The notes beneath the pieces were generated by a model. It saw only the letters and a list, made by a program, of their open reading frames with translations. It searched no databases and was not told the DNA's origin. DNA of 64,000 bases from contig OW569359.1 of assembly GCA_937625935.1 (NCBI GenBank), forward strand, positions 372,001-436,000, written 5' to 3'. The translations under genes were made by a program, and so were the position numbers. Source of the DNA: Tetramitus jugosus. Its lineage: Eukaryota > Heterolobosea > Eutetramitea > Acrasida > Vahlkampfiidae. This document shows positions 1 through 64,000 of the stretch, one piece after another. Within the stretch, counting starts at the first letter, position 1, and the number at the start of each line of letters is the position of its first letter.

Positions 1-1474
1 TGACTTCGGCATGCATATTCCGGTCTGCATCAATTTTAGTTTCATCCTTGAAACTTAGAAGTCTCTCATAGAACTCCTTCTTCTGTTTCTTTGTCTCTCT
101 ATATCTTTCATCCAGTCTATCGTAATCGTCTTGCAATTTGGTCATGCGTGAGTTTAATTGTTCATTCTCCTTAGTCAAATACATCTTATCGTTCTTCAAT
201 AGTTCCAGTTGTTGCGTCAGAGATGTGACCTTCTTCACAAATTCATCATTTTCACTCTCTGTCTTGTGTAACTTCATTTCTAGAACCTCCATATGATGTT
301 GCTGCTTGTTGTAATTTGATTCACAATCCTCTAATTTGTGTTTGACTTCGTCGAATAGCTCTGCTTTCGCTTTGCATTCCTCATACAACATTATTTTTTC
401 CGTTAAATCATGGGACAGCCTCTCATACTTTGCGCCCTCTAACTCCAACTCAGTTCTGTATTGACGATCCATCTCTTCTTTCAACTTGCTCAAATACTGT
501 GATTGATTCCTCAACTTCTCAAACTCGCCCACTGTTCTCTGAAGGTTCTCATTCAGTATGGAGTTTTCCTTCCTCAATGATGAAAGATCGTGTTTTAACT
601 CGGTGGTGATTTCATATACTTTACACTGAACAAATTCCTTCACTGTTTGTTCTTCTTCGAGCGTTTTTTTAATCTCAATGTATTCAACATCCGTGACCAG
701 TATTTCATCCTTCAAAATTTGTTTCAAATGCTCGTTCACTGGTCTCTCCCGTTCAAGTTTTGATATCTTCTCCTGTAATTCCTCCACCTTCCTCCTTGTT
801 TGAATTTGTATTTGTTGGACATTTTTCTCATTATGTTGTACAATGGCATTCAATCTAATTGCCTCAATCTCGTATTGATGTTTCTCGGCGTCAAAACGAG
901 CTTCCATCTCTGATATCTTAGCCTGGTAGTCACGATGCACTTTGTCAAGCTCCAATTTTTTCTGTTGTAACTCTTGTTGTAACGTATTGGAATAGGAATC
1001 CAGCTTGTACCGCGTGGAAGAAAACTTCATTTTTGGTGATAGCATACTCATGTTTGGTGTCTTCAGCTCGGACAAATCTCCACCCATAACATTCGGTGAG
1101 TGAATACCAATACTCGATGGAGAGCTAATCAACACACTTTCAGAAGGTCGTACCATTGGAATCAATCCGACTCCTCCAACAAATCCATCCAATGAATGAA
1201 TAGATGAAGGACTCGCGAAATAGCTCAAAATAGGCTCTTCTTGATGACTACCGCTATTGTTGCTTGTGTCACCCTCTTCGTGCGTGTAATACTCCTTGTC
1301 CGCGAAGCTAGCTTCCTCTTCCTCTGTCTCTGCTTCACTGTTTGAGCTAATGTCCTTGAGCAATTTGTCATACTCATCCTGATTCAAGGGAGTCTCTATT
1401 TGGGTTCTCTTCAGTATGCGATCCAGCAAATTTTTATGATACTGACTGTGATCACTGTTACTATGCCGACTCAT
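1..1474 (-). CDS. PIBF1/CEP90-like coiled-coil protein (3' end outside window)
   Basis: The reading frame opens at an ATG at 1474 (MSRHSNSDHSQYH) and runs without a stop off the left edge, giving about 491 residues. The first 120 or so residues are acidic and serine-rich with short SP motifs. The rest is heptad-rich coiled coil full of Glu, Lys, Gln and Leu. From memory, the segment with VKEFVQCKVYEITTELK, then LTEKIMLYEECKAKAELF and KMYLTKENEQLNSRM, follows the order of conserved stretches in PIBF1/CEP90, a centriolar satellite and basal-body protein. That would suit an amoeba that builds basal bodies when it turns into a flagellate. Another long centrosomal coiled-coil protein cannot be excluded by eye. 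The coding frame and start are clear. Confidence 0.62.
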   Translation of the reverse strand, partial: MSRHSNSDHSQYHKNLLDRILKRTQIETPLNQDEYDKLLKDISSNSEAETEEEEASFADKEYYTHEEGDTSNNSGSHQEEPILSYFASPSSIHSLDGFVGGVGLIPMVRPSESVLISSPSSIGIHSPNVMGGDLSELKTPNMSMLSPKMKFSSTRYKLDSYSNTLQQELQQKKLELDKVHRDYQAKISEMEARFDAEKHQYEIEAIRLNAIVQHNEKNVQQIQIQTRRKVEELQEKISKLERERPVNEHLKQILKDEILVTDVEYIEIKKTLEEEQTVKEFVQCKVYEITTELKHDLSSLRKENSILNENLQRTVGEFEKLRNQSQYLSKLKEEMDRQYRTELELEGAKYERLSHDLTEKIMLYEECKAKAELFDEVKHKLEDCESNYNKQQHHMEVLEMKLHKTESENDEFVKKVTSLTQQLELLKNDKMYLTKENEQLNSRMTKLQDDYDRLDERYRETKKQKKEFYERLLSFKDETKIDADRNMHAEV

Positions 1475-1585
1475 TCTCTCCCCAATGTCTCCACGATCAA
1501 TCGTAAATGACAGAAGAAAAAAGCGCGCCAAACGATGGAGGAAAAATTTTACTTGAATTATCCTTCGTGCTGAGTATCTTCCATC

Positions 1586-2098
1586 CTAATTGTTCTTCTT
1601 TGTTGATGCTGGGGTTGTTGGGCTGGCTGCTGGAGAGCTAGTAATGGTGGTGGTGGTGGTGGTTGGAGAGGTAGTCTCACCACGAACCATCTTTGCTTCC
1701 TTGACTCTTGCGTGCAGATCCAAATTATCTTGATAAATGGCGGCCAATCGCACCAAAACAATCGCCAGAGTAAAGCTCATGATGGACATGTAAAAATTTC
1801 TCTGATTTCTAAAGACTTTGGTCTGATGCAAGATCATGGTTTCAAAATTGTTTGAATTGAGAGGAGCACCCTTTTGAATTCCCAATTGCTTATCACTGAA
1901 TGAGAGATAGGATTGGAAGGCCAGGAGAGCACTGATTCCAGCGATCACAAACAGTGCATTTCTCAGTCTGTTCACTCCCTTGATCATGGCACGTCTCAGA
2001 AAGAAGAGTGGTGTTGGCAGAGGGGCCAACAGAATAAATGTGGCCACGAGTTGGGCAAAGAGGGCAATGTACACGAGATTCCAACCAACAAGAGTCAT
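1586..2098 (-). CDS. BAP29/BAP31-family ER membrane protein
   Basis: 170 residues from ATG 2098. Three hydrophobic segments (about residues 5-27, 45-65 and 105-122) are followed by a short charged cytosolic part and a Thr/Ser/Pro-rich tail. The stretch HQTKVFRNQRNFYMS before the third segment corresponds to the RAQRNLYI region of BAP31. The protein ends in KKNN, a C-terminal dilysine (KKxx) signal for COPI retrieval to the ER. BAP31 proteins act as ER cargo receptors and quality-control factors. This copy lacks the long C-terminal coiled coil of animal BAP31, so it is shorter than the usual 240 or so residues. The family call is fairly firm; the exact role is inferred. Confidence 0.8.
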   Translation of the reverse strand: MTLVGWNLVYIALFAQLVATFILLAPLPTPLFFLRRAMIKGVNRLRNALFVIAGISALLAFQSYLSFSDKQLGIQKGAPLNSNNFETMILHQTKVFRNQRNFYMSIMSFTLAIVLVRLAAIYQDNLDLHARVKEAKMVRGETTSPTTTTTTITSSPAASPTTPASTKKNN

Positions 2099-2267
2099 TT
2101 TTTTTCGTACGTATTAATGTATGGTGTTGTTGCTTTGTTTTTGGTTGATGGCGAAAAAAAGAATGTGCTGAACAGATCATTGATTGCTGCAGCAAAAAAT
2201 AATATTGTTGTAAAGGCAAGTAACTGTTCGGAGGAACAAGTGTCATGCCAGGAGTACGTGTCCTGTT

Positions 2268-4013
2268 TTAGTTGACACCAGGGAAGGCACTCACATACTT
2301 GACTTTGAAGTCAGGGAAGGCATCTACAATCTTAATCTTGTAGTCTGGGAATGCATCCACAATCTTCCACATACCAGCCTTGTTAGCGAAGGCGTCAACC
2401 TTCTTGACCTTCAAATCAGGGAATGCGTCAACAATCTTAACTTTGTAGTCCTGACCGGAGGTTACAAACTTAATCTTACCATAGATCTTACCAAGTTCAG
2501 ACTTGGACACCTTGCCGCTACCACTGCTGCTACTGCTACTGCTACTGCTACTACTACTGCTACTGCTCCTGCTACTGCTGCTACTGTAACTTGGTCTGTA
2601 TGACGATGAGGACGAAGGTGAAGAAACAGTTACATGGGAAGTAAAAGAGTCAGAAAAATCTTGAGTAGGGGCATAGGTTTCCTGTGGTGGCTGAACTGCA
2701 TAAATTGGGCCTGGATTGTGGTATTGCGGTGGAGCAATGTACTCTTGAACTTGTGGATATGGGTCATACATCTGAGGTGGGGCCTGTTGAGGTGGTTGTG
2801 GGACTTGATGGTACACTGGTTGTCGTTGAGGTGGATAGTACACTGGCGCAGTCGGTGGAAGAACAGGAGCACTTGGTTGCTCGACTTGTAGTGGTGCAGT
2901 TTGTTGTTGTGGTTCTTGAGGAGTAGCACCGTCACTCTCATATCTCTGCTTTGCTTCAGCAAGAGCATTTGCTCTCTCTTGCTTCTTTCTAGCTGCTTCT
3001 TCTTCTCTTTGCTTTCTCTTTGCAAGTCTCTCCAGCTCGGCAGGAGAAGGTCCTTGCTCAACAGGCTTTGGCTTAGATGTCATGTAAGCATCGACCAAAT
3101 GTTGAATACTAGCATTACCACGTTCACCAATACCACCGACATTGTAGCAGAATTTGCTTTCAGGAACCTTCAAGACCAAGGCGCCATTGTTCACGTACAA
3201 ATCATATTGAGCTTGTTGATTTTGGACAGAGCCAAACATGAGGCATATCTTTCTTGTAGGTACCATTTCATTCAGATGAGTAAGACCAACCGGGAAAGAT
3301 TTGACATAGTCTTCGATCAAGTAAGCCAAACGACTAGCATACTGAACAGAAAGCAATGGCTCTCTCAATCTATATTCCTGTGAAATGAGTTGCACGTGAC
3401 CATTGATCCAATATCTCTCAAAATCAAAGTCAAAATGATAATTTTCATTCATCAACTGCTTCAATTTGGCTTCGAGCTTTGTGAATTCTTCTTTGGCCTG
3501 CTCAGCAGAAACCTTGTACTTTGCAACCATTCCCTCACCAATATCATCATCCAAAACAACTTCCATACCCTTGTACACAGTATCATAGGCATTGTAATTG
3601 AACTTTGCAGGCGGGACTTGAATCACCAGTGCACCGTCTCTGAAAAACACACGACCACTGTTCATTTTCCATGAAGCCTCAGCCTCAACAAACTCAAAGG
3701 TCAGTTCACGTGCCCACCAACGATTCTGGAACTCTTCGATATAGATCGGAGCATATTTTCTCGTATCATCCGTATAGTCCAACTGATAGTACAAGAAACG
3801 AGCAACAGTGGAAACATAATTGTCATAGATTCTAGTCGCAAGGTAGTTTCGATAGCTTGGGTCAATTGTAGACTCACTCAATTCCTCAAAATCAATGACA
3901 GACTCGATAGGGTCATTCTGCAGCTTCAAATGCTTATTGATTGTATCGAGGTGGCCCTTGAGCATGGATTGAGCTCCTTGGATGTCTTGAAGTTGGGACG
4001 CGTTCAATGGCAT
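2268..4013 (-). CDS. Protein with Pro/Gln- and Ser-rich linker and C-terminal VDAFPD tandem repeats
   Basis: About 581 residues from ATG 4013; the same frame stays open to a TTG at 4025, which I reject as a start. The N-terminal 270 residues look globular, with two similar motifs (GRVFFRDGALVIQVPPAKF and LYVNNGALVLKVPESKF) that suggest an internal duplication. A charged helix rich in KRKQREEEAARKKQER follows, then a Pro/Gln/Tyr-rich linker and a run of about 25 serines. The last 60 residues are five copies of an 8-12 residue unit of the type KIVDAFPDYKIK, KKVDAF, KYVSAFPG. I associate this repeat style with small bacterial proteins, but cannot check that here. Function unknown; it may be a structural or assembly protein. 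Confidence 0.7.
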   Translation of the reverse strand: MPLNASQLQDIQGAQSMLKGHLDTINKHLKLQNDPIESVIDFEELSESTIDPSYRNYLATRIYDNYVSTVARFLYYQLDYTDDTRKYAPIYIEEFQNRWWARELTFEFVEAEASWKMNSGRVFFRDGALVIQVPPAKFNYNAYDTVYKGMEVVLDDDIGEGMVAKYKVSAEQAKEEFTKLEAKLKQLMNENYHFDFDFERYWINGHVQLISQEYRLREPLLSVQYASRLAYLIEDYVKSFPVGLTHLNEMVPTRKICLMFGSVQNQQAQYDLYVNNGALVLKVPESKFCYNVGGIGERGNASIQHLVDAYMTSKPKPVEQGPSPAELERLAKRKQREEEAARKKQERANALAEAKQRYESDGATPQEPQQQTAPLQVEQPSAPVLPPTAPVYYPPQRQPVYHQVPQPPQQAPPQMYDPYPQVQEYIAPPQYHNPGPIYAVQPPQETYAPTQDFSDSFTSHVTVSSPSSSSSYRPSYSSSSSRSSSSSSSSSSSSSSSGSGKVSKSELGKIYGKIKFVTSGQDYKVKIVDAFPDLKVKKVDAFANKAGMWKIVDAFPDYKIKIVDAFPDFKVKYVSAFPGVN

Positions 4014-4437
4014 GGTTGTGGTCAATGTGTTGTGTTGCCTTGTGTGAGTTTGGGATTTGTTTTGTGTGTGGTGTGTTAAAAGAGAACTCTGTTTTACTCA
4101 GTTCAATCGGTTATCAAGGCAAAGCAACGAACTGAAGTCTCATGTTCCCACACCGAGGACAATCCCTTTGCTATTTTATGGTTGTTCGCTCACGGGAACC
4201 TTATTCTCCGAATCTGTTGTTGACTCAGAACTGTCAATAGCCGCGAAAAAGAGCTCAACACATTTACTGAAGTCCTTCGGTCGAAGTGGATTTACCAAAA
4301 AATTCGTGCTTTCGAGCGGATCTCTCAGTTATATGACTGTAGGTCCAAAGTAGTACTTGATAGCTCTGTTAGAGCTGTAGCGTGAGCAACAGCAAACATA
4401 AAACTTAATATACAGTCGGTCGCAACGTGGCCTGCTA
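4014..4437. other. Intergenic, no gene seen
   Basis: This stretch of 424 bases separates the start of the VDAFPD-repeat gene from the end of the tail-anchored protein gene. It must contain the promoter of the former. I see no codon pattern, RNA gene or repeat in it. Confidence 0.5.
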
Positions 4438-4806
4438 CTACTTGTTACAGTTGCGAATACCACGACACTTGGATGCCACAGAAACCAGAACAATAATCAC
4501 AATAATCAACACCAAAAACACACCCAACAAGAAAAACACTGCCAAGAGTCTCTTGAGTGCAGATAATCGCTCCTTTCTCTCAATCACCCATGTGCTCTTA
4601 TTTCTCCGCCGTAATTTCGATGTTTTTCCGTTGAGAAAATCCTCCGTGTTGGTGAGTGTGTTGATGGAAGCCTCATCGTCATCAAACATGGTCGCATCGG
4701 TGTCTGGGTCCATGCCCAGATGCAACGGTCTCAGAGATTCTGACGGACCTTCATACAATTTGGGAAAAGGATTAATGTTGCTCTCTGTATTGTCACTGGA
4801 GAACAT
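4438..4806 (-). CDS. Small tail-anchored membrane protein
   Basis: 122 residues from ATG 4806. An acidic, Asn/Pro-containing N-terminal half is followed by a basic cluster (KTSKLRRRNKSTW) and then one strongly hydrophobic C-terminal segment (about residues 88-110), ending in SKCRGIRNCNK. This is tail-anchored topology: cytosolic N-terminus, tiny lumenal tail. A DPDTDATMFDDDEAS stretch is very acidic. It sits next to a VAMP7-like SNARE gene on the same strand and has a SNARE-like size and anchor, but I see no convincing SNARE heptad motif. I therefore leave the function open. Confidence 0.65.
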   Translation of the reverse strand: MFSSDNTESNINPFPKLYEGPSESLRPLHLGMDPDTDATMFDDDEASINTLTNTEDFLNGKTSKLRRRNKSTWVIERKERLSALKRLLAVFFLLGVFLVLIIVIIVLVSVASKCRGIRNCNK

Positions 4807-4995
4807 GTTTGCAACAAGAAGCTTATCGGTCCCCTATTCTATTTTTTTTACTCTTATTTATGTCACTGACAGTGACGCTTTTCTTCCCAAATACAAACGG
4901 AGAAAGTAACGCAATGGCGGGAAAAGGTTCACTACAATACAATGCTGGATGTTTTATTGAACGAGAAGCTGAAAGCTACAAGCTAAAGAGCTAGT

Positions 4996-5768
4996 CTACT
5001 TCTTCTTCTTGCAATTGAATCCACTGCAAACAGCTGCAACAATAATCAATATAATAACAGCGATCACAACAATAGCAATCACGATAATCATAATTACAAG
5101 GATAATCAGTTTCCACATGGTAGCTCTCTTGACTGATGTGGCTCCTCTCTGGAAGATTCGACCACTCTGAGCCAATTCATCCGTGCTTGAAACCAAGTTT
5201 TCCAAACGATCTCCTCGCTCCATCACCTTATCGATATCATCGACCAAGACGTCCTTGAGCTCATCCACACGCTCATTCAACAATGTCAATTTCTATCCAT
5301 TGCGAAAAAAGTTAGCTCTGAGCTGATCAACTGACTTCACATTACAAAAACAACCAACACACACAAAATGTATCACACACGCACACACACAAAAAAATCA
5401 CAACTTACATCGTTTCTTGTGTCATTGAAGAAAGTCAACCGTTCCTTCAAGACTCGATCTCCCTTGCTTCCCTTGATGGCTCCCTTGTGCCAATTCTGTT
5501 CCATATCGTCCAACAATCCAAAACATATCCTCTTCTTGAATCGACTGTCAGAAACACACATGAAACAAACACCTTTGCTAATCTTGTAATGAATATCAAT
5601 ATTGTTCTTGTGTGTCAATGTTCTCCTGTGATCTACCCGACTCACTTTTTGAAGGACCATGTTGATTGCGTCATCGACTTCTGCTTGTGGCACTTGTCTT
5701 GGGTATTGGTTCGTGCGTTCGAATGGTGAACCTGATGCGATGCAGCAAAAGTGAATTTGATCTGTCAT
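4996..5768 (-). CDS. Longin R-SNARE, VAMP7-like (two exons)
   Basis: Exon 1 is 5409-5768 and exon 2 is 4996-5292. The 116 bp intron 5293-5408 has GTAAGT and AG borders and phase 0, giving 218 residues. Residues 1-115 resemble a longin domain (ATG 5768, MTDQIHFCCIASG). Residues 123-185 form an R-SNARE helix with heptads and the zero-layer Arg in VMERGDRLENL. A long Ile/Val membrane anchor follows, then a basic tail ending KKKK. R-SNAREs of this type drive fusion of endolysosomal or secretory vesicles. The intron leaves a continuous SNARE core with no residue lost at the joint, which supports the splice. The match to VAMP7 is by architecture and the RGDRLE layer, not by alignment. Confidence 0.85.
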
Positions 5769-6209
5769 TTTTTTTTCTCACGCTATTCTTTTCAGTTGTT
5801 ATTGGTAAAGGGGGAAAAGTTGGTTGTTTTTGGAAGTGGTAGTCGTTCGATGGTGTTTGATATTCCTTCTCTCGTTGTGTTGGTTTTTGTGCTTGCTCAT
5901 CCGAGGTTGCTGAACAAGAGTATCAAACAACCAATGAATCAACACATCATACCAGGTTCCAATAAGCAAAAAAAGCCTATTGACGAAAAACCTGTCCTCA
6001 GAATAGATCTCCCTTTGGCGTTTGACTGTAGTTTCCCCGCGACCGTTTTTTCTATCGGGAATTCCGCAAAGATTCACCGTTTAGCTCTGTTGCCTGATTG
6101 ATAGTGTTACAGTTTGTGAGAGCCATCTATCTACTGATGAATTCAGAATTGTAATTGGAGAAGCAATGAACACTTGTTGTTAAAAAAACTAAAACTTTAC
6201 AAATTGAAC
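5769..6209. other. Intergenic, no gene seen
   Basis: 441 bases between the VAMP7-like start and the end of the next minus-strand gene. Open frames here lack codon bias and overlap on both strands. Nothing recognisable beyond the presumed promoter of the SNARE gene. Confidence 0.45.
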
Positions 6210-6671
6210 TTAGATGGCTCTGGTGAGTGTTGCATCAGCTTCTACTTGCGAAATGGCATCTCTTGGGCTCATCTTTGTTCTCTTTCTTCTGTTGGACACA
6301 AGGGCACTCTTTCCTTTTGTTTTCTTTGAGACGAGGTCTGGCAATGGTTTTGCTTTATCCTTGAAAAGCTTTAACCGTTCAGAGATGTCTATCGTTACGT
6401 GTGCTTGTTGTTGTTCTTGTTGTTGATTTGATCCTTCACTCTTGTAACTGATGATTTCAATGTTACTATTACTATTATTATTTACAATTTTGTCAAGTGG
6501 ATTTTGTGATTGTTGGGACTCGGGAGCTTGTTGAAGGAAAGCTGTTGTTTCCGATGTTTCTTCTTCATTGTCATGTTGTTGATCACTGTTCTTCTTGCTG
6601 AACATGCAGTAGGCTCCGACAGCAGAGCATGCAATACAGAAGGCTCCTCCGATGGCATATAGGAAACTCAT
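6210..6671 (-). CDS. Hypothetical single-pass membrane protein
   Basis: I choose ATG 6671, giving 153 residues, because it places a hydrophobic segment at the N-terminus (MSFLYAIGGAFCIACSAVGA). The frame stays open upstream to 6929, but that extension is His/Thr/Asn-rich and looks like untranslated sequence. After the membrane segment the protein is polar with Gln and Asn runs. It then has a basic tail (KKTKGKSALVSNRRKRTKM) and ends in DATLTRAI. Three small cysteines flank the anchor and could be acylated. No family recognised. Confidence 0.6.
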   Translation of the reverse strand: MSFLYAIGGAFCIACSAVGAYCMFSKKNSDQQHDNEEETSETTAFLQQAPESQQSQNPLDKIVNNNSNSNIEIISYKSEGSNQQQEQQQAHVTIDISERLKLFKDKAKPLPDLVSKKTKGKSALVSNRRKRTKMSPRDAISQVEADATLTRAI

Positions 6672-7099
6672 GATTTTTTGTAAGGGAAGAATGGTTGTGT
6701 TGTTGGTTGAGTTGGGATTTGGGAAATGTTGGTTACTTAAACACGCGTCGATTGGATGGGTAATACTGTTAGAGATTATATATTCACACGCACAGACTGA
6801 GCAGATGGCTTTGTGAGTAGTTAAAATGGGTTTCGATGGTTTTGTGTTTTGTGAAAAGAAGGATTGCAGATGACACAACTGTCTGGTATTTATTCTGGTA
6901 TGTTGTAGTGACAAATGACACGACGTCAATCGGAGATGGTTGGCGAATCTCGTAGAGACTCATTTACGATTCGCCCCTCGAAACCAAAAAAACACACATG
7001 AACCGGCTGTAGCGATACGCTCGAGTCTACGGTGATAGCGTGACAGGTTTTACCTCACAATTCCAATTTCAAAGAATTGCAATGATTGTAAACCTTGGA
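6672..7099. other. Intergenic, no gene seen
   Basis: 428 bases between two minus-strand genes. It includes the open but unlikely 5' extension of the preceding gene. I see no RNA gene or repeat. Confidence 0.4.
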
Positions 7100-9250
7100 T
7101 CAAGTGTCCGCGCTATTCTTTAATATGTCCCACAGAATATCAAGGACATCTCTCTGCACAAGACTGCCACCAATGGAATTGTGGCGAAACTGGGGTGTAC
7201 CAATCAACTCTGGCGTACGTTCTTGATCACAGATGGGCTGCATAATTTGATAGGCACGCTTAAAGTCTCTATTCAAGTAGCAGAACATGGCTTCAACGAT
7301 GGGAACGAGCACATTCTTGTACAAGTTTCCTGTTTTGCTGTCCAGACCTGCCTTGTCGTACAGACCTTCCATGAATTCATCTCTTTCTTCATCAGAGATC
7401 ACATTTGTTACCGAATTCCGTACCACCATATATGCATAGTTCATATCCAAAAAGGGTGACAAGTGCAAGTTGATAAAATTGGCAGAGAGCTGAGTTAATT
7501 CCTCCCAGACGTCCTCCAATCCTGTAAAGACAATGTTGCTCTTGTTGCTCTGGTGTGCCTTTTGATCCAATCTCCACAGGAAATAAATGACTCCGTTCTG
7601 AGGATTTGGATCCTGTTTCCAATTAGGACCTATGGCTTCTTCCTCCTCTTCCTCTTCTTGCTCCACTTGATTCTCGTCCACCATCTTGGTATCCTCTTTG
7701 CTCATGACTTGTTGTTCTTGTTGTTGCTGTTGGTGATGGTGATGATGTGCCTCAGACAAAACCAATCGATCATACCAACTCGAATCAATCCAAATGTGCT
7801 CTCTTAACAATTGAACTGCACATTCAATATCTCCTGGCTTACACCGATCGATATACATGAGAGACAAGTGCCAATAGAGATGAGTTTCCATCGATGCTCC
7901 CAACCCGTACCAAGTTTTCGAATGTTCCCACAAATAAGCTATTCCTTCATCCAATCGATGCATTGTATGATAAATGTGAGACATGGCATGATGATTCCAC
8001 GGATTCTTGAACTGTAGATGAAAATTTCGAACACTAGTGTCCTCTTGCAATATAAAACTACTGCTCCTATTATGACTACCATCACCACCACTACTACTAC
8101 TACTACTATTTGAGTTACTATTGTTAATATTATTGTTACTACCATTGCTATTGTTGTGATTGTTCTTGTTCGCTTTTGTCACAGTCTTTTCATGCTGTGA
8201 ATGCTTCTTTTGAATCGGATGTTGCTGTTGCAGCTTATGGTTATTGGGAGCGTGATTCTTCTTTTTCGCATGATTCTTCTTTTTTTTCTTATGATGATTA
8301 TTCACCGTACTATTGTGAGTTTGATTTTGCATGTTATGATTGCCATCGTCATCATCATCATCATCATTATCATTATACTGCCGCACAGACCTCACAAATC
8401 GTTCAAATCTCATTTGACTGTCTATTCCCACTTTTTCTGCTTCTTCCATTCGATTCAATTCTTCCAATATAAAACATTGCATACTGCACACGTAATGTCC
8501 AAATTGAAATTCAATTGAACTCACATCAACATCACTACCATGATTATAATGACTACCATGACTACTCGTCGTATGACTCTTCAAAAGACTTGGCAACACA
8601 TATTGATTCATCAAATGAAACAATCGCTGAATCTGATAGGTTGCAATCGCATGTTGATACGCAAAAAACAGTGACCACAAATTCTGAGGACAAACTGTAA
8701 ACAATTGCGCATGAATTTCAAATGCAGAGAATGAATCACCCTGATACCAACATTCGATTGCTTTCATTAATAATTTTTGAGAGCTATCATCATCATCATC
8801 ATCATTATTATTGTTGTTGTTATTGTTGTTGATATCACTTGAGTCATCATCAGTGTGATGATTGTTGAAATGTTCCTGAAACAGAGTAAACAATCGTTTG
8901 GCACTGTTGAAATCACCACTAAACAAGTAACATCCAGTTAACAGTGGAATCAATTGTTGAATGTTGTCAATGGGTATTGTACTGCTTTTATGATGATGAT
9001 GAACGAGTTGTAATTTTTCTTGTTGTTGTGATGTTGATGTTGGTGACGATGATGAGCATGTTGTCATGTATTGTTGTTCGACGAGTTGAGTCAATTGGGA
9101 GAGAATGGAGCCATTGCCATACATGAACAAGTGATGAACGAGTAGGTCAAGTATGGAGACATGTGGTTGTTTTATTGGTGATGATGATGAGGTTGTTGTT
9201 GATGATGATGATTTAGTTGGGTGGTGGTGTTGAGTTGTCATGATGGTCAT
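7100..9250 (-). CDS. TTC38-like tetratricopeptide protein with low-complexity inserts
   Basis: 716 residues from ATG 9250 (a second ATG lies three codons on). The conserved core is interrupted by Asn, Asp, His, Ser and Gln runs typical of this genome. The segments NPWNHHAMSHIYHTMHRLDE, then LGASMETHLYWHLSLMYIDR, and the C-terminal IGGSLVQRDVLDILWDI align in order with TTC38, a roughly 470-residue TPR protein of poorly known function; about 250 extra residues are low-complexity inserts. The alignment is from memory. TTC38 orthologues are found across bacteria and eukaryotes, so presence here is not surprising. Product role unknown. Confidence 0.68.
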   Translation of the reverse strand: MTIMTTQHHHPTKSSSSTTTSSSSPIKQPHVSILDLLVHHLFMYGNGSILSQLTQLVEQQYMTTCSSSSPTSTSQQQEKLQLVHHHHKSSTIPIDNIQQLIPLLTGCYLFSGDFNSAKRLFTLFQEHFNNHHTDDDSSDINNNNNNNNNDDDDDDSSQKLLMKAIECWYQGDSFSAFEIHAQLFTVCPQNLWSLFFAYQHAIATYQIQRLFHLMNQYVLPSLLKSHTTSSHGSHYNHGSDVDVSSIEFQFGHYVCSMQCFILEELNRMEEAEKVGIDSQMRFERFVRSVRQYNDNDDDDDDDGNHNMQNQTHNSTVNNHHKKKKKNHAKKKNHAPNNHKLQQQHPIQKKHSQHEKTVTKANKNNHNNSNGSNNNINNSNSNSSSSSSGGDGSHNRSSSFILQEDTSVRNFHLQFKNPWNHHAMSHIYHTMHRLDEGIAYLWEHSKTWYGLGASMETHLYWHLSLMYIDRCKPGDIECAVQLLREHIWIDSSWYDRLVLSEAHHHHHQQQQQEQQVMSKEDTKMVDENQVEQEEEEEEEAIGPNWKQDPNPQNGVIYFLWRLDQKAHQSNKSNIVFTGLEDVWEELTQLSANFINLHLSPFLDMNYAYMVVRNSVTNVISDEERDEFMEGLYDKAGLDSKTGNLYKNVLVPIVEAMFCYLNRDFKRAYQIMQPICDQERTPELIGTPQFRHNSIGGSLVQRDVLDILWDILKNSADT

Positions 9251-9667
9251 TCTTCATGGCAATTTTTTTTGTTGTTCTTCGAGTCGTGCTGTGTGGGACA
9301 AATTGCAGTTTTGTTGTTTGTTGTTTCGCGTTGGTTAATGCGTGCGATTGGTTCCAAAGTGATGGTGGTGTGGTGTTTGTTTGGAGTGAGAAGTGTGCGA
9401 TTGGTTGTGTGCTGCCTCTTTTCTTTGGTGGAACTCTATTGGACAATGGAGCAATTGCAATGCCCGGAATCAGGAAGGTTTTTGGTATTCGAGAGATCAA
9501 ACTGTTGACAACAACGTTCATGACATGCTCCTGCTGTTAGGGGATTCTCAACACAGAGCTGTTCACCAAATTTGCTCGAACTGTTGAAGGGTTCCGACGC
9601 TCCGATGTGCTATTCCAAATCCACTTTGCAGCAATCAATGAGATTGAATACGCATCATGAACTCACT
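9251..9667. other. Intergenic, no gene seen
   Basis: 417 bases between the TTC38-like start and the end of the TRMO gene. Overlapping open frames occur on both strands without any recognisable protein. I regard it as promoter and 3' flank. Confidence 0.45.
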
Positions 9668-10801
9668 TTACTTCTTTTTCCTAGTTGAGTCATCATCAAG
9701 CCCTAAAGAATCTAGCAAATCTTGCCACATTTCAATCCGAAACACTGTAGCTGTTCTGCCGTCTTCTTCTGCTTCTTCACTTGTTGCTGAGTCCTCACTT
9801 GTAGTAGCTGTGGTAGTCGTAGTGGTGCTCTCTTGTGAATCTTCGTTGTCATCAATCTTGACACTCACATTCATACCATCCAAATGGAACCAATACGTCT
9901 GATCTGCACACTTCTTTCTCCGATGGACACTTCTGGGATCAAGGTACAGAATTTGTTCAATGGCCAACTTTGCCATTCTCCAGTCACTATAGAATTGAAG
10001 TCTATTGTCTCTCACAAGTTGTTTCAATTGTTCAGTGGCTTCCTCTGTGAACATAATGTGATCAATGGGCTTTACAGGTGACTGAGTAATCCATTCTGGG
10101 ACTCGCACAACGGCATCATTGGCAACTTGTTCTTTACCAGCTTCTTGATTCACAACCACGTCCATTTCTTCACTGTTCACAGATTGATTCAATGTCGATT
10201 GATTCAACAATTGACTGCTCTGCAATTGATAGGCATTGTCATAATCAGGTATAAATGGCTTGATATCCAGCACTGGTGTCCCATCAATCAAATCAATACC
10301 ACTCACATGCACAGTGCTAGTCTTTAAATCGACAGATTCTAGCTTGGCCAGTGTGAGACCAATGGGATTGGGTCTGTGGGGTGCTCTCGTCGCAAACACG
10401 CCCACTTTTCTCCCATTCAGCCTTGGTGGTGCAATTTTTGGCTTGACCATGCCTCTCTGCTCAAAATGAACACCATTGTCATGAAAGACATAAATGATCC
10501 ATACGTGAGAAAATTCTTGGAGACCAGTGAGTGAATGGTGAGTCGTTAGCTTTCCAAAACAATTTTCAGGAACGAGCTTTAGGAAGCCTTTGGAGTAGGG
10601 TGCGAGAGAGCCTTGACGTGGAGTGGCATTTTTGCGTGAAAAGACGGAGGAAAAGTAGGCAATGGGACGAAGAGAAATGGTGTTGTTGTTGTTAGTGTTG
10701 TTGTTAGTGTTGTTGTTGGTGGTTGATGATGGTGATGATGATGATTGTTGTTGATGATCATCATCATTGTTTGAGTCAGCTGTAGTAGTTGTGGATTGCA
10801 T
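9668..10801 (-). CDS. TRMO: TRMO-type tRNA (N6-threonylcarbamoyladenosine37-N6)-methyltransferase
   Basis: 377 residues from ATG 10801. After a Gln/Ser/Asn-rich leader of about 45 residues, the TrmO/YaeB (UPF0066) domain runs from about 46 to 210. It has LRPIAYFSSVFSRKNATPRQ, then LTGLQEFSHVWIIYVFHDN, then RKVGVFATRAPHRPNPIGLT and SGIDLIDGTPVLDIKPFIPDY. These are the family hallmarks: the R-x-P-x-R-P-N-P-I-G loop and the D-x-x-D-G-T-P-x-x-D-I-K-P-Y/F strand. The C-terminal part resembles the second domain of animal TRMO (YSDWRMAKLAIEQILYLDPR). The enzyme adds a methyl group to t6A at position 37 of certain tRNAs, using S-adenosylmethionine. Low-complexity Thr inserts are present near the C-terminus. 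Confidence 0.9.
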   Translation of the reverse strand: MQSTTTTADSNNDDDHQQQSSSSPSSTTNNNTNNNTNNNNTISLRPIAYFSSVFSRKNATPRQGSLAPYSKGFLKLVPENCFGKLTTHHSLTGLQEFSHVWIIYVFHDNGVHFEQRGMVKPKIAPPRLNGRKVGVFATRAPHRPNPIGLTLAKLESVDLKTSTVHVSGIDLIDGTPVLDIKPFIPDYDNAYQLQSSQLLNQSTLNQSVNSEEMDVVVNQEAGKEQVANDAVVRVPEWITQSPVKPIDHIMFTEEATEQLKQLVRDNRLQFYSDWRMAKLAIEQILYLDPRSVHRRKKCADQTYWFHLDGMNVSVKIDDNEDSQESTTTTTTATTSEDSATSEEAEEDGRTATVFRIEMWQDLLDSLGLDDDSTRKKK

Positions 10802-10864
10802 TTTTTGGCGGTGGAATAATTGAAATTGAAGTCTTCAAACAGAAGAATAGATACAATAGAAAAT

Positions 10865-12056
10865 TTACTGGTCGAATGCAATTGTTACATCTAACAAGTG
10901 TCTCTGTTGCAAGGTTTCATACAACTTGGCAGGCATCGAACTGTGTGTGATGGAAACTGAGTAGATATGCTCCTCTTTCTGGAGTGAGGCCAAGTAGAGC
11001 AAGAATTGGTTTCCATTGGAAGTATTGGGTTGAAATAATGAAGCAAAACCCAGTTCCATTTGAATATGGGAGTTAAGCACTGTCCAATGTAGAGTCGAAC
11101 AATCCAGGAAATAAAATATAACCTCCGCAGTGTCGCTTTGTTTCAATACAACAATTTTTGGTTCCGAACCTTTGATCAGGGCTACAATGGGTTGCTGTGA
11201 TTCTCTGGAGCACGCGGGCGCTTTTCCTGTTGCTCTAACTTCCTGCCAACTTTGCCTTTGTTTACTCAAGTCAAATGTCCAAATATCATCAAGAGTACCG
11301 CCCGAGCCACGTCCACCGTACAACAATAACTTTTGTTGACTTCTCAAGTGAACCAGAGTCGAGTTGGATCGAGAACTTGGCTGAGTGGTCGAATTAATTT
11401 TTCTCCAGGACTTTGATTGGATATCATATCGATGAAACTTATCAACATAGTTTGAGCGAACGGACAAGCCACCAAATGCAAACAAGCAAGGTCCCCCTTG
11501 ATAACTATCATCTGCATCCAATGGTTCTGTCATATCACAATACTCTAGACTCGGGTGTTCGACTCTTGGAGGATCTACTGCAACTTTTGAGGTCTTAACA
11601 ACATTCCACACTTTCCCCCAAGGATTAAATTGTTGTAGGCGATTCACTGGACAAGTATAACCAAATGTTTCTTCCGATCCTCCGTACCAATATACCCTCC
11701 CTCCATCAGAAACAATCGTCTGCTTTCCTCTGTGATATAAACAAACTTAAACATTATAGATAGATAGATCGGTGACAAACAATATTTGCGTTCCCTTACG
11801 TTGCAGTCATTATTTCGTCATTGCTTTTCAACGACTTCACCTCCTGCCACTTCATGTTCTCCATGTCCAATTCGTACAACAATGGTCCTCTCAATTCTGA
11901 GCAGAAGCCATGATATAAGAAATACCAGGAAGTCTCGCATTGATAAGCTAGGAGACAAGAATGGTCTAGCTCTCTCATTCTTGCTGGAGTCATTTTATTC
12001 CAGTTCTCCAAACAACATGTAATGTCCTCCAAAATCAAGGACTGTCCATTATTCAT
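10865..12056 (-). CDS. Kelch-repeat protein (two exons)
   Basis: Exon 1 is 11800-12056 and exon 2 is 10865-11729. The intron 11730-11799 (70 bp) is GTAAGG...CACAG, phase 2, giving 373 residues from ATG 12056. Several blades of a kelch beta-propeller are visible: VYWYGGSEET, CLFAFGGLSVRSNYVDKFHRY, and LLLYGGRGSGGTLDDIWTFDL with the double-Gly and spaced Tyr/Trp pattern. The N-terminus could be an F-box-like helix pair but is not clear. Kelch propellers are protein-binding platforms, and a ligand cannot be predicted. The downstream TRMO gene starts only 63 bp past the stop on the same strand. Confidence 0.75.
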
Positions 12057-12186
12057 GGCAGGGCAGGTCTTTGTTTTTCGTTGTTTTGGGTTCGTTTTCT
12101 TGGAGAGAAAGAGTTTGGGTACATATTTTTGAGTTCGTGTGGTGGAAAGTTGTCACTTTTACCAACATAATTGCTCAAGCAACACC

Positions 12187-12724
12187 TTACATGAATGTGC
12201 ATTTGTCTGATTTGATGGAATGTGCTTGCGTATTATTGGTTCGATATCGTCTCACTAGTTCAAAAAACACTTGATCAATATTCTCTGTCGTCAGTGCAGA
12301 GCACTCCATAAAACCCATTTTCCTGGATTTTGCCCTCCTGTGTCGATATCACTCTCTCCGAGTTCAAATCCAACTTGTTTCCCACTAGTAGAACCGATAG
12401 TTGACCATCATCGTCCACATCTCTCACGCGCAGAATCTCTTCCCACAAACGATCAATCTCCTCAAACGAGTCACGGTCAGTGATCGAGTATAGGAGCAAG
12501 AAACACTGTGCACTTCGTAAGGCCTGGTGAGTCATGGCTATATACTCACCTGGTTCATCAATATCGAGCGCAGTCACTACGCACAGGACTTGATCGACAA
12601 TGATGGACCTCCTCAGAGCATCTTCGTACTGTGGCACTAACGTGCGGTAAAAGAATTGGTGGGCACACGAGGTTTTGCCCACAATTGCTTTTCCCCAAAT
12701 GCCAACATGAAGTTCTTCAATCAT
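12187..12724 (-). CDS. Ras-like small GTPase, frameshifted near the G5 region
   Basis: ATG 12724 opens a Ras-like fold with a P-loop (GKAIVGKTS), a G3 region DEPG followed directly by EYIAM, and NKLD as G4. The continuous frame stops at 12275 with a tail unlike Ras. In the next frame, the sequence from about 12330 reads GFMECSAL, then IDQVFFELVRRYR, and ends at 12187 in KCTFM. That is a typical G5 (ECSA), final helix and CaaX box. One extra base in the AAAA run at 12328-12331 (plus strand TTTT) explains the break. With it ignored the protein is about 178 residues, normal for the family. Compared with Ras, two residues are missing after DxxG, including the Gln61 position. The break may be a sequencing error or a decayed gene. 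Confidence 0.75.
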
Positions 12725-12817
12725 TCAGAGTAACCAGGTGCTGTAATACTTTTTTTGGATGTCTGGTTTTTGGTTTTGACTTCTGGGGAACGGAGTTGTT
12801 GTCGTGTTCGTATGTAT

Positions 12818-13396
12818 TTATTGCACGGAGCACTTGTTCGATCTCGTGTTGTGAGGTTTCAGGGCGCGAGCGATGGCTCGGTGTTGTCTGACGAGAGAGT
12901 AGTAACTCTCTTCAATGTTAATTCTTGTCTTGGCAGAGCTCTCCATGTACTGCATTCCTCTTTCTCTACAAAACTTGTTAATCTCTTGCGCTGATACAGC
13001 TCTATTGGACTCCATGTCAATCTTGGTGCCAACGACAATCATGGGCACCTGGTCAACAACATCACCCCGCAAGCGCAGAATATCATCCCAATACGTATCA
13101 AGCGTTTGAAACGATTCATGGTTATTGATTGCAAACATGAGCATGAAGCAGTGTGCATTTTGAATGGCTTGCTCTTTCATCGCCAGATACTCATCTGAAT
13201 CTAAATCGACGAGAATGTCACTCTCCACTAAACAAGCCTCGTTATCCACAACACACTGCTTTCTCTGAGGATCAAAGTCACCAAGTGCAGGGTCATAGCC
13301 ACAATCTCTAAACACATGCTGAACGAATTGAAGCTGATGAGCCACTTTTCCAACATCTGGAAAGCCCACGAGTAACACACGGATATCACTTGACAT
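12818..13396 (-). CDS. Divergent Ras-like protein with CaaX end
   Basis: 192 residues from ATG 13396 on the same strand as the preceding Ras-like gene, 93 bp upstream of it, and clearly a paralogue (YWDDILRLRG against LWEEILRVRD). The P-loop is GFPDVGKVA, without the usual Ser/Thr after GK. The G3 region reads VDLDSDEYLAM, with no Gly of DxxG and no Gln61 position. G4 is GTKID rather than NKxD, and G5 is ESSAK. The C-terminus NKCSVQ is a CaaX box for farnesylation, preceded by basic residues, so membrane attachment is likely. Mg and nucleotide binding look weakened, so it may be a pseudo-GTPase. The frame and Ras ancestry are clear. Confidence 0.78.
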   Translation of the reverse strand: MSSDIRVLLVGFPDVGKVAHQLQFVQHVFRDCGYDPALGDFDPQRKQCVVDNEACLVESDILVDLDSDEYLAMKEQAIQNAHCFMLMFAINNHESFQTLDTYWDDILRLRGDVVDQVPMIVVGTKIDMESNRAVSAQEINKFCRERGMQYMESSAKTRINIEESYYSLVRQHRAIARALKPHNTRSNKCSVQ

Positions 13397-13558
13397 GTTC
13401 CGTTCACTTCCTTGGTTTTCTTCGACAGTAGGATAATTACCATTCTCCGCTATTCGTCATCCGACTTCCCCTGAGATAAAAAATCTGCGTGTTCCGCCGC
13501 TGGTTCAAGCGACCATCATCCTTTTTTTCTGAAAACCGAACACATTCCATTGATCATC

Positions 13559-14332
13559 ATGTCCAGCTCTAGAATTGGTTTATTGTTGCTGTGTTGCTTC
13601 CTCTTTGTTGCTTGTGCCTCTGTTTGTGCCTTGAATGCTAGATTTGTGCCTCAAAAGTACTTGTTGGCAGCTGCTGGTCACGTAAAGCCAAATGTGATGC
13701 GTATCATGAAACAGCACGCACGTTTGCATCATTTGGGTGATGATGCTGCTCAACAACAACTTGTTGCTCGTCGTCGTTTCCAATCAATGAACCCAACATT
13801 GATTCAAGAAGCACAACGAAGAAGAAGAAAATTCTTGTTGTTGTCGAAGCAAAAGCAAGCTACAAAGGAGTTGTTGAACAAGTCTGTGAATCAAGTGTTG
13901 AGAGAAGCAAAATTACTCACAAAAAAATTGAACAAGGCTGTTGCCGCCAAAAAACAACAGCTACAGCAACCAGAAGATGAAAAGCTTAGCGACAGTAATC
14001 GCTTGTTTGCCGATAGAATTTTGCCATTTGAGCCAAGACAAGTTGAACAAGAGGAAGTAGAATCCAGAAGTGATCAAAGAATCTTGTCAGACAACATTGA
14101 CTGGGTTGACAATGGAGAAGACCAAGACAGCTCTGTTTTGTCCATGAACGATGCTCCAATCACAACAAAGGCTGATCAAGAAGATGCTCAGTCTGATTCT
14201 GATTTGTTGATTATGACCAATGGTTGTTCAATGTGCAAGATCAAGTGCAACGCAGATGCAAGTGTTGGAAGATGCTTGAGTGCTTGTGCTGCTTCTGCCG
14301 CTTGCAAGTTCCAGGATAATGTCGCTTTCTAA
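13559..14332 (+). CDS. Secreted protein with Cys-rich C-terminus
   Basis: 257 residues from ATG 13559. The N-terminus is a signal peptide (basic start, then LLLLCCFLFVACASVCA). The middle is basic and Gln/Lys/Leu-rich (RRRRKFLLLSKQKQATKE), then acidic. The last 40 residues hold six cysteines in CSMCKIKC, then RCLSACAASAAC, probably a small disulfide knot. It may be processed from a proprotein: alternating basic and acidic segments around a small Cys domain suggest a propeptide. No family recognised. The gene converges with the GARP factor gene. Confidence 0.65.
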   Translation: MSSSRIGLLLLCCFLFVACASVCALNARFVPQKYLLAAAGHVKPNVMRIMKQHARLHHLGDDAAQQQLVARRRFQSMNPTLIQEAQRRRRKFLLLSKQKQATKELLNKSVNQVLREAKLLTKKLNKAVAAKKQQLQQPEDEKLSDSNRLFADRILPFEPRQVEQEEVESRSDQRILSDNIDWVDNGEDQDSSVLSMNDAPITTKADQEDAQSDSDLLIMTNGCSMCKIKCNADASVGRCLSACAASAACKFQDNVAF

Positions 14333-14418
14333 TGAATCATTCATAACATTGTAATTTTAACAATCCATATTTTTTATGTTACAATTAAGTTTTTTATTAT
14401 GTATAAATTATGAGTGTG

Positions 14419-17109
14419 TTACATTAGGTTTCTGTTGGCTGTACTGTTGGTGTTGGAGGGGAAAGCGGTAGGGAACAAACTATATGCACCCATGTTATAT
14501 GTCTGATGATCTCCCGTGTTCATTGAATGAACAGTTTCTTGACTAGGGTAGTATGCGGCTTGAGCTTGATTCATGTCCATCTTTCCGCCCATTGTAGGAC
14601 TTTGATTTTGTTGTTGTTGTTGTTGCTGTACATTGGCCATCATTGCATTCGATGATTGGCCACTTTGGAAGGTAGATTGTGGATATTCTTGATGATACCA
14701 GCCTGATGGCGCTACACCAGGGGCTGTTTGCTTAAGTTGAATCCTGGTTGTTCCTGGTGTTAATGGAGTGAGAGCATCTTGACTGGTTGTCTGTCTTGAT
14801 GTTCCACTGCTCGTATTACTACTGTTGCTAATGTATGGTGCACTTGCGATGGTCCATGCTCCTGGCATTGCATAGTTAGCAGAGGCCGGACTTGGTCCCA
14901 TTTGACCCATGACATCTAAGCCAGGTGCTGCTGCCATTGGATTATTGACAGCAGAGTTGTTGATCTTCATGCCACCAAAGATACCCATCTTGAATCCCAT
15001 TAACAAGAGTCGATAGTCATCAGGATTTCTAATGTAGGCATGAGAGTCTTCCAACATGTGTCTAATGTCAGCATCCTCCTTTGCCATGTAGTTCATGATC
15101 TGAACATAGCCATCATATGTTCCATCATCACCTGACAAGATTGTCTGTTGAAGCAATGGTGGAAGTATACCAGAGGGAACTGTGGATGTGCTCGTACCAC
15201 CCATAACACTTGATCTTCCCGCATCAGGGGCAGATGATACATTGGGCATACTTTGAGCACCCATCATATTGGGAAGACCAAACAAATTGGTGGTATCAGT
15301 GGTGACACTCGTTGGCACTGCTTGGCCAATGTTGGATTGTTGTTGGACCTTCTTGCCTGTAATCGCTGAACTAGGAGTAGTGGCAGATGCACTACCACTT
15401 GAGCTCTTGTTGACACCAATGCTCGCAAAGGCAGATCCAACGGCAATAGGCTCGCCACCAGTAGCCGAAGCTGGTTTCTTGTTTTTCATTTGTTCAGAGT
15501 TGATACCTGAGAGTGAAGCATTGGCGATTGAACGATCACTTGGTACAGTGGCACTCGATGTTGAAATGTTGGATGAGGAGGAGATATTCGTGGATGGAGT
15601 GGCAGAGGTTAAGGAGCTGGACGAGGAGGGCATGTTTGGTTGCTGTGAGCCATACTGTTTCTTGATTTGGAGTCTGTACTTCTGTAGGTGACTCTTGATA
15701 TGCTCCGTTGTAAGATAGGGAACATTCATGTATTGGTGGATGGTCTTGGGAGCGGCATTGTTCACTCCCAAGTGATGCACAGCCTCGATAAACATGTTGT
15801 GAAGCTCTGGAGTCCACGTAAGACGCTTCTTCTTGGAGTCTGCCTTGCTCTTCTTTCCTCCACTCTCCATGTCTTCCAAGGTTGGAGTACTGCTCAGTGC
15901 ATTCTGTTGTTTCTTTGCCATAGTAGCAGGACTCATCGATCGTCGACCAGAGGAATCTTGTCCATCATCAGGCATTTTCAAGTTGGCAGGAGGTGGAGGA
16001 GGAATACCAATTGTCGCACCACCCATGATTGGTGCTGCCAAACCAGTAGCCGTTGGAGTTGAAGTTGCCGATGAAGTGGCCATTGCATCGCGCGGAACCG
16101 AGTCAAGCGACGCAGTCGATGATGACGCATTGAGATTGGATTCTGTCAAGTTTGGATGATTGAAGGAGCTCAAGGAAGGAAAATCACCCAACAGTGAAAG
16201 TGAAAGCTTTGGTCTCTTTGCAAACAAAAAGTCATCTTCATCGTCAGTCATCATTGACATGGACATACCGGTGGAGTCTGTGCTAAAGGACCTCATTCTC
16301 TTAATACCGTGAGGTGCACTGTCCGATGGTCCAAGAATCGACTGACCCATCATTTGTTGTTGTTGGTCTTGGTTGTGTTGACTGTCTCCCACTGCACCTG
16401 TAGAGTTAGCAGAGTCCTTTGAAGAGCTTGAGGAAGAAGTGGCTTGTTCACCTGAAACGTTGGGAGACGAAGGTCTTGAGGAGGGACCAGTGAGACCTAC
16501 GAGGTCACTGCTCGATAGCTCTGAAATACTGGACAAGTGATCATCCCAATTGTGATGATGATCGTCATCATGATGAAAGTCTGGTAGTTTGTGGTCTTCT
16601 TGGCCTTGCTGCATTTGTTGCTCTTGCTGCTGCTGCTGCTGCTGTTGTTGTTGCTCTTGTGGAGTCAAGTCTTTGGAAACTTTGGAAGCAATTTCTTCAT
16701 CTTGAGGATAATGATTCAAATCGAGCTCGTGCACTGGATGTCTATCTTTCTCATCATGGTGGTGATCGTCGTGATGGTGAAACATCATCATGTGATCATC
16801 GTGGTGGTGATCATGGGAGTGAGCGTGGGAAAACAAGTGATCTATAGGATCATGGTGATGATGAGCATGTGACTGCAGGCTTATGTCATTGGAGTGCATC
16901 GTATGATGGTTGTGTTGGTCATGGTCGTTGTTGTTGTTGTCAGTTGGAAGTGAACGTGCTGCGGTTGAGCTCTTACTTCCTACCTGGCTGCCTGTCTCGT
17001 TGTAATCAATATTCCTATCCACATTGTTGCTATTGCTGCCGCTGGTCAACTGATTCATCTCTTCTTCAGTCATATTGACTGACTTGTCCATATCTTCGTT
17101 GGTGTCCAT
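14419..17109 (-). CDS. GARP/G2-like Myb-type transcription factor
   Basis: 896 residues from ATG 17109. A single Myb-related helix-turn-helix at about residues 427-487 carries RLTWTPELHNMFIEAVHHLG, then NAAPKTIHQYMNV, then TTEHIKSHLQKYR. The Trp-x-Pro-Glu-Leu-His start and SHLQKYR end define the plant-type GARP family (GOLDEN2, type-B ARR, PHR1). No receiver domain is present. The flanks are His/Asp, Gln and Ser/Thr low-complexity sequence; the His- and Asp-rich N-terminal part (DHHHDDH type) might bind metal. GARP factors are nuclear DNA-binding regulators. Targets cannot be inferred. Confidence 0.85.
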   Translation of the reverse strand: MDTNEDMDKSVNMTEEEMNQLTSGSNSNNVDRNIDYNETGSQVGSKSSTAARSLPTDNNNNDHDQHNHHTMHSNDISLQSHAHHHHDPIDHLFSHAHSHDHHHDDHMMMFHHHDDHHHDEKDRHPVHELDLNHYPQDEEIASKVSKDLTPQEQQQQQQQQQQEQQMQQGQEDHKLPDFHHDDDHHHNWDDHLSSISELSSSDLVGLTGPSSRPSSPNVSGEQATSSSSSSKDSANSTGAVGDSQHNQDQQQQMMGQSILGPSDSAPHGIKRMRSFSTDSTGMSMSMMTDDEDDFLFAKRPKLSLSLLGDFPSLSSFNHPNLTESNLNASSSTASLDSVPRDAMATSSATSTPTATGLAAPIMGGATIGIPPPPPANLKMPDDGQDSSGRRSMSPATMAKKQQNALSSTPTLEDMESGGKKSKADSKKKRLTWTPELHNMFIEAVHHLGVNNAAPKTIHQYMNVPYLTTEHIKSHLQKYRLQIKKQYGSQQPNMPSSSSSLTSATPSTNISSSSNISTSSATVPSDRSIANASLSGINSEQMKNKKPASATGGEPIAVGSAFASIGVNKSSSGSASATTPSSAITGKKVQQQSNIGQAVPTSVTTDTTNLFGLPNMMGAQSMPNVSSAPDAGRSSVMGGTSTSTVPSGILPPLLQQTILSGDDGTYDGYVQIMNYMAKEDADIRHMLEDSHAYIRNPDDYRLLLMGFKMGIFGGMKINNSAVNNPMAAAPGLDVMGQMGPSPASANYAMPGAWTIASAPYISNSSNTSSGTSRQTTSQDALTPLTPGTTRIQLKQTAPGVAPSGWYHQEYPQSTFQSGQSSNAMMANVQQQQQQQNQSPTMGGKMDMNQAQAAYYPSQETVHSMNTGDHQTYNMGAYSLFPTAFPSNTNSTANRNLM

Positions 17110-17658
17110 TGTGTCTACACGCGTTGAGTATTGGTTGATTGTATCCGTTTTTGTGAAATCGTTATGTTTCTGATCGTTGAAAAATTTTCTCGATTAATCA
17201 ACTAACCACAGTTGCTATGAACAGAGTTGTAAAGGAAAGATTTACAGTAAGTGTGTTGAATGGAAGGAGTTGACTGAGAGTGGTGTGAGTGATTCGATTC
17301 CAGGTCTCGTAGTAATGATCGTTTGGATACGCTTCAACGAAAGGTTCAGGTTGGTTTCTTTTTGAATGATAAGGAATATTCGTCTACTTGAATAAGTTGC
17401 GGTTGAAAGTTGCGTCTCGCAGCAAGTCATGAGTTGGATCTGAGCCGAAGCCTTCGCGTTTCGGCTTATTCCCTTTGGACCAAGAATACCAGGTTGGCCT
17501 CTTTGTTTTATATTTATATCGGTTGTAAGGGAGAGGAGATTTTTCTGCGTGTATCCTCCGAATACAGAGCAAAAAAATAGAGTGTTCAGTTTGGTTGAGG
17601 ATGTCTGAAAGGGGCACCAATACCAGTTTAGTGGAGTGTGAGTAGGTTAATTGTTCCT
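17110..17658. other. Intergenic, no gene seen
   Basis: 549 bases between the GARP gene start and the end of the anoctamin-like gene. Two short minus-strand frames (17242-17430 and 17384-17671) have no recognisable protein. No tRNA or repeat seen. Confidence 0.45.
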
Positions 17659-19826
17659 TCAAATGTTCCATCTACGAAGAGCATTGGGGATGTGACCTGT
17701 GTGCGAGACTCTATCAAATATCTTACAAGGCTCACAAGCCTCAATGCTCTTGGAGTGATTGCACCAAAAGTAGCCGGCTAAGCTGTATGCACTTCCACCA
17801 CTGATATGAATAGAAAGATTGAAATTGTTAACTATAGTTCGACATGTACACAAAAGTGTGTCGCTTACCCCCAGTTGAGCAAAGCCAAGAGAGCTGAGAA
17901 AAGAAGGAAGAATGACACAACAGACTTGATGCTTCCTGTAGTACGAGGTGGCTTCTTGCAAATCTTGAGTAGTCTGATCTTGTCCAGATAGAGCTCTACG
18001 ATACTGGCAATGGCTCCTACAAATGGCATCATGGGGAAGGCAGGCATTCCGCAATACACGACATATTGTCTATATATGAGTTCAAGATACTCCTCTGCTA
18101 CATCAAATTCTGGTCTTTTTTCATCGTCAGATTTGTCGCCCTTCCTCTTCAACTTGAACAGAATAAGAGGCAAGAAGAATTCAATTCCATTGAAGACGAC
18201 CAAGTCGAGCAAAATCTGAATCAAGTACTGATTGCCCAATACCGTTAAGATACATGGAGTAGCAAAAAACCCCTTGGCAAAACCCATGATGAACACACTA
18301 ATCAATTTAAAGAAAAGGAGTTTGAAGGTGTTATGTGCTCTGAATGTAGACCACGTTCTATGCTTCTCGAATCTAGTTAATTTGGAGCACAGTAACCCCC
18401 AGAGATAATTTGTGACACCAATAATTGCCGATATTCCAAACGAAATAGGTGTTAGAATCAACTGATTCGAAGATATGACATCTTTCTCTGATGTGGCAAC
18501 ACCAATTACTTTGTAGATGGCAGTGAAATTTTGAAGAAATGTCAAACCAGCAACAACTACTAGCTGTACCAGAAGCAATAAGAGAAAGATACTATAGCTC
18601 CCCGCAAAGCGCCATACTCTGTTGATCTTTCCAATTGCTAAGTTCTCCTCAATTGCATCTGCCTCCTCAGTTGCAAATGCTTCTTCATGGTCAAATAGTT
18701 CTCTCTTCTTGAAACTCCAATGTGTTTTTAACCAATAGAAAGGCCCGTAAAGGAAACTGAAAAGAATTGCAGCAATATTTGTTCCTCTCCAGATCCATAC
18801 TAATTTAGAAGAGTAATTCGAGGCGTACAAAATTTCAGTGAGAATTCCAAACGACAAGTTGCTAAGTTCCGAAAGAATCATGTCCAAGTCATAACCAATG
18901 TAGGCAAAAAAATTTCCTGATTGAAGGAGCATCAGGATTGCATTGACCACCACTAATGACTTTGCAAAATCAAAATACAACCTGATTCCTAAGCCATAAT
19001 GCTCTTCAATCTCATCCCACTTTGCAAAAATACTTAATCGTTCTCTTGCTTTCGCATGTTCCTCTTCTGCTTTCTCGTCGTCTTCTTTGACCAGAAAGGG
19101 CTGTCCCTTTGCTGTTCGGCATACTTTGTATCCTGGAGGTATAACTGTGTGACCTGCGTGTTTAAAGAAAGGATTCAAACCCATTGCCCCACTGACCCAA
19201 AATCCATTTTCTTGAATCCTTTGCGAAGCGAGCATCATGTGTGGATCCTCATAGTGAGGAGGTTGAATAGTATACAGTTGTTCAGGATCAATATCTGGGG
19301 ATGATAGATGATTTCTAGAATTTACAACATGAGAGTAAACATTAGAATTCTGAGTTGGATTTGGTGTCTCTGTCGAGAAAGGCAAGGTAGTTGAATCGAT
19401 AGTGTTAGGGTTCACCACTGTCGATGAGTTCTCATATCCTTGAGCAGAAAACGATATTTCCCCAATAGTAGTGTTCTTCAGTTCGAAGGCACCACTCTTT
19501 ACTCTAGGGTACAGTTGAGTGTAGCGAGGAAGTGCCTCATCTTTAACGAGTGATGAATCGTCTGGTTCATCCATGGTTATCTTCCTCTTCTTCCCCATGA
19601 TCTCAATAGTACAGTTCCTCTGACCTGAGATCAAGATTGGTTTAGCAACTGAGCGAGTATGTGACGTGCTTGGAACAATGTTGGATGTTTGAAATACGTA
19701 AAGAAAGAATAAGAGGATGATGGACAAAAGAACAATGGTCGGAGTCTCAACTGTAAAGTGTAGTCGATTGCTCCGACATTCGTTCAAACCCCAAAAGGAA
19801 ATTGTGCAGACCAAACCAAGTTTCAT
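17659..19826 (-). CDS. Anoctamin/TMC-superfamily-like polytopic membrane protein (two exons)
   Basis: Exon 1 is 17869-19826 and exon 2 is 17659-17800. The intron 17801-17868 (68 bp) is GTAAGC...ATCAG, phase 2, giving 699 residues. Residues 25-50 are hydrophobic, then a soluble N-terminal domain of about 200 residues. About eight membrane segments begin near residue 280 with HYGLGIRLYFDFAKSLVVVN. The part EYLELIYRQYVVYCGMPAFP, then VGAIASIVELYLDKIRLL, resembles the conserved late-membrane region of anoctamins (calcium-activated channels and scramblases). The first membrane segment with its LYFDFAK start also recalls related protist channels. An acidic EEAFATEEADAIEEN stretch lies between early segments. 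Assignment within the superfamily is uncertain. Confidence 0.55.
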
Positions 19827-19911
19827 CGAGTCGAGGGACTAAGGAATTGACGTTGTTACTCCATATTCTTCTACGAACTGTTTTGTTGAGCTGTTTTATT
19901 GTGTTAGCAAA

Positions 19912-20706
19912 TTACACCAACTTTTGAGCTATCGTTGCGACATGTTTTCCTTGGAAGACTGCCATCCTCAGTTCAGCTTCCGATGGCATTCGACTTCCAT
20001 CTCCTCCTGTTATCGTCGACGTACCATATGGAGTCCCACCTCTGACTTCATCGACTCCGAATTGGTCAGTGCAAGTGTAAGGCAATCCCACAACAATCAT
20101 TCCCAAGTGCATAAATGGCCTATGCATGGCAAGTATCGTTGATTCTTGACCTCCGTGTTGTGTAGCTGTCGATGTCCAGCATGAAGCAATCTTTCCTACA
20201 GCTTCATTCTTGGCCCATATCTGACCCAATGCATCCATGTAGTTTTGAATTTGAGCTGCAGGTAAACCAAATCGAGTTGGTGCTCCTACAATGACTGCGT
20301 CATACTGTGCAAATTCAGAAGGATCAGCAATAGGCACATGAGCAAAAGCTTTTTGTGCTTCGAGTGCACCCATCTTGGACAAGACACTCTCTGGAAGTGT
20401 TTCTCTCACTCTTCTGAGATCGACTTGTACGCCAGGGACTTGTGATGCTCCTTCAGCAACCTTCATTGCCATTCCATAATTGTGACCATAAGTAGAGTAA
20501 AATACAACGAGGACCTTGATTGGTTTTGGAGCAGGAGCCGCTGGAGAGCTCTTGGTTGGAGATGCATTGACCAGTTCTTGAGAAGAGCTTTCCTTGTTGT
20601 TGTTTTTCTCATTGTTGTTTTCGTTGGTAGAATTGGCTTGTTTGGCACTTGTTGGTTCCTCAATTTCCTTGTTTCCTCTGTGACATGCACTCAATTTGGC
20701 ACCCAT
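19912..20706 (-). CDS. WrbA-type NAD(P)H:quinone oxidoreductase (flavodoxin fold)
   Basis: 264 residues from ATG 20706. The flavodoxin/WrbA domain covers residues 60-264: IKVLVVFYSTYGHNYGMA binds the FMN phosphate, followed by VIVGAPTRFGLPAAQ, then CWTSTATQHGGQESTIL and GGTPYGTSTI. These are standard WrbA motifs; the enzyme reduces quinones by two electrons and protects against redox cycling. The N-terminal 58 residues are extra. They begin MGAKLSACHRGN, where Gly2 fits an N-myristoylation site and Cys8 could be palmitoylated. A fungal-style membrane-attached form of the family is therefore likely. The leader is otherwise low-complexity Asn/Lys/Ser. Confidence 0.9.
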   Translation of the reverse strand: MGAKLSACHRGNKEIEEPTSAKQANSTNENNNEKNNNKESSSQELVNASPTKSSPAAPAPKPIKVLVVFYSTYGHNYGMAMKVAEGASQVPGVQVDLRRVRETLPESVLSKMGALEAQKAFAHVPIADPSEFAQYDAVIVGAPTRFGLPAAQIQNYMDALGQIWAKNEAVGKIASCWTSTATQHGGQESTILAMHRPFMHLGMIVVGLPYTCTDQFGVDEVRGGTPYGTSTITGGDGSRMPSEAELRMAVFQGKHVATIAQKLV

Positions 20707-20736
20707 TTTAGCTCTACGGTTTATTTAGGTTTGTTG

Positions 20737-20737
20737 G

Positions 20738-20769
<32 letters not shown>

Positions 20770-20770
20770 G
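20737..20770 (+). repeat. (GTT)n microsatellite upstream of the WrbA-like gene
   Basis: About eleven perfect GTT units start 31 bp upstream of the WrbA ATG; on the coding strand this is an AAC repeat within the promoter or 5' leader. The rest of the gap 20707-21003 holds nothing else I can recognise. Confidence 0.85.
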
Positions 20771-21003
20771 CTTTGTGCAAAACGACAAGACAATTTGGCT
20801 TCTCTGAAACAGCCTTGTTGTTTTGTCCGTCGTGTGAATTGCAGTAGAAAAATGGCCGATGGAGCGGGCTATTTTGGCTACTCAACCGGATACGATATCT
20901 CCTAGTGAAGAGTTTCTCCTCTATCGAAAATGGCAGTGGTAGAATCTTGAAGCGAACCTTGTCTTTGTCCCATTTGGTGTGTTGTCATCCAATAACTTCT
21001 CGC

Positions 21004-22242
21004 TTAGGTCCTAGGCCGAATAGGAACAATTTCAGGTTTGGTGACTAAAAGGTTAGCTAGACTCCAATCTGGATCCTCTCGTGGAATGCACATATTACCC
21101 TCAAGGGTATTCACTTGCCACAGGTAACCTCGATACCTCCTGAAACGTTGTTGTTTTTTGGCAGATCCAATCGCATAATTGTTATGAACAACATAGACAT
21201 CGTTGAACATGGACCTTGAAAGAGAATGATCGAAGTACAATTTCCCACTAGGAAAGAGATTCCGTGGCAAATAAGCAACAGAAAACTTTTTCTTATTCGC
21301 TGCTCTCTGAAGCATCTCTTGTTCATTGTCGTAGGTTGGGCCTCTAATTCTCTTCATCAAGCGTAAAAAGTCTCCAGCGACACCTTGCCACACATTCTTC
21401 ATTCTTTGTGTGTTTTTCAGATAAAGAAAGCCACCACAGGCCAAGTTACTTCCCTCATTTGTGCTGTCATCTTGAGCTACCATATCAAAACCTTGGTACT
21501 CTGTACTTGAAAGGAAAGGCATGGGATTTTGTAACCACACAGCGTCATTGTCTGCGAGCAGAACATTGTAGTTGTTATTGACCAGAATGCTCTCAATAAA
21601 TAACGTTCGATAGAGAATCATTCTCTGATAGGGCAATGTATGGAAAGAGAAAGCAGTTTCCTCATTGGCGCTCGAATCTCTGGCAGCTCTCTTGTCCACA
21701 TACACATTGAAAAACTGATGGTTCGTGATCAAGTCCCACGCTACTCTTGTATCATACGTGTAAACAATAATCTGATCCAACAATGACTCACCACTCTTGT
21801 CAGGCAAGTTGCGTATGCTACACATCCAATTGTACAAAAAATTGCGGAAACCGTACGTCGCTGTCGTTACAATCACTTGTTTCGATGTGTGATTTGACCA
21901 CAGCTGAGAACCGAGTGTGGGCACTGCAATGCGACTCAACTTGTCCTCCAGAGACTCCTCGAGAGCATACTTGGAGAAGAGTTCCAAATTTTGAGTGATT
22001 TGAGAGGATTGAAAAGGCGTGGACGAACTCTCCATAAACTGTTTCCACTTGTTCAACTCTTGGTTATTCCATTCGATTTCATTGAGACCAGTGGAATGAT
22101 AGCTCGAAACTGCTGACGAATGTTGCATCGATTGAGCATGCAGAGCAAGCTGTCCAACCACCGTCAGTGAATGTGATGACAACAAGAGTAACAATATGAA
22201 AATGGAATTGAACAGAATCATCATTGTAGCAGGGAATGTCAT
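21004..22242 (-). CDS. Nucleotide-diphospho-sugar transferase, GT77-like (Golgi type II)
   Basis: 412 residues from ATG 22242; a TTG five codons upstream is rejected. Residues 8-30 form a hydrophobic signal anchor (ILFNSIFILLLLLSSHS). The catalytic part has IVTTATYGFRNFLYNWMCSI near residue 125, YQRMILYRTLFIESIL, and LLADNDAVWLQNP near 240, where DND is the DxD metal site. ACGGFLYLKNTQ and TYDNEQEML (the D/N-D-Q acceptor loop) follow. This order is that of the Nucleotid_trans family (plant RRA/XGD-type and protist glycosyltransferases). The donor sugar cannot be told from sequence. It would act in the Golgi lumen on glycoproteins or cell-coat glycans. Confidence 0.8.
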   Translation of the reverse strand: MTFPATMMILFNSIFILLLLLSSHSLTVVGQLALHAQSMQHSSAVSSYHSTGLNEIEWNNQELNKWKQFMESSSTPFQSSQITQNLELFSKYALEESLEDKLSRIAVPTLGSQLWSNHTSKQVIVTTATYGFRNFLYNWMCSIRNLPDKSGESLLDQIIVYTYDTRVAWDLITNHQFFNVYVDKRAARDSSANEETAFSFHTLPYQRMILYRTLFIESILVNNNYNVLLADNDAVWLQNPMPFLSSTEYQGFDMVAQDDSTNEGSNLACGGFLYLKNTQRMKNVWQGVAGDFLRLMKRIRGPTYDNEQEMLQRAANKKKFSVAYLPRNLFPSGKLYFDHSLSRSMFNDVYVVHNNYAIGSAKKQQRFRRYRGYLWQVNTLEGNMCIPREDPDWSLANLLVTKPEIVPIRPRT

Positions 22243-22531
22243 CGTGTTGATTGACAAATGGACAATGTCTAGTTTGATATGAAGCTGACGACAAGAACAA
22301 TTGTCTTATCCTTTGTTGTTGTTATTGATTGCTATCTCTCAGCGTTTGCTTGTTACACCTCGCAAAAGGTAGTAGAAGGGTAGTAAACTGGAAACAAAGG
22401 AATCCGTGTTGGTGACGCTCTCGGGAACCATGACTATAGAGAGGTTAGAGAGGACTCTAAATCGCACAATTATATCCTTTTGTGAGGTCAGGTATAACCT
22501 TGTCCTTTTTCGAACAAATGCGCGCGCAATG

Positions 22532-22873
22532 TTATGGTTCAACGGACACCAAGTACGTATCTCCGCCGTCTACAGAAACGGCCTCTACAAGAAACTCCAT
22601 GGCCAAATCGCCATCCTGGTCCACAAACCAAGGTCCATTTCCGTTCAGTACCAAAAAATCGGTCGGTAATGGTCCAACTACGGACCTTATTCGCAAATTC
22701 GGATAGAGATCCCGTACAGCAAGCCATTGCGTGTTCCTTTTGTTCCAACCACGTCTGTTGTTGGTGGACAAGGTTTGGTAATACAGTTGTTCATCGTCGT
22801 CATGATTGGCAGCTGCCTTTGTTGGATGGAGATGGTTCACCAGTGTCCGTACACGCCGAAAAGTGTTGCTCAT
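22532..22873 (-). CDS. Small hypothetical protein
   Basis: 113 residues from ATG 22873 (MSNTFRRVRTLVNHLHP). The frame is open further upstream but that part has no coding look. The protein has a basic N-terminus, an acidic DDDEQ turn, and a compact C-terminal half with TQWLAVRDLYPNLRIRSVVG, then GPWFVDQDGDLAMEFLVEA. The regular hydrophobic pattern suggests a folded alpha/beta domain. No family recognised. It is the left neighbour of the first PEBP copy and so marks the host side of the rearranged region. Confidence 0.55.
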   Translation of the reverse strand: MSNTFRRVRTLVNHLHPTKAAANHDDDEQLYYQTLSTNNRRGWNKRNTQWLAVRDLYPNLRIRSVVGPLPTDFLVLNGNGPWFVDQDGDLAMEFLVEAVSVDGGDTYLVSVEP

Positions 22874-23262
22874 GAGCAGTGTTGGATGCGTCAACAAGGA
22901 AAATGGAGAAAATGATTGGGTTATAGATGGGTGAAGGTGCGTTTGCTGCTTCTGATGACGATACATGGACACGGCCGTGTTTGCAAACGAGAGCTTGTGT
23001 GAAAATGGATGGTTGCCCCAACTTTCCAGTTCCAATATATCAAATGATAGCAGCAATGGAGCTTGATTGTCTTTTGTTGGCAAAAAATCTGCATGACCAC
23101 GCCCGATCGCGTGGAAATCCTTTTTCCCGCGGAGCAATTTACAACAATCTGCTATTTTCCTGTTCAAAGAGAGATCTCTCTTGGCTGATCAATGATCGTA
23201 AAACCAACCAGCGGAAAACCCAAAAAGCGAAGCAACAACACCATCAACATACCATTAAAGAC

Positions 23263-23841
23263 ATGTCTCACCAAGGAGCAGATCTACATGACGTCTGGCC
23301 ACACTACACTGGTCCTTCTCACGACACAAAGCTCATCATCGAGTACAATCAATCTGGTACATTTGGTCACAACTTTGATCCATTGACTCCAACTCAGGTC
23401 GCTCACAAGCCAATGATACACATCAAGACGAACTCTGATAAAAAGTTTTTGACTGTTGTCCTGGTTGACCCTGATGCACCATCCAGAAAGAACCCTATTC
23501 GTCGTGAATGGTTGCACTACATTTGTGCCAACATTCCAAACAGCGGTGGTGATAGTGTGATGAGTCAAACGGGTGAAGACCTTGTGGGCTATGTCGGTGC
23601 AGGACCACCACAAGATTCCGGTTTGCACAGATACATTTTCCTCGTGTTTGCTCACGACAATCACTTGACTCTGCATTCTCCAGATGAGAAAATGCCAAGT
23701 TCTCGTGCCACGGGAAGACCAAACTTTTCTGTTCACAAGTTTGCTCAGAGATATCACTTGGGTGAACCGTTGGCCATTGATGGATTCCAGGCAGAGTACG
23801 ATGACTATGTGCCAACCTTGTACAAGACATTGACCCACTAA
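23263..23841 (+). CDS. Phosphatidylethanolamine-binding protein (PEBP), copy 1
   Basis: 192 residues from ATG 23263 (MSHQGADLHDVWPHYTG). The frame is open from 22927, but the homologous second copy starts at the same internal ATG, which decides the start. Family hallmarks: LTVVLVDPDAPSRKNP (the DPDAPSR box), REWLHYICANIP, and the GxHRY box in DSGLHRYIFLVFAHDN. PEBPs bind phospholipid or kinase partners through this anion pocket; plant FT and animal RKIP are members. It differs from copy 2 at two residues I can see (His for Asp in HYTG, Leu for Met in VVLVDP) plus silent changes, so both copies look under selection. Confidence 0.93.
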   Translation: MSHQGADLHDVWPHYTGPSHDTKLIIEYNQSGTFGHNFDPLTPTQVAHKPMIHIKTNSDKKFLTVVLVDPDAPSRKNPIRREWLHYICANIPNSGGDSVMSQTGEDLVGYVGAGPPQDSGLHRYIFLVFAHDNHLTLHSPDEKMPSSRATGRPNFSVHKFAQRYHLGEPLAIDGFQAEYDDYVPTLYKTLTH

Positions 23842-23943
23842 ATAAAGCACAATAAGTTGTGTGATCTTATTAATTTGGTTGTTCGAATGATTGTTGAAAG
23901 ATACTGCACAATCTGGTTTAAACTAATCTTTTTAGTTCTTTTA

Positions 23944-24397
23944 CTAAAGTGGAAACTCTGCTCTTCGTCTACTCTCTTGCATCAATGCTATTTGCTTGAG
24001 ACGATGAAACTTGTTGATAAAGCCCCCAACGACTCCAATGGCGATCATTACTGCCATCATGGCGAAGAAGCCAAGAATTACACCCAGTGCAATCATACCT
24101 TGCTTTCTTTGGTTGTTCGTTTCACATTGTTTGCCCTTGTATCTCAACTGACAATAGCAAGAATCGGGCGAGCTACAAGAACCATGACCTGAGCACACCT
24201 TAGGATCGGTATTACTCAAGCCGAAGCATTGGAAGCGCTCACACATGGTTCCATTGTACTTGTTTTTGCAGATGCAAGTGTCTGGTGCAACACATTGACC
24301 AACACCAGAGCAAACTCGTCTTGTTTCATCACTTCTTGTATTGAAGCACAATGCTAAATCGCAAACGTCACCGTCGTATCCCGTTTTACAAGAGCAT
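23944..24397 (-). pseudogene. Truncated 3' end of RCC1-EGF membrane protein gene
   Basis: The frame encodes the last 1.5 to 2 EGF-like units (CKTGYDGDVCDLALCFN, then CVAPDTCICKNKYNGTMCE), the membrane segment and the cytosolic tail ending SRRRAEFPL. It matches the end of the intact gene at 41402-43237 with a handful of changes. It has no 5' part: homology stops at 24397, and upstream lies unrelated inserted DNA. A secreted-protein pseudogene on the same strand runs into it in another frame. It lacks a start, signal peptide and RCC1 propeller, so it is a relic left by the rearrangement. Confidence 0.88.
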
Positions 24398-26470
24398 TCC
24401 ATACTCCTGATTGTGTTGTTGTATCTAGTAGATGCGAAGTAGTTCCTCTTAAGCTTCTAATCTGAGAATCTACCATGTACTTGATTACCCAGTCACTGTA
24501 TAAAGTACATCTTGTATTGTCATCCACGATTATTCTTGCAATGTAGTCAAAATATTGTTTTGATCTACAATTGATCTCTACAGAGCTTCCTGATTGATCA
24601 TATACATCAGTCAAATAGTCGTCTCCTCCATTGTTTTCTTCTCCTGGAACAGAATCATAGGTATAAATGATGCGTTGATTTGCACAATTGCCACAGCAGA
24701 TTCTGAGGGAATTGATTGTCATCTTGTACATATCACATTGACTTGTAGTTAATCCATTCAATCTCAGTGCTCCATACTCTTGTGCCTTGAACGTATACAG
24801 ATGCAGGAATCTGTAATTGTTTCTCTTGGTAAAGTATTAATGATGAAGTAGGTACTTTGTCAACGAATACGTCTGTTGGACCTGCATTATAACAAATAGA
24901 AATATCTGTGACCACAGCAATCTTTGTTTGATCAATAGAATTTGGTCCAACTACATTAATTGTAAATGTATTTGCATCTCTTCTCTGAAGACAGTTATCC
25001 TGTGCCAAGTCTGATAATAGAGCGAATGTCTGACAACACTTAGTTGTATATACGCTAGAGCAATTAGGTTCAAAATATCCTAGAGTCAAAGTAGTATGGA
25101 CATCATCACTATTGATCAAACCAGATGAGTTGAATGCTAACCATTCATGTGGCTTACCACTGGATGGATAGTTTACACATATCTGGATAAGAGTCTCGAT
25201 CTTTTCAATAGTTTCGTCAAATCTAGTAGTCAAATGATTCACAGTATATCCCAGATTGCCAGGATTGAAAGCAACACTACTCGTACCGTATGAAAGCGAA
25301 GTAATTCCAAAAGTACAACTGTCCTTATATACTATTGAAGGATCAGAGAAAGTAATATTTCTAGCTTTTGCCCATGTATCTAATGATGCATTGTATTCAT
25401 CTGATAAACGTCTGTTATATATATCTATCACGGCTGTAGTTCCTATTTTCTGTGCTGACACTATCTGGGCACCGAAGCATTCAACCAAGTCATTCACAGT
25501 CACTCTTAGCTTGTATATAGCCATCTTTGTTACCTGAGAGTATTGACTATCTTCTGTGGTAGTATATGTAATCAATCCATTGAGATATTGAGACTTTGCA
25601 CCTGCTATACAAGTGACGTTTTCAATTATTCCTGTAAGACCCGGTAGATAAGCTGCTTTTGCAGTTATCTCTAAGATAGCAACTCCTTTGGTCTTCTCTT
25701 GTGGTGTAAGCTCGGAGTCTGGTAAAGTTCTTGAACTACAATCAACGTATTGTTGTATTTCTAACCCTTGTGTTGGTAATGGATCTGGACAGGTAGATCC
25801 ATCTCCGTTACATACTCCACATCTACAACTACAAGATTGTTTTTCAAAACCAGATCAGTCACTGGTGCATACTTGTTGTATATCGTATCATTTGCCAATA
25901 GATCAAGTACCTTTGTTTGATAATGTAACAGGGAAAAGTTATCAGCCATTAGAGTCTTTGTACAGACAGTAGACGGTCCGTTACAAATACCACATGCATC
26001 ATATGACGCACATTCCTCACATTTAGTACCTGCATATCCAGTAGAACATGTACAGAGATCAGTACCTGTACATTTACCTCTACCTGTACAAACTGTATTG
26101 TTTGTTGACTTGATTCCAAAACATGTATTTTCCACACAGCTAACTCTAACAATTGCTGGATATTGAACTTCTTTACCAGCATTATCGATAATGTTATAGG
26201 CAAGATTAAAAACTCCAACTGTGTTACACCTATATGCAATTTTCATCCCACCAGATGTAACTGTTGCAGTGTTAATAGATGAACTTTGACTGACAATGAA
26301 TAAATGATCGATTGGAGTAGATCCGTCTATGTCGTTTGAAAGCACGTCAATTTCAAGGACATTGTTATGCTTGATGGTTGCACTCTCATCTACTAAAAAT
26401 TTATGTGGTGAGAACTGAGCAAAAATAAACTCAGAAGTAAAATCAGGAATAAGGCAACTAATGTCTTCAT
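24398..26470 (-). pseudogene. Secreted CGVCNGD-type cysteine-rich protein, frameshifted and truncated
   Basis: ATG 26470 begins a signal peptide (MKTLVALFLILLLSLF). A break in the A5 run at 26421-26425 shifts the frame. The next part has a cadherin-like start (NNVLEIDVLSNDIDG), an EGF-like unit (CTGRGKCTGTDLCTCSTGYA) and CASYDACGICNGPSTVC. A second shift near 25850 restores CRCGVCNGDGSTCPDP, followed by a long region to about 24780. A third shift there continues with NGLTTSQCDMYKMTINSL. At 24397 it runs into the duplicated RCC1-EGF tail. The CxxCxxCNGD module is common in secreted proteins of amoebae and ciliates. Three shifts and a chimeric end make this a pseudogene unless the assembly is faulty. 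Confidence 0.7.
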
Positions 26471-26554
26471 TTGTTTATGACGATTCGATGTGTGTCAGTA
26501 GTTTGCAATCATAGATTTTTCAAATACATATACAATGTAGAAATTCAATTGTAA

Positions 26555-27025
26555 ATGTGGTCCAGATTTATTATCCTTTTAGCCTTGTTTTTGGTATTGA
26601 GCTCCGCTTTAGCCCAATTTAATGACCACTATGATTATGTAGTGGATGACAGTTTGACACCACCAGACACTTCCTGTATATATGACATGTGTGGTGTTTG
26701 TAATGGAGATAATTCTACTTGTGGAGAAACAGATCAAGTACCATTTGATAACTCTTTAATTCAACATGTTTATTGTTCAATAGATGAAACTGGATTAGAT
26801 GAATATACTATGCTAGTATCGGCTTCGTACAGAAATGGTTACAACAATCAACTTATTCCTTGGTGTAACGACGAAACTATTATCCATAGAAGCACTGTAT
26901 CTTCAGAAATAGTTGGTGCAAGAGAAATATATAGATTAACAATGAGTATTGACGATATACGAAACTGTTCTGGTAGGTTGACACCATTACAACGAACACC
27001 GGAGCGGACCGCTCGGATACTTTGA
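26555..27025 (+). CDS. Secreted CGVCNGD-type protein, probably truncated by a transposon
   Basis: ATG 26555 opens a signal peptide (MWSRFIILLALFLVLSSALA), an acidic spacer, the module CIYDMCGVCNGDNSTCGE, and a beta-rich stretch with paired cysteines. It shares the module and layout with the divergently transcribed pseudogene starting 84 bp away, so the two are paralogues around a common promoter. The frame ends at 27025, but the last 10 residues (RTPERTARIL) come from the left terminal repeat of the Harbinger element at 26994. The family normally continues, so I read this as a gene cut by the insertion. No continuation was found beyond 29710. Confidence 0.6.
   Translation: MWSRFIILLALFLVLSSALAQFNDHYDYVVDDSLTPPDTSCIYDMCGVCNGDNSTCGETDQVPFDNSLIQHVYCSIDETGLDEYTMLVSASYRNGYNNQLIPWCNDETIIHRSTVSSEIVGAREIYRLTMSIDDIRNCSGRLTPLQRTPERTARIL
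26994..27016 (+). repeat. Left terminal inverted repeat with palindrome
   Basis: GAACACCGG is followed by a palindrome, GAGCGG-A-CCGCTC, overlapping its end. The right end (29689-29710, read on the minus strand) has the same nine bases followed by CGGTCA-C-TGACCG. The arms differ in sequence but keep the same plan. Confidence 0.6.
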
Positions 27026-27222
27026 GACATAGGAGCAGACCAATTATACTCTGCGGTCATCACGATTTGACACAATGTGGACCCTCGCCCAAGATTTGCT
27101 CAAGCACATCCGGTCACTAGCTTTTATTCTGGAAAATTTTGCGTCAAAATTTTGGCACGCTTCAGTTTCCAACTCGTTGAAGACTGTTGTGTGACTCTTA
27201 TTCGCTCCAATAAATTGAACCT

Positions 27223-27438
27223 TCAAATATGAAAATGAGTGTTTATTCTTGTTGTGGTTGAGGTCCCAAGTGAGCTAGCAGTCGATCCACGGATTCCTTG
27301 ATAGTGGCAACATCTCTTGGTGTCGATAAAGGCCTGCTCCACCCTGGACAAACGCAATCCAACCTCATCCTCCGGACTAGTCCCTCCACCAAGAATTTTC
27401 ATACATGACGCCATTATCATCGTCTTCATCTCCTCCAT
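27223..27438 (-). CDS. Small ORF inside the Harbinger element, doubtful
   Basis: 71 residues from ATG 27438 (MEEMKTMIMASCMKILGGG). A short amphipathic stretch (EVGLRLSRVEQAFIDTKR) is visible. It lies 78 bp downstream of the partner protein gene on the same strand, so it could be an extra element protein or chance. No family recognised. Confidence 0.25.
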   Translation of the reverse strand: MEEMKTMIMASCMKILGGGTSPEDEVGLRLSRVEQAFIDTKRCCHYQGIRGSTASSLGTSTTTRINTHFHI

Positions 27439-27516
27439 TCTGTCTCTCCCCTCTTCTTGCGTCTAATTTTCGTCAGTTGAGAAATTTTCTCTGCTCGTTT
27501 CTCCGCGATCGCTTCG

Positions 27517-28212
27517 TCAGTTTCGCATTTGGGTATTAGATTTCTCCTTTTGCGCGAACTCGATGAAATCTTCGGCGGATCTGATTGCGGCGCTATCAGT
27601 TGCAGATGACAAATGATCCGCTTCTCCGTCGTCTAACAATTGTTCCACCTCATTGAGCGGTCGAACCATGTCAGATTCCACATCTTCGTCATCATCAGAT
27701 ATATCTTCGTCTATATTGGCTATAATTGCCGATCTCTTCTTTGTTCCAACTCTGTTTCCTTTCTTCTCATTTCGGGTGGTGTTCTTAGAGTAGATGTGCG
27801 TTTGGATCTTGGTTCGGATTGCATCATCGCTAACTATCTTCTTAGTTTTTTCCTCCATTGCTTTCTTGATTTGGGACATGACATCCTTCACCCGACTTTC
27901 CCTAAATAATGAGTCCATTTTCATATCACACATCACATATGCGGAACATAGAATTCGCGACCATTTTTGATTGATTCGTACGACGGCCTGTCGAGGTTTG
28001 ACAGGAGATTTTGAGGCACTCACGGTCTCCAACTGATCATCATCAGATGGGAAGCCCAAGACGTCGTCGAGGATCTGTGATCCAGTTGATTGACTTTGTA
28101 GTGTCGAGAGTGATGGTTGTGTAGGTGGTGATGATGGTAATGATGGAGTCGTGGCAGTTGAAGCGCTCGAATGAACACTCATAAGAGCAGCAGTGATATC
28201 TGTTGTGAACAT
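27517..28212 (-). CDS. Harbinger partner protein (putative Myb/SANT-like DNA-binding ORF)
   Basis: 231 residues from ATG 28212 (MFTTDITAALMSVHSS); the TTG upstream at 28239 is rejected. The first 80 residues are Ser/Thr/Pro-rich. The middle (INQKWSRILCSAYVMCDMKM, then VKDVMSQIKKAMEEKTKK) is basic and helical, followed by a basic KKGNRVGTKKR patch and an acidic C-terminal third with DEDISDDDEDVESD. It is divergently transcribed from the transposase across a 106 bp promoter gap. In PIF/Harbinger elements the second gene encodes a Myb-like protein that helps the transposase find the ends and enter the nucleus. I infer that role from position; the Myb fold is not obvious. Confidence 0.5.
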   Translation of the reverse strand: MFTTDITAALMSVHSSASTATTPSLPSSPPTQPSLSTLQSQSTGSQILDDVLGFPSDDDQLETVSASKSPVKPRQAVVRINQKWSRILCSAYVMCDMKMDSLFRESRVKDVMSQIKKAMEEKTKKIVSDDAIRTKIQTHIYSKNTTRNEKKGNRVGTKKRSAIIANIDEDISDDDEDVESDMVRPLNEVEQLLDDGEADHLSSATDSAAIRSAEDFIEFAQKEKSNTQMRN

Positions 28213-28318
28213 TGTTTGTGTTTTTTTTGCGTTGGTCAACTAAAACATTCAACAAACAAAATGAAACTGACAAAACAACAGGAGGCTTGTCTTGTGTTAT
28301 TGATACTCACATGTTTTG

Positions 28319-29263
28319 ATGAAGAGAAGATTGAGTATGGTCAATCTATACAGACGTGCTTTGCACATCAACCAAGGGCTTGTCCGTGGTGTAATCAAAG
28401 AAAAACAACGACAAATGTACAACGGAACTGATGTGTACAGGAAGTGGACGATGGGTTCAGATCGCCAATTCAAGCAATTGCTGCATCTCAGCAAAAATGA
28501 GTTTGATACGATCGTGAGTGCTTTGAGAGAGTATGAACTCAGTATGGAATGTAAGTCTCTCTGCTTGACATTCGAGAATCAAATACTACTAATTCTATAT
28601 TGGATAGTGCAGTACCCCAGGTATTCAATACTTTCTTCAGAATTTGGTGTCTCCGAATGTGTTGTATCGAGATATATTAATGCAACGATTCCTTATTTGG
28701 TCAAATACTTTGTTCAATTTATACCCAACAAGCGAGTGAGCGATCATTGCTCCTCAATAAGTGAAAGAGTCATATTTGTTGTTGACGGAACAGCGCATAT
28801 GATCCAGAAGCCCACCTCTGGTCAGCATCGATGGTATAGGAAGGACAAAAACGGTCACTGGATTCAAACGTTACTACTCGTAGATTTTGAGAGCAACATT
28901 GTAGCATTCAGCACAAATTTTCCATATCGTCTCTCTGATTCGGCATGTGCAAGACACTGCAATCTTTTCAGTCGAATTTGCAATGAAGATGGTCAGTGTT
29001 TTGCGTTGGGTGATCCTGGTTTTCAAAATGTGGACTACGTTGTGGCTGGACTCAAGGCCAATATGGTTCGTGGTGATGGTTGTCGAGAGTTCTTGAGAGT
29101 AACAAGAAGAGAACAGATTGTGGTGGAACATGTTAATAGCTTTATTAAGACATGTAGGTCGTTGAACAATGAATTCAGGCACAATCACGATCTTCTCACT
29201 GGTTGTGTGTTTGTTGCTTGTGGTCTGTACATGTGGAAAAAAAAGTTGGGTCATTACACCTGA
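28319..29263 (+). CDS. PIF/Harbinger transposase (DDE_Tnp_4 type)
   Basis: 314 residues from ATG 28319 (a preceding TTG is rejected; ATG 28340 is an alternative). The N-terminal third has the helix-turn-helix region of this family (LHLSKNEFDTIVSALREYEL, then SILSSEFGVSECVVSRYIN). Catalytic residues: first Asp in IFVVDGTAHMIQKP, second Asp in FALGDPGFQNVDYV, and Glu in VVEHVNSFIKTCRSL. The stretch RHNHDLLTGCVFVACGLYMW matches the usual C-terminus. The frame is complete, so the element could be, or recently have been, active. Confidence 0.88.
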   Translation: MKRRLSMVNLYRRALHINQGLVRGVIKEKQRQMYNGTDVYRKWTMGSDRQFKQLLHLSKNEFDTIVSALREYELSMECKSLCLTFENQILLILYWIVQYPRYSILSSEFGVSECVVSRYINATIPYLVKYFVQFIPNKRVSDHCSSISERVIFVVDGTAHMIQKPTSGQHRWYRKDKNGHWIQTLLLVDFESNIVAFSTNFPYRLSDSACARHCNLFSRICNEDGQCFALGDPGFQNVDYVVAGLKANMVRGDGCREFLRVTRREQIVVEHVNSFIKTCRSLNNEFRHNHDLLTGCVFVACGLYMWKKKLGHYT

Positions 29264-29968
29264 CTTGTTGGTGGGCTGTACTTCTAGACGCTGGATGATT
29301 GAATGGGCATTTGTATATCGGCTGTGCTGGATCTCCAAGTAAGTGCAAGGGTCGATATTTAAGCCGTGCCAGAGCCCGCTCCTACGGTCACTCACTAGTT
29401 CCAGCACAGCACAGTCGAGACATTTGCAACATTCAATCATATTGGTCGAGAGAAAGTTCTCACCACTGTGGCTACTTTCTCGCTGCAGCCCAAACCAGTT
29501 TTATCACAATAAAAAAAAAATACAATGTGGTTTGTTGGAACCTTCAAAAATTCCTTCCGAATAAGATGCACTTTTTACCACCCTTTGAAGAGACTCCAAC
29601 TGCAAACACCACAACCTAAACGCTCACAAATTATCGAATAAAAGCCCTACTCACAGTTCCTGGTTCGGTCAAACTTTCCCCCCAAGCTGAACGGTCAGTG
29701 ACCGGTGTTCATTGAACGGCGAGTGAACGAAAAATGAGCGGAGGTCAAGAAATAGGTCCAATGACCCGAGCAAGAGCATGAACGGAATATTATTTCATTT
29801 ATTTTTCCGTAATTTCTACTGAACGCAAGAAAAAAATGAACTTTTATCAACGTGTAACCGCTTTAATAGAGGAAATCATCCTTTACGTAGATGGGGTAAA
29901 AAACGTCTATTCAGCTACTGTTAATACAAAAGTATGATGGAGGAGGATACGATGATTACAGCGATGTG
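29264..29968. other. Non-coding stretch spanning the right end of the Harbinger element
   Basis: About 700 bases. The part up to 29710 is element 3' flank with an A-rich tract near 29510. Beyond 29710, GAAC-containing words recur (GAACGG, GTGAACGAA) without a clear repeat unit. The frame of the Mrr-like gene stays open upstream of its ATG to about 29900 with plausible residues, so a short upstream exon cannot be excluded. Confidence 0.4.
29689..29710 (-). repeat. Right terminal inverted repeat with palindrome
   Basis: Read on the minus strand this begins GAACACCGGTCACTGACCG, matching the left end for the first nine bases and then forming its own short hairpin. It lies about 430 bp beyond the transposase stop. 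Confidence 0.6.
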
Positions 29969-30787
29969 ATGAACGATTTGGGTTCACGACAAAGAACGCT
30001 GAAGAACTACATTGATAATCATGAAAGGATTACCAATGATTACATGGAGAAAGTCAAGGAGCGTATTAAAACCTGTCTTGCCGACATTAGTCAATCCGAG
30101 CACTTGAAAGCAAAGAATGATGAATACGGATTAAGACCATCCACTGTATTTGAATGTTTAGTTGCCGCTTTATTGAAAGCTACTCATGTAGGAGGATCTG
30201 GTGATGGTGGTATTGATGGTAAAGGTGAAACCTTTATTATCCAATGTAAGGCAGGCAGGTCACAGGTAAAAAATGCTGCCAGTAACTACAGAGATACAAT
30301 CGCTGCTGGTATTATTCATGGTGTTAGTTGTGCATATTTAGTGGGAACATGGAAATTAGATGAATTTCCTTCTCAAAATGCTGTGCTAACCAAACTTCGT
30401 AACAATCATGCGGGTTACGAGCCAATTTCCAATTTTGAAGTAATTGTGATGGGCATTGAAGGAGTAACACGTGACATTGAGCAATTAGATGACTATAAGG
30501 AGTCACTAGAGTTTTTGTATCGATTTCTTAGTAGCCTCGACCACTTCGACCAGAAGGAGGAACTACTCGAAGCAATGAAGATGTTGATCGATTTTGATTA
30601 CACTGTTATGGAAGAAGGATACGCAAAGGTGCTGACAGCTATAAACACAAGCGATCAACAATGGGAACAAGATAAACAGGATGACCCTTCTCAGGCTGAA
30701 CTAGAAGCTTATTATCCCTCTGACTCAGAAGACGAAAGTGCCGACACATCTGATTCAGTAGATGAAAGTGATGAAATTGCGGAGTAG
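29969..30787 (+). CDS. Mrr-like restriction-endonuclease-fold protein
   Basis: 272 residues from ATG 29969. The core near residues 70-100 reads HVGGSGDGGIDGKGETFIIQ followed by CKAG. This fits the GxGxDGGID...(D/E/Q)xK nuclease motif of Mrr/type IV restriction enzymes, with catalytic Asp in GGID and Lys in QCK. The following segment (AASNYRDTIAAGIIHGVSCA) continues the alpha/beta fold. The C-terminal 50 residues are very acidic (SDSEDESADTSDSVDESDE). Mrr-type proteins cut modified or foreign DNA in bacteria; in eukaryotes such domains are found in transposons and transferred genes. A longer N-terminus is possible because the frame is open upstream. Substrate unknown. Confidence 0.65.
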   Translation: MNDLGSRQRTLKNYIDNHERITNDYMEKVKERIKTCLADISQSEHLKAKNDEYGLRPSTVFECLVAALLKATHVGGSGDGGIDGKGETFIIQCKAGRSQVKNAASNYRDTIAAGIIHGVSCAYLVGTWKLDEFPSQNAVLTKLRNNHAGYEPISNFEVIVMGIEGVTRDIEQLDDYKESLEFLYRFLSSLDHFDQKEELLEAMKMLIDFDYTVMEEGYAKVLTAINTSDQQWEQDKQDDPSQAELEAYYPSDSEDESADTSDSVDESDEIAE

Positions 30788-30797
30788 GACACAATTT

Positions 30798-31005
30798 TTA
30801 CAGAACACATTTGTCTCCATCACAGTAAAGCTCTGGTAATGGATCAATACCTTTTCTAACAACATTGCTGATTGGACTCTCTTCTCCAGACAATGGAGCA
30901 TTAACAAGTGCAATCATTTGGTTGTATGTATCCTCTTCAATCTCTTCGTATGGTGCTTGCTTGTAAATCTTATTGTAGTTTATAGTCTGGGCAGAAACTA
31001 ATTCC
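30798..31005 (-). pseudogene. 3' relic of a class II ribonucleotide reductase gene
   Basis: The frame encodes YNKIYKQAPYEEIEEDTYNQ, then SPISNVV, ending IDPLPELYCDGDKCVL. It matches the last 60 residues of the RNR at 36799-38923 with about 11 differences. A few more degraded bases match just upstream (GGAATTAGTTTC against GGTATTAGCTTC), after which homology ends near 31005. The redox cysteines of the tail (CDGDKC) are kept, but there is no catalytic domain. The copy is more diverged than the PEBP repeat, so it is older or came from another RNR gene. Confidence 0.82.
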
Positions 31006-31223
31006 AGAATCAATGCATACCGGTGTTGCCCCCACTAATAAACTGACTGTACATGTTTCAGGTGATCATTATTGCTGCTTTGTTGGTTCATGGCAAGAAG
31101 AAGCTCAAATTGAATAGTCCAACACACATACAAGTATAAGTACACTTCCCTTTACAATCTTGTAACAACGGAAATAATTCCCCTTCTTTACAAAATCTAT
31201 TTTTATATTTCAAAAACTCACAC

Positions 31224-31868
31224 ATGCATTCATTTTCTTCTCTTGAGACTCTCTCCCCCAATAATGATTTGATTAATCATTTCAAGCAGATCTTCAAAGA
31301 TTACGAAGCTTTTGTCATTGATACCAACGTACTCATCAAACTCGTGCTAAATGAAGACCTCCACGAAGCAGCAAAAGCTGCTTGGCTAGCACTTATTGAA
31401 ATGGACAAGAGAATTTGTGCTCCTGCTGTGATAATGATTGAATTCAAGAGTGTTTTGCTCAAAAGGTTGAAGAAGAGAAATACAATCGACAAAACAACCT
31501 ACGACAGCGCTGTTGCCTATGGAGATAAGCTGTTTCCTAAATTACAGTTGTACCAAATGACCAGTGAATTCGTTGGTACATACTCGTTATTTGACGATGT
31601 AGTGACTAAATCGAGTGTCCCCTTAACAGCAGCTGATGCCTTCTTCGTGACTCTTTGTTGTTTGATAGAAGAAGAACAAGAAGAAGAAGAAGAAGGGGAT
31701 GATAGAGATGTGGTGAAGACAATGAAGACAATGCTTCTGACTTATGACAAAGAAATGAAAGATACTGCGGGTGTGTTTTCTTTGGAATACCACAGTCCAG
31801 CACCAAAGAAGACACAAAAGAAGAAACAGAAAAAATGGTTTGGCAAGAAATATAAGCACAGCAAATAA
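31224..31868 (+). CDS. PIN-domain protein (putative ribonuclease)
   Basis: 214 residues from ATG 31224. PIN acidic residues are in order: Asp in FVIDTNVLIKLV (near 33), Glu in VIMIEFKSVLLKRL (near 73), Asp in LTAADAFFVTLC (near 139), and Asp in LLTYDKEMKDT. The layout is that of VapC-like PIN proteins, which cut RNA with bound Mg or Mn. An inserted acidic run (EEEQEEEEEGDD) and a strongly basic tail (KKTQKKKQKKWFGKKYKHSK) are added; the tail could bind nucleic acid or direct nuclear entry. No antitoxin-like partner gene is visible beside it. Function in the cell is unknown. Confidence 0.72.
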   Translation: MHSFSSLETLSPNNDLINHFKQIFKDYEAFVIDTNVLIKLVLNEDLHEAAKAAWLALIEMDKRICAPAVIMIEFKSVLLKRLKKRNTIDKTTYDSAVAYGDKLFPKLQLYQMTSEFVGTYSLFDDVVTKSSVPLTAADAFFVTLCCLIEEEQEEEEEGDDRDVVKTMKTMLLTYDKEMKDTAGVFSLEYHSPAPKKTQKKKQKKWFGKKYKHSK

Positions 31869-31874
31869 AATAAA

Positions 31875-32288
31875 TTATTGGTTTATTCTTCGTAATGATC
31901 CCGGACGAAAGTGCTTGGTTACATCCTTGTATGTAAGATTGGAAGTGTCTGTACTATCCTCTGTTTCCCTTGTAGCTAGTTCTACGCGTTTCAATATTCT
32001 TCCTTTGTTTTTGAAGTGTTTCGTAACATCTTTGTAGGTTAACTTGTTGTCATCATTTGTAACTTGAGGAGGGTTGCCTTTGTAGGTTAACTTGTTGTCA
32101 TTTGTAGCTTGAGGAGGGTTTTTGGAGAAGAATTCTATGAGGAAGAACCATATAGTAAAAAAACTGAGTCCCAATATTTTGAAGTAGTTAGTGTCCTTCT
32201 CTTCCTGAATAGTTGTGGTAGTGTGTTGTTGTGTCTTTTGCTTCTTACTGGGTTTTTGTTTTTGTTCATTAACAAGAAAGCGTGCCAT
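31875..32288 (-). CDS. Small membrane protein with LTYKDVTKHF repeats
   Basis: 137 residues from ATG 32288. A basic N-terminus (KQKPSKKQKTQQHTTTTIQ) precedes one hydrophobic segment (YFKILGLSFFTIWFFLIEFF). The rest contains repeats: NKLTYKG, NKLTYKDVTKHFKNKG, and NLTYKDVTKHFRPG, with PPQATND/PPQVTND spacers. At DNA level TTTGTAGGTTAACTTGTTGT occurs twice in tandem, showing recent duplication. It ends 6 bp from the stop of the PIN gene on the other strand. No family recognised. Confidence 0.5.
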   Translation of the reverse strand: MARFLVNEQKQKPSKKQKTQQHTTTTIQEEKDTNYFKILGLSFFTIWFFLIEFFSKNPPQATNDNKLTYKGNPPQVTNDDNKLTYKDVTKHFKNKGRILKRVELATRETEDSTDTSNLTYKDVTKHFRPGSLRRINQ

Positions 32289-32583
32289 AGTGTCTGTGTG
32301 GGAACGCTGTTTTTTTTGTTGGTTGCTTGCGATTTGTTGACTAAAAATAGTGTGAATTTCTTGAGGATTCGAAAATGTTGGCGGTTTGGAACATGCCCGT
32401 GGTTTATATTGAGATACACTATTTTGCCATCACAGTAAAGTCACTACAACATAGGGGCAGCGAAAATGAAGCCGATTCACACTTCCGCGGCGGATATTTG
32501 AGAAAAATAGACCACAAAAATGAGGATAAGAGTCGAATACAACACAAGCACAGAGGTCTAACCAAGAAAATAAAAAAACTACA

Positions 32584-32967
32584 ATGCAGAGACCTACACC
32601 ACTGACGAATGAGAGGGATCAGTTGTTTCGCAAGAGTTACGAGGTCAATCGAGCAATGGAATTTCTCACGAATACAAGACAGATCCTATTCAATAGACTT
32701 CAGCCAAATGTACTCCAATATGGAAGAAACATGGTACTGGGTTCTTGTCCCATGAGGATTTTGGAACAAATTGTACAACACCAAGGCCACTTTAAAGAAA
32801 GAACATCTCATAGGAGGGCTATTTCCAATGGTATCAAAAGAAAAGTTATGTTCAAACATTACATTTTCGATAGTAAAATGCCTGACTTGGGTGGTGTTTG
32901 GAAGCACAGATATTTTACAAGAGGAAAACTCTTTTTAGATGCTTTTACACAAGAATTGCCATCATGA
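32584..32967 (+). CDS. Hypothetical protein, 127 residues
   Basis: ATG 32584 begins MQRPTPLTNERDQLFRKSYE. The protein is basic, with predicted helices (NRAMEFLTNTRQILFNRLQP) and a conserved-looking SCPMRILEQIVQHQGHF segment. No domain recognised. It lies between the LTYKD-repeat gene and the transposase-like gene, and the frame has no obvious decay. Confidence 0.4.
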   Translation: MQRPTPLTNERDQLFRKSYEVNRAMEFLTNTRQILFNRLQPNVLQYGRNMVLGSCPMRILEQIVQHQGHFKERTSHRRAISNGIKRKVMFKHYIFDSKMPDLGGVWKHRYFTRGKLFLDAFTQELPS

Positions 32968-33055
32968 TAAACAGTGAGGACAATAGGGTATTCTGTAATT
33001 GGACTCAGAGAACTCAATTTCTGGACAGTGGCATGAGATGGTGGGGCTTGTAACA

Positions 33056-35647
33056 TCAGTAAGGCTTATATCGATATGAATGTTGATTGGTATTTTCATC
33101 TTCAGTTAGTTCCCATAAACTCATCATTGTTGGTGTATTAAACGATGAGTCATAAACGAATAAACTGTCCAGTTCATCTTCTATGTTTACATCTTCTAGT
33201 GCTTCATTACTTTGAGAGTAATTTTCCTCCTCACTCAATACTAAGCCTTCATATTGTTCTTCTTCTTGTGATAATTCACTGCTAGTGAAAATATCTTCCT
33301 CGATCAACATATTTGAACTTTCTTCTATCTGACTTCTTTCAGAACTCTCCTCACCGAGAATAATTTGAACAGGCATTACCTGTTGATCAATAGACGGGGG
33401 ACAATAATTTTCTAAAGTTCCTTCTTCTTGAAAGGCCTGGAATTCCTCCATCTGTACTATCGATTGATACAATTGGTCCGATCTTTGACTGTTGTCTATT
33501 CTATCACATCTCTTACGTCTCTGTCTAGGAAGATTCCAACATAAATTGACATTGTTTAGGACTACCCACACCTGTCTGAGCGAAAAACTGAATAGTTGAG
33601 TAAGTATATCGTGACCCGATCGACCTCCTTCATGATTCGTTCCTCTCGTATAGCAGTTGTTCATCAGTTGATGATGAGACTCCAAAACTTGAGTACTGAA
33701 AGGACATAAACTCTTGTACTCTTCTATCAACGTTGGTAAATGGTGTATTAGAATATGAAGATACCATCCTACTCCTTGTTGGGGCCATCTTTGAGAAATA
33801 CATTCTCCTAATTTCTTCAGCAATTGTTCTAAAGACTCATCATGTCTCTTGGATAAGTGCTCTGTTGTTCCCTCGAGATAATCGAAGCATATGGTAGCCC
33901 AGAGTAACCATATGTTAGACAGTAATCGGTCAAAGTACCGATCATCATTAAAAATAGTACTAGTGCTTTTCAATATCATTGTACACTGTTCTCCTGTTAG
34001 TGGAGGACATCTGTAACTTCCATTATCAACCACCTCCTGTTCATCATCAATGTCAACTGAACTAGAACCTTCTTTGGTTACAAAGTGAAAGCCTTTAAGT
34101 CCTTTTAACTTATCGATTTCTTTTTCAATGATATCCATAAGCTCTCGATCCCCTCGACTGGATAGAAGTAATAAATTTCGAGTAATAGCTTGTTTGCAAT
34201 GTAGATTACATACTATAAAGTTGATTCGCTCACCATGAACATGCAAATCTCGTTTGTTCCTAATTTTTCCAAACTTGTTGGCTTTTGATTTGGTGCATAC
34301 ACAATAGGGACAGAAGAGATCAGTATCTGAATAGAGACCGCCATCCACAATCGAGTCCAGGAAACAGAGATCAGTGCACCATACTGGCTTAATGGTTGTT
34401 GAGGCTTCCTTGTTCGAACAAGTGACAGACACTAAATAGTTCAACACCCTTAGGGACACGAGATCCTTAATTGTGGTTTCAAGATACCCACGACCCAAAG
34501 ACTCACAACCTCTCCAAAGGACTGTAGGAAAGACGGATCTTCTACATTGGCTATCAAATTCCTTCAATCCCACTGTTTTGATAGTAAAAATATTGGTTCC
34601 GTCGTTCCCTCTCAACCTCCCTCTCTGTCCATCACCACTGAAAACTAAGTATACTTCTGATGGAAGAACACCGTGAAGCTTTAACTCAATAGCTAGAATC
34701 GCTTTGATAACGACCAGGAAGCAACAACTCACAGAGACCACAATCTTATCAACAATTTCTTCATCGATTGTAAAGTAATTCTCTATCTCGTCAAATATCG
34801 ATTGTTTTCTGTTTGATAGTGCCGTCAAATTAGGGAATCCAATTGCATCCACCATTCTATAGAGGAAGAAGTAAGCTCTATCACTTAACAAAATTCTATC
34901 TTTCATGTAAATAAAAACATCGCAGTTCATCGTAATTTGGCCAGTACATAGTGATTGAACTCTTGCAATGTTATCCTTATGTCGAGAGCAAAACGATTGG
35001 ATTATTGTGAAAAGGATACTCGGATTGATTATTGTCAGGTATATTGTCAACACAGTTACCAATGATTGATTCGATAGTTCTAAAAGCTTTTTGAATGTTT
35101 CTACCCAGTTCTTGACGTGGTTTCTTTGTTTAAAGGTCGTCTTTGTGTGAGTAGTGATTGGATCAGGTCGCCTCCTTGGTGCTCGTTTAACTGTATTAGA
35201 GCCACATCGATTACAGATCACTGCGAAGGCATCTTTGTTGATATTAATAGTGTTCTCTGGATTTTCAATATCATTGCTGGTGTTGTCTTTGGTGATCAGG
35301 TTGTTCAACCATGAGAAAACGTGTGCTGCTCGTTCTGGATTTGAAGGTAAGTATAATAGCCTGGTGCAGAATCGGATATCTCCATAGCAAAGATTGTTAA
35401 ATTTGACTGTCGGTATTGTTTGCTTAAGTGACTTCACACCAGAATATGCAGCGCCGGTGTAGTGAGTAAGTTGAGCAATGTTCAAATAAAACAACTGATT
35501 GTAAATGATTGTGTTGATAGTTGTATCACCATCAACAAATGCTATCATTGTATGGTTTTCTGCGATCGAGCGCCCATCACACTCGATTTCGGATGGTAAC
35601 CAACCAATCCTCATCAGGCAGAATGTTGTGGAGAGTTCTATTTTCAT
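33056..35647 (-). CDS. Large transposase-like protein with Cys/His insert
   Basis: 863 residues from ATG 35647. Features in order: an N-terminal Cys pair (ICNRCGSNTVKRAPRRR); a central strand-like VYLVFSGDGQRGRLRGNDG with a possible first catalytic Asp; then VWCTDLCFLDSI with a second Asp. A zinc-type cluster (DLFCPYCVC...HVHG) is followed by a helical region with WYLHILIHHLPTLIEEY and FSTQVLESHHQLMNN (possible Glu). The tail is acidic. The plan of an RNase H-like fold interrupted by a Cys/His insert recalls the KDZ transposases and related uncharacterised animal and oomycete proteins, but I cannot assign it. The frame is intact, although the neighbourhood is decayed. It may be the active gene of a larger element. 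Confidence 0.5.
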   Translation of the reverse strand: MKIELSTTFCLMRIGWLPSEIECDGRSIAENHTMIAFVDGDTTINTIIYNQLFYLNIAQLTHYTGAAYSGVKSLKQTIPTVKFNNLCYGDIRFCTRLLYLPSNPERAAHVFSWLNNLITKDNTSNDIENPENTININKDAFAVICNRCGSNTVKRAPRRRPDPITTHTKTTFKQRNHVKNWVETFKKLLELSNQSLVTVLTIYLTIINPSILFTIIQSFCSRHKDNIARVQSLCTGQITMNCDVFIYMKDRILLSDRAYFFLYRMVDAIGFPNLTALSNRKQSIFDEIENYFTIDEEIVDKIVVSVSCCFLVVIKAILAIELKLHGVLPSEVYLVFSGDGQRGRLRGNDGTNIFTIKTVGLKEFDSQCRRSVFPTVLWRGCESLGRGYLETTIKDLVSLRVLNYLVSVTCSNKEASTTIKPVWCTDLCFLDSIVDGGLYSDTDLFCPYCVCTKSKANKFGKIRNKRDLHVHGERINFIVCNLHCKQAITRNLLLLSSRGDRELMDIIEKEIDKLKGLKGFHFVTKEGSSSVDIDDEQEVVDNGSYRCPPLTGEQCTMILKSTSTIFNDDRYFDRLLSNIWLLWATICFDYLEGTTEHLSKRHDESLEQLLKKLGECISQRWPQQGVGWYLHILIHHLPTLIEEYKSLCPFSTQVLESHHQLMNNCYTRGTNHEGGRSGHDILTQLFSFSLRQVWVVLNNVNLCWNLPRQRRKRCDRIDNSQRSDQLYQSIVQMEEFQAFQEEGTLENYCPPSIDQQVMPVQIILGEESSERSQIEESSNMLIEEDIFTSSELSQEEEQYEGLVLSEEENYSQSNEALEDVNIEDELDSLFVYDSSFNTPTMMSLWELTEDENTNQHSYRYKPY

Positions 35648-35795
35648 TTCAGTACAACAATTGGAAGATCATGAAAAAGGATTACAAGATTGGAAAAAAA
35701 CAACGCCTTAATCCTCCGAACCGTCGGTTGAGATAATTAGGTCGTTGTTCATTTTGAATTGCTTCTCATCAAGTCGACAAGAAAATACTCAAAAC

Positions 35796-36387
35796 ATGGT
35801 ATCCGTAAAGGAACTTTCGAGGGAAACAGTCGTTGCCCTTAAAAGAAATTTACTGAGTAAAACAAATCCCGAACAACAGTTTAGGATTTTTGCTTCTGCT
35901 CCTTACGCCATTGCTTGTACTTTTCCTTCCTTTTTAGGTCTTCCGTTTGTTATCGCGCTTCTTTCCTTCGGCGCTTCTCTTTCCAGTGTTGCCGCAGTAT
36001 TGAATTTCTCTCATTCGACGGAGTTGAGCCCTCAATTTGGTTATCAATGGATCCCCGATAGGAGTTGGTTGCACAGATGAAGTACGATATGCATGACGTA
36101 CTTGATGGTTGTCCTTATTTGGAGGACCCTCAGACATGCAAGGTCTATCTTTGGTCAAAGTGGATAGAGGTGAGGAGTTCGCAGTGGATTTCTTTGTAGA
36201 CGATGTTGATGACCCGGGAGATTTCTTTGCCGTAGATTGGGACTTTTTCTGGGCTTCTCTTTGGCTTGGCTTGCGGTATGGTGCACCGCTATTCCAGTGG
36301 CTAACTGGTGTTCTTGGTTCAACTAGAGTGTTGGTTTGTTTTGTCGTTTTTTGTTTTTCTTGGTTGTACTTTGCTGCTGTTGGTTAA
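35796..36387. other. Unresolved coding-like region, strand uncertain
   Basis: On the plus strand ATG 35796 gives 94 residues (MVSVKELSRETVVALKRNLL, then a hydrophobic half). On the minus strand a long frame ending at 35934 is rich in Lys, Ser and Thr (AQKKSQSTAKKSPGSSTSST, then KRSAEGKKRDNKRKT), as in a basic nuclear tail; it has no clear start. One may be the shadow of the other. Neither has a recognised family. Confidence 0.25.
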
Positions 36388-36798
36388 CTTTTAAAGGACA
36401 GAGACGATGAACAATTATCATCATCGAGGCACCAAAAGAGAGGTCTAAGAAAAATCTCCCAGAGTGACCAAAGTTGTCACTAGACTGAGGACACAAAAAG
36501 TGTTGTGGGCGTTGGAGAAACTACAGATTTATTGATGGAGCGTCGACAGATCGCCCGGTTTTTTTGTAATTGGAAATCTTTTTTTCGGCTATAAACAGGG
36601 TGTTAAAAACAGAGAGGACCAAATGCCCCCTCCAAAAGAAACACCACTATGTTCTAGTGGGTAACGGGGGCTTGCATTGGTTTTGTCGGACATTGCCCGC
36701 ACGAACAAGGTTCTTGGAAGTTCTTTCTCCTTGTGCAATGACATATCTGAGCTTGTATGAATCAATAAAGTTATTCGTATTTAAAGAATAATTAGTGT
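36388..36798. other. Intergenic, no gene seen
   Basis: 411 bases between the unresolved region and the RNR stop. Short frames only; no RNA gene or repeat seen. Confidence 0.4.
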
Positions 36799-38923
36799 TT
36801 ACAAAACGCATTTGTCACCGTCGCAATACAATTCAGGAAGAGGATCTATACCATTTTTAATCACGTTGTTGATAGGACTGTCTTCACCAGACAACGGGGT
36901 ATTTACGAGAGCCATCATCTTGTTGTATATATCCTCGTCAATCTCTTCATATGGTGCCTGCTTGTAGATCTGATTATAGTTCATTCTTGGCAGGAAGCTA
37001 ATACCTTGAGCATGTACTGGAAGTAATTCAGAGCGAACGGGATCTGAGGACCTTCTTTCTCTGGATCAAAGCTCACAGTACAGCTCACCTGATTATCAGC
37101 CCAATACTTTTGTAGGAATGCTGCCAAATTCAATTGCTCCCACATACTAACAGACCCTTCTGTTCTGGTATTATCACCTGAACACACTGGGAATGAAACC
37201 ACAGAAGTTTCAGTGCTAGGATACTCTTCTGTTACAGCATTTCCTTCTTCGTCAAATAACGGTGTTCCTTCCTTCTCTACTTGTCTCTCCAGAATAAGTG
37301 GTTCTACGTGATAGCCTTGTTTCTTCAATCTATAAGTCAAATCAGAGTTTGTTGCAATACGCATTCTTCTGATATAATACTTGCTCTTAGGATAATGCAT
37401 ACCCGGAATAGCACCTGCTAATAGACTTACTGTGCCACTAGGCTTGATACATGTGGTCTTAATACTTCTTGGAATACAATACATCTTTGAGAACTCGTCA
37501 TCATACTTCTGAATGGCACTATATCCTTCAGTACAGAACTTCTTCAACTTATCAATGTTATATTTTGCAAGGAACTGTGCAATACCTGTCGTATACATCC
37601 AATTCTTCTGTTTCTGAGTAATACTCTGTTTGTCTCTTCCCAGTGAGTAGTACCAAGAGTTACAGTCTTTGCATAGAACAATGCATAGCGCAAAGTCTTG
37701 AGATAGTCTTCCAGAGACTCATGTTTAGCTGGGAATGTTTCTACTAGGCAACACAACTCATAACTCTCAAGAGTTTGTTCCAAGCAAGGATTGCCTCCAG
37801 TTGCTTTGACATCCTTCCAATCTGGTTCACCATCCATACGAGAGAATGCTTGCATATTCTCTAACCAAGCAAATCCCGGTTCACCATTGGTTCTAGCTCT
37901 TTGTGATGCATCAGTGTAATCCATTCCAAGTTCAGCAAACACAGAGTTGTTTGAAATATAACCAAAGTCCATACGATAAGGGTTCTTGTGATAATTCTTC
38001 AAATCCATAAACTCCTCATCTGGGTCACCAAAGCTAATCTCTGCCGTTCTTCGGACATTTCCAGATACAACACACTTACCAACCAGATTCATTAAATCGA
38101 CAATAGATGTCGCAGTGATTGGTTTACCCTTGTTTTTTTCAAGAACTTCTTTGATCTGTTGATGCATGATCTTCAAGGGCTCTGGTCCGCTTGATACACC
38201 ACCAAAACCTTTGATTGGTAATCCAGCTGGTCTTACTTGACTGTAATCGAACTGTACGTCACCATAGCTTTCAGTGAAGTAAGAATCAATGAGGAGTTTG
38301 AGTGACTTTACCCATCCTTCTCTTGTATCTTCAACAACATAAACCAGATTACCTGATAGAGGGTGATATGTGCCTCTTACAACAATCTTTCCTTTTCCTT
38401 TGGTGTCAAAACCTACTCCAACACCAAGCATTGCCATATCCACCATGAACTCAAAACACTTTGATACACAGTCAGCAATACTTCCAGTAGAGACGAAAGC
38501 ACAATTGTTGAGAGAAGCAAACAGACCCTTATCTTCAGTGATAGGAGATCCCATTGCCCAGAGTCCTCTACCCGGTGGAAGGAACTTCATATAGAAGATT
38601 CTTTCATACAATCCAGAAGCCATTTCAGAAGCAGCCATCTCGTCCCATCCTAATCCAGATTTAACCATCCATGTTTTGCTCATGTTCATAGTACCATTCA
38701 CTACTCTTTCTACAGTTTGAAACCATTCTTCATTGGTTACTCCATCTTCCAACAAACGAGAATATGTACGCTTGTACACAATCTCTCCAAGACCATTGAA
38801 CCCAAACTCAGGTTTGATGTTCTTATATTGTTCAACAAAGTCACTTGATAGCTTAAAAGGCTCTTTATGCTTTTGAACGTTGTTGTGGATGATTCTGGTA
38901 ACTGCTTGACTTGCTGCTTTCAT
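36799..38923 (-). CDS. Class II (adenosylcobalamin-dependent) ribonucleoside-triphosphate reductase, two frameshifts
   Basis: ATG 38923 opens the RTPR fold: FLPPGRGLWAMGS, then LNNCAFVSTG with the first redox Cys. MLGVGVGFDTKG and NPCLEQTLESYELCCLVETF carry the active-site Cys and Glu, and CDGDKCVL at the C-terminus carries the shuttle pair. The gene would encode about 708 residues, normal for the family. Two frame breaks occur: near 37585-37600 (IGC then TGIAQF) and at the CC run 37004-37005 (MLK then ISFLPR). The enzyme makes dNTPs from NTPs using B12. Naegleria and Euglena are among the few eukaryotes reported to have it. The breaks may be assembly errors or mark a decaying copy. Confidence 0.85.
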
Positions 38924-39035
38924 TTGTTTTGTTGTTCACTCTGAAACACTCTGGCATTGTTAATACTGAAGAAGGCAATGTGTGGTGATTACCTAAAGTT
39001 GATGAGATTTATCAAGAGAGTTTAATAAACACTCG

Positions 39036-39575
39036 TTAAACCTTCTTTAATGACTTGAGTAATATTATCACCTGTAGTGAAAACATAGTAGAGTCTAACA
39101 ACAGTCTCCAAAAAGCAAACATCAACTTGATTGTAAACCCACTGGTGAACAACTTGAAGAAATTGAATGACATCTGGAACAGAGATGCTAATGGCATTAT
39201 CATTGATGTGAGTTTCACTGTATCAAAAACGATCTTGCTATATTTAGGGTCTAGATCAGTTGTAATATTCAGATAGATTGACAGACGTGCTGTAATGAAA
39301 GCAAGTTCACTCCAAAAGAATACTTGTTCAAACAAGAAACATATTGTAAACTCTGTGCTACCTACAGTAACTGATATGTTATAAAATGAAGTAACCAGAA
39401 GCCATAGCATTAAATGGACTACAGATAACAATACAGAAAGTCTTCCATACGTGATCTTCATTAAACCGTCGTTATCACCACCTTCATGTTCGTCCATCAT
39501 ATTGTTGTTGTTATTCTTTTGTTTTGTAGCAAGTCTATCACAGTTTATTGTTGAGATATTGTTTGAATATATCAT
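39036..39575 (-). CDS. Four-helix membrane protein, unknown
   Basis: ATG 39575 gives 179 residues; ATG 39500 or 39497 (MMDEHEGGD or MDEHEGGD) removes an Asn-rich leader and the overlap with the next gene and is equally likely. Four hydrophobic segments follow (YGRLSVLLSVVHLMLWLLVT, FTICFLFEQVFFWSELAFIT, LTSMIMPLASLFQMSFNFF, FWRLLLDSTMFSLQVIILL). The N-terminus is acidic and the C-terminus basic. No family recognised. It resembles none of the flanking host genes. Confidence 0.5.
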   Translation of the reverse strand: MIYSNNISTINCDRLATKQKNNNNNMMDEHEGGDNDGLMKITYGRLSVLLSVVHLMLWLLVTSFYNISVTVGSTEFTICFLFEQVFFWSELAFITARLSIYLNITTDLDPKYSKIVFDTVKLTSMIMPLASLFQMSFNFFKLFTSGFTIKLMFAFWRLLLDSTMFSLQVIILLKSLKKV

Positions 39576-39897
39576 TATGAATAACAGATGTACTGACTAT
39601 GTAACTACCGTCGTATGAGATCGAATCATGATAGTTCAGCCATTCTATACACTTTTTAATTATATGATCTCTGCAAATACGAGTGTATTCAAATGCAAGC
39701 ACATCAACCATGTCAACAAGCATCTTGTGTGGATAGCTCTTCTGATGATTTAAACTAACAATTTCTATAGAGTATACCTGTACAGCTATTCTCTCCTTTT
39801 CTTCAGGTGTTGCCTGTCTTGTCAATTGATATTCTTTTACATCAACTGGCTTTTTGTAGTTTACCACTGCTATGACTACAATAACACATACATATCT
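39538..39897 (-). CDS. Small hypothetical protein, start unclear
   Basis: The frame encodes at least 109 residues (VNYKKPVDVKEYQLTRQATP, then KMLVDMVDVLAFEYTRICRD). It is preceded in frame by a hydrophobic stretch (YVCVIVVIAVV) but no ATG, so it may be an exon, a truncated gene, or read from a non-ATG start. It overlaps the longer start of the neighbouring membrane protein by about 38 bp. No family recognised. Confidence 0.35.
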   Translation of the reverse strand, partial: RYVCVIVVIAVVNYKKPVDVKEYQLTRQATPEEKERIAVQVYSIEIVSLNHQKSYPHKMLVDMVDVLAFEYTRICRDHIIKKCIEWLNYHDSISYDGSYIVSTSVIHNDIFKQYLNNKL

Positions 39898-39992
39898 GAA
39901 TCAACACTTTTACATTTGATATGGAAGTATTCATTCTTTTTGTTTGTTAATTTTACAGCTATTCGTCAACACAAGTAGATCAACTAATATAA

Positions 39993-40640
39993 ATGATCGC
40001 AAACCTAATTGTATTATGCCACGGTCAATCAGGCAATACCAGTCATATGAGATCTCTTGAACAATGTTTGAAAGAATCTCTAATAAACACCTTTGTACTC
40101 AACTCTGCTGCCAATGAAAATTCCACAAGTGATGGAATACGTAATTGTGCATTTAGACTCCTTAACGAGATATATGAATTCTATCAGATTCACTTATATC
40201 CATACAACACTATATACTTCAGTATTTGTGGTCATTCTCTAGGTGGTCTAATAGCGAGATATGTTATTAAACTTATATACGAACATGACGTTCTCAGAAA
40301 TGTATTCAAACCTGTTGGAATAACGCTCGTGTCTTCACCAAATTTAGGTTCTAGAAAGCCAAGAGGAAGTATTCTAAGCTTTATTGCAAACAGTTACCTT
40401 ACAGTATTGTGTGATAAGACAGGAGATCAACTATTACTCAATGATCCGTTGCTGAAAGATATGTCAGAAGGATCGTACTTGGAAGCACTCGATTGGTTTC
40501 CAATTAAAACACTAATAGCACCAGTATCAGGAGATAAAGTAGTTCCTAGATCATCTGCAATGATACTACATAACAATCCGTTTAGAAGAGCAATTTACAA
40601 CAATCGGCCATTTTCCTCTTCAAAGAGATCTCTCGGCTGA
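39993..40640 (+). CDS. DUF676-type serine esterase, C-terminus replaced at the repeat junction
   Basis: 215 residues from ATG 39993. LIVLCHGQSGNTSHM is the first strand and oxyanion region. FSICGHSLGGLIARYVIKL is the nucleophile elbow (GHSLGG), and VGITLVSSPNLGSRKPRGS follows. IKTLIAPVSGDKVVPRSSAM supplies the Asp. This is the DUF676 alpha/beta hydrolase family of putative lipid esterases. The coding frame crosses into the right 1.27 kb repeat at 40588, so the last 17 or so residues (AIYNNRPFSSSKRSLG) are not original. A catalytic His downstream is therefore missing, and the protein is probably a truncated relic. There are no internal stops. Confidence 0.68.
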   Translation: MIANLIVLCHGQSGNTSHMRSLEQCLKESLINTFVLNSAANENSTSDGIRNCAFRLLNEIYEFYQIHLYPYNTIYFSICGHSLGGLIARYVIKLIYEHDVLRNVFKPVGITLVSSPNLGSRKPRGSILSFIANSYLTVLCDKTGDQLLLNDPLLKDMSEGSYLEALDWFPIKTLIAPVSGDKVVPRSSAMILHNNPFRRAIYNNRPFSSSKRSLG

Positions 40641-41855
40641 TCTATGATCTCAGCAAACCAACGAGCGAGAAACCCCAAAAAGCTTTGAAGCACACCATCC
40701 ACACCAGCCATTGAAAGACATGTCTCACCAAGGAGCAGATCTACATGACGTCTGGCCAGACTACACTGGTCCTTCTCACGACACAAAGCTCATCATCGAG
40801 TACAATCAATCTGGTACATTTGGTCACAACTTTGATCCATTGACTCCAACTCAGGTCGCTCACAAGCCAATGATACACATCAAGACGAACTCTGATAAAA
40901 AGTTTTTGACTGTTGTCATGGTTGACCCTGATGCACCATCCAGAAAGAACCCTATTCGTCGTGAATGGTTGCACTACATTTGTGCCAACATTCCAAACAG
41001 TGGTGGTGATAGTGTGATGAGTCAAACTGGTGAAGACCTTGTGGGCTATGTCGGTGCAGGACCACCACAAGATTCCGGTTTGCACAGATACATTTTCCTC
41101 GTGTTTGCTCACGACAATCACTTGACTCTGCATTCTCCAGATGAGAAAATGCCAAGTTCTCGTGCCACGGGAAGACCAAACTTTTCTGTTCACAAGTTTG
41201 CTCAGAGATATCACTTGGGTGAACCGTTGGCCATTGATGGATTCCAGGCAGAGTACGATGACTATGTGCCAACCTTGTACAAGACATTGACCCACTAAAT
41301 AAAGCATAATCAGTAGTGTGATCTTATTAATTTGGTTGTTCGTACTGATTGTTGTAAGATACCACACAATCTGGTTTAAACTAATCTTTTTAGTTCTTTT
41401 ACTAAAGTGGAAATTCTGCTCTTCGTCTACTCTCTTGCATCATTGCTATTCGCTTGAGACGATGAAACTTGTTGATAAAGCCCACAACGACTCCAATGGC
41501 GATCATTACTGCCATCATGGCGAAGAAGCCAAGAATTACACCCAGTGCAGTCATACCTTGCTTTCTTTGGTTGTTCGTTTCACATTGTTTGCCCTTGTAT
41601 CTCAACTGACAATAGCAAGAATCGGGCGAGCTACAAGAACCATGACCTGAGCACACCTTCGGATCGGTATTACTCAAGCCGAAGCATTGGAAGCTCTCAC
41701 ACATGGTTCCATTGTACTTGTTTTTGCAGATGCAAGTGTCTGGTGCAACACATTGACCAACACCAGAGCAAACTCGTCTTGTATCACTACTTCTTGTATT
41801 GAAGCACAATGCTAAATCGCAAGCGTCACCATCGTATCCCGTTTTACAAGAGCAT
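40588..41855 (+). repeat. Right copy of the 1.27 kb direct repeat
   Basis: It matches 23133-24397 in the same orientation. On its right the RCC1-EGF gene continues without interruption, while on its left the match stops inside the esterase frame. This side keeps the original link between the PEBP gene and the full RCC1-EGF gene. Confidence 0.93.
40720..41298 (+). CDS. Phosphatidylethanolamine-binding protein (PEBP), copy 2
   Basis: 192 residues from ATG 40720, the same length as copy 1. It has DPDAPSRKNP, REWLHYICANIP, DSGLHRYIFLVFAHD and the same C-terminus YVPTLYKTLTH. Compared with copy 1 I see Asp for His (DYTG), Met for Leu (VVMVDP) and several silent changes such as AACAGT for AACAGC. 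It converges with the RCC1-EGF gene, with stops about 100 bp apart. The leader upstream of the ATG is more diverged than the coding part, so promoters may now differ. Role as for the family: lipid or partner binding, not predictable in detail. Confidence 0.93.
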   Translation: MSHQGADLHDVWPDYTGPSHDTKLIIEYNQSGTFGHNFDPLTPTQVAHKPMIHIKTNSDKKFLTVVMVDPDAPSRKNPIRREWLHYICANIPNSGGDSVMSQTGEDLVGYVGAGPPQDSGLHRYIFLVFAHDNHLTLHSPDEKMPSSRATGRPNFSVHKFAQRYHLGEPLAIDGFQAEYDDYVPTLYKTLTH

Positions 41856-43237
41856 GTGTTTGGTCCAGTGCATGTACCGTTTCCAGAGCATGCCCTTGAT
41901 TCGTTGAACGCATATCCAAAGCAAGATAACAAGGAACAATCATCTCCTGCGTATCCAGAGTCACATTGACACTTGTCAAATGAGGAACAGTATCCATAAC
42001 CTGAACAAACATTGGTATCATCATTGTTCAATCCAAAGCAACTTGGCCGAACGAGCATCATATTGTATTCAAAACTCGGATGCAGTTCAGGATCTAGATA
42101 TTGAGAGAGAGGACTGTCAGGTGTTACAACAGGACTAATGGTGTTTTCAAAACCTAATTGACCATAATCGTTTCTGGCCCATGCAAAAAGAGCTCCCTGC
42201 TTCGTTCGAATAAAAACACTGTCACTGAATGACTCAGTATAAAAGGATTCAATGTTATCAGGCAAACCAAAAACTTCCGAGACCTCAACTTGTGTTTCAG
42301 GTGTTAAACTGTTGTTTCCTAGCTGACCAACAGAATTATCACCCCAAGCAAACACACGACCACTCAAGCACAAGGCGAACACAGTGTTTGATGATGAAGC
42401 AATCTTGGACACAGTTTCAGTAGAAGGAATACCCTGTACTAACACAGGTGCGTTCGACATGGTAACATTACGTCCCAATTGTCCTAGACTGGAGGAACCA
42501 AAGCAAACAATGGAGCCACCTCCTAGTAAGACACACATATGCTTCAAACCAGTGACAACTTGAGAAATTTCCAATCCTCCCAGATCGACTTGGTCAGGAG
42601 TATTTTGATGCGTGGCAGAGCTTCTAATACCTAGTTGTCCTTCTCGATTCGACCCCCAAGTGTACAGAGTGTATCGAGTCCATGCTGCAGAAAATGACTC
42701 GCCACAAGAAACCCCAAGCATTCCACTGTACAAGGATATCTTAGATGGAGTACCTTTGGATACGGCAGGATCAAAACCCAAGAATCCATCAGCGTAGTAC
42801 CGATCACCACCCCAAGTATAGATCTGGCCCAATTCATCGAGTGCAATCGAATGGTACCTACATGCTTTGATTGCTGTGAAGGTCAAATTACTTAGAGAAC
42901 CTTGGTTGAGCTTGTAGGGAACAGATTGATGAACAAATGCACCTGTGCCTATTTGCTTGTCTTCATTTGTTCCCCAACAATAGGCATCCCCTGATTGGAT
43001 AATGGAACATGAGTGAGAGTATCCAGTGGATACAGATTTAATAGCATGGGTCGAGAAGCTATTTGCGAGTGGAGTTGGGCTCAAGACAGGACCACTCGAC
43101 AGTTGACCGTTGCCTAGTTGGCCGTTTCGATTCTGTCCAAAACTGAGAAGTACCTTGGGATTGTTACTCTGTGCTGTTGTGAGAACAATAAAGAAGATTA
43201 AAATCGAAAAGAGAAATGTAATTGAGGGATGTTTCAT
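41402..43237 (-). CDS. RCC1 propeller plus EGF-like membrane protein (intact)
   Basis: 611 residues from ATG 43237, chosen because it gives a clean signal peptide (ITFLFSILIFFIVLTTAQS); an upstream ATG at 43282 adds 15 polar residues. Residues 25-370 carry six or seven RCC1-type repeats (LSFGQNRNGQLGNG, YCWGTNEDKQIGTG, YTWGSNREGQLGIR, FAWGDNSVGQLGNN, FAWARNDYGQLGFE). Four EGF-like units follow (CSGYGYCSSFDKCQCDSGYA and similar), then one membrane segment (LGVILGFFAMMAVMIAIGVV) and a basic tail. This is a type I surface or vesicular protein. RCC1-EGF proteins are an expanded type in Naegleria by my recollection. Its 3' end was duplicated at 23944-24397. Confidence 0.88.
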   Translation of the reverse strand: MKHPSITFLFSILIFFIVLTTAQSNNPKVLLSFGQNRNGQLGNGQLSSGPVLSPTPLANSFSTHAIKSVSTGYSHSCSIIQSGDAYCWGTNEDKQIGTGAFVHQSVPYKLNQGSLSNLTFTAIKACRYHSIALDELGQIYTWGGDRYYADGFLGFDPAVSKGTPSKISLYSGMLGVSCGESFSAAWTRYTLYTWGSNREGQLGIRSSATHQNTPDQVDLGGLEISQVVTGLKHMCVLLGGGSIVCFGSSSLGQLGRNVTMSNAPVLVQGIPSTETVSKIASSSNTVFALCLSGRVFAWGDNSVGQLGNNSLTPETQVEVSEVFGLPDNIESFYTESFSDSVFIRTKQGALFAWARNDYGQLGFENTISPVVTPDSPLSQYLDPELHPSFEYNMMLVRPSCFGLNNDDTNVCSGYGYCSSFDKCQCDSGYAGDDCSLLSCFGYAFNESRACSGNGTCTGPNTCSCKTGYDGDACDLALCFNTRSSDTRRVCSGVGQCVAPDTCICKNKYNGTMCESFQCFGLSNTDPKVCSGHGSCSSPDSCYCQLRYKGKQCETNNQRKQGMTALGVILGFFAMMAVMIAIGVVVGFINKFHRLKRIAMMQESRRRAEFPL

Positions 43238-43376
43238 ATGCTTTTTGATTCGTGAATTAGGCTGGTATTCCCAACCTCTCATTTTATCTCGTGAACAGGA
43301 GCTCCTAATCTGTCATCTGTCAAGTCCGAATATTCGCTAACAGCTTGGATCGGAAAATTTTGATTCTAATCTCTGA

Positions 43377-44318
43377 ATGGAACGAATGCAAAAGACCGAA
43401 AAAAACCAGGAACACGAAATGACCAATCAATCATCGATATCATCAGCCAATAACACTAGGGCCAGGAGGAAAAGAGCAATCTCGCGACCAAACAAAGAAG
43501 CTGATGAGACGCGATATTTTAAACGTTTGAAAAAAAGCGTGGAAACCGTGAGCGAACCGCCAATTATTACTCCGACTCCCGTTTACAGTGTTCAGCAATC
43601 CCTGCGTTTCACAGAACAGCAGGAACCGTCAGAGCTGCAACCAAGAGCGGACGAGCTACAAGCAGCCGATTCACTTCTTTCCTCAGCGCTGAACAAACTG
43701 GTCGCACAATACAGTCGGAAAAATGCCTCACAGCAACAAAAAAGCTCCATTGTATGTGACGCACAAAAGCTCGTGCACATACTGATTGCAACAGCAGTAG
43801 CAAGACAGGAGGTCATTGCAACAAATTATCAAAAGGGTCAACGAGTGAATCGTGTTGATCCCTATCAAGTATCAACGAGAACTCTGCAACACATTATCCA
43901 AACGTACTTGATACCATCAGACAACAAAACTCCTGATGAAGAAGGAACCAGTTCAAGAGATGAAAATAAAAGTGATGAAGAAGGAGCCAGTGCAGATAGT
44001 GATGATGATGAAGAAGAAGAAGAAGAAGAGATAGAAACAACAGACGATGATGATGATGATGATGATACCAGGAGCAGTGAGACGGAATCTTCGTCTGATT
44101 CACCTCAGATTCCCAAGGAGCTACAGAGCTTGGTGAAGAATGTAGTGAGTAATCTCACATGGAAAAAAAAGGAGCAGTTCTCGATACCACCGATTGTGGT
44201 ACAGAAGGCACTATCAAGAATGAGAAGCATTAGGAATCACAATCGCTTCAAGGGAGATGAATGCTTCTACAATCCAAGATTAGCAATCATAAACAGGCCT
44301 CTTCGACTCTCCGATTGA
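43377..44318 (+). CDS. Acidic and basic low-complexity nuclear-type protein
   Basis: 313 residues from ATG 43377 (an in-frame ATG lies three codons on). There are basic clusters near the N-terminus (RARRKRAISRP, YFKRLKKS). A helical middle (LLSSALNKLVAQYSRKNASQ, then VCDAQKLVHILIATAVARQE) is followed by a Glu/Asp run (DSDDDEEEEEEEIETTDDDD) and a conserved-looking end (SIRNHNRFKGDECFYNPRLA). The composition suggests a nuclear protein. No domain recognised. It borders the right, original side of the rearranged region. Confidence 0.6.
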   Translation: MERMQKTEKNQEHEMTNQSSISSANNTRARRKRAISRPNKEADETRYFKRLKKSVETVSEPPIITPTPVYSVQQSLRFTEQQEPSELQPRADELQAADSLLSSALNKLVAQYSRKNASQQQKSSIVCDAQKLVHILIATAVARQEVIATNYQKGQRVNRVDPYQVSTRTLQHIIQTYLIPSDNKTPDEEGTSSRDENKSDEEGASADSDDDEEEEEEEIETTDDDDDDDDTRSSETESSSDSPQIPKELQSLVKNVVSNLTWKKKEQFSIPPIVVQKALSRMRSIRNHNRFKGDECFYNPRLAIINRPLRLSD

Positions 44319-44616
44319 ACCACACTTTCGAGAGAATAGAGCTACTCTTTATTTATAAATACGTTCTCAACCATATTGTTATCCTGTGTGGACTCGTGGA
44401 CTCTCATGTCAGATGTTCTGTTCCTTCCTCTGAATAACCTCTGGTTCCTAACCATCGTTTTGTAAAAAAAAACAGCAGCGTATCGTCGGTGAATCAGCAC
44501 ATCGCCCGTTCAAGTAAACAAATCAGACGTTCCCATTGACGCCTCCAAGAGAAAAAAAAACTCTCACAACAATCAAAACAGCACAATCAATCAATCACAC
44601 ATTATTGAAACAACCA

Positions 44617-46745
44617 ATGAGGTCACAAAAAACCATGGCGTCAACCTCATTGTTGCTGACTCTTGTACTGATCGTGATCACACTCTTTTTCACCACGACA
44701 CAAGCCTATCTTCCTGGTGTTCCTTCCAAGATTTACAACCGTGGTTCTCCAGTGCTTGTCAAGACACGAAAACTCAGCAGTGTCCACAACCTTCCTTTTG
44801 ATTATTATTCACTAAAGTTTTGCAAGCCAAAAACTGTCAAGAACTCTGCTGAAAATTTGGGCGAGTTCCTCTTTGGTGATCGTATTGAAAACTCTGTTTA
44901 CAATGTATGTAGTGTTACTGTACAACAATAACAAAAAAAGCTTGTGATCATGTGATTGATGATATTGACACTCTGATTCTATTGATGTATTTTTAGTTTG
45001 AATTTTTAAAGGATGTTTCATGTCAAATGATTGAACCAAGCGACAAGGTGACCTGTCCAACTCTTGCACCAAAGGACATTGAAGAATTCACATCCAAGAT
45101 TGATGATGAATATTTGATTCAAATGATTGTTGATAATCTCCCATTGGCCAACAGACAGAATCCAGAGACGGATTGTGGTGGACTTCCACCAACACAGGAG
45201 GACATTGAAATTGAAGCAAAGTCAAGCAAGTATGCCAGACCTGATGGATTCCCTGTTGGATGTCGCTTCCGATCACCATCCTCAAAAGCTACAAAAAGCA
45301 CATCTACCTCTGTTGGTACCAATGCTTTGAGAAAAAAGGACAAGGCAAACTACCAATACTTTGTCAACAATCACATTACTTTTGTCATTTATTATCACGC
45401 AAGAGATGGTGGCAAGGAAGGAAATGTGATTGTAGGAGCAGAGGTCTACCCAACCAGTGTTCATCACACTGCAGACTCTTGTCATCCAAGCAAGGCATTC
45501 CCAAGAAATTTGCCAAGGATGGAACTCAAGTCCTCCACTAGTGCGATTCCATTCTCCTATTCCATTATTTGGAAGAAGAGCAATGTTCCATGGGCATCTC
45601 GTTGGGACGCTTATTTGAAGGCTGGCGAATTCTCTCAGAACAATAAGATTCACTGGTTCTCCATCATCAACTCATTGATGATTGTTTTGTTTTTGACCGG
45701 TATGGTTGCCATGATTATGATGAGAGTTTTGCACAAGGATATTCTGTACTACAATAGAACAGACGAGGAGGACCCTGCAGATGAAACTGGATGGAAATTG
45801 GTTCATGGTGACGTGTTTAGAACACCAAGAGCTTCCACTCTATTGAGTGTTTATGTTGGTTCTGGTGCACAAGTGTTTGGTATGGTGATTATTACATTGG
45901 TTGTTGCTCTGCTTGGATTCTTGTCTCCTGCCAATCGCGGTGGCTTGATGACCGTTGTGCTCATCATGTTTGCATTCATGGGTGTTTTTGCCGGATATTA
46001 CTCCATGAGATTGTACAAGACTTTTGAGGGAAAGAACTGGAAGTTGGTTGCGCTCGCTACTGCTGTCATGTTCCCAGGTACCATCTTTGCCATCTTTTTC
46101 GTCATGGACATGTTCATGTATCTATTTGCACATTCATCTGCTGCTATCCCATATGCTCAGATGTTTTCACTGATTGGTCTATGGTTTGGTATCTCATTGC
46201 CACTCGTGTTCTTGGGTGCCTACTTTGGATACAAGAAGCAAGCACTGGAGTTCCCTGTTCAAACACTCAGAATTCCAAGACAGATCCCATCACAGCCAAT
46301 GTACATGAAGTCTCCAATTAGCATTTTGATGGGAGGTATTTTGCCTTTTGGTGCTGTGTTTATTGAGCTGTACTTTATCATGTCTTCCATCTGGTTGCAC
46401 AAGTTTTACTTGGTCTTTGGTTTTGTGTTCATTGTGTTCAGCATTCTGTTGGTCACATGTGCCGAGATTACCATTGTTCTCATGTATTTCCAACTTTGCA
46501 ATGAAGATTACAGATGGTGGTGGAAGTCATATTTGAGCGCAGGAAGCTCTGCTCTCTACCTATTTGGTTACAGCATCTTCTACTATTACTCACAATTGGA
46601 GATTGATGGATTTTTGATGACGATGCTCTACTTTGGTTACTCAACCATCATTTCCTACTTTTTCTTTGTTCTCACAGGAAGTGTTGGCTTCTGTGCCTCA
46701 TTGTGGTTTGTGAGAAAGATTTACAGCTCTATCAAGGTTGCTTAA
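44617..46745 (+). CDS. TM9SF/EMP70 nonaspanin (two exons)
   Basis: Exon 1 is 44617-44904 and exon 2 is 44997-46745. The 92 bp intron 44905-44996 is GTATGT...TTTAG, phase 0, giving 678 residues. ATG 44617 or 44635 precedes a signal peptide (SLLLTLVLIVITLFFTTTQA). A lumenal domain of about 230 residues has the LPGVPSKIY and LPFDYYSLKFCKP starts typical of the family. Nine membrane segments follow, with GGILPFGAVFIELYFIMSSI, TCAEITIVLMYFQLCNEDYR and WWWKSYLSAG. The C-terminal KIYSSIKVA fits the KxD/E-type COPI-binding tail. TM9 proteins sort glycine-rich membrane domains in Golgi and endosomes and support adhesion and phagocytosis in amoebae. Confidence 0.93.
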
Positions 46746-47385
46746 AGTGGCTTTTCAAAAACAATTATAAATACTAGTAAAACAAATTAAAGCAACGATC
46801 TTTTATTGTTTGCGTGACAATAACATGGCAGTTCTGTGTTGAATCAGCTGCCGATTCACCTTCAGCCAGGACAAGCGAGCGAACACCATTGTACTCAAGA
46901 GATTGACTTCTTTTCATTTTGAATAAATAGAGAAAGAGTACACCATCAGGAAGAATGTGTCAGCCACATCGCCTTCATGAGCGAGTTCTCAGCCCGAGGG
47001 CGAGCTCTCACTCATGATGACAGTCTGAAGGATTCATCGTATCATCATGGGTGTAAAAAGTGTCTTACTAGTACAGTTGTACAAAAGACTAAGATGAATA
47101 TGTTTCAAACTCAAGTTGTTGCCACTTTCCCCCTGATACTTAAGCATACTTCTTCCTATTTTCCTGCCGCATCTCATGTGGGACAAAATTACACAAGTAT
47201 TTTGAACATGGCGGCGAAAAAGAAACAACGGAAGAAATCTGATCAGACACATGTCATACTCTTTTGTAAAGTTCTGCGTTGATCGCAGTTTTTATCAACA
47301 AACAGGGCGATTTTCCAGACAAGGAACTTCTTAAGGGGTCACCCCTGCAATAGAATAGAACCGCTTGAAAAAAAAGGAGAAGCAC
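46746..47385. other. Intergenic, no gene seen
   Basis: 640 bases between the TM9SF stop and the RGS-START start. One plus-strand frame (46977-47282) has no recognisable protein or codon bias. No RNA gene found by eye. Confidence 0.4.
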
Positions 47386-48958
47386 ATGGATCCATCAGAG
47401 TACATCTTCACACTCACCAGCATCTTGAATGGTACGTCCACTTCTTCCCATTGTTTTTTATTGTGTTACCTATGGAGAAGCCAAAGCTAAATTTCAGACT
47501 TTAAACATGACAGACAACGAGTGCCGCAAGTGCTTTCGAATATTTCTCAAGAGAGAGCACAATGAAGAGCCATTGGAGTTTCTAGATCGATTGCTCGATC
47601 TTGAACAGTTGGAACAGCAACAACTGCAGCTGCAGAATGAGAGTAATGACAAGATTGTTTCACTGGTTCATGAGCTCATTAGTCAATACATTGAAGCAAA
47701 TTCTCCAAAACAAATTAATTTATCGTCAAAGGACAGAACTGATTTACAACAGTTGGCCTCTCAGTGGACAACACTGTTAACGCAGCAGCAGCGGCAGCAC
47801 AATAAACAAGAATCATCATCGATTCCTCCAAGAGATCTGTCGCAAGAGGAGAGAGAACAAGTCCTAATCCAACAAGCTCCGAAGGATGATGTTGAAAAAC
47901 AAAGGCACGTGCTTGGCTCTCAATTGTTTAAGAATGTGAGGATCGTTGTGGAGACGGAGATGATGTGTGATGTGCTGCCCAGATTCCTTCGTTCCAATCT
48001 ATGGAACAGTTTGCTTCAAAAAAGTGCTCAACACGTCATGGGAAGTGTTGGGCGTCATCGAAAAGCAATGGAAATGTCCTATTGTGATGCTGACTTTATG
48101 GGTCATGTCGTGGAGGATCGCGATCTCTTCTTTCTGTGGAAGCTTTCGGAAGATAATTGCGATTGGAAGCTGGTAGGTTGGAACAAACGACGAAGAATTC
48201 TAGCCTTTTCATCTCACAGGATTAGGCAATACTTTCCTGACGTGTCATGGATGAGAGATGGCTCAGTCTCTAAATTTATGGGCATTTTGCCCTTCTCCTT
48301 TGAAATGTGTGAGCATTACATGTTTCATTCAAAGTACATGCAGATGTTTGATGAGAATGTAGTGAATCAGAGAACAGTTGCCTATTATTCGAATGAAGAA
48401 TTGAGAGAAAAGTACCCTGATAAGCGAGTATCAGAGGGAAGGAGCTCTGCTATCGTAATTTATGATGTTAAGTTTCCATTTCCATTGTCACCAAGAGTGT
48501 ATTGCGTAGCTGTGAGTGGTTACTTTGACAAGGAAGCAGGCGAAGGAGTGCTAATTTACAAGCCATGCCATCATCCAGAGTTGGACAAAGTGAACAAGAA
48601 GAAGGTATGCTTCTTCAAGGACTATCAATTGTACCTTGTGAAAAAGCTTGACGAGAAGAGAACAATGTACTTCCAGATTCATGTGTGCGACGTCGGCAGT
48701 AAATTAGGAAACAAGCTTATTAAGTTGGTTGTTTCTCAAAGAAGCAAGCAGTTGAGCGATAGCATTTACAAGTTCTTAAAGGCAAGAGAACATCTGCCAA
48801 TACCAGAGCACGATCTGACTGATGGAGTAATGAGATCATATTTGGACCACAAGAATTATGTGTTGTCGTCCAAGAGAGTACAAACAGATGCCTCATCTGA
48901 ATCGTCAAGTGACGGAGAGGCAGGTGTTTCATTTGGTCCTGTGTTTGGTAGGGCTTAG
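47386..48958 (+). CDS. RGS domain plus START-like domain protein (two exons)
   Basis: Exon 1 is 47386-47431 and exon 2 is 47487-48958. The intron 47432-47486 is only 55 bp (GTACGT...CAAAG), phase 1, giving 505 residues. The join reads TLTSILNAKFQTLNMT, the start of an RGS domain (residues 1 to about 210) with a Gln/Glu insert. The domain ends in VLPRFLRSNLWNSLLQ, matching the RGS final helix. Residues 230-470 resemble a START lipid-binding domain (MRDGSVSKFMGILPFSFEMC, then VYCVAVSGYFDKEAGEGVLI, then FQIHVCDVGSKLGNKLI). RGS proteins speed GTP hydrolysis by G-alpha; the START part could sense lipid. A Ser/Glu tail follows. The fusion type is one I associate with Naegleria. Confidence 0.75.
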
Positions 48959-49013
48959 GTTATTTGCATTTCAGATAGTTAATAATAAATAATGTCTTTA
49001 GTGATGCAAATCA

Positions 49014-50699
49014 TTACCAACCAGAGTGAACTGATTTTGGTTCATCGTAATATTCAACTGTTGTCATCATACCCGCAGCCAGATGGAATTCCATATGACA
49101 ATGCAATGGCCATACACCTGGATTGTCAGCATCGAATATAATGGAGACAGAGTGACATCCTCCCTGCACAATTACAGTGTCTCTCACAGCACCATTGACC
49201 AGTTTTTTGCCATCAATAGATAGGACCTGCAATCGATGACCATGCAAGTGCATTGGATGACCGTCCTGATTGTTGTTCAAAAAGTTGATTTGCACTCTCT
49301 GACCCAGCTTGACTCGCAGTGGGTTCGGATTTCTTGCGTAGGGTGCTTCAGGAACCATCTGATAGCTCTTTCCATTGATGCTATCGAAGCCATTGTCTCC
49401 TGTGAGCTTGATATCAAACACCTTGTCAACAGGCCTGACGGGTAGTGGATCCCAAGCACGCATCTTTAATTCGTCTCTATTGTCCATAAAACCGACAATT
49501 TTAGTGGCGATCACTGGTGGATTGGTTACATTGGTTGGATAAGTGTTCTGTGGATAGAGAATGATTCCACTCTGCAAACTATACTCTAATCCCTCACTAA
49601 TGGCCAAAATAGGGAACACTGTATCAGCATCCATCTCGTTCCTCTCTGGTATATGAATCAACAAGTCAACTCTCTGTGCATTGGTCAACCAGAATGAGTC
49701 CAACTGCAAAGGGTGAACCAATTGACCATCGACTGCAACGATAAACGATCTTTGGATGAGTAGTGGGGGTACTATTATGCGATAACTTGTCATTCCACTC
49801 GCATTAATGATACGAACACGTGTGTACTTTCCATGAGTAACTTTCACCTTAATAGGATCCTCCAAAGACCTACCATTTGCAATTAACTGATCATAGAACA
49901 CGTCATGTGTCGTCGCTTCCGTTACATCGGGACACTCTGGGAACGGCTTTGTGGCATTTTCAAAGCCCTGCTTCAGAAACTCGTATACAGCTTCTTGATC
50001 ACAAGAACGAGGAGCTCGATTACCATAAAGCTTCTTGTAAATTGTTGGATTATGTCCACGAGGATACCACTTGTTTTTGGCACCAACTTGAGAAGCATCC
50101 AAAGTGTATGGACAAACGTCCTGCAGAAACATGACGCTCTCTTGAGCGTTCAACAGCTCATGATACAACGGGTAAGCAGGATTTACCTTGCCTTGAACAA
50201 TCAACGGTGCAGCCATTCCCTCACCTAGCTGCAGTGCGTAATGAGAGTGCAAAAAGTTAGTTCCTACATTGTGCTCCAACAAGGCATACTCTATGAGTTG
50301 TTGCCTACCAGCTTCCAGTGGCAAAGAGCTAATGTAAGGAGCTCCATCGAGCACACTAGGAGGTGTCAATCCATGGGCATGAACAATAACAGGCTCTTCA
50401 TTGGGCAAGTCATTCTGGTAAATGACACTAAAGGGTTCCTTGTTGACATCCGAGATGAACACACAACCGACATTGTCAATTGTTTTCCAATGAGGTCCTT
50501 CACCAACAATGGACTTGAATGTGTAAAGTCGTTTTCCGTTGGTTACGACGGGCAATTGTTGTTCAACGATTCGCAACAGGGTTGGTTGAATCGATGATGA
50601 CGATGGAGCAGAACAAGACACGAGCTCAAGTGACCCACACAGAACAACAACAAGGATAAGGAGCAGCAAATAGCATGAAACGAGTGGAAATGTCCTCAT
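49014..50699 (-). CDS. Multicopper oxidase (laccase-like), secreted
   Basis: 561 residues from ATG 50699, with a signal peptide (YLLLLILVVVLCGSLELVS). All four copper-binding motifs are present: PVIVHAHGLTPP, NFLHSHYALQLGEG, DGHPMHLHGHRLQV and WPLHCHMEFHLAAGMM. They supply ten His and one Cys ligand to the type 1 copper and trinuclear cluster. The segments between follow a three-cupredoxin plan. The enzyme oxidises phenols, amines or metal ions and reduces O2 to water; substrate cannot be told, though the Met after HLAAG fits a type 1 axial ligand. It would act outside the cell or in vacuoles. Confidence 0.92.
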   Translation of the reverse strand: MRTFPLVSCYLLLLILVVVLCGSLELVSCSAPSSSSIQPTLLRIVEQQLPVVTNGKRLYTFKSIVGEGPHWKTIDNVGCVFISDVNKEPFSVIYQNDLPNEEPVIVHAHGLTPPSVLDGAPYISSLPLEAGRQQLIEYALLEHNVGTNFLHSHYALQLGEGMAAPLIVQGKVNPAYPLYHELLNAQESVMFLQDVCPYTLDASQVGAKNKWYPRGHNPTIYKKLYGNRAPRSCDQEAVYEFLKQGFENATKPFPECPDVTEATTHDVFYDQLIANGRSLEDPIKVKVTHGKYTRVRIINASGMTSYRIIVPPLLIQRSFIVAVDGQLVHPLQLDSFWLTNAQRVDLLIHIPERNEMDADTVFPILAISEGLEYSLQSGIILYPQNTYPTNVTNPPVIATKIVGFMDNRDELKMRAWDPLPVRPVDKVFDIKLTGDNGFDSINGKSYQMVPEAPYARNPNPLRVKLGQRVQINFLNNNQDGHPMHLHGHRLQVLSIDGKKLVNGAVRDTVIVQGGCHSVSIIFDADNPGVWPLHCHMEFHLAAGMMTTVEYYDEPKSVHSGW

Positions 50700-50997
50700 G
50701 CTTTTTTCTGAAATGAGATTTACCCAAATCAAAGTCCCGAAATTGGAAATCGGGGAATTGAGTGCTTACACATAAAAGGCCTTCCAATTTACCATTAACT
50801 TGTTGTTAACAACAGTGACTGTCAGTGGAGGAATCATCTTCGGTGAATCCATTATCAGTACACTGTGTGGCTTAAGAATTTTATTCTGGTATTTTTGGGA
50901 TGAAGGGTGAGAAATAGCTTTTTCTAGTTGGGTTAATAACAGACTAGGTCGGTCACACAAGGATCCATACAGAGGAAATAAAATACAATCATTAACT

Positions 50998-51897
50998 ATG
51001 GTTTACTACCAATTCTCAAAGGAAATTCTTGCATTGGAGATTGAAGTTGCTCAAGGTGTCGCCGTGATTGACAAGAGTCACCATAAACATTTTAGAGCTT
51101 CTCATGAGGTGAATGAAAATGATCGATTCGCATTGGTTTGTGACCATGAGAAAAATTGTTTATTGTTGATTGATGTTGATAGTGGAAAAGTGATTGAAAA
51201 GTTGTTTGAAGGTCATTTCGAGCTACCCACCAATGTTGTTGTATTTGAGGGTCGCCAGAATGACTCACTTATGGTTGTTGTGACGGATCGAAGAGCAAAG
51301 AACATTCAACTGTTCAATCTGAATCAGAGAAAATTCATTCGAAAATTTGAAATTGATGAAAATTCAGAGCAATTCGTACCTCATGCGATTGCTTTTGACG
51401 CACAATCCAACAACATTGTGGTGACTGACCGTGGTGAGCATCAAGTGTACATTTATGATGCTGAGAGCGGCAAGATTAAGAATAGTTTTGGTTCACTGGG
51501 ACTTACTGAAGGAAAACTATGTGGTCCACGAGGTATTGCCGTTGATAACAAGGGTCATATTGTCGTGTGTGACACGCAGAATCATCGATTGCAGGTCTTT
51601 AATGCCGATGGAGAATATTTGAGAAGTGTAGGATATGAGGGACAGAAACCAGGGCAACTCGTTCTCCCAACTTCCATAGCCATTGATCACAAGGGTAATT
51701 ACGTGGTGTTGGATGCAGGAAACAAGCGTATTCAGGTGTTTGATTCCAAGAGTGGATCTTGTTGCTTTGTTTGGAGCAATGATCTCCTTGTCTTACCATC
51801 TGGAATTTCTGCTGACCACTCGAGCAATCGTATCGTGGTTTCCGATCTTCATTCTCTCCTTATTTTTGAACAACCTCTCTCCCAGAGTTATGCGTAA
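50998..51897 (+). CDS. NHL-repeat beta-propeller protein
   Basis: 299 residues from ATG 50998. At least five NHL units are visible: QSNNIVVTDRGEHQVYIYDA, KGHIVVCDTQNHRLQVFNAD, KGNYVVLDAGNKRIQVFDSK and similar, with the G.(L/I).GPRGIAVD spacer (LCGPRGIAVDNKGHIVV). The first two blades are degenerate. The protein has no signal peptide or other domain, so it is a free cytosolic propeller, probably a binding scaffold. NHL-only proteins are numerous in Naegleria by my recollection. Confidence 0.88.
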   Translation: MVYYQFSKEILALEIEVAQGVAVIDKSHHKHFRASHEVNENDRFALVCDHEKNCLLLIDVDSGKVIEKLFEGHFELPTNVVVFEGRQNDSLMVVVTDRRAKNIQLFNLNQRKFIRKFEIDENSEQFVPHAIAFDAQSNNIVVTDRGEHQVYIYDAESGKIKNSFGSLGLTEGKLCGPRGIAVDNKGHIVVCDTQNHRLQVFNADGEYLRSVGYEGQKPGQLVLPTSIAIDHKGNYVVLDAGNKRIQVFDSKSGSCCFVWSNDLLVLPSGISADHSSNRIVVSDLHSLLIFEQPLSQSYA

Positions 51898-52398
51898 AGG
51901 AAGTCAGATCAACGAGCTCCCGAGTTTTACCCATCAGTCAAACGAACAAATAAAAGAATGGATATTGAACGAAGGATATCAGAGTCAACGTGTTGAGGAT
52001 GACGAAACCACTACATCACTCAAAGTACTTCGTCACAATTCGAGAGGAAGTGATCTTTGTTATCGTTGAGGCGCTATCGGTGTTCTTAGTGACAAGTAGT
52101 GTGCTCTTCGTTGTGTGGCGTGCAATGTCATACAAAGAAGCAAGAGTTTACGAGTGAAGATTACTCAGCCAATTCAGATTGTGCCGGTGATGTTGATTCT
52201 CGCTGGTACTACAATGTAGTGTCCTCACACTTCATTGATTTGCCAAGGTGGTGTTTGCTTTCGTGGCTCTCCTACCAACAAAAGACCCTCAAAACAGATC
52301 ACAAGCAGCAAATACACACAACTCCTCTGTTCAAGACACAGATTCACCATTAAATTTCATTTTATGTGGGACAATGTTAACGTTAGTTGAGAATTACA
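51898..52398. other. Intergenic, no gene seen
   Basis: 501 bases between convergent genes. Overlapping frames at 51683-52069 and 52099-52353 are shadows or chance. No RNA gene or repeat seen. Confidence 0.45.
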
Positions 52399-53610
52399 TT
52401 ATTCATGATACTTAGTTGCTTTCTCCAAGGCCAATTTTGCATTCTCAGCATCCGCCAATGAGAGCAGCACCTTTTGCTGCAAATGTCCACTCATCCATTG
52501 CTTGTATGACATGGTCAACTCAGCATACGTTCCAAACGAAACTCTAGGATAAAAGCTCATGAATGCAAACCAGAAAATCACGAGAGCAGGATATGCGCTA
52601 TAGAATGGTCTCAACACATAATCCTTTGCAGTACGGTTCTTGAATCCCATCATATTAAAGAAGAATACAACCGCCATCAACACAAAGAACGCAATTGTTT
52701 GCCACAATGGTTGCATTCTGTTCTTGACAAACTTTTTCTGACGAATGTAAAGGATTACAATCCACATCAAATGAACACCGTACAACACCAAAAAGTTGAT
52801 CAAGAGCAAAGACGCAAATGCATATCCTGCTTTTGCTGGGAATGACATGAGATACTGGAGCAGTGCAGTGACCAATAACCAAGCGTACATTACAAAAATA
52901 CCCACTCGATTCCACACATTTCTGATGGGATAAGCCTCTGTAGCAAAGAAGAAGGGACGACTCACATTCTGAATCGTCACACTCGATCCAATCAAATCCT
53001 TGACGAGCACCTCTGTCTGTGAGCTCTTCTCTTCCAACTTGTTTAGCTTTTGATAGTGCTGCACCAAGATTTTCTTGTTACTGACACTCAATCGATAAGT
53101 GTGAACTGGCGGACTCAAAATTCTAAGAATAAATTGAGGCGTTACAATACACAGCAACAGATAACAAAAAACGTGAATGACTTTCATGAGCGCTTGAATC
53201 ACTGGTTGATTCAACAACCATGTCCAAGAGCTACACGTTGTTTCATCAGACGTGTTCAACACATCCCAGTCATGAAACGTAGCAGAGTACTGTTTGGTCC
53301 AGGAGGATGAAGCTTGAGAAGCTTCTTCCAACAGTCGACTGTTGCTACTGAGATCTTCCAACGGTTGTAGCACTGAATTGTACTTTTTTTCATTTTTTCC
53401 AAAAAATTCTTCTCCTTGTTGTTGTTGTTGTTGTTGATAGAGTGGTTGATGTTGAGGTAGGTGTTCAATAGTAGCAGTAGTGTTACCAGTGACAGGTGAA
53501 GTAGTGTCGTCATTATCGGAGAGTAAACGATGTTGGTCATCGTGATCACGGTACACTTGTTGTGCACTTACCTGGTAGGATGCCTGTAGATCTTGTGGGT
53601 AAGGATCCAT
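52399..53610 (-). CDS. Polytopic membrane protein, unknown family
   Basis: 403 residues from ATG 53610. A Gln/His-rich leader of about 90 residues contains a run of seven Gln. Six or so hydrophobic segments follow (VIHVFCYLLLCIVTPQFILR, VGIFVMYAWLLVTALLQYLM, AFASLLLINFLVLYGVHLMW, TIAFFVLMAVVFFFNMMGF and a last one near YPALVIFWFAFMSFYP). A loop rich in Lys and Gln lies between the first two (SVSNKKILVQHYQKLNKLEE). The C-terminal 50 residues are helical and cytosolic-looking. No family recognised; a receptor-like topology is possible. Confidence 0.6.
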   Translation of the reverse strand: MDPYPQDLQASYQVSAQQVYRDHDDQHRLLSDNDDTTSPVTGNTTATIEHLPQHQPLYQQQQQQQGEEFFGKNEKKYNSVLQPLEDLSSNSRLLEEASQASSSWTKQYSATFHDWDVLNTSDETTCSSWTWLLNQPVIQALMKVIHVFCYLLLCIVTPQFILRILSPPVHTYRLSVSNKKILVQHYQKLNKLEEKSSQTEVLVKDLIGSSVTIQNVSRPFFFATEAYPIRNVWNRVGIFVMYAWLLVTALLQYLMSFPAKAGYAFASLLLINFLVLYGVHLMWIVILYIRQKKFVKNRMQPLWQTIAFFVLMAVVFFFNMMGFKNRTAKDYVLRPFYSAYPALVIFWFAFMSFYPRVSFGTYAELTMSYKQWMSGHLQQKVLLSLADAENAKLALEKATKYHE

Positions 53611-53757
53611 ATGTGTGCTATTGTTGTGTGATCTTGGCGATATGGGGTTTTTGATGTGGTGTTGTTGTTTTATGCCAATTTCTTTTTTTGACCTTCCAAG
53701 TGGGAGAAGTTTTATTGCACATCTTTTTGAAGAGAGGCATAAATAAATGGTGGCACA

Positions 53758-54306
53758 TTACAGGATGGATTTCAAGAAATCTTGCCATTGTTGCAAAGTC
53801 CAACTGCTGCTTGCTTCGCTTTCCATTAATCCGTTGATGGCTACGGAAGGAGTCACGTGAACCGAGTTTTGACGAGCATATTTTTGCTGATTCTTCATCC
53901 AGCGATCGACTCTCTGGAAATCTTCATCCTTGAATGGATGTCCAGTGAATTGACCTACTTGATCTTTCAGTTGTTTCGTGGTCAACTCACTCACTGCCTC
54001 ATCAGAATAAGTTGTCTGATTGGTCATGATGGCTCTCATGCTCTTGAATGCAGCTTCGTCTCCACTGTCAAAGTAAGCCTGAGCAACATTGCATGTCAAG
54101 TGAGTGCTCTGTGGATGCCATGGTTGAACCAAATGGATCACTCTCAACTGAATGCCAGTCTCCTTTTCCACCAATTCTTCCAAAGTGAGAAAAGCTTTGG
54201 TGCTGAAGGGACAGAGAACGTCAATAAATGCTTCAACAATAACCTTTGGATCTTTGGTGTTCCCTTTGATGTAACCAATATATCTGGGCGCGAGTCTTGT
54301 GGTCAT
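53758..54306 (-). CDS. DsbA-like thioredoxin-fold protein
   Basis: 182 residues from ATG 54306 with no signal peptide. VIVEAFIDVLCPFSTKAFLT is the first strand and active-site helix, with CPFS instead of CxxC: the nucleophilic Cys is kept, the resolving Cys is Ser. A helical insert follows, with HVTPSVAINGLME giving the cis-Pro loop (VTPSV). This matches the DSBA-like/Thioredoxin_4 group seen in fungi and protists. With one Cys it may act as a monothiol reductase or glutathione-linked enzyme rather than a disulfide maker. Its start codon lies at the very end of a LINE relic, so its promoter was probably changed by that insertion. Confidence 0.75.
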   Translation of the reverse strand: MTTRLAPRYIGYIKGNTKDPKVIVEAFIDVLCPFSTKAFLTLEELVEKETGIQLRVIHLVQPWHPQSTHLTCNVAQAYFDSGDEAAFKSMRAIMTNQTTYSDEAVSELTTKQLKDQVGQFTGHPFKDEDFQRVDRWMKNQQKYARQNSVHVTPSVAINGLMESEASSSWTLQQWQDFLKSIL

Positions 54307-54309
54307 TTT

Positions 54310-54840
54310 GGAAAGTGCTTGGAATTTTGGAGATCAAAGTTTTCACCTCAGATGTTTTAGCTTTCTTACCGGCTTCTGCTGTTTTGATCCCAATCGCTAC
54401 CAGTCCGTTGGTGACATCTTCGATGGCATTTGTTTCTATGCCCATCATACCTTTCAGAAACTCTCTGCTCGTCCATCGCAAAGGACGCTTTTCCATCTTG
54501 CCGTCCTTCAGTCTCACATATGTGACACGCCCATTCTGATCAGCTCCTTACTGACTGTCAAGGCTAGACATCTTCTTGCATACACAGCCCTTGGACATCG
54601 AATGAGACAGTGCAACACACTTTCGGGCTCTTTGTTGCACCAGACACACTTTGTGGGCTCGGCACAAGTGTTGTACAGACATCGAACAACATCCTCCGTA
54701 TGTAGAGTCCCACTTCTGACCTGAAGTTGGAACCATTCCAGCCTTCTGTCAACAGAGTGTGGGTACTTGAGAAAGCAGAAGTATGCTCCACTGTAGTTGG
54801 CATCCTTTTGAATCCACCAACACTCGCTCTTCCAATGGTA
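54310..54840 (-). mobile_element. Older non-LTR retrotransposon 3' relic
   Basis: On the minus strand, one frame gives a zinc-knuckle end of a reverse transcriptase ORF (WFQLQVRSGTLHTEDVVRC, then CVWCNKEPESVLHCLIRC). Another frame continues with RLKDGKMEKRPLRWTSREFL, then GLVAIGIKTAEAGKK. Both match, in order, the younger relic at 54856-55507, so one frame shift separates them. The 5' side of the relic continued past 54840 into 55523-55545 before the younger insertion split it. Its 3' limit reaches the DsbA-like start. Confidence 0.72.
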
Positions 54841-54855
54841 TTTTTAGATCGCATG
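54841..54855 (+). repeat. Target-site duplication, left
   Basis: TTTTTAGATCGCATG, repeated exactly at 55508-55522 on the other side of the LINE insertion. Confidence 0.85.
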
Positions 54856-55507
54856 TTTTTTTTTTTTTTTTTTCATACAACATTTGTTGCCACTTTATTC
54901 TATGCACTACAGTGAGACGTGTTGTCGCTCAGAACCGCAGGTTCTGAGCTATTGTTCACCTCTCTTCGCTACTGAGTCTCTCCAGACTTTATGTAACCGT
55001 TTGATGCAAGACCTCTTCATTGCATTCACCAGCCTTTTAACCTTTGTTTCCCTCTTCTTGCGACCATACACAACCAGCTCCTTCATCAATACATCCTTCT
55101 GATCATCCTCTTTTCCCATTAACCCTGCTAGGATTTCTTCAGTGGTTCGACTTGGGCTTAGTGGTACCAATTTCCCGTCATCGTAAACCACATCATCGAA
55201 CCACATCTTTAGCTTGACTGGTCTCATAAACTCCAGCTTGTCCAATTTGGCTTTAAATTCCTCCACCAGTTCTTTCCTTACCCTTTTGGCTTCATGACAT
55301 TCCACCAGTAAGTGGCTGATCGTCTCCGGTGCACTCGCGCAGTGAGCACACACGACCTCCATCGACGGCTCATACAAGTCACGCAGAACAGTCTTTGTGT
55401 GGAGCGTACCACTTCTAACTTGATGGTAAAACCACAATTCACTTCTTTCCAGGCCGAACGGACACTTTAGAAATTCATTCCACTCTCAAAGAAATTCATT
55501 CCACTCT
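54856..55507 (-). mobile_element. 5'-truncated LINE insertion with A tail and 15 bp target duplication
   Basis: The frame 54949-55437 encodes the zf-RVT end of a non-LTR element: FYHQVRSGTLHTKTVLRDLY, then CAHCASAPETISHLLVEC (C-C-H-C knuckle), then a basic tail ending WRDSVAKRGEQ. An 18-19 base T run at 54856-54873 (A tail on the element strand) ends it. TTTTTAGATCGCATG flanks it at 54841-54855 and 55508-55522, a clean target-site duplication. Only about 650 bp of the element were copied. An 18 bp direct repeat (AAATTCATTCCACTCT type) lies near its 5' end at 55471-55507. Confidence 0.85.
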
Positions 55508-55522
55508 TTTTTAGATCGCATG
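55508..55522 (+). repeat. Target-site duplication, right
   Basis: TTTTTAGATCGCATG, the partner of 54841-54855. It lies 30 bp upstream of the tRNA-Gly gene. Confidence 0.85.
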
Positions 55523-55551
55523 ATCATCTTTCAAGCTTATTGAATGTAGGA

Positions 55552-55622
55552 GCGTCGATGGTGTAGAGGCAGCATCTCAGCCTTCCAAGCTGAGGACCCG
55601 GGTTCGATTCCCGGTCGACGCA
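55552..55622 (+). tRNA. tRNA-Gly (anticodon UCC)
   Basis: 71 bases. The acceptor stem GCGTCGA pairs with TCGACGC, with discriminator A. The anticodon arm is TCAGC-CTTCCAA-GCTGA, with anticodon TCC reading GGA. The T arm is CCGGG-TTCGATT-CCCGG. The A box TGGTGTAGAGGC and B box GGTTCGATTCC are normal, and there is no intron. It is followed by a T run (CATTTTGTCC) suitable for polymerase III termination. Confidence 0.95.
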
Positions 55623-55697
55623 TTTTGTCCCTTTTCCGCGTTTTCTTTATTATTGCATGAACAAAAAAATTTTGATCTCACAACAAACACCAAAACA

Positions 55698-56447
55698 ATG
55701 AACAATAATTTACCACATCATCATCAACAACAACACCAATCGGAACAAACAACATCCATACTGTCCACTGAGACTCTCCTCATTCTCGCCACTGCATTCA
55801 TCGGTGGTGCCCTATTTTCCTCCTTTTGTCACAAATTTTTATTTAAAAACAACACATGTGTGTCATTGTCATCATCATTAGCAGTAGAGAAGAAGGATGA
55901 TACGAATCAAAAAGAGGAGAAACCAAAAGATGATATCAGCAAAAAAGAAGAAGACAATGATGATGAAGAATTGACTGATTTGGAAAATTTATCAACAGAT
56001 GACGAACAAGATGATGATGGAGAAGAAGAAGAAGACGATGAAGAGGAAGAAGAAGATTATGAACGGAAAAAAATGGTTCTCGTTGTGCGAACCGATCTGA
56101 AAATGGGTGTTGGAAAAGTGGCGGCACAGTGCAGTCATGCCACGTTGGGTGTCTATCGTAGAGTTGTGCGGCGACACAAGATGCGCCGATCAGAAAAAAC
56201 GGGTCGCGACGTCAATTGGTTAATGGATTGGAGTGAGAGTGGTTGCGCAAAAATTGCGCTGCGTGTGAATACGCTGGACGAGATGAATAAGATTCGTGAA
56301 GCTGTGGACCAGTTGGGATTGCCGTCTTATCTTGTGATTGATGCAGGAAAAACGCAAATTGCTCGCAACAGTGCGACTGTGCTTGCTGTTGGACCAGCGC
56401 CAGAGAGCTTGGTCAACAGTTGCACAGGACATTTGAAGTTGTTGTAA
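55698..56447 (+). CDS. PTRH2: Peptidyl-tRNA hydrolase 2, membrane-anchored
   Basis: 249 residues from ATG 55698; an in-frame TTG at 55653 is rejected. One hydrophobic segment (ILATAFIGGALFSSFCHKFL, about 33-52) precedes an acidic linker with long Asp/Glu runs. The PTH2 domain (about 124-249) has KMVLVVRTDLKMGVGKVAAQ, then CSHATLGVYRR. SYLVIDAGKTQIARNSATVL follows, then AVGPAP and the family end (GHLKLL). Catalysis uses the Lys/His and Asp of these motifs to release peptides from tRNA after aborted translation. The N-terminal anchor agrees with the mitochondrial outer-membrane form in animals. Confidence 0.93.
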   Translation: MNNNLPHHHQQQHQSEQTTSILSTETLLILATAFIGGALFSSFCHKFLFKNNTCVSLSSSLAVEKKDDTNQKEEKPKDDISKKEEDNDDEELTDLENLSTDDEQDDDGEEEEDDEEEEEDYERKKMVLVVRTDLKMGVGKVAAQCSHATLGVYRRVVRRHKMRRSEKTGRDVNWLMDWSESGCAKIALRVNTLDEMNKIREAVDQLGLPSYLVIDAGKTQIARNSATVLAVGPAPESLVNSCTGHLKLL

Positions 56448-56876
56448 AGATTTACAAGTTTTTAATTTTATAATTTACAATCTGAAAAATACAAAAAATG
56501 CACAACAATTAAAAAGATCGTTGGCCAAAAGGGAAGTTGTGAGCAGGAAATCATATTGTTCATCATCATCTTCTTCTTCTCACACCCTTTGTTGTTGTTA
56601 ATTGAGGAGGAGAGCATGTGAAATTGCAATGAACTTCAGATGAAGTACCCCCTAATGGCTTCAATGATCATTGCAAGTCCTTTTGGGTTCACACGGACGT
56701 ATTCCTTCGATGTCAATACTCTTGACAACTAGAAGGCTCCAGAAACAAGATCAATCCTAATTATACAACATTTGAGCTTGCTCATGGTGAATTGGAGGCT
56801 GTATCCTCTTTCAACAAACCACTGCAACTATTACACGTGTAAATATCGGTCATCTCATTGAAACTACTAGCGTCGT
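56448..56876. other. Intergenic between convergent genes, no gene seen
   Basis: 429 bases with no coding pattern, RNA gene or repeat that I can recognise. Confidence 0.5.
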
Positions 56877-58337
56877 CTACAGTGTAACAGAACTGATATC
56901 GAACCTAGGTCTCGAAAACTTTGGAGACCTAGACAATCTCGTTCCTGTTCGTTCTGCACCATTGCTAGCAGGCAGAGACAAACGACCATTGGCTCCTCTA
57001 GGAGGTGATGAAAGCTCTGTTTTCAATGCCGTGATGATTGACATTTTTCTCTGCATCTCCTCATTGGATTTTTGAACAAGCAAATCGGCTTCAATGGTCG
57101 CTGCTTCCACGTCAGTCGTTCTCGTAAATCGTGGCGATGAATTCAACGATTGAGAACCACCACTGTGCACAGCAGCAGCAGAAGCAGAGCTTGCGAGATG
57201 GAATCTAGGAGGAGAAACAGGAAAGTGAGTGGTCAATAAAGAGGGTGAAGACACTGATCTCTGTCTTGAACACTCGATCCAGGAAGGCAAATGAGTCGAT
57301 CGAGCTACTCTCATTACAATACCACCTCCAACACTGTTGCGTGAGTGAGTATTGTTGTTTGGATCATAGGACGCAATAGGCGATGATCCATGATAGCTCA
57401 TGCTGTTTGCACTGGGAGGTGTTCTTGGAGGGTGGTTTCTAGCCAAAGAATCGCCCCCTACAACACTACCATTGTGATCAAATTGAGTGGTGAGTGGTGT
57501 GAGACTGCCTCTTGGAGTAGTAGCTATGGGTCTTGGAGAGCTTCGAGGAGAAGACGATGAATGATTGCTGCCTACAGAAGAAGCAGAGCTCATGTTGCTA
57601 CTGCTGTGTCCGTTGCTGCTACCGTTTTTGAGCGGGTGCTCTTCCTCTTCGCTGCTGCTGCTTTGGGAGGTTGAAGCATAGCTGCTGCTTAGTTCTTCAT
57701 CAGAAAATTCTGACGTTGACTCCTCCTCATCTTCCTCACTCACAATGTGCAAATTGTCCAGTAAATGGTCCTCAATGTCCGATTCGAGTGGCGGGAGTGT
57801 ATTCAGCAGAGTTTGCTGTTGCAGTGTATTGTTGCGCTGCGTATTGTGGGAGGAATAGGGGGAAGCTACGCGATTATGCGCACCGCTGGACATGGGTGTC
57901 TCAGGGGTCGAAAATCCATTCACCATCATGGAAGGAAGCGAGCTTTTCAATAAATTTTCCCGAATGACCTTTTGGTGCAAAGATCCCGCCGTAGTTGCTG
58001 AACGGTTACTCACCGTCGAAGAAATGGAAGAAGCTACAGCAGCAACAGGAGGGGAGGTTGAATTCGACGACAACGTTTGAGGAAAGTTCAAGAGTACCGT
58101 TGTGTTGCTGGTACGTTCACTGTACAGAACATTGCTCTCATAGACCACTTGTTCATCATGAGAGATGGACATTGGAGGACTATTGTTATTGGTGGTGCTG
58201 CTGCTGCTATTCCTTCTTCTCTCTTGTGCTTCACTTGAAGCATTATTGTCCCAGAATGGCATTGCCATATTGTTGTCGTTGTTGGATATGAGCTCCTCGT
58301 TCGATTTGTTCTTAGTATTATTATTATTGTTCATCAT
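56877..58337 (-). CDS. Ser/Asn-rich protein, likely phosphoprotein
   Basis: 486 residues from ATG 58337 (a second ATG follows at once). The protein is largely disordered: Ser, Thr, Pro and Asn runs, many SP sites (SSPRSSPRPIATTPRGS), and an acidic patch (SEEDEEESTSEFSDEELSSS). Short conserved-looking islands remain (GIVMRVARSTHLPSWIECSR, SPPRFHLASS, and a helix VEAATIEADLLVQKSNEEMQ). It looks like a kinase-regulated scaffold or nuclear factor. No domain recognised. Confidence 0.65.
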   Translation of the reverse strand: MMNNNNNTKNKSNEELISNNDNNMAMPFWDNNASSEAQERRRNSSSSTTNNNSPPMSISHDEQVVYESNVLYSERTSNTTVLLNFPQTLSSNSTSPPVAAVASSISSTVSNRSATTAGSLHQKVIRENLLKSSLPSMMVNGFSTPETPMSSGAHNRVASPYSSHNTQRNNTLQQQTLLNTLPPLESDIEDHLLDNLHIVSEEDEEESTSEFSDEELSSSYASTSQSSSSEEEEHPLKNGSSNGHSSSNMSSASSVGSNHSSSSPRSSPRPIATTPRGSLTPLTTQFDHNGSVVGGDSLARNHPPRTPPSANSMSYHGSSPIASYDPNNNTHSRNSVGGGIVMRVARSTHLPSWIECSRQRSVSSPSLLTTHFPVSPPRFHLASSASAAAVHSGGSQSLNSSPRFTRTTDVEAATIEADLLVQKSNEEMQRKMSIITALKTELSSPPRGANGRLSLPASNGAERTGTRLSRSPKFSRPRFDISSVTL

Positions 58338-59344
58338 CGTATGTTTTTTTTGGTGAGTGGAGAGTCTTTGGATGGGAGTGGTGCAGTGTAAGGAGTGGTG
58401 AAAAAAAATGTTGTTGTTGCTTCTCTAGGATTGCAATTTGAAGTTCTTTTTTAGTATAAATACAGCTGCTTTTGTTTGTTGTTTGTGTTGATGGTGTGAT
58501 TTTCGTGTGTTTGATGTCAAGTCGATGGGCACGAATCAAGTAGTTGCGAAAAAGGATGTCAATGATGTTGTTGGTAGGATGACGACTCACAAGTGTGTGG
58601 ATGTCAATTGCTTATTGAAGAGACCAAAAAAGCAAATTCAACAGCGTCCCAACGGGTGTCTGGGTGAGATGCGAAAGGAAAAAAAATTGAGCGGATTTTT
58701 TCTCGTGAAACTATGTACACTGAAGTGGTCTGTTAGGGTTTGGTTGCTTGAGAACCAATGGAAAGGTTAAGCTCTTGTTTCTATACTACTTCTAAGTGAT
58801 ACACCTGGTTGACTCTGGTAGGGTGAGTAGTTTGATAGTTTGTTGTTGAGGTGTTTCTCTCTGTTCGTCGTGGGTGTCTGTTTCCGAATGATGGAAGGCT
58901 CAAAAAAACTATGGGGGGAGAACATGTTGGTAACGACCTAATGGGACCAAAGCGAAAGACAATTGGATGGGTATTCTCTTGAACATACTTGGTAAAATGT
59001 TGATCGGAGGATCAATAAATAAAGAAAAACTCTTTATCCTGCCTTGATCGCTTGTTCTCAAACTTCCTCAGCGCATTACCGTTGAGTGTCGCTGATCGTG
59101 AATGCACTTGTGCCAACTGTGGAAAGTGCTCATGGTTGATATCAGACTGTAGTGCCAAGTGAACGGCAGGGACTACAGGTAGAGTTCAAAGGAAGAGAGG
59201 CTGCGTTTTGGCAATTGAACGAACTTTCCTTCCAAGTGGGTTGCTATTTATCTGTCGAAAGGTTTGACAAAACATCAGATGTCACATGAGTTTTCAGAAA
59301 AAATATAACAAGAGGATCAGAGTGTATTTGAAAAATGTTTGGAC
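58338..59344. other. Long intergenic stretch with a probable 3' UTR intron
   Basis: About 1 kb. The part 59252-59348 has GTAAGT and CAG borders matching the end of the TPR-CobW gene and may be a spliced 3' UTR intron. The rest holds the promoter of the Ser-rich gene. A frame at 58507-58770 has no protein features. No RNA gene found. Confidence 0.4.
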
Positions 59345-61111
59345 TTACGCGGTGTTTGCTGTGGTTTCATTTTGTCCATCTTGTGAAACTGTGGCTTGAG
59401 CATGATGCAAAGAAAATGGATTTCGTTCAGCAAATTCCTCACCCCAAGATTCCATTCCTCCTTGCATCTCTTCTTCATTGAGCAAGCACTCATCGAGTAT
59501 TTGGGACACTGCACTGTGATCCATCTTTAATCCAATGATGACAATTTCCTGTCTTCTATCTCCATATGGTTCCTCCCACTTGGCTGCTTCCTTAATCTTC
59601 TTCCATGTTTCCACATCATCCTGTGGTGGAAGTCTCGGGTCATCAGAGCCTGCAATCCAGATTCCCTTTTGTGAGAATCTAAATGTTTGACCGGCTGTTG
59701 CCCATTCGTAGAAAATCTTGTTGTCTGACGCAAGCCAGAAAAAGCCCTTTGATCTGATCACACCCTTCAGTTTGCTCTCTTGAATACAAGACCACAACTT
59801 GTCTGGATTGAATGGTACTCTTCTTCTGTAAACGAAGCTGGATATTCCGAATTGTTCCGTTTCAGAAACATGTTCATCGCTCAGCTCCCGAATCCATCCG
59901 GGTGCATTGGCAGCTCTCTCCATATTGAATAAACCTGTGTTCAGAACAGTGCTCAGATCAACCTTACCAAATGATGCAGTAACTATTTTGGCATCTCTGT
60001 TCAGTTGAAGAATAATAGACTTGAGAGTTTGTAATTCTTCTTCTGAGATGAGATCTGTCTTATTGAGGATAATGACATTGGCAAATTCGATTTGATCGAC
60101 CAACAGGGACACAACATCTCTTGCATCCCCTTCTCCTGCAGACATGTCTCTATCAATCAGATTATCAGCTGATTGATAGTCTCTTAAGAAGTTGAAGGAG
60201 TCGACCATGGTGACCATTGTATCCAATCTTGAAATTTGTGACAAGCACTTGCCCATGTGATCTTGGAAGGAAAATGTTTGAGCCACAGGAAGTGGTTCCG
60301 AAATGCCGGTAGATTCAATCAATAAGTAATCAAAACGCTTTTGTTTTGCGAGACGGGACACCTCTAACAGCAAATCTTCTCTCAATGTACAACAGATACA
60401 TCCATTACTCATCTCTACCAATGAATCCTTCAATCGAGACAAGTGATCTTGTTCTTCTTCACTTTGTTTCACGAGTTCAGCATCAATGTTCACCTCAGAC
60501 ATGTCATTCACAATCACAGCAACCCTGAGGCCTTCTCTATTGGACAAAATGTGATTCAAAAGAGTTGTCTTTCCTGAACCTAAAAATCCTGAGAGCACCG
60601 TAACTGGAAGTTTGTCCGATTCATCCAGATCTGCTCCTTGTTGTTCACCATCCTTATTCTCGCTTGGCATGACATTGCTCAAGTTTCCATGCATGATGTC
60701 GAGAACATCGTTCCTGAGCTCTTTCATGATGGAGTTCTTGGGTGCGAGCTCTATTCCCTGATCCAATGTTTCTATACAGTCTTGATACCTGCCAAGCAGT
60801 GACAATGCGAGACCTTTTCTGAAGTAGGCTTGAACAAATTCCTTGTTGATACTGAGTGCTCTCTCAGCATCCGCCAGTGACAGTTCATGAGCACCCACGA
60901 CAGTCAATGCAGCAGATCTCAAACAGAGAACAAATGGAGCTTGCTTCTCTGGCAGTAACTCTAGCGCTTGCGAGTATTTTTCAATGGCTTGTTCATACTC
61001 GTCTCGCGCAGCCAACACAGATGCATCTCTCAAAAGTAATTCTGGATCTTCGATCTCACTCTCGGTGTTGTTTTTGTGGTTGTTGGGTTCCTGTTCAGTG
61101 ATTTGGGTCAT
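59345..61111 (-). CDS. TPR-CobW/COG0523 GTPase fusion (putative metal chaperone)
   Basis: 588 residues from ATG 61111. Residues 28-130 form about three TPR units ([40 protein letters not shown]). The G3E GTPase starts near 168: [19 protein letters not shown] (Walker A), then [14 protein letters not shown], then the CxCC metal site in [15 protein letters not shown] (238-241). Also visible are [15 protein letters not shown] (Walker B and switch) and NKTDLI for guanine. The CobW C-terminal domain follows, with [20 protein letters not shown] and [12 protein letters not shown]0523 proteins such as ZNG1 deliver zinc or other metals to client enzymes. A TPR fused in front could bind the client. The stop codon overlaps a GTAAGT. 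Confidence 0.9.
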
Positions 61112-61353
61112 GATACGATTGGGTGTAAGATGGGCAGCAAAGCAGGTTTCAATGTGTGCAATTTAGTTTTTTGTGGTTTCCAGAGTCCGCAGCGATCGCG
61201 GACACTTTCTTTTGGCCAACTCTGCGGACAACCAGCGCACATTCAATCATTCCATTGATCCTTCAACGTTGAAGAACCGTTATTCTCCATTCTCATTTCT
61301 CCTCCAGGAAAAAAACAAGCACCAAACCATTGAACAAACGAAAGCGAAATTTG

Positions 61354-63807
61354 ATGAATGCGTCGACAAAGACGGGATCTACGAGTCGGTCCACCAATGC
61401 TCGACAAGTGCACCATTACAACCACCACATCCAAGCATCTTCATCATCAACTATGAAAAACGAACCGAGTCACTCATCCTTTGTGATTGGAAATGGAGCA
61501 TTCTATCGATATCGAATCACTGATCATCATCATCACATGTATGCGAGACATGAGAAGCTTTGTTTGATGAATCCACTTTTCAAAACGAAAAATATTGTGA
61601 CAATGATGAGTGCAGGCAGTGAAGAGTTGTTTCGTCAATGTTACAACAACACGCAGCAGCAGCAGCAGCAGCGTAGTCAAAGTCATTATGCTTCTGTTCC
61701 ATTGCGTTCTGCTTCAGGCGGACAATTACGGAGTTATTTTACAACGGATGAGCACAGCGGAAAAATAATCTTGCCACAGGGAGAACCTGCTTCTCCTTTG
61801 CCAGCACAGTCTTCGTCACAATTGATATCCTCGTCACCTGTTTTGCCTAATTCTAGTTCGAACTTGATGGACTCGAATCATCGTTATCCCTTGTTCTTCT
61901 CTCGTTATCGGTTTGTTCGACAAATTGCGAACGGAGGATTTTCCCAGATTATTTTGGCGGAAGATTTGTTTACGACGGTGAATGCTCAGTACACGAGCAA
62001 TAGAGCAATGAGACAATACAAGCAAGTGGCCATTAAAATTATGAATTCAAAGCACGGTTCCATAGGATTGCACGAGAGTGAACGTATTAAGCGGTTAGAG
62101 GCATCGAATGCTGACAATAGTGTGCCTATTTCACGACTGTACAATACGTTCTACTTTGGAAAGCACTTTTGTTTGGTGTTTGAGTTGTTGGGTGAGTCGT
62201 TGCTGCTCAGGAGTCAACGGTACTCTCCAAAAACGATGCCAATGGATGATATTCGAAAAATTGCTGTGCAATTGTTGGGTGCGTTGTGCTTTTTGCGGAG
62301 AGAGGGCATTATTCATGCCGATCTCAAACCAGAGAACATTTTAATGACAAGAAAGAACAATTCTCAATCGTTGCGCGTCGCAGATTTTGGAAATGTGATT
62401 GATTATAGGAACGGAGAGGCAGAAGCCTATTTTACTAGAGATTCCATGTGCCAAACACAGTCCTATCGAGCACCAGAAGTTGTTTTCAAGCTCAGATTTG
62501 ATTATGCGATTGATATGTGGTCACTGGGTGCCATATTGTTGGAACTATATTTGGGGCGCATTGCTTTCCAGTGCTCAAACTCGTCGTCGCTAATTGACTC
62601 GATGCAAAGTTTGTTAGGTCCCATACCACATCGATTGTTCTCATCAGGAAGGCTCTATTCTCGTTATTTTCCCACAGAGAAGAATCGTCAATCTTCTCCG
62701 TCGTATTCACAACCCTATTCTCGCGCCAGGGCAATCACAGAAATGAAAGAGACACTAGGAATTGAAGACATTCAGTTTGTTTCGTTTGTGCAGGGTATGC
62801 TGACATATGATCCGAAACAACGCATGACCCCTGATCAAGCACTCAGGCATCCATTCTTGTCCTCTCTATTCCCCTTTGCAGTTGCATTTGAATCAATTCT
62901 TGTTGCTCAGGATTCTGAACAATCGGATAACACCTCGACTCATGACCCAATCAATAGCACATCCACAAGTTTTTCGTCACAAAGCCCAAATAATAGTCGA
63001 GTAGAGCTCAAACGAGAAGTACCAACTGTGCGTCGCACTTCTGAGGCACAGAAGCCATCACATGCCACTTCACACTATCTCCCGAGTCAATCCCAATCAT
63101 ATTCGAGCCAGTACTCAATAGAAGAAGACGCCTCCCCACCTGTTCCTCCACAGATCTTCCAGTCGCCACCACGCACTTCCATCCAGCAATCTCATCATTA
63201 TCCGAAACATAATGATCCAAGTCACTATACTAATTTATCTTACCACGACTATTCTCCAACCACCAGGCATGCAAAGCGACCCAGATATTTATTAGAACAG
63301 AGTCAGTACCACACGGATCCTCCATCTCCTGCCGTCAAGAGAGTCAGGAGTTACGATCATCCTGTTGTACACTCTTCTGCTGTCCTTCAACAGCATCATC
63401 CTCACTCCTATCATCCACAACCAATTTTGAGAGAACAACCTGCACTGGCACACCATTATCCATCATCCTCTGATGCTCATACTCAACACTATGCAATGTA
63501 CAACAACGAAGAGGCTTCATATTCCGGGAACGATCCCTATTTGGTGTATGAAGAAGCACCGGTCCTTGTACACCACCAACGTCCAAGTACCAGTGGTCGT
63601 CATCTCATCAAGACTACCACGACAATGATACAAGACCACCACGATGTTGTCAGTGTGCCTGTTCCCATCATGCAACACCAGCCCAACATTGCCCAACACC
63701 ATCCACATGATTATCCACAAGCTCCTCACACCACACGAATGGCACCGCAGCAGGTTCGACTCATGCGCTCCCACCACCAAATCTACCATTCTCACACTGG
63801 TCATTAA
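61354..63807 (+). CDS. DYRK/HIPK-like protein kinase with long His/Gln-rich tail
   Basis: 817 residues from ATG 61354; the frame is open upstream to 61273 without ATG, so an upstream exon is possible. The kinase domain spans about 180-505: FVRQIANGGFSQIILAE (Gly loop), VAIKIMNSK (VAIK Lys), and GIIHADLKPENILM (HxDLKPEN as in DYRK and HIPK). VADFGNVIDY is DFG. CQTQSYRAPEVVFKLRFDYA is the APE region, lacking the usual YxY pair of DYRKs. DPKQRMTPDQALRHPFL ends the fold. Poly-Gln lies near residue 100. The 300-residue tail is rich in His, Ser, Pro and Gln. Catalytic residues are all present, so it should be active on Ser/Thr. Subfamily uncertain within CMGC. Confidence 0.85.
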   Translation: MNASTKTGSTSRSTNARQVHHYNHHIQASSSSTMKNEPSHSSFVIGNGAFYRYRITDHHHHMYARHEKLCLMNPLFKTKNIVTMMSAGSEELFRQCYNNTQQQQQQRSQSHYASVPLRSASGGQLRSYFTTDEHSGKIILPQGEPASPLPAQSSSQLISSSPVLPNSSSNLMDSNHRYPLFFSRYRFVRQIANGGFSQIILAEDLFTTVNAQYTSNRAMRQYKQVAIKIMNSKHGSIGLHESERIKRLEASNADNSVPISRLYNTFYFGKHFCLVFELLGESLLLRSQRYSPKTMPMDDIRKIAVQLLGALCFLRREGIIHADLKPENILMTRKNNSQSLRVADFGNVIDYRNGEAEAYFTRDSMCQTQSYRAPEVVFKLRFDYAIDMWSLGAILLELYLGRIAFQCSNSSSLIDSMQSLLGPIPHRLFSSGRLYSRYFPTEKNRQSSPSYSQPYSRARAITEMKETLGIEDIQFVSFVQGMLTYDPKQRMTPDQALRHPFLSSLFPFAVAFESILVAQDSEQSDNTSTHDPINSTSTSFSSQSPNNSRVELKREVPTVRRTSEAQKPSHATSHYLPSQSQSYSSQYSIEEDASPPVPPQIFQSPPRTSIQQSHHYPKHNDPSHYTNLSYHDYSPTTRHAKRPRYLLEQSQYHTDPPSPAVKRVRSYDHPVVHSSAVLQQHHPHSYHPQPILREQPALAHHYPSSSDAHTQHYAMYNNEEASYSGNDPYLVYEEAPVLVHHQRPSTSGRHLIKTTTTMIQDHHDVVSVPVPIMQHQPNIAQHHPHDYPQAPHTTRMAPQQVRLMRSHHQIYHSHTGH

Positions 63808-63955
63808 ACTTTTAACCCTGTTTGGACCAATACAACACACGTCGTTTTTTTTATCTCAGAATTATATTTCGCCGCCACAATGACACAAAACACGATTCTT
63901 ATTCCCAAAGAGTTTCCAATCTGAATTCCAAGCACAAAAAAACAGAATAACTAAC

Positions 63956-64000
63956 ATGGATATCGTCAAAAACGCATCATTTGCTCACTGTCTGTTGGTT
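63956..64000 (+). CDS. Start of a further gene, cut by the window edge (tentative)
   Basis: ATG 63956 in a favourable A-rich context (ACTAACATGG) opens 15 residues (MDIVKNASFAHCLLV) that run off the right edge. There is too little sequence for a family call; the gap after the kinase stop is about 150 bp, typical of spacing here. Confidence 0.35.
   Translation, partial: MDIVKNASFAHCLLV

Follow-up and report, generated by a model that had tools for sequence, protein, structure and literature searches.

A decayed, AT-rich 16 kb block in Tetramitus jugosus is best read as an old insertion from chromosome-break repair

A window of 64,000 nucleotides of the Tetramitus jugosus genome (contig OW569359.1, positions 372,001 to 436,000) contains a block of 16 kb, decayed, AT-rich and foreign-looking, between two direct copies of a 1.27 kb stretch of host DNA. 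The block is best read as an old insertion from chromosome-break repair, and not as a new kind of mobile element. On balance, we favour capture at a staggered break, with duplication of 1.27 kb; the captured DNA would be a linear piece of a genome that was extrachromosomal and possibly viral, or else of a host subtelomere.

Results

Diverged copies of single-copy host DNA flank the insert

The initial annotation described PEBP and the 3′ end of RCC1-EGF as a direct repeat, with both copies in the same orientation and with sharp edges, and sequence comparison bore out each of these points. The coordinates given for the right copy (40588-41855) were exact; the left copy, placed from 23133, in fact starts one base earlier. 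The right copy had also been described as joined to the full RCC1-EGF gene, and an open reading frame of 626 codons is indeed found there. The features concerned are:

23132..24397, + strand: left repeat copy (PEBP 5′ non-coding region, PEBP, intergenic stretch, and RCC1-EGF 3′ end on the minus strand, truncated)
23263..23841, + strand: left copy of PEBP, open frame
40588..41855, + strand: right repeat copy, continuous with the full RCC1-EGF gene
40720..41298, + strand: right copy of PEBP, open frame, PBP domain found; upstream, past 132 bases, lies the insert
41402..43282, − strand: RCC1-EGF gene, 626 aa

When the genome (26.35 Mb, 56 contigs) was searched with the repeat, both copies were recovered together with one 274-base match of 66% on contig C1; on both sides of the insert, the repeat is otherwise single-copy host DNA. 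The copies are identical at 1224 of 1276 aligned columns. A separate global alignment gave 33 substitutions and 18 gap columns, all 18 of the latter in non-coding sequence. The earlier view that the copies differ mainly at non-coding and silent sites did not hold up, as 11 of the 33 substitutions alter an amino acid, with 5 silent and 17 non-coding. Amino acid changes make up 9 of the 12 substitutions in the RCC1-EGF part and 2 of the 4 in PEBP. The RCC1-EGF stub (12 substitutions in 454 bases; dN 0.026, dS 0.033) was substituted at a higher rate than PEBP (4 in 579 bases; dN 0.004, dS 0.016; p 0.02), and its dN and dS are as would be expected of a dead fragment. Aligned non-coding sites, 17 of about 225 of which were substituted, exceed PEBP (4/579) about tenfold (p 5e-7). 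Gene conversion was considered as the cause of this patchy divergence and rejected, because the intergenic stretch in the middle of the repeat is itself diverged (7/102) and does not fit a simple central tract.

Composition and ends of the insert

The segment between the copies is:

24398..40587: inserted segment, 16,190 bp

As the initial annotation had it, this segment is richer in A+T than its surroundings, with 38.9% GC against 42.4% in the left flank and 42.7% in the right (Mann-Whitney p ~2e-7, 32 vs 90 tiles of 500 bases). The 9.3 kb that remain when its two nested repeats are set aside have 37.4% GC. The lipase and adhesin frames have a GC3 of 0.26-0.27, the ribonucleotide reductase (RNR), Mrr-like and membrane-protein frames one of 0.34-0.38 and the PIN ORF one of 0.41; for 11 host ORFs in the window it is 0.38-0.47. 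The PIN (0.41) and membrane-protein (0.38) values thus fall within the host range or at its margin, which counts against a foreign origin.

Both junctions have sharp edges and lack obvious common sequence. At the right junction a DUF676 lipase is cut off after about 198 residues, whereas relatives run on: a broken relative on contig C16 (at 88.5k) is open for tens of residues further, and one on C46 for more than 100. The left junction falls in an open adhesin-like frame; since no relative of the adhesin-like protein was found, this end is not demonstrated to be a gene truncation. Across positions 20000-45000 no inverted repeat of at least 40 bases was detected. The scanned ORFs showed no recognisable recombinase or integrase, save the DDE transposase of a nested, multicopy Harbinger-like element. 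The initial annotation had suggested looking for the same 16 kb segment elsewhere in the genome; no second copy turned up in a DNA-level search that skips very common words and scores the best candidates only. Every DNA match listed belongs to one of the two nested repeats or to RNR sequence, and on this ground copying of the insert from elsewhere in the genome was rejected.

Genes and nested repeats

The genes outside the nested repeats include adhesin-like, Mrr-like, PIN, class II RNR and lipase genes, and several carry frameshifts; two repeat families of the genome sit nested among them:

24398..26474, − strand: adhesin-like secreted protein gene, three frames with two frameshifts, open to the left junction; EGF_2 and Big_9 just below the Pfam cut-off
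26555..27025, + strand: second adhesin-like gene, 5′ end; CGxCNG-type motif seen by eye; cut at ~26983 by the transposon
26983..29762: Harbinger-like transposon; DDE_Tnp_4 ORF at 28319-29263, neighbouring ORF at 27517-28212
29969..30787, + strand: Mrr-like nuclease ORF, open; Pfam E 0.1, below the cut-off
30793..31052, − strand: RNR 3′ end fragment; 30797-31002 is 78% identical to 36798-37002
31224..31868, + strand: PIN-domain ORF, open
32542..36660: second transposon-like repeat; 863-aa ORF at 33056-35647 (− strand); ~90% copies on contigs C25 and C50
36798..38923, − strand: class II RNR gene, two frameshifts, no intein
39036..39900, − strand: membrane-protein-like gene, recognised by eye; frameshifted; divergent neighbour of the lipase
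39993..40587, + strand: DUF676 lipase gene, truncated by the right junction; the frame continues 17 codons into the repeat

The limits of the Harbinger-like transposon are the extents of its matches to other copies; it has both a DDE_Tnp_4 transposase and multicopy status, as PIF/Harbinger elements do. The ORF of the second transposon-like repeat had no Pfam or NCBIfam match. The adhesin frame 24736-25854 matched nothing in the protein collection, and the one adhesin frame searched against the genome had no second copy there; the second adhesin-like gene had no Pfam match above cut-off. The Mrr-like ORF is single-copy in the genome. NCBIfam gave no match above cut-off for the 5 insert proteins among 7 scanned, and PHROGs, searched with 10 proteins (6 from the insert), gave weak matches only, the best for the insert at E 0.032. 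An ORF on contig C4 matched a PHROGs replication family weakly (E 0.0024). When the RNR, the lipase, the Mrr-like ORF, a single adhesin frame and a helicase-like ORF of C4 were each compared on their own with IMG/VR, no relative was recovered. The major capsid (PF04451) and VLTF3 (PF04947) families had no match in the genome, and 14 control genomes were equally without a match.

The RNR lineage predates the insertion

The RNR of the insert belongs to class II (RNR_Alpha, PF17975, 2e-37; class II insertion domain, PF21995, 2e-15). Two trees were built, one with 25 of 120 listed proteins and the other with 30 of 80 fetched IMG/VR loci plus 10 proteins. The insert copy and the copies on contigs C4 and C40, both broken, form one clade (100/100 in the first tree); the host RNR on C17, which is intact and carries an intein, lies outside it. 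The insert RNR comes out as sister to the host group (92/87 in the first tree; SH-aLRT 90 in the second), so that it may be an old host paralogue. The placement in Naegleria implied by the initial annotation is not supported: the host RNR stands apart from the RNRs of Naegleria gruberi and Willaertia magna, and among the 120 hits listed of 954 for RCC1-EGF none bears the name Naegleria, although most of these rows are unnamed. A prokaryotic or phage source of the RNR is unsupported, as the insert copy falls with the host lineage, away from the 30 viral-contig RNRs used in the trees.

The insert and C4 RNRs differ with dN 0.097 and dS 1.36 (ratio 0.07; 307 codons), a dS that is near saturation and for which YN00 returned no estimate. 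Because the repeat copies have diverged by only ~3-8% at little-constrained sites, this dS indicates that the RNR lineage split long before the insertion. Judged by these rates, the lineage of the insert and C4 copies diverged under selection, as working genes, well before the fragment was captured. No intact member of this lineage was recovered from the genome. Both in the insert and on C4, fragments of the RNR 3′ end are found again downstream of the RNR. This raised the idea of an integration site in the 3′ end of the gene, which was set aside since frames of the insert match C4:1-20000 in the RNR alone.

Discussion

The simplest reading, as initially proposed, is a large insertion accompanied by duplication of 1.27 kb of host sequence; of the alternatives raised with it, staggered-break repair with captured DNA fits best. 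We infer the staggered break, the linear form of the fragment and its extrachromosomal donor. A host chromosome would have broken with widely offset ends, its strands cut at two points separated by ~1.27 kb, one in the 5′ region of PEBP and the other within RCC1-EGF. The 1.27 kb stretch could then have been copied onto both ends by fill-in or template switching, and end joining would have trapped the linear, foreign-looking fragment between them. Later, both PEBP copies remained open while the RCC1-EGF stub drifted and the captured genes decayed. A stagger of 1.27 kb is long for fill-in, which counts against break repair. The donor was probably an agent that replicated outside the chromosomes, for example a plasmid or a large DNA virus; otherwise it may have been a host subtelomere made of such DNA.

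With the capture mechanism unchanged, the captured DNA could instead be host subtelomeric sequence with fast-evolving host paralogues, and not viral. The sister relation of the insert and host RNRs agrees with this, as do the C4 copy, 4.6 kb from a contig start formed by a telomere-like CCCAAA array, and RNR-matching fragments near contig ends on C3, C18 and C22, although these matches are short. We nevertheless regard it as unlikely, though a serious contender: no intact RNR of the insert lineage was found in the genome, the searched adhesin frame and the Mrr-like ORF lack a second copy, and both the C40 copy and the insert are internal. Less likely still is integration by homology of a circular molecule (virus, plasmid or eccDNA) in which PEBP-RCC1 was already present. 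A single crossover yields direct repeats in exactly this geometry, and part of the repeat divergence would then precede integration; however, prior joining is required to build a circle with the same two junctions, and the RCC1 stub evolves as though unconstrained.

The tenfold non-coding excess would be explained if two homologous chromosomes, broken 1.27 kb apart, had been end-joined with DNA caught between them, so that the copies are former alleles; we think this improbable, as an RCC1 dN near dS is unlike that of two working alleles. Misjoined haplotypes or reads are very improbable, given copies that differ at 51 or 52 alignment columns and decay differently, an insert that contains repeat families of the same genome, and long contigs, of which both starts seen (C1, C4) are telomere-like. 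The undescribed mobile unit of the initial annotation, a new type of element that makes its own 1.27 kb target duplication, would account for the long duplication and exact edges. It is unsupported and hardly credible, because the lipase is cut at the right end, the left end falls within an open frame, no inverted repeat of at least 40 bases turned up, no recombinase or integrase is recognised in the scanned ORFs outside the nested transposon, and the genome search recovered no second copy of the unit.

Break repair with capture has partial parallels. In plant T-DNA insertion, as treated in PMC8348815, foreign DNA is end-joined at double-strand breaks, with site deletions and target duplications. 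The likeness lies in end-joined foreign DNA with a target duplication; unlike that case, the insert described here is old, decayed and in a protist, and the direct duplication measures ~1.27 kb. Offset cuts followed by fill-in produce direct tandem duplications, small ones at small overhangs (PMC8355091), whereas here the duplication is 1.27 kb and its copies are separated by an insert. A literature search returned next to nothing on kilobase target site duplications, which is no proof of their absence from print. The composition shift and broken genes recall endogenous viral regions of protist genomes, as presented in PMC11702301 and PMC12344493. Capsid genes are present in the regions that PMC11702301 depicts, and terminal inverted repeats in three out of four of them; in contrast, no capsid gene was found in this genome, the control genomes being equally negative.

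The locus is a datable case, with both junctions visible, of a protist chromosome acquiring a 16 kb DNA fragment. Its flanking duplication serves as a clock independent of the insert, and indicates that the captured RNR lineage functioned elsewhere long before capture, which points to an agent worth seeking in this host group. Tentatively, and with more doubt than conviction, a large DNA virus or plasmid-like agent of this protist group, as yet undescribed and with its own class II RNR, might have left nuclear fragments on more than one occasion, here through a repair event that duplicated over a kilobase of host sequence. The insert RNR resembles class II (adenosylcobalamin-dependent) RNRs in its RNR_Alpha and class II insertion domains; unlike them, its lineage is long-branched and is represented here only by broken copies.

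Structure of the insert and its flanking repeats

The initial annotation had described a 16.2 kb A+T-richer segment between 1.27 kb direct repeats with sharp edges, and both were found. Two sharp-edged copies (23132-24397 and 40588-41855; identical at 1224 of 1276 alignment columns) enclose 16,190 bp (24398-40587, the insert) with a GC content of 38.9%, against 42.4% in the left and 42.7% in the right flank (32 versus 90 tiles of 500 bp, p about 2e-7). The repeat comprises the PEBP gene with 131 bp of non-coding DNA on its 5' side, the final 454 bp of RCC1-EGF (the RCC1 stub), and 102 bp between the two genes. Besides the two copies, the only match listed in the 26.35 Mb assembly searched was one of 274 bases (66%) on contig C1. 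No obvious sequence was common to both junctions. Upstream, the left PEBP frame stays open as far as an ATG at 22927, forming a 304-aa ORF (22927-23841) that spans the repeat edge.

Between the copies, the RCC1 stub differs by 12 substitutions in 454 bp (dN 0.026, dS 0.033), PEBP by 4 in 579 bp (dN 0.004, dS 0.016), and the non-coding DNA by 17 substitutions; the 18 gap columns are all non-coding. PEBP has thus been maintained at both sites while the stub drifts. Since the duplication, little-constrained sites have diverged by about 3-8%; with 2 changes, the silent sites of PEBP diverged less than the non-coding DNA, a difference for which codon bias or conversion might be responsible.

Features of the insert
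24398-26474, adhesin-like gene spread over three frames (EGF_2 and Big_9 slightly below cut-off)
26555-27025, 5' end of a second adhesin-like gene, judged by eye
about 26983-29762, Harbinger-like element (DDE_Tnp_4 and HTH_Tnp_4 above Pfam cut-offs)
29969-30787, Mrr-like ORF, open (Pfam E only 0.1)
30793-31052, RNR (class II ribonucleotide reductase) 3' end fragment
31224-31868, PIN ORF, open
about 32542-36660, second nested repeat, with an 863-aa ORF
36798-38923, class II RNR with two frameshifts
39036-39900, membrane-protein-like gene, frameshifted
39993-40587, DUF676 lipase

The frameshifts probably reflect real decay, since the adjoining host genes are long open frames. Both nested repeats belong to repeat families of the searched genome: long relatives on C35, C7 and C30 share about 69-70% identity with the Harbinger-like element, which also has closer fragments at other places and is present on C38 and C19 as short derivatives, and the second repeat has copies of about 90% on C25 and C50. 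The 863-aa ORF of this multicopy repeat (33056-35647) had no Pfam or NCBIfam match and may be part of an unclassified transposon. Without both repeats, the insert comprises 9.3 kb at 37.4% GC.

Ends of the insert and a possible origin

About 198 residues of the lipase precede the right junction, which truncates it; past the cut point, the frame of a broken relative at C16:88.5k is open for tens of residues and that of a host relative on C46 for >100. The C16 locus also matches, at 29% over 103 residues, the membrane-protein frame of the insert, with the two arranged in the same divergent order; the pair is thus an old unit. That locus occupies L055:8543-9851 (C16:88.5-89.9k), and L055:1357-8147, also on C16, holds a cluster of several similar membrane-protein-like ORFs, by eye a local gene family. 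At the left junction the adhesin frame is open right to the edge, and is likely truncated there; its part 24736-25854 had no relative in the protein collection, and its last part (24399-24836) matched no Pfam entry above cut-off. With the lipase cut and the ends unlike those of a mobile element, the proposed undescribed large mobile unit was unsupported.

The whole structure would arise from one event if host DNA were cut at sites offset by 1.27 kb, the stretch between them doubled by fill-in or template switching, and a linear fragment trapped between the copies by end joining. Captured T-DNA in plants is reported to be accompanied by target duplications and filler (PMC8348815), and Cas9 nickase breaks with small overhangs are reported to yield direct duplications in several species (PMC8355091); these duplications are much smaller than 1.27 kb. 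Integration of a circle by single crossover, or the joining of two homologues, is geometrically possible but less parsimonious.

Possible source of the inserted DNA

By NG86, where high dS values are rough, the insert RNR differs from the C4 copy by dN 0.097 and dS 1.36 (307 codons) and from the C40 copy by dN 0.125 and dS 1.70 (133 codons); C4 versus C40 gave 0.057 and 0.46 (133 codons). Together with the only 3-8% divergence of the repeat, these values indicate that these lineages split well before the insertion, as working genes under purifying selection. The only intact RNR found, a nuclear class II gene on C17 (L047:4218-7748), belongs to another group; its RNR core is interrupted by an intein-like insert (about 371 residues) with an N-terminal splicing match (TIGR01445, E 0.0009) slightly below cut-off.

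The simplest source is an extrachromosomal agent that left RNR DNA more than once. The main rival is a subtelomeric host family that evolves quickly: telomere-like CCCAAA repeats form the start of contig C4, 4.6 kb from its RNR copy; RNR-matching fragments, all short, lie near contig ends on C3, C18 and C22; and a contig end is no more than 25 kb away from four of five loci (these three, C4 and C40), with p about 0.0006 in a post hoc test that was one of three framings computed and counted C3 without its length. Against this, only one of the three sure copies (insert, C4, C40) is near an end. As to an agent, the genome had no match to NCLDV capsid PF04451 or VLTF3 PF04947, a weak result because control genomes likewise had none. 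Single-protein scans of the viral collection IMG/VR, which reach close relatives only, returned no relative of the RNR, lipase, Mrr-like ORF, adhesin (25764-26474) or C4 helicase-like ORF. With an RNR alignment, 585 of the 600 matching IMG/VR stretches listed encoded relatives; 30 of the 80 kept were used in a tree, and all 30 fell outside the insert clade.

The helicase-like ORF, which is truncated and lies 3.9 kb past the RNR of C4, matched DEAD and Herpes_ori_bp below cut-off and ResIII barely above. Along C4:1-20000 (L044, L045), the order is CCCAAA start, an ORF weakly matching MULE, broken RNR, LRAT-like ORF and this helicase-like ORF, and 41 bp of the RNR 3' end are repeated 5.1 kb downstream.
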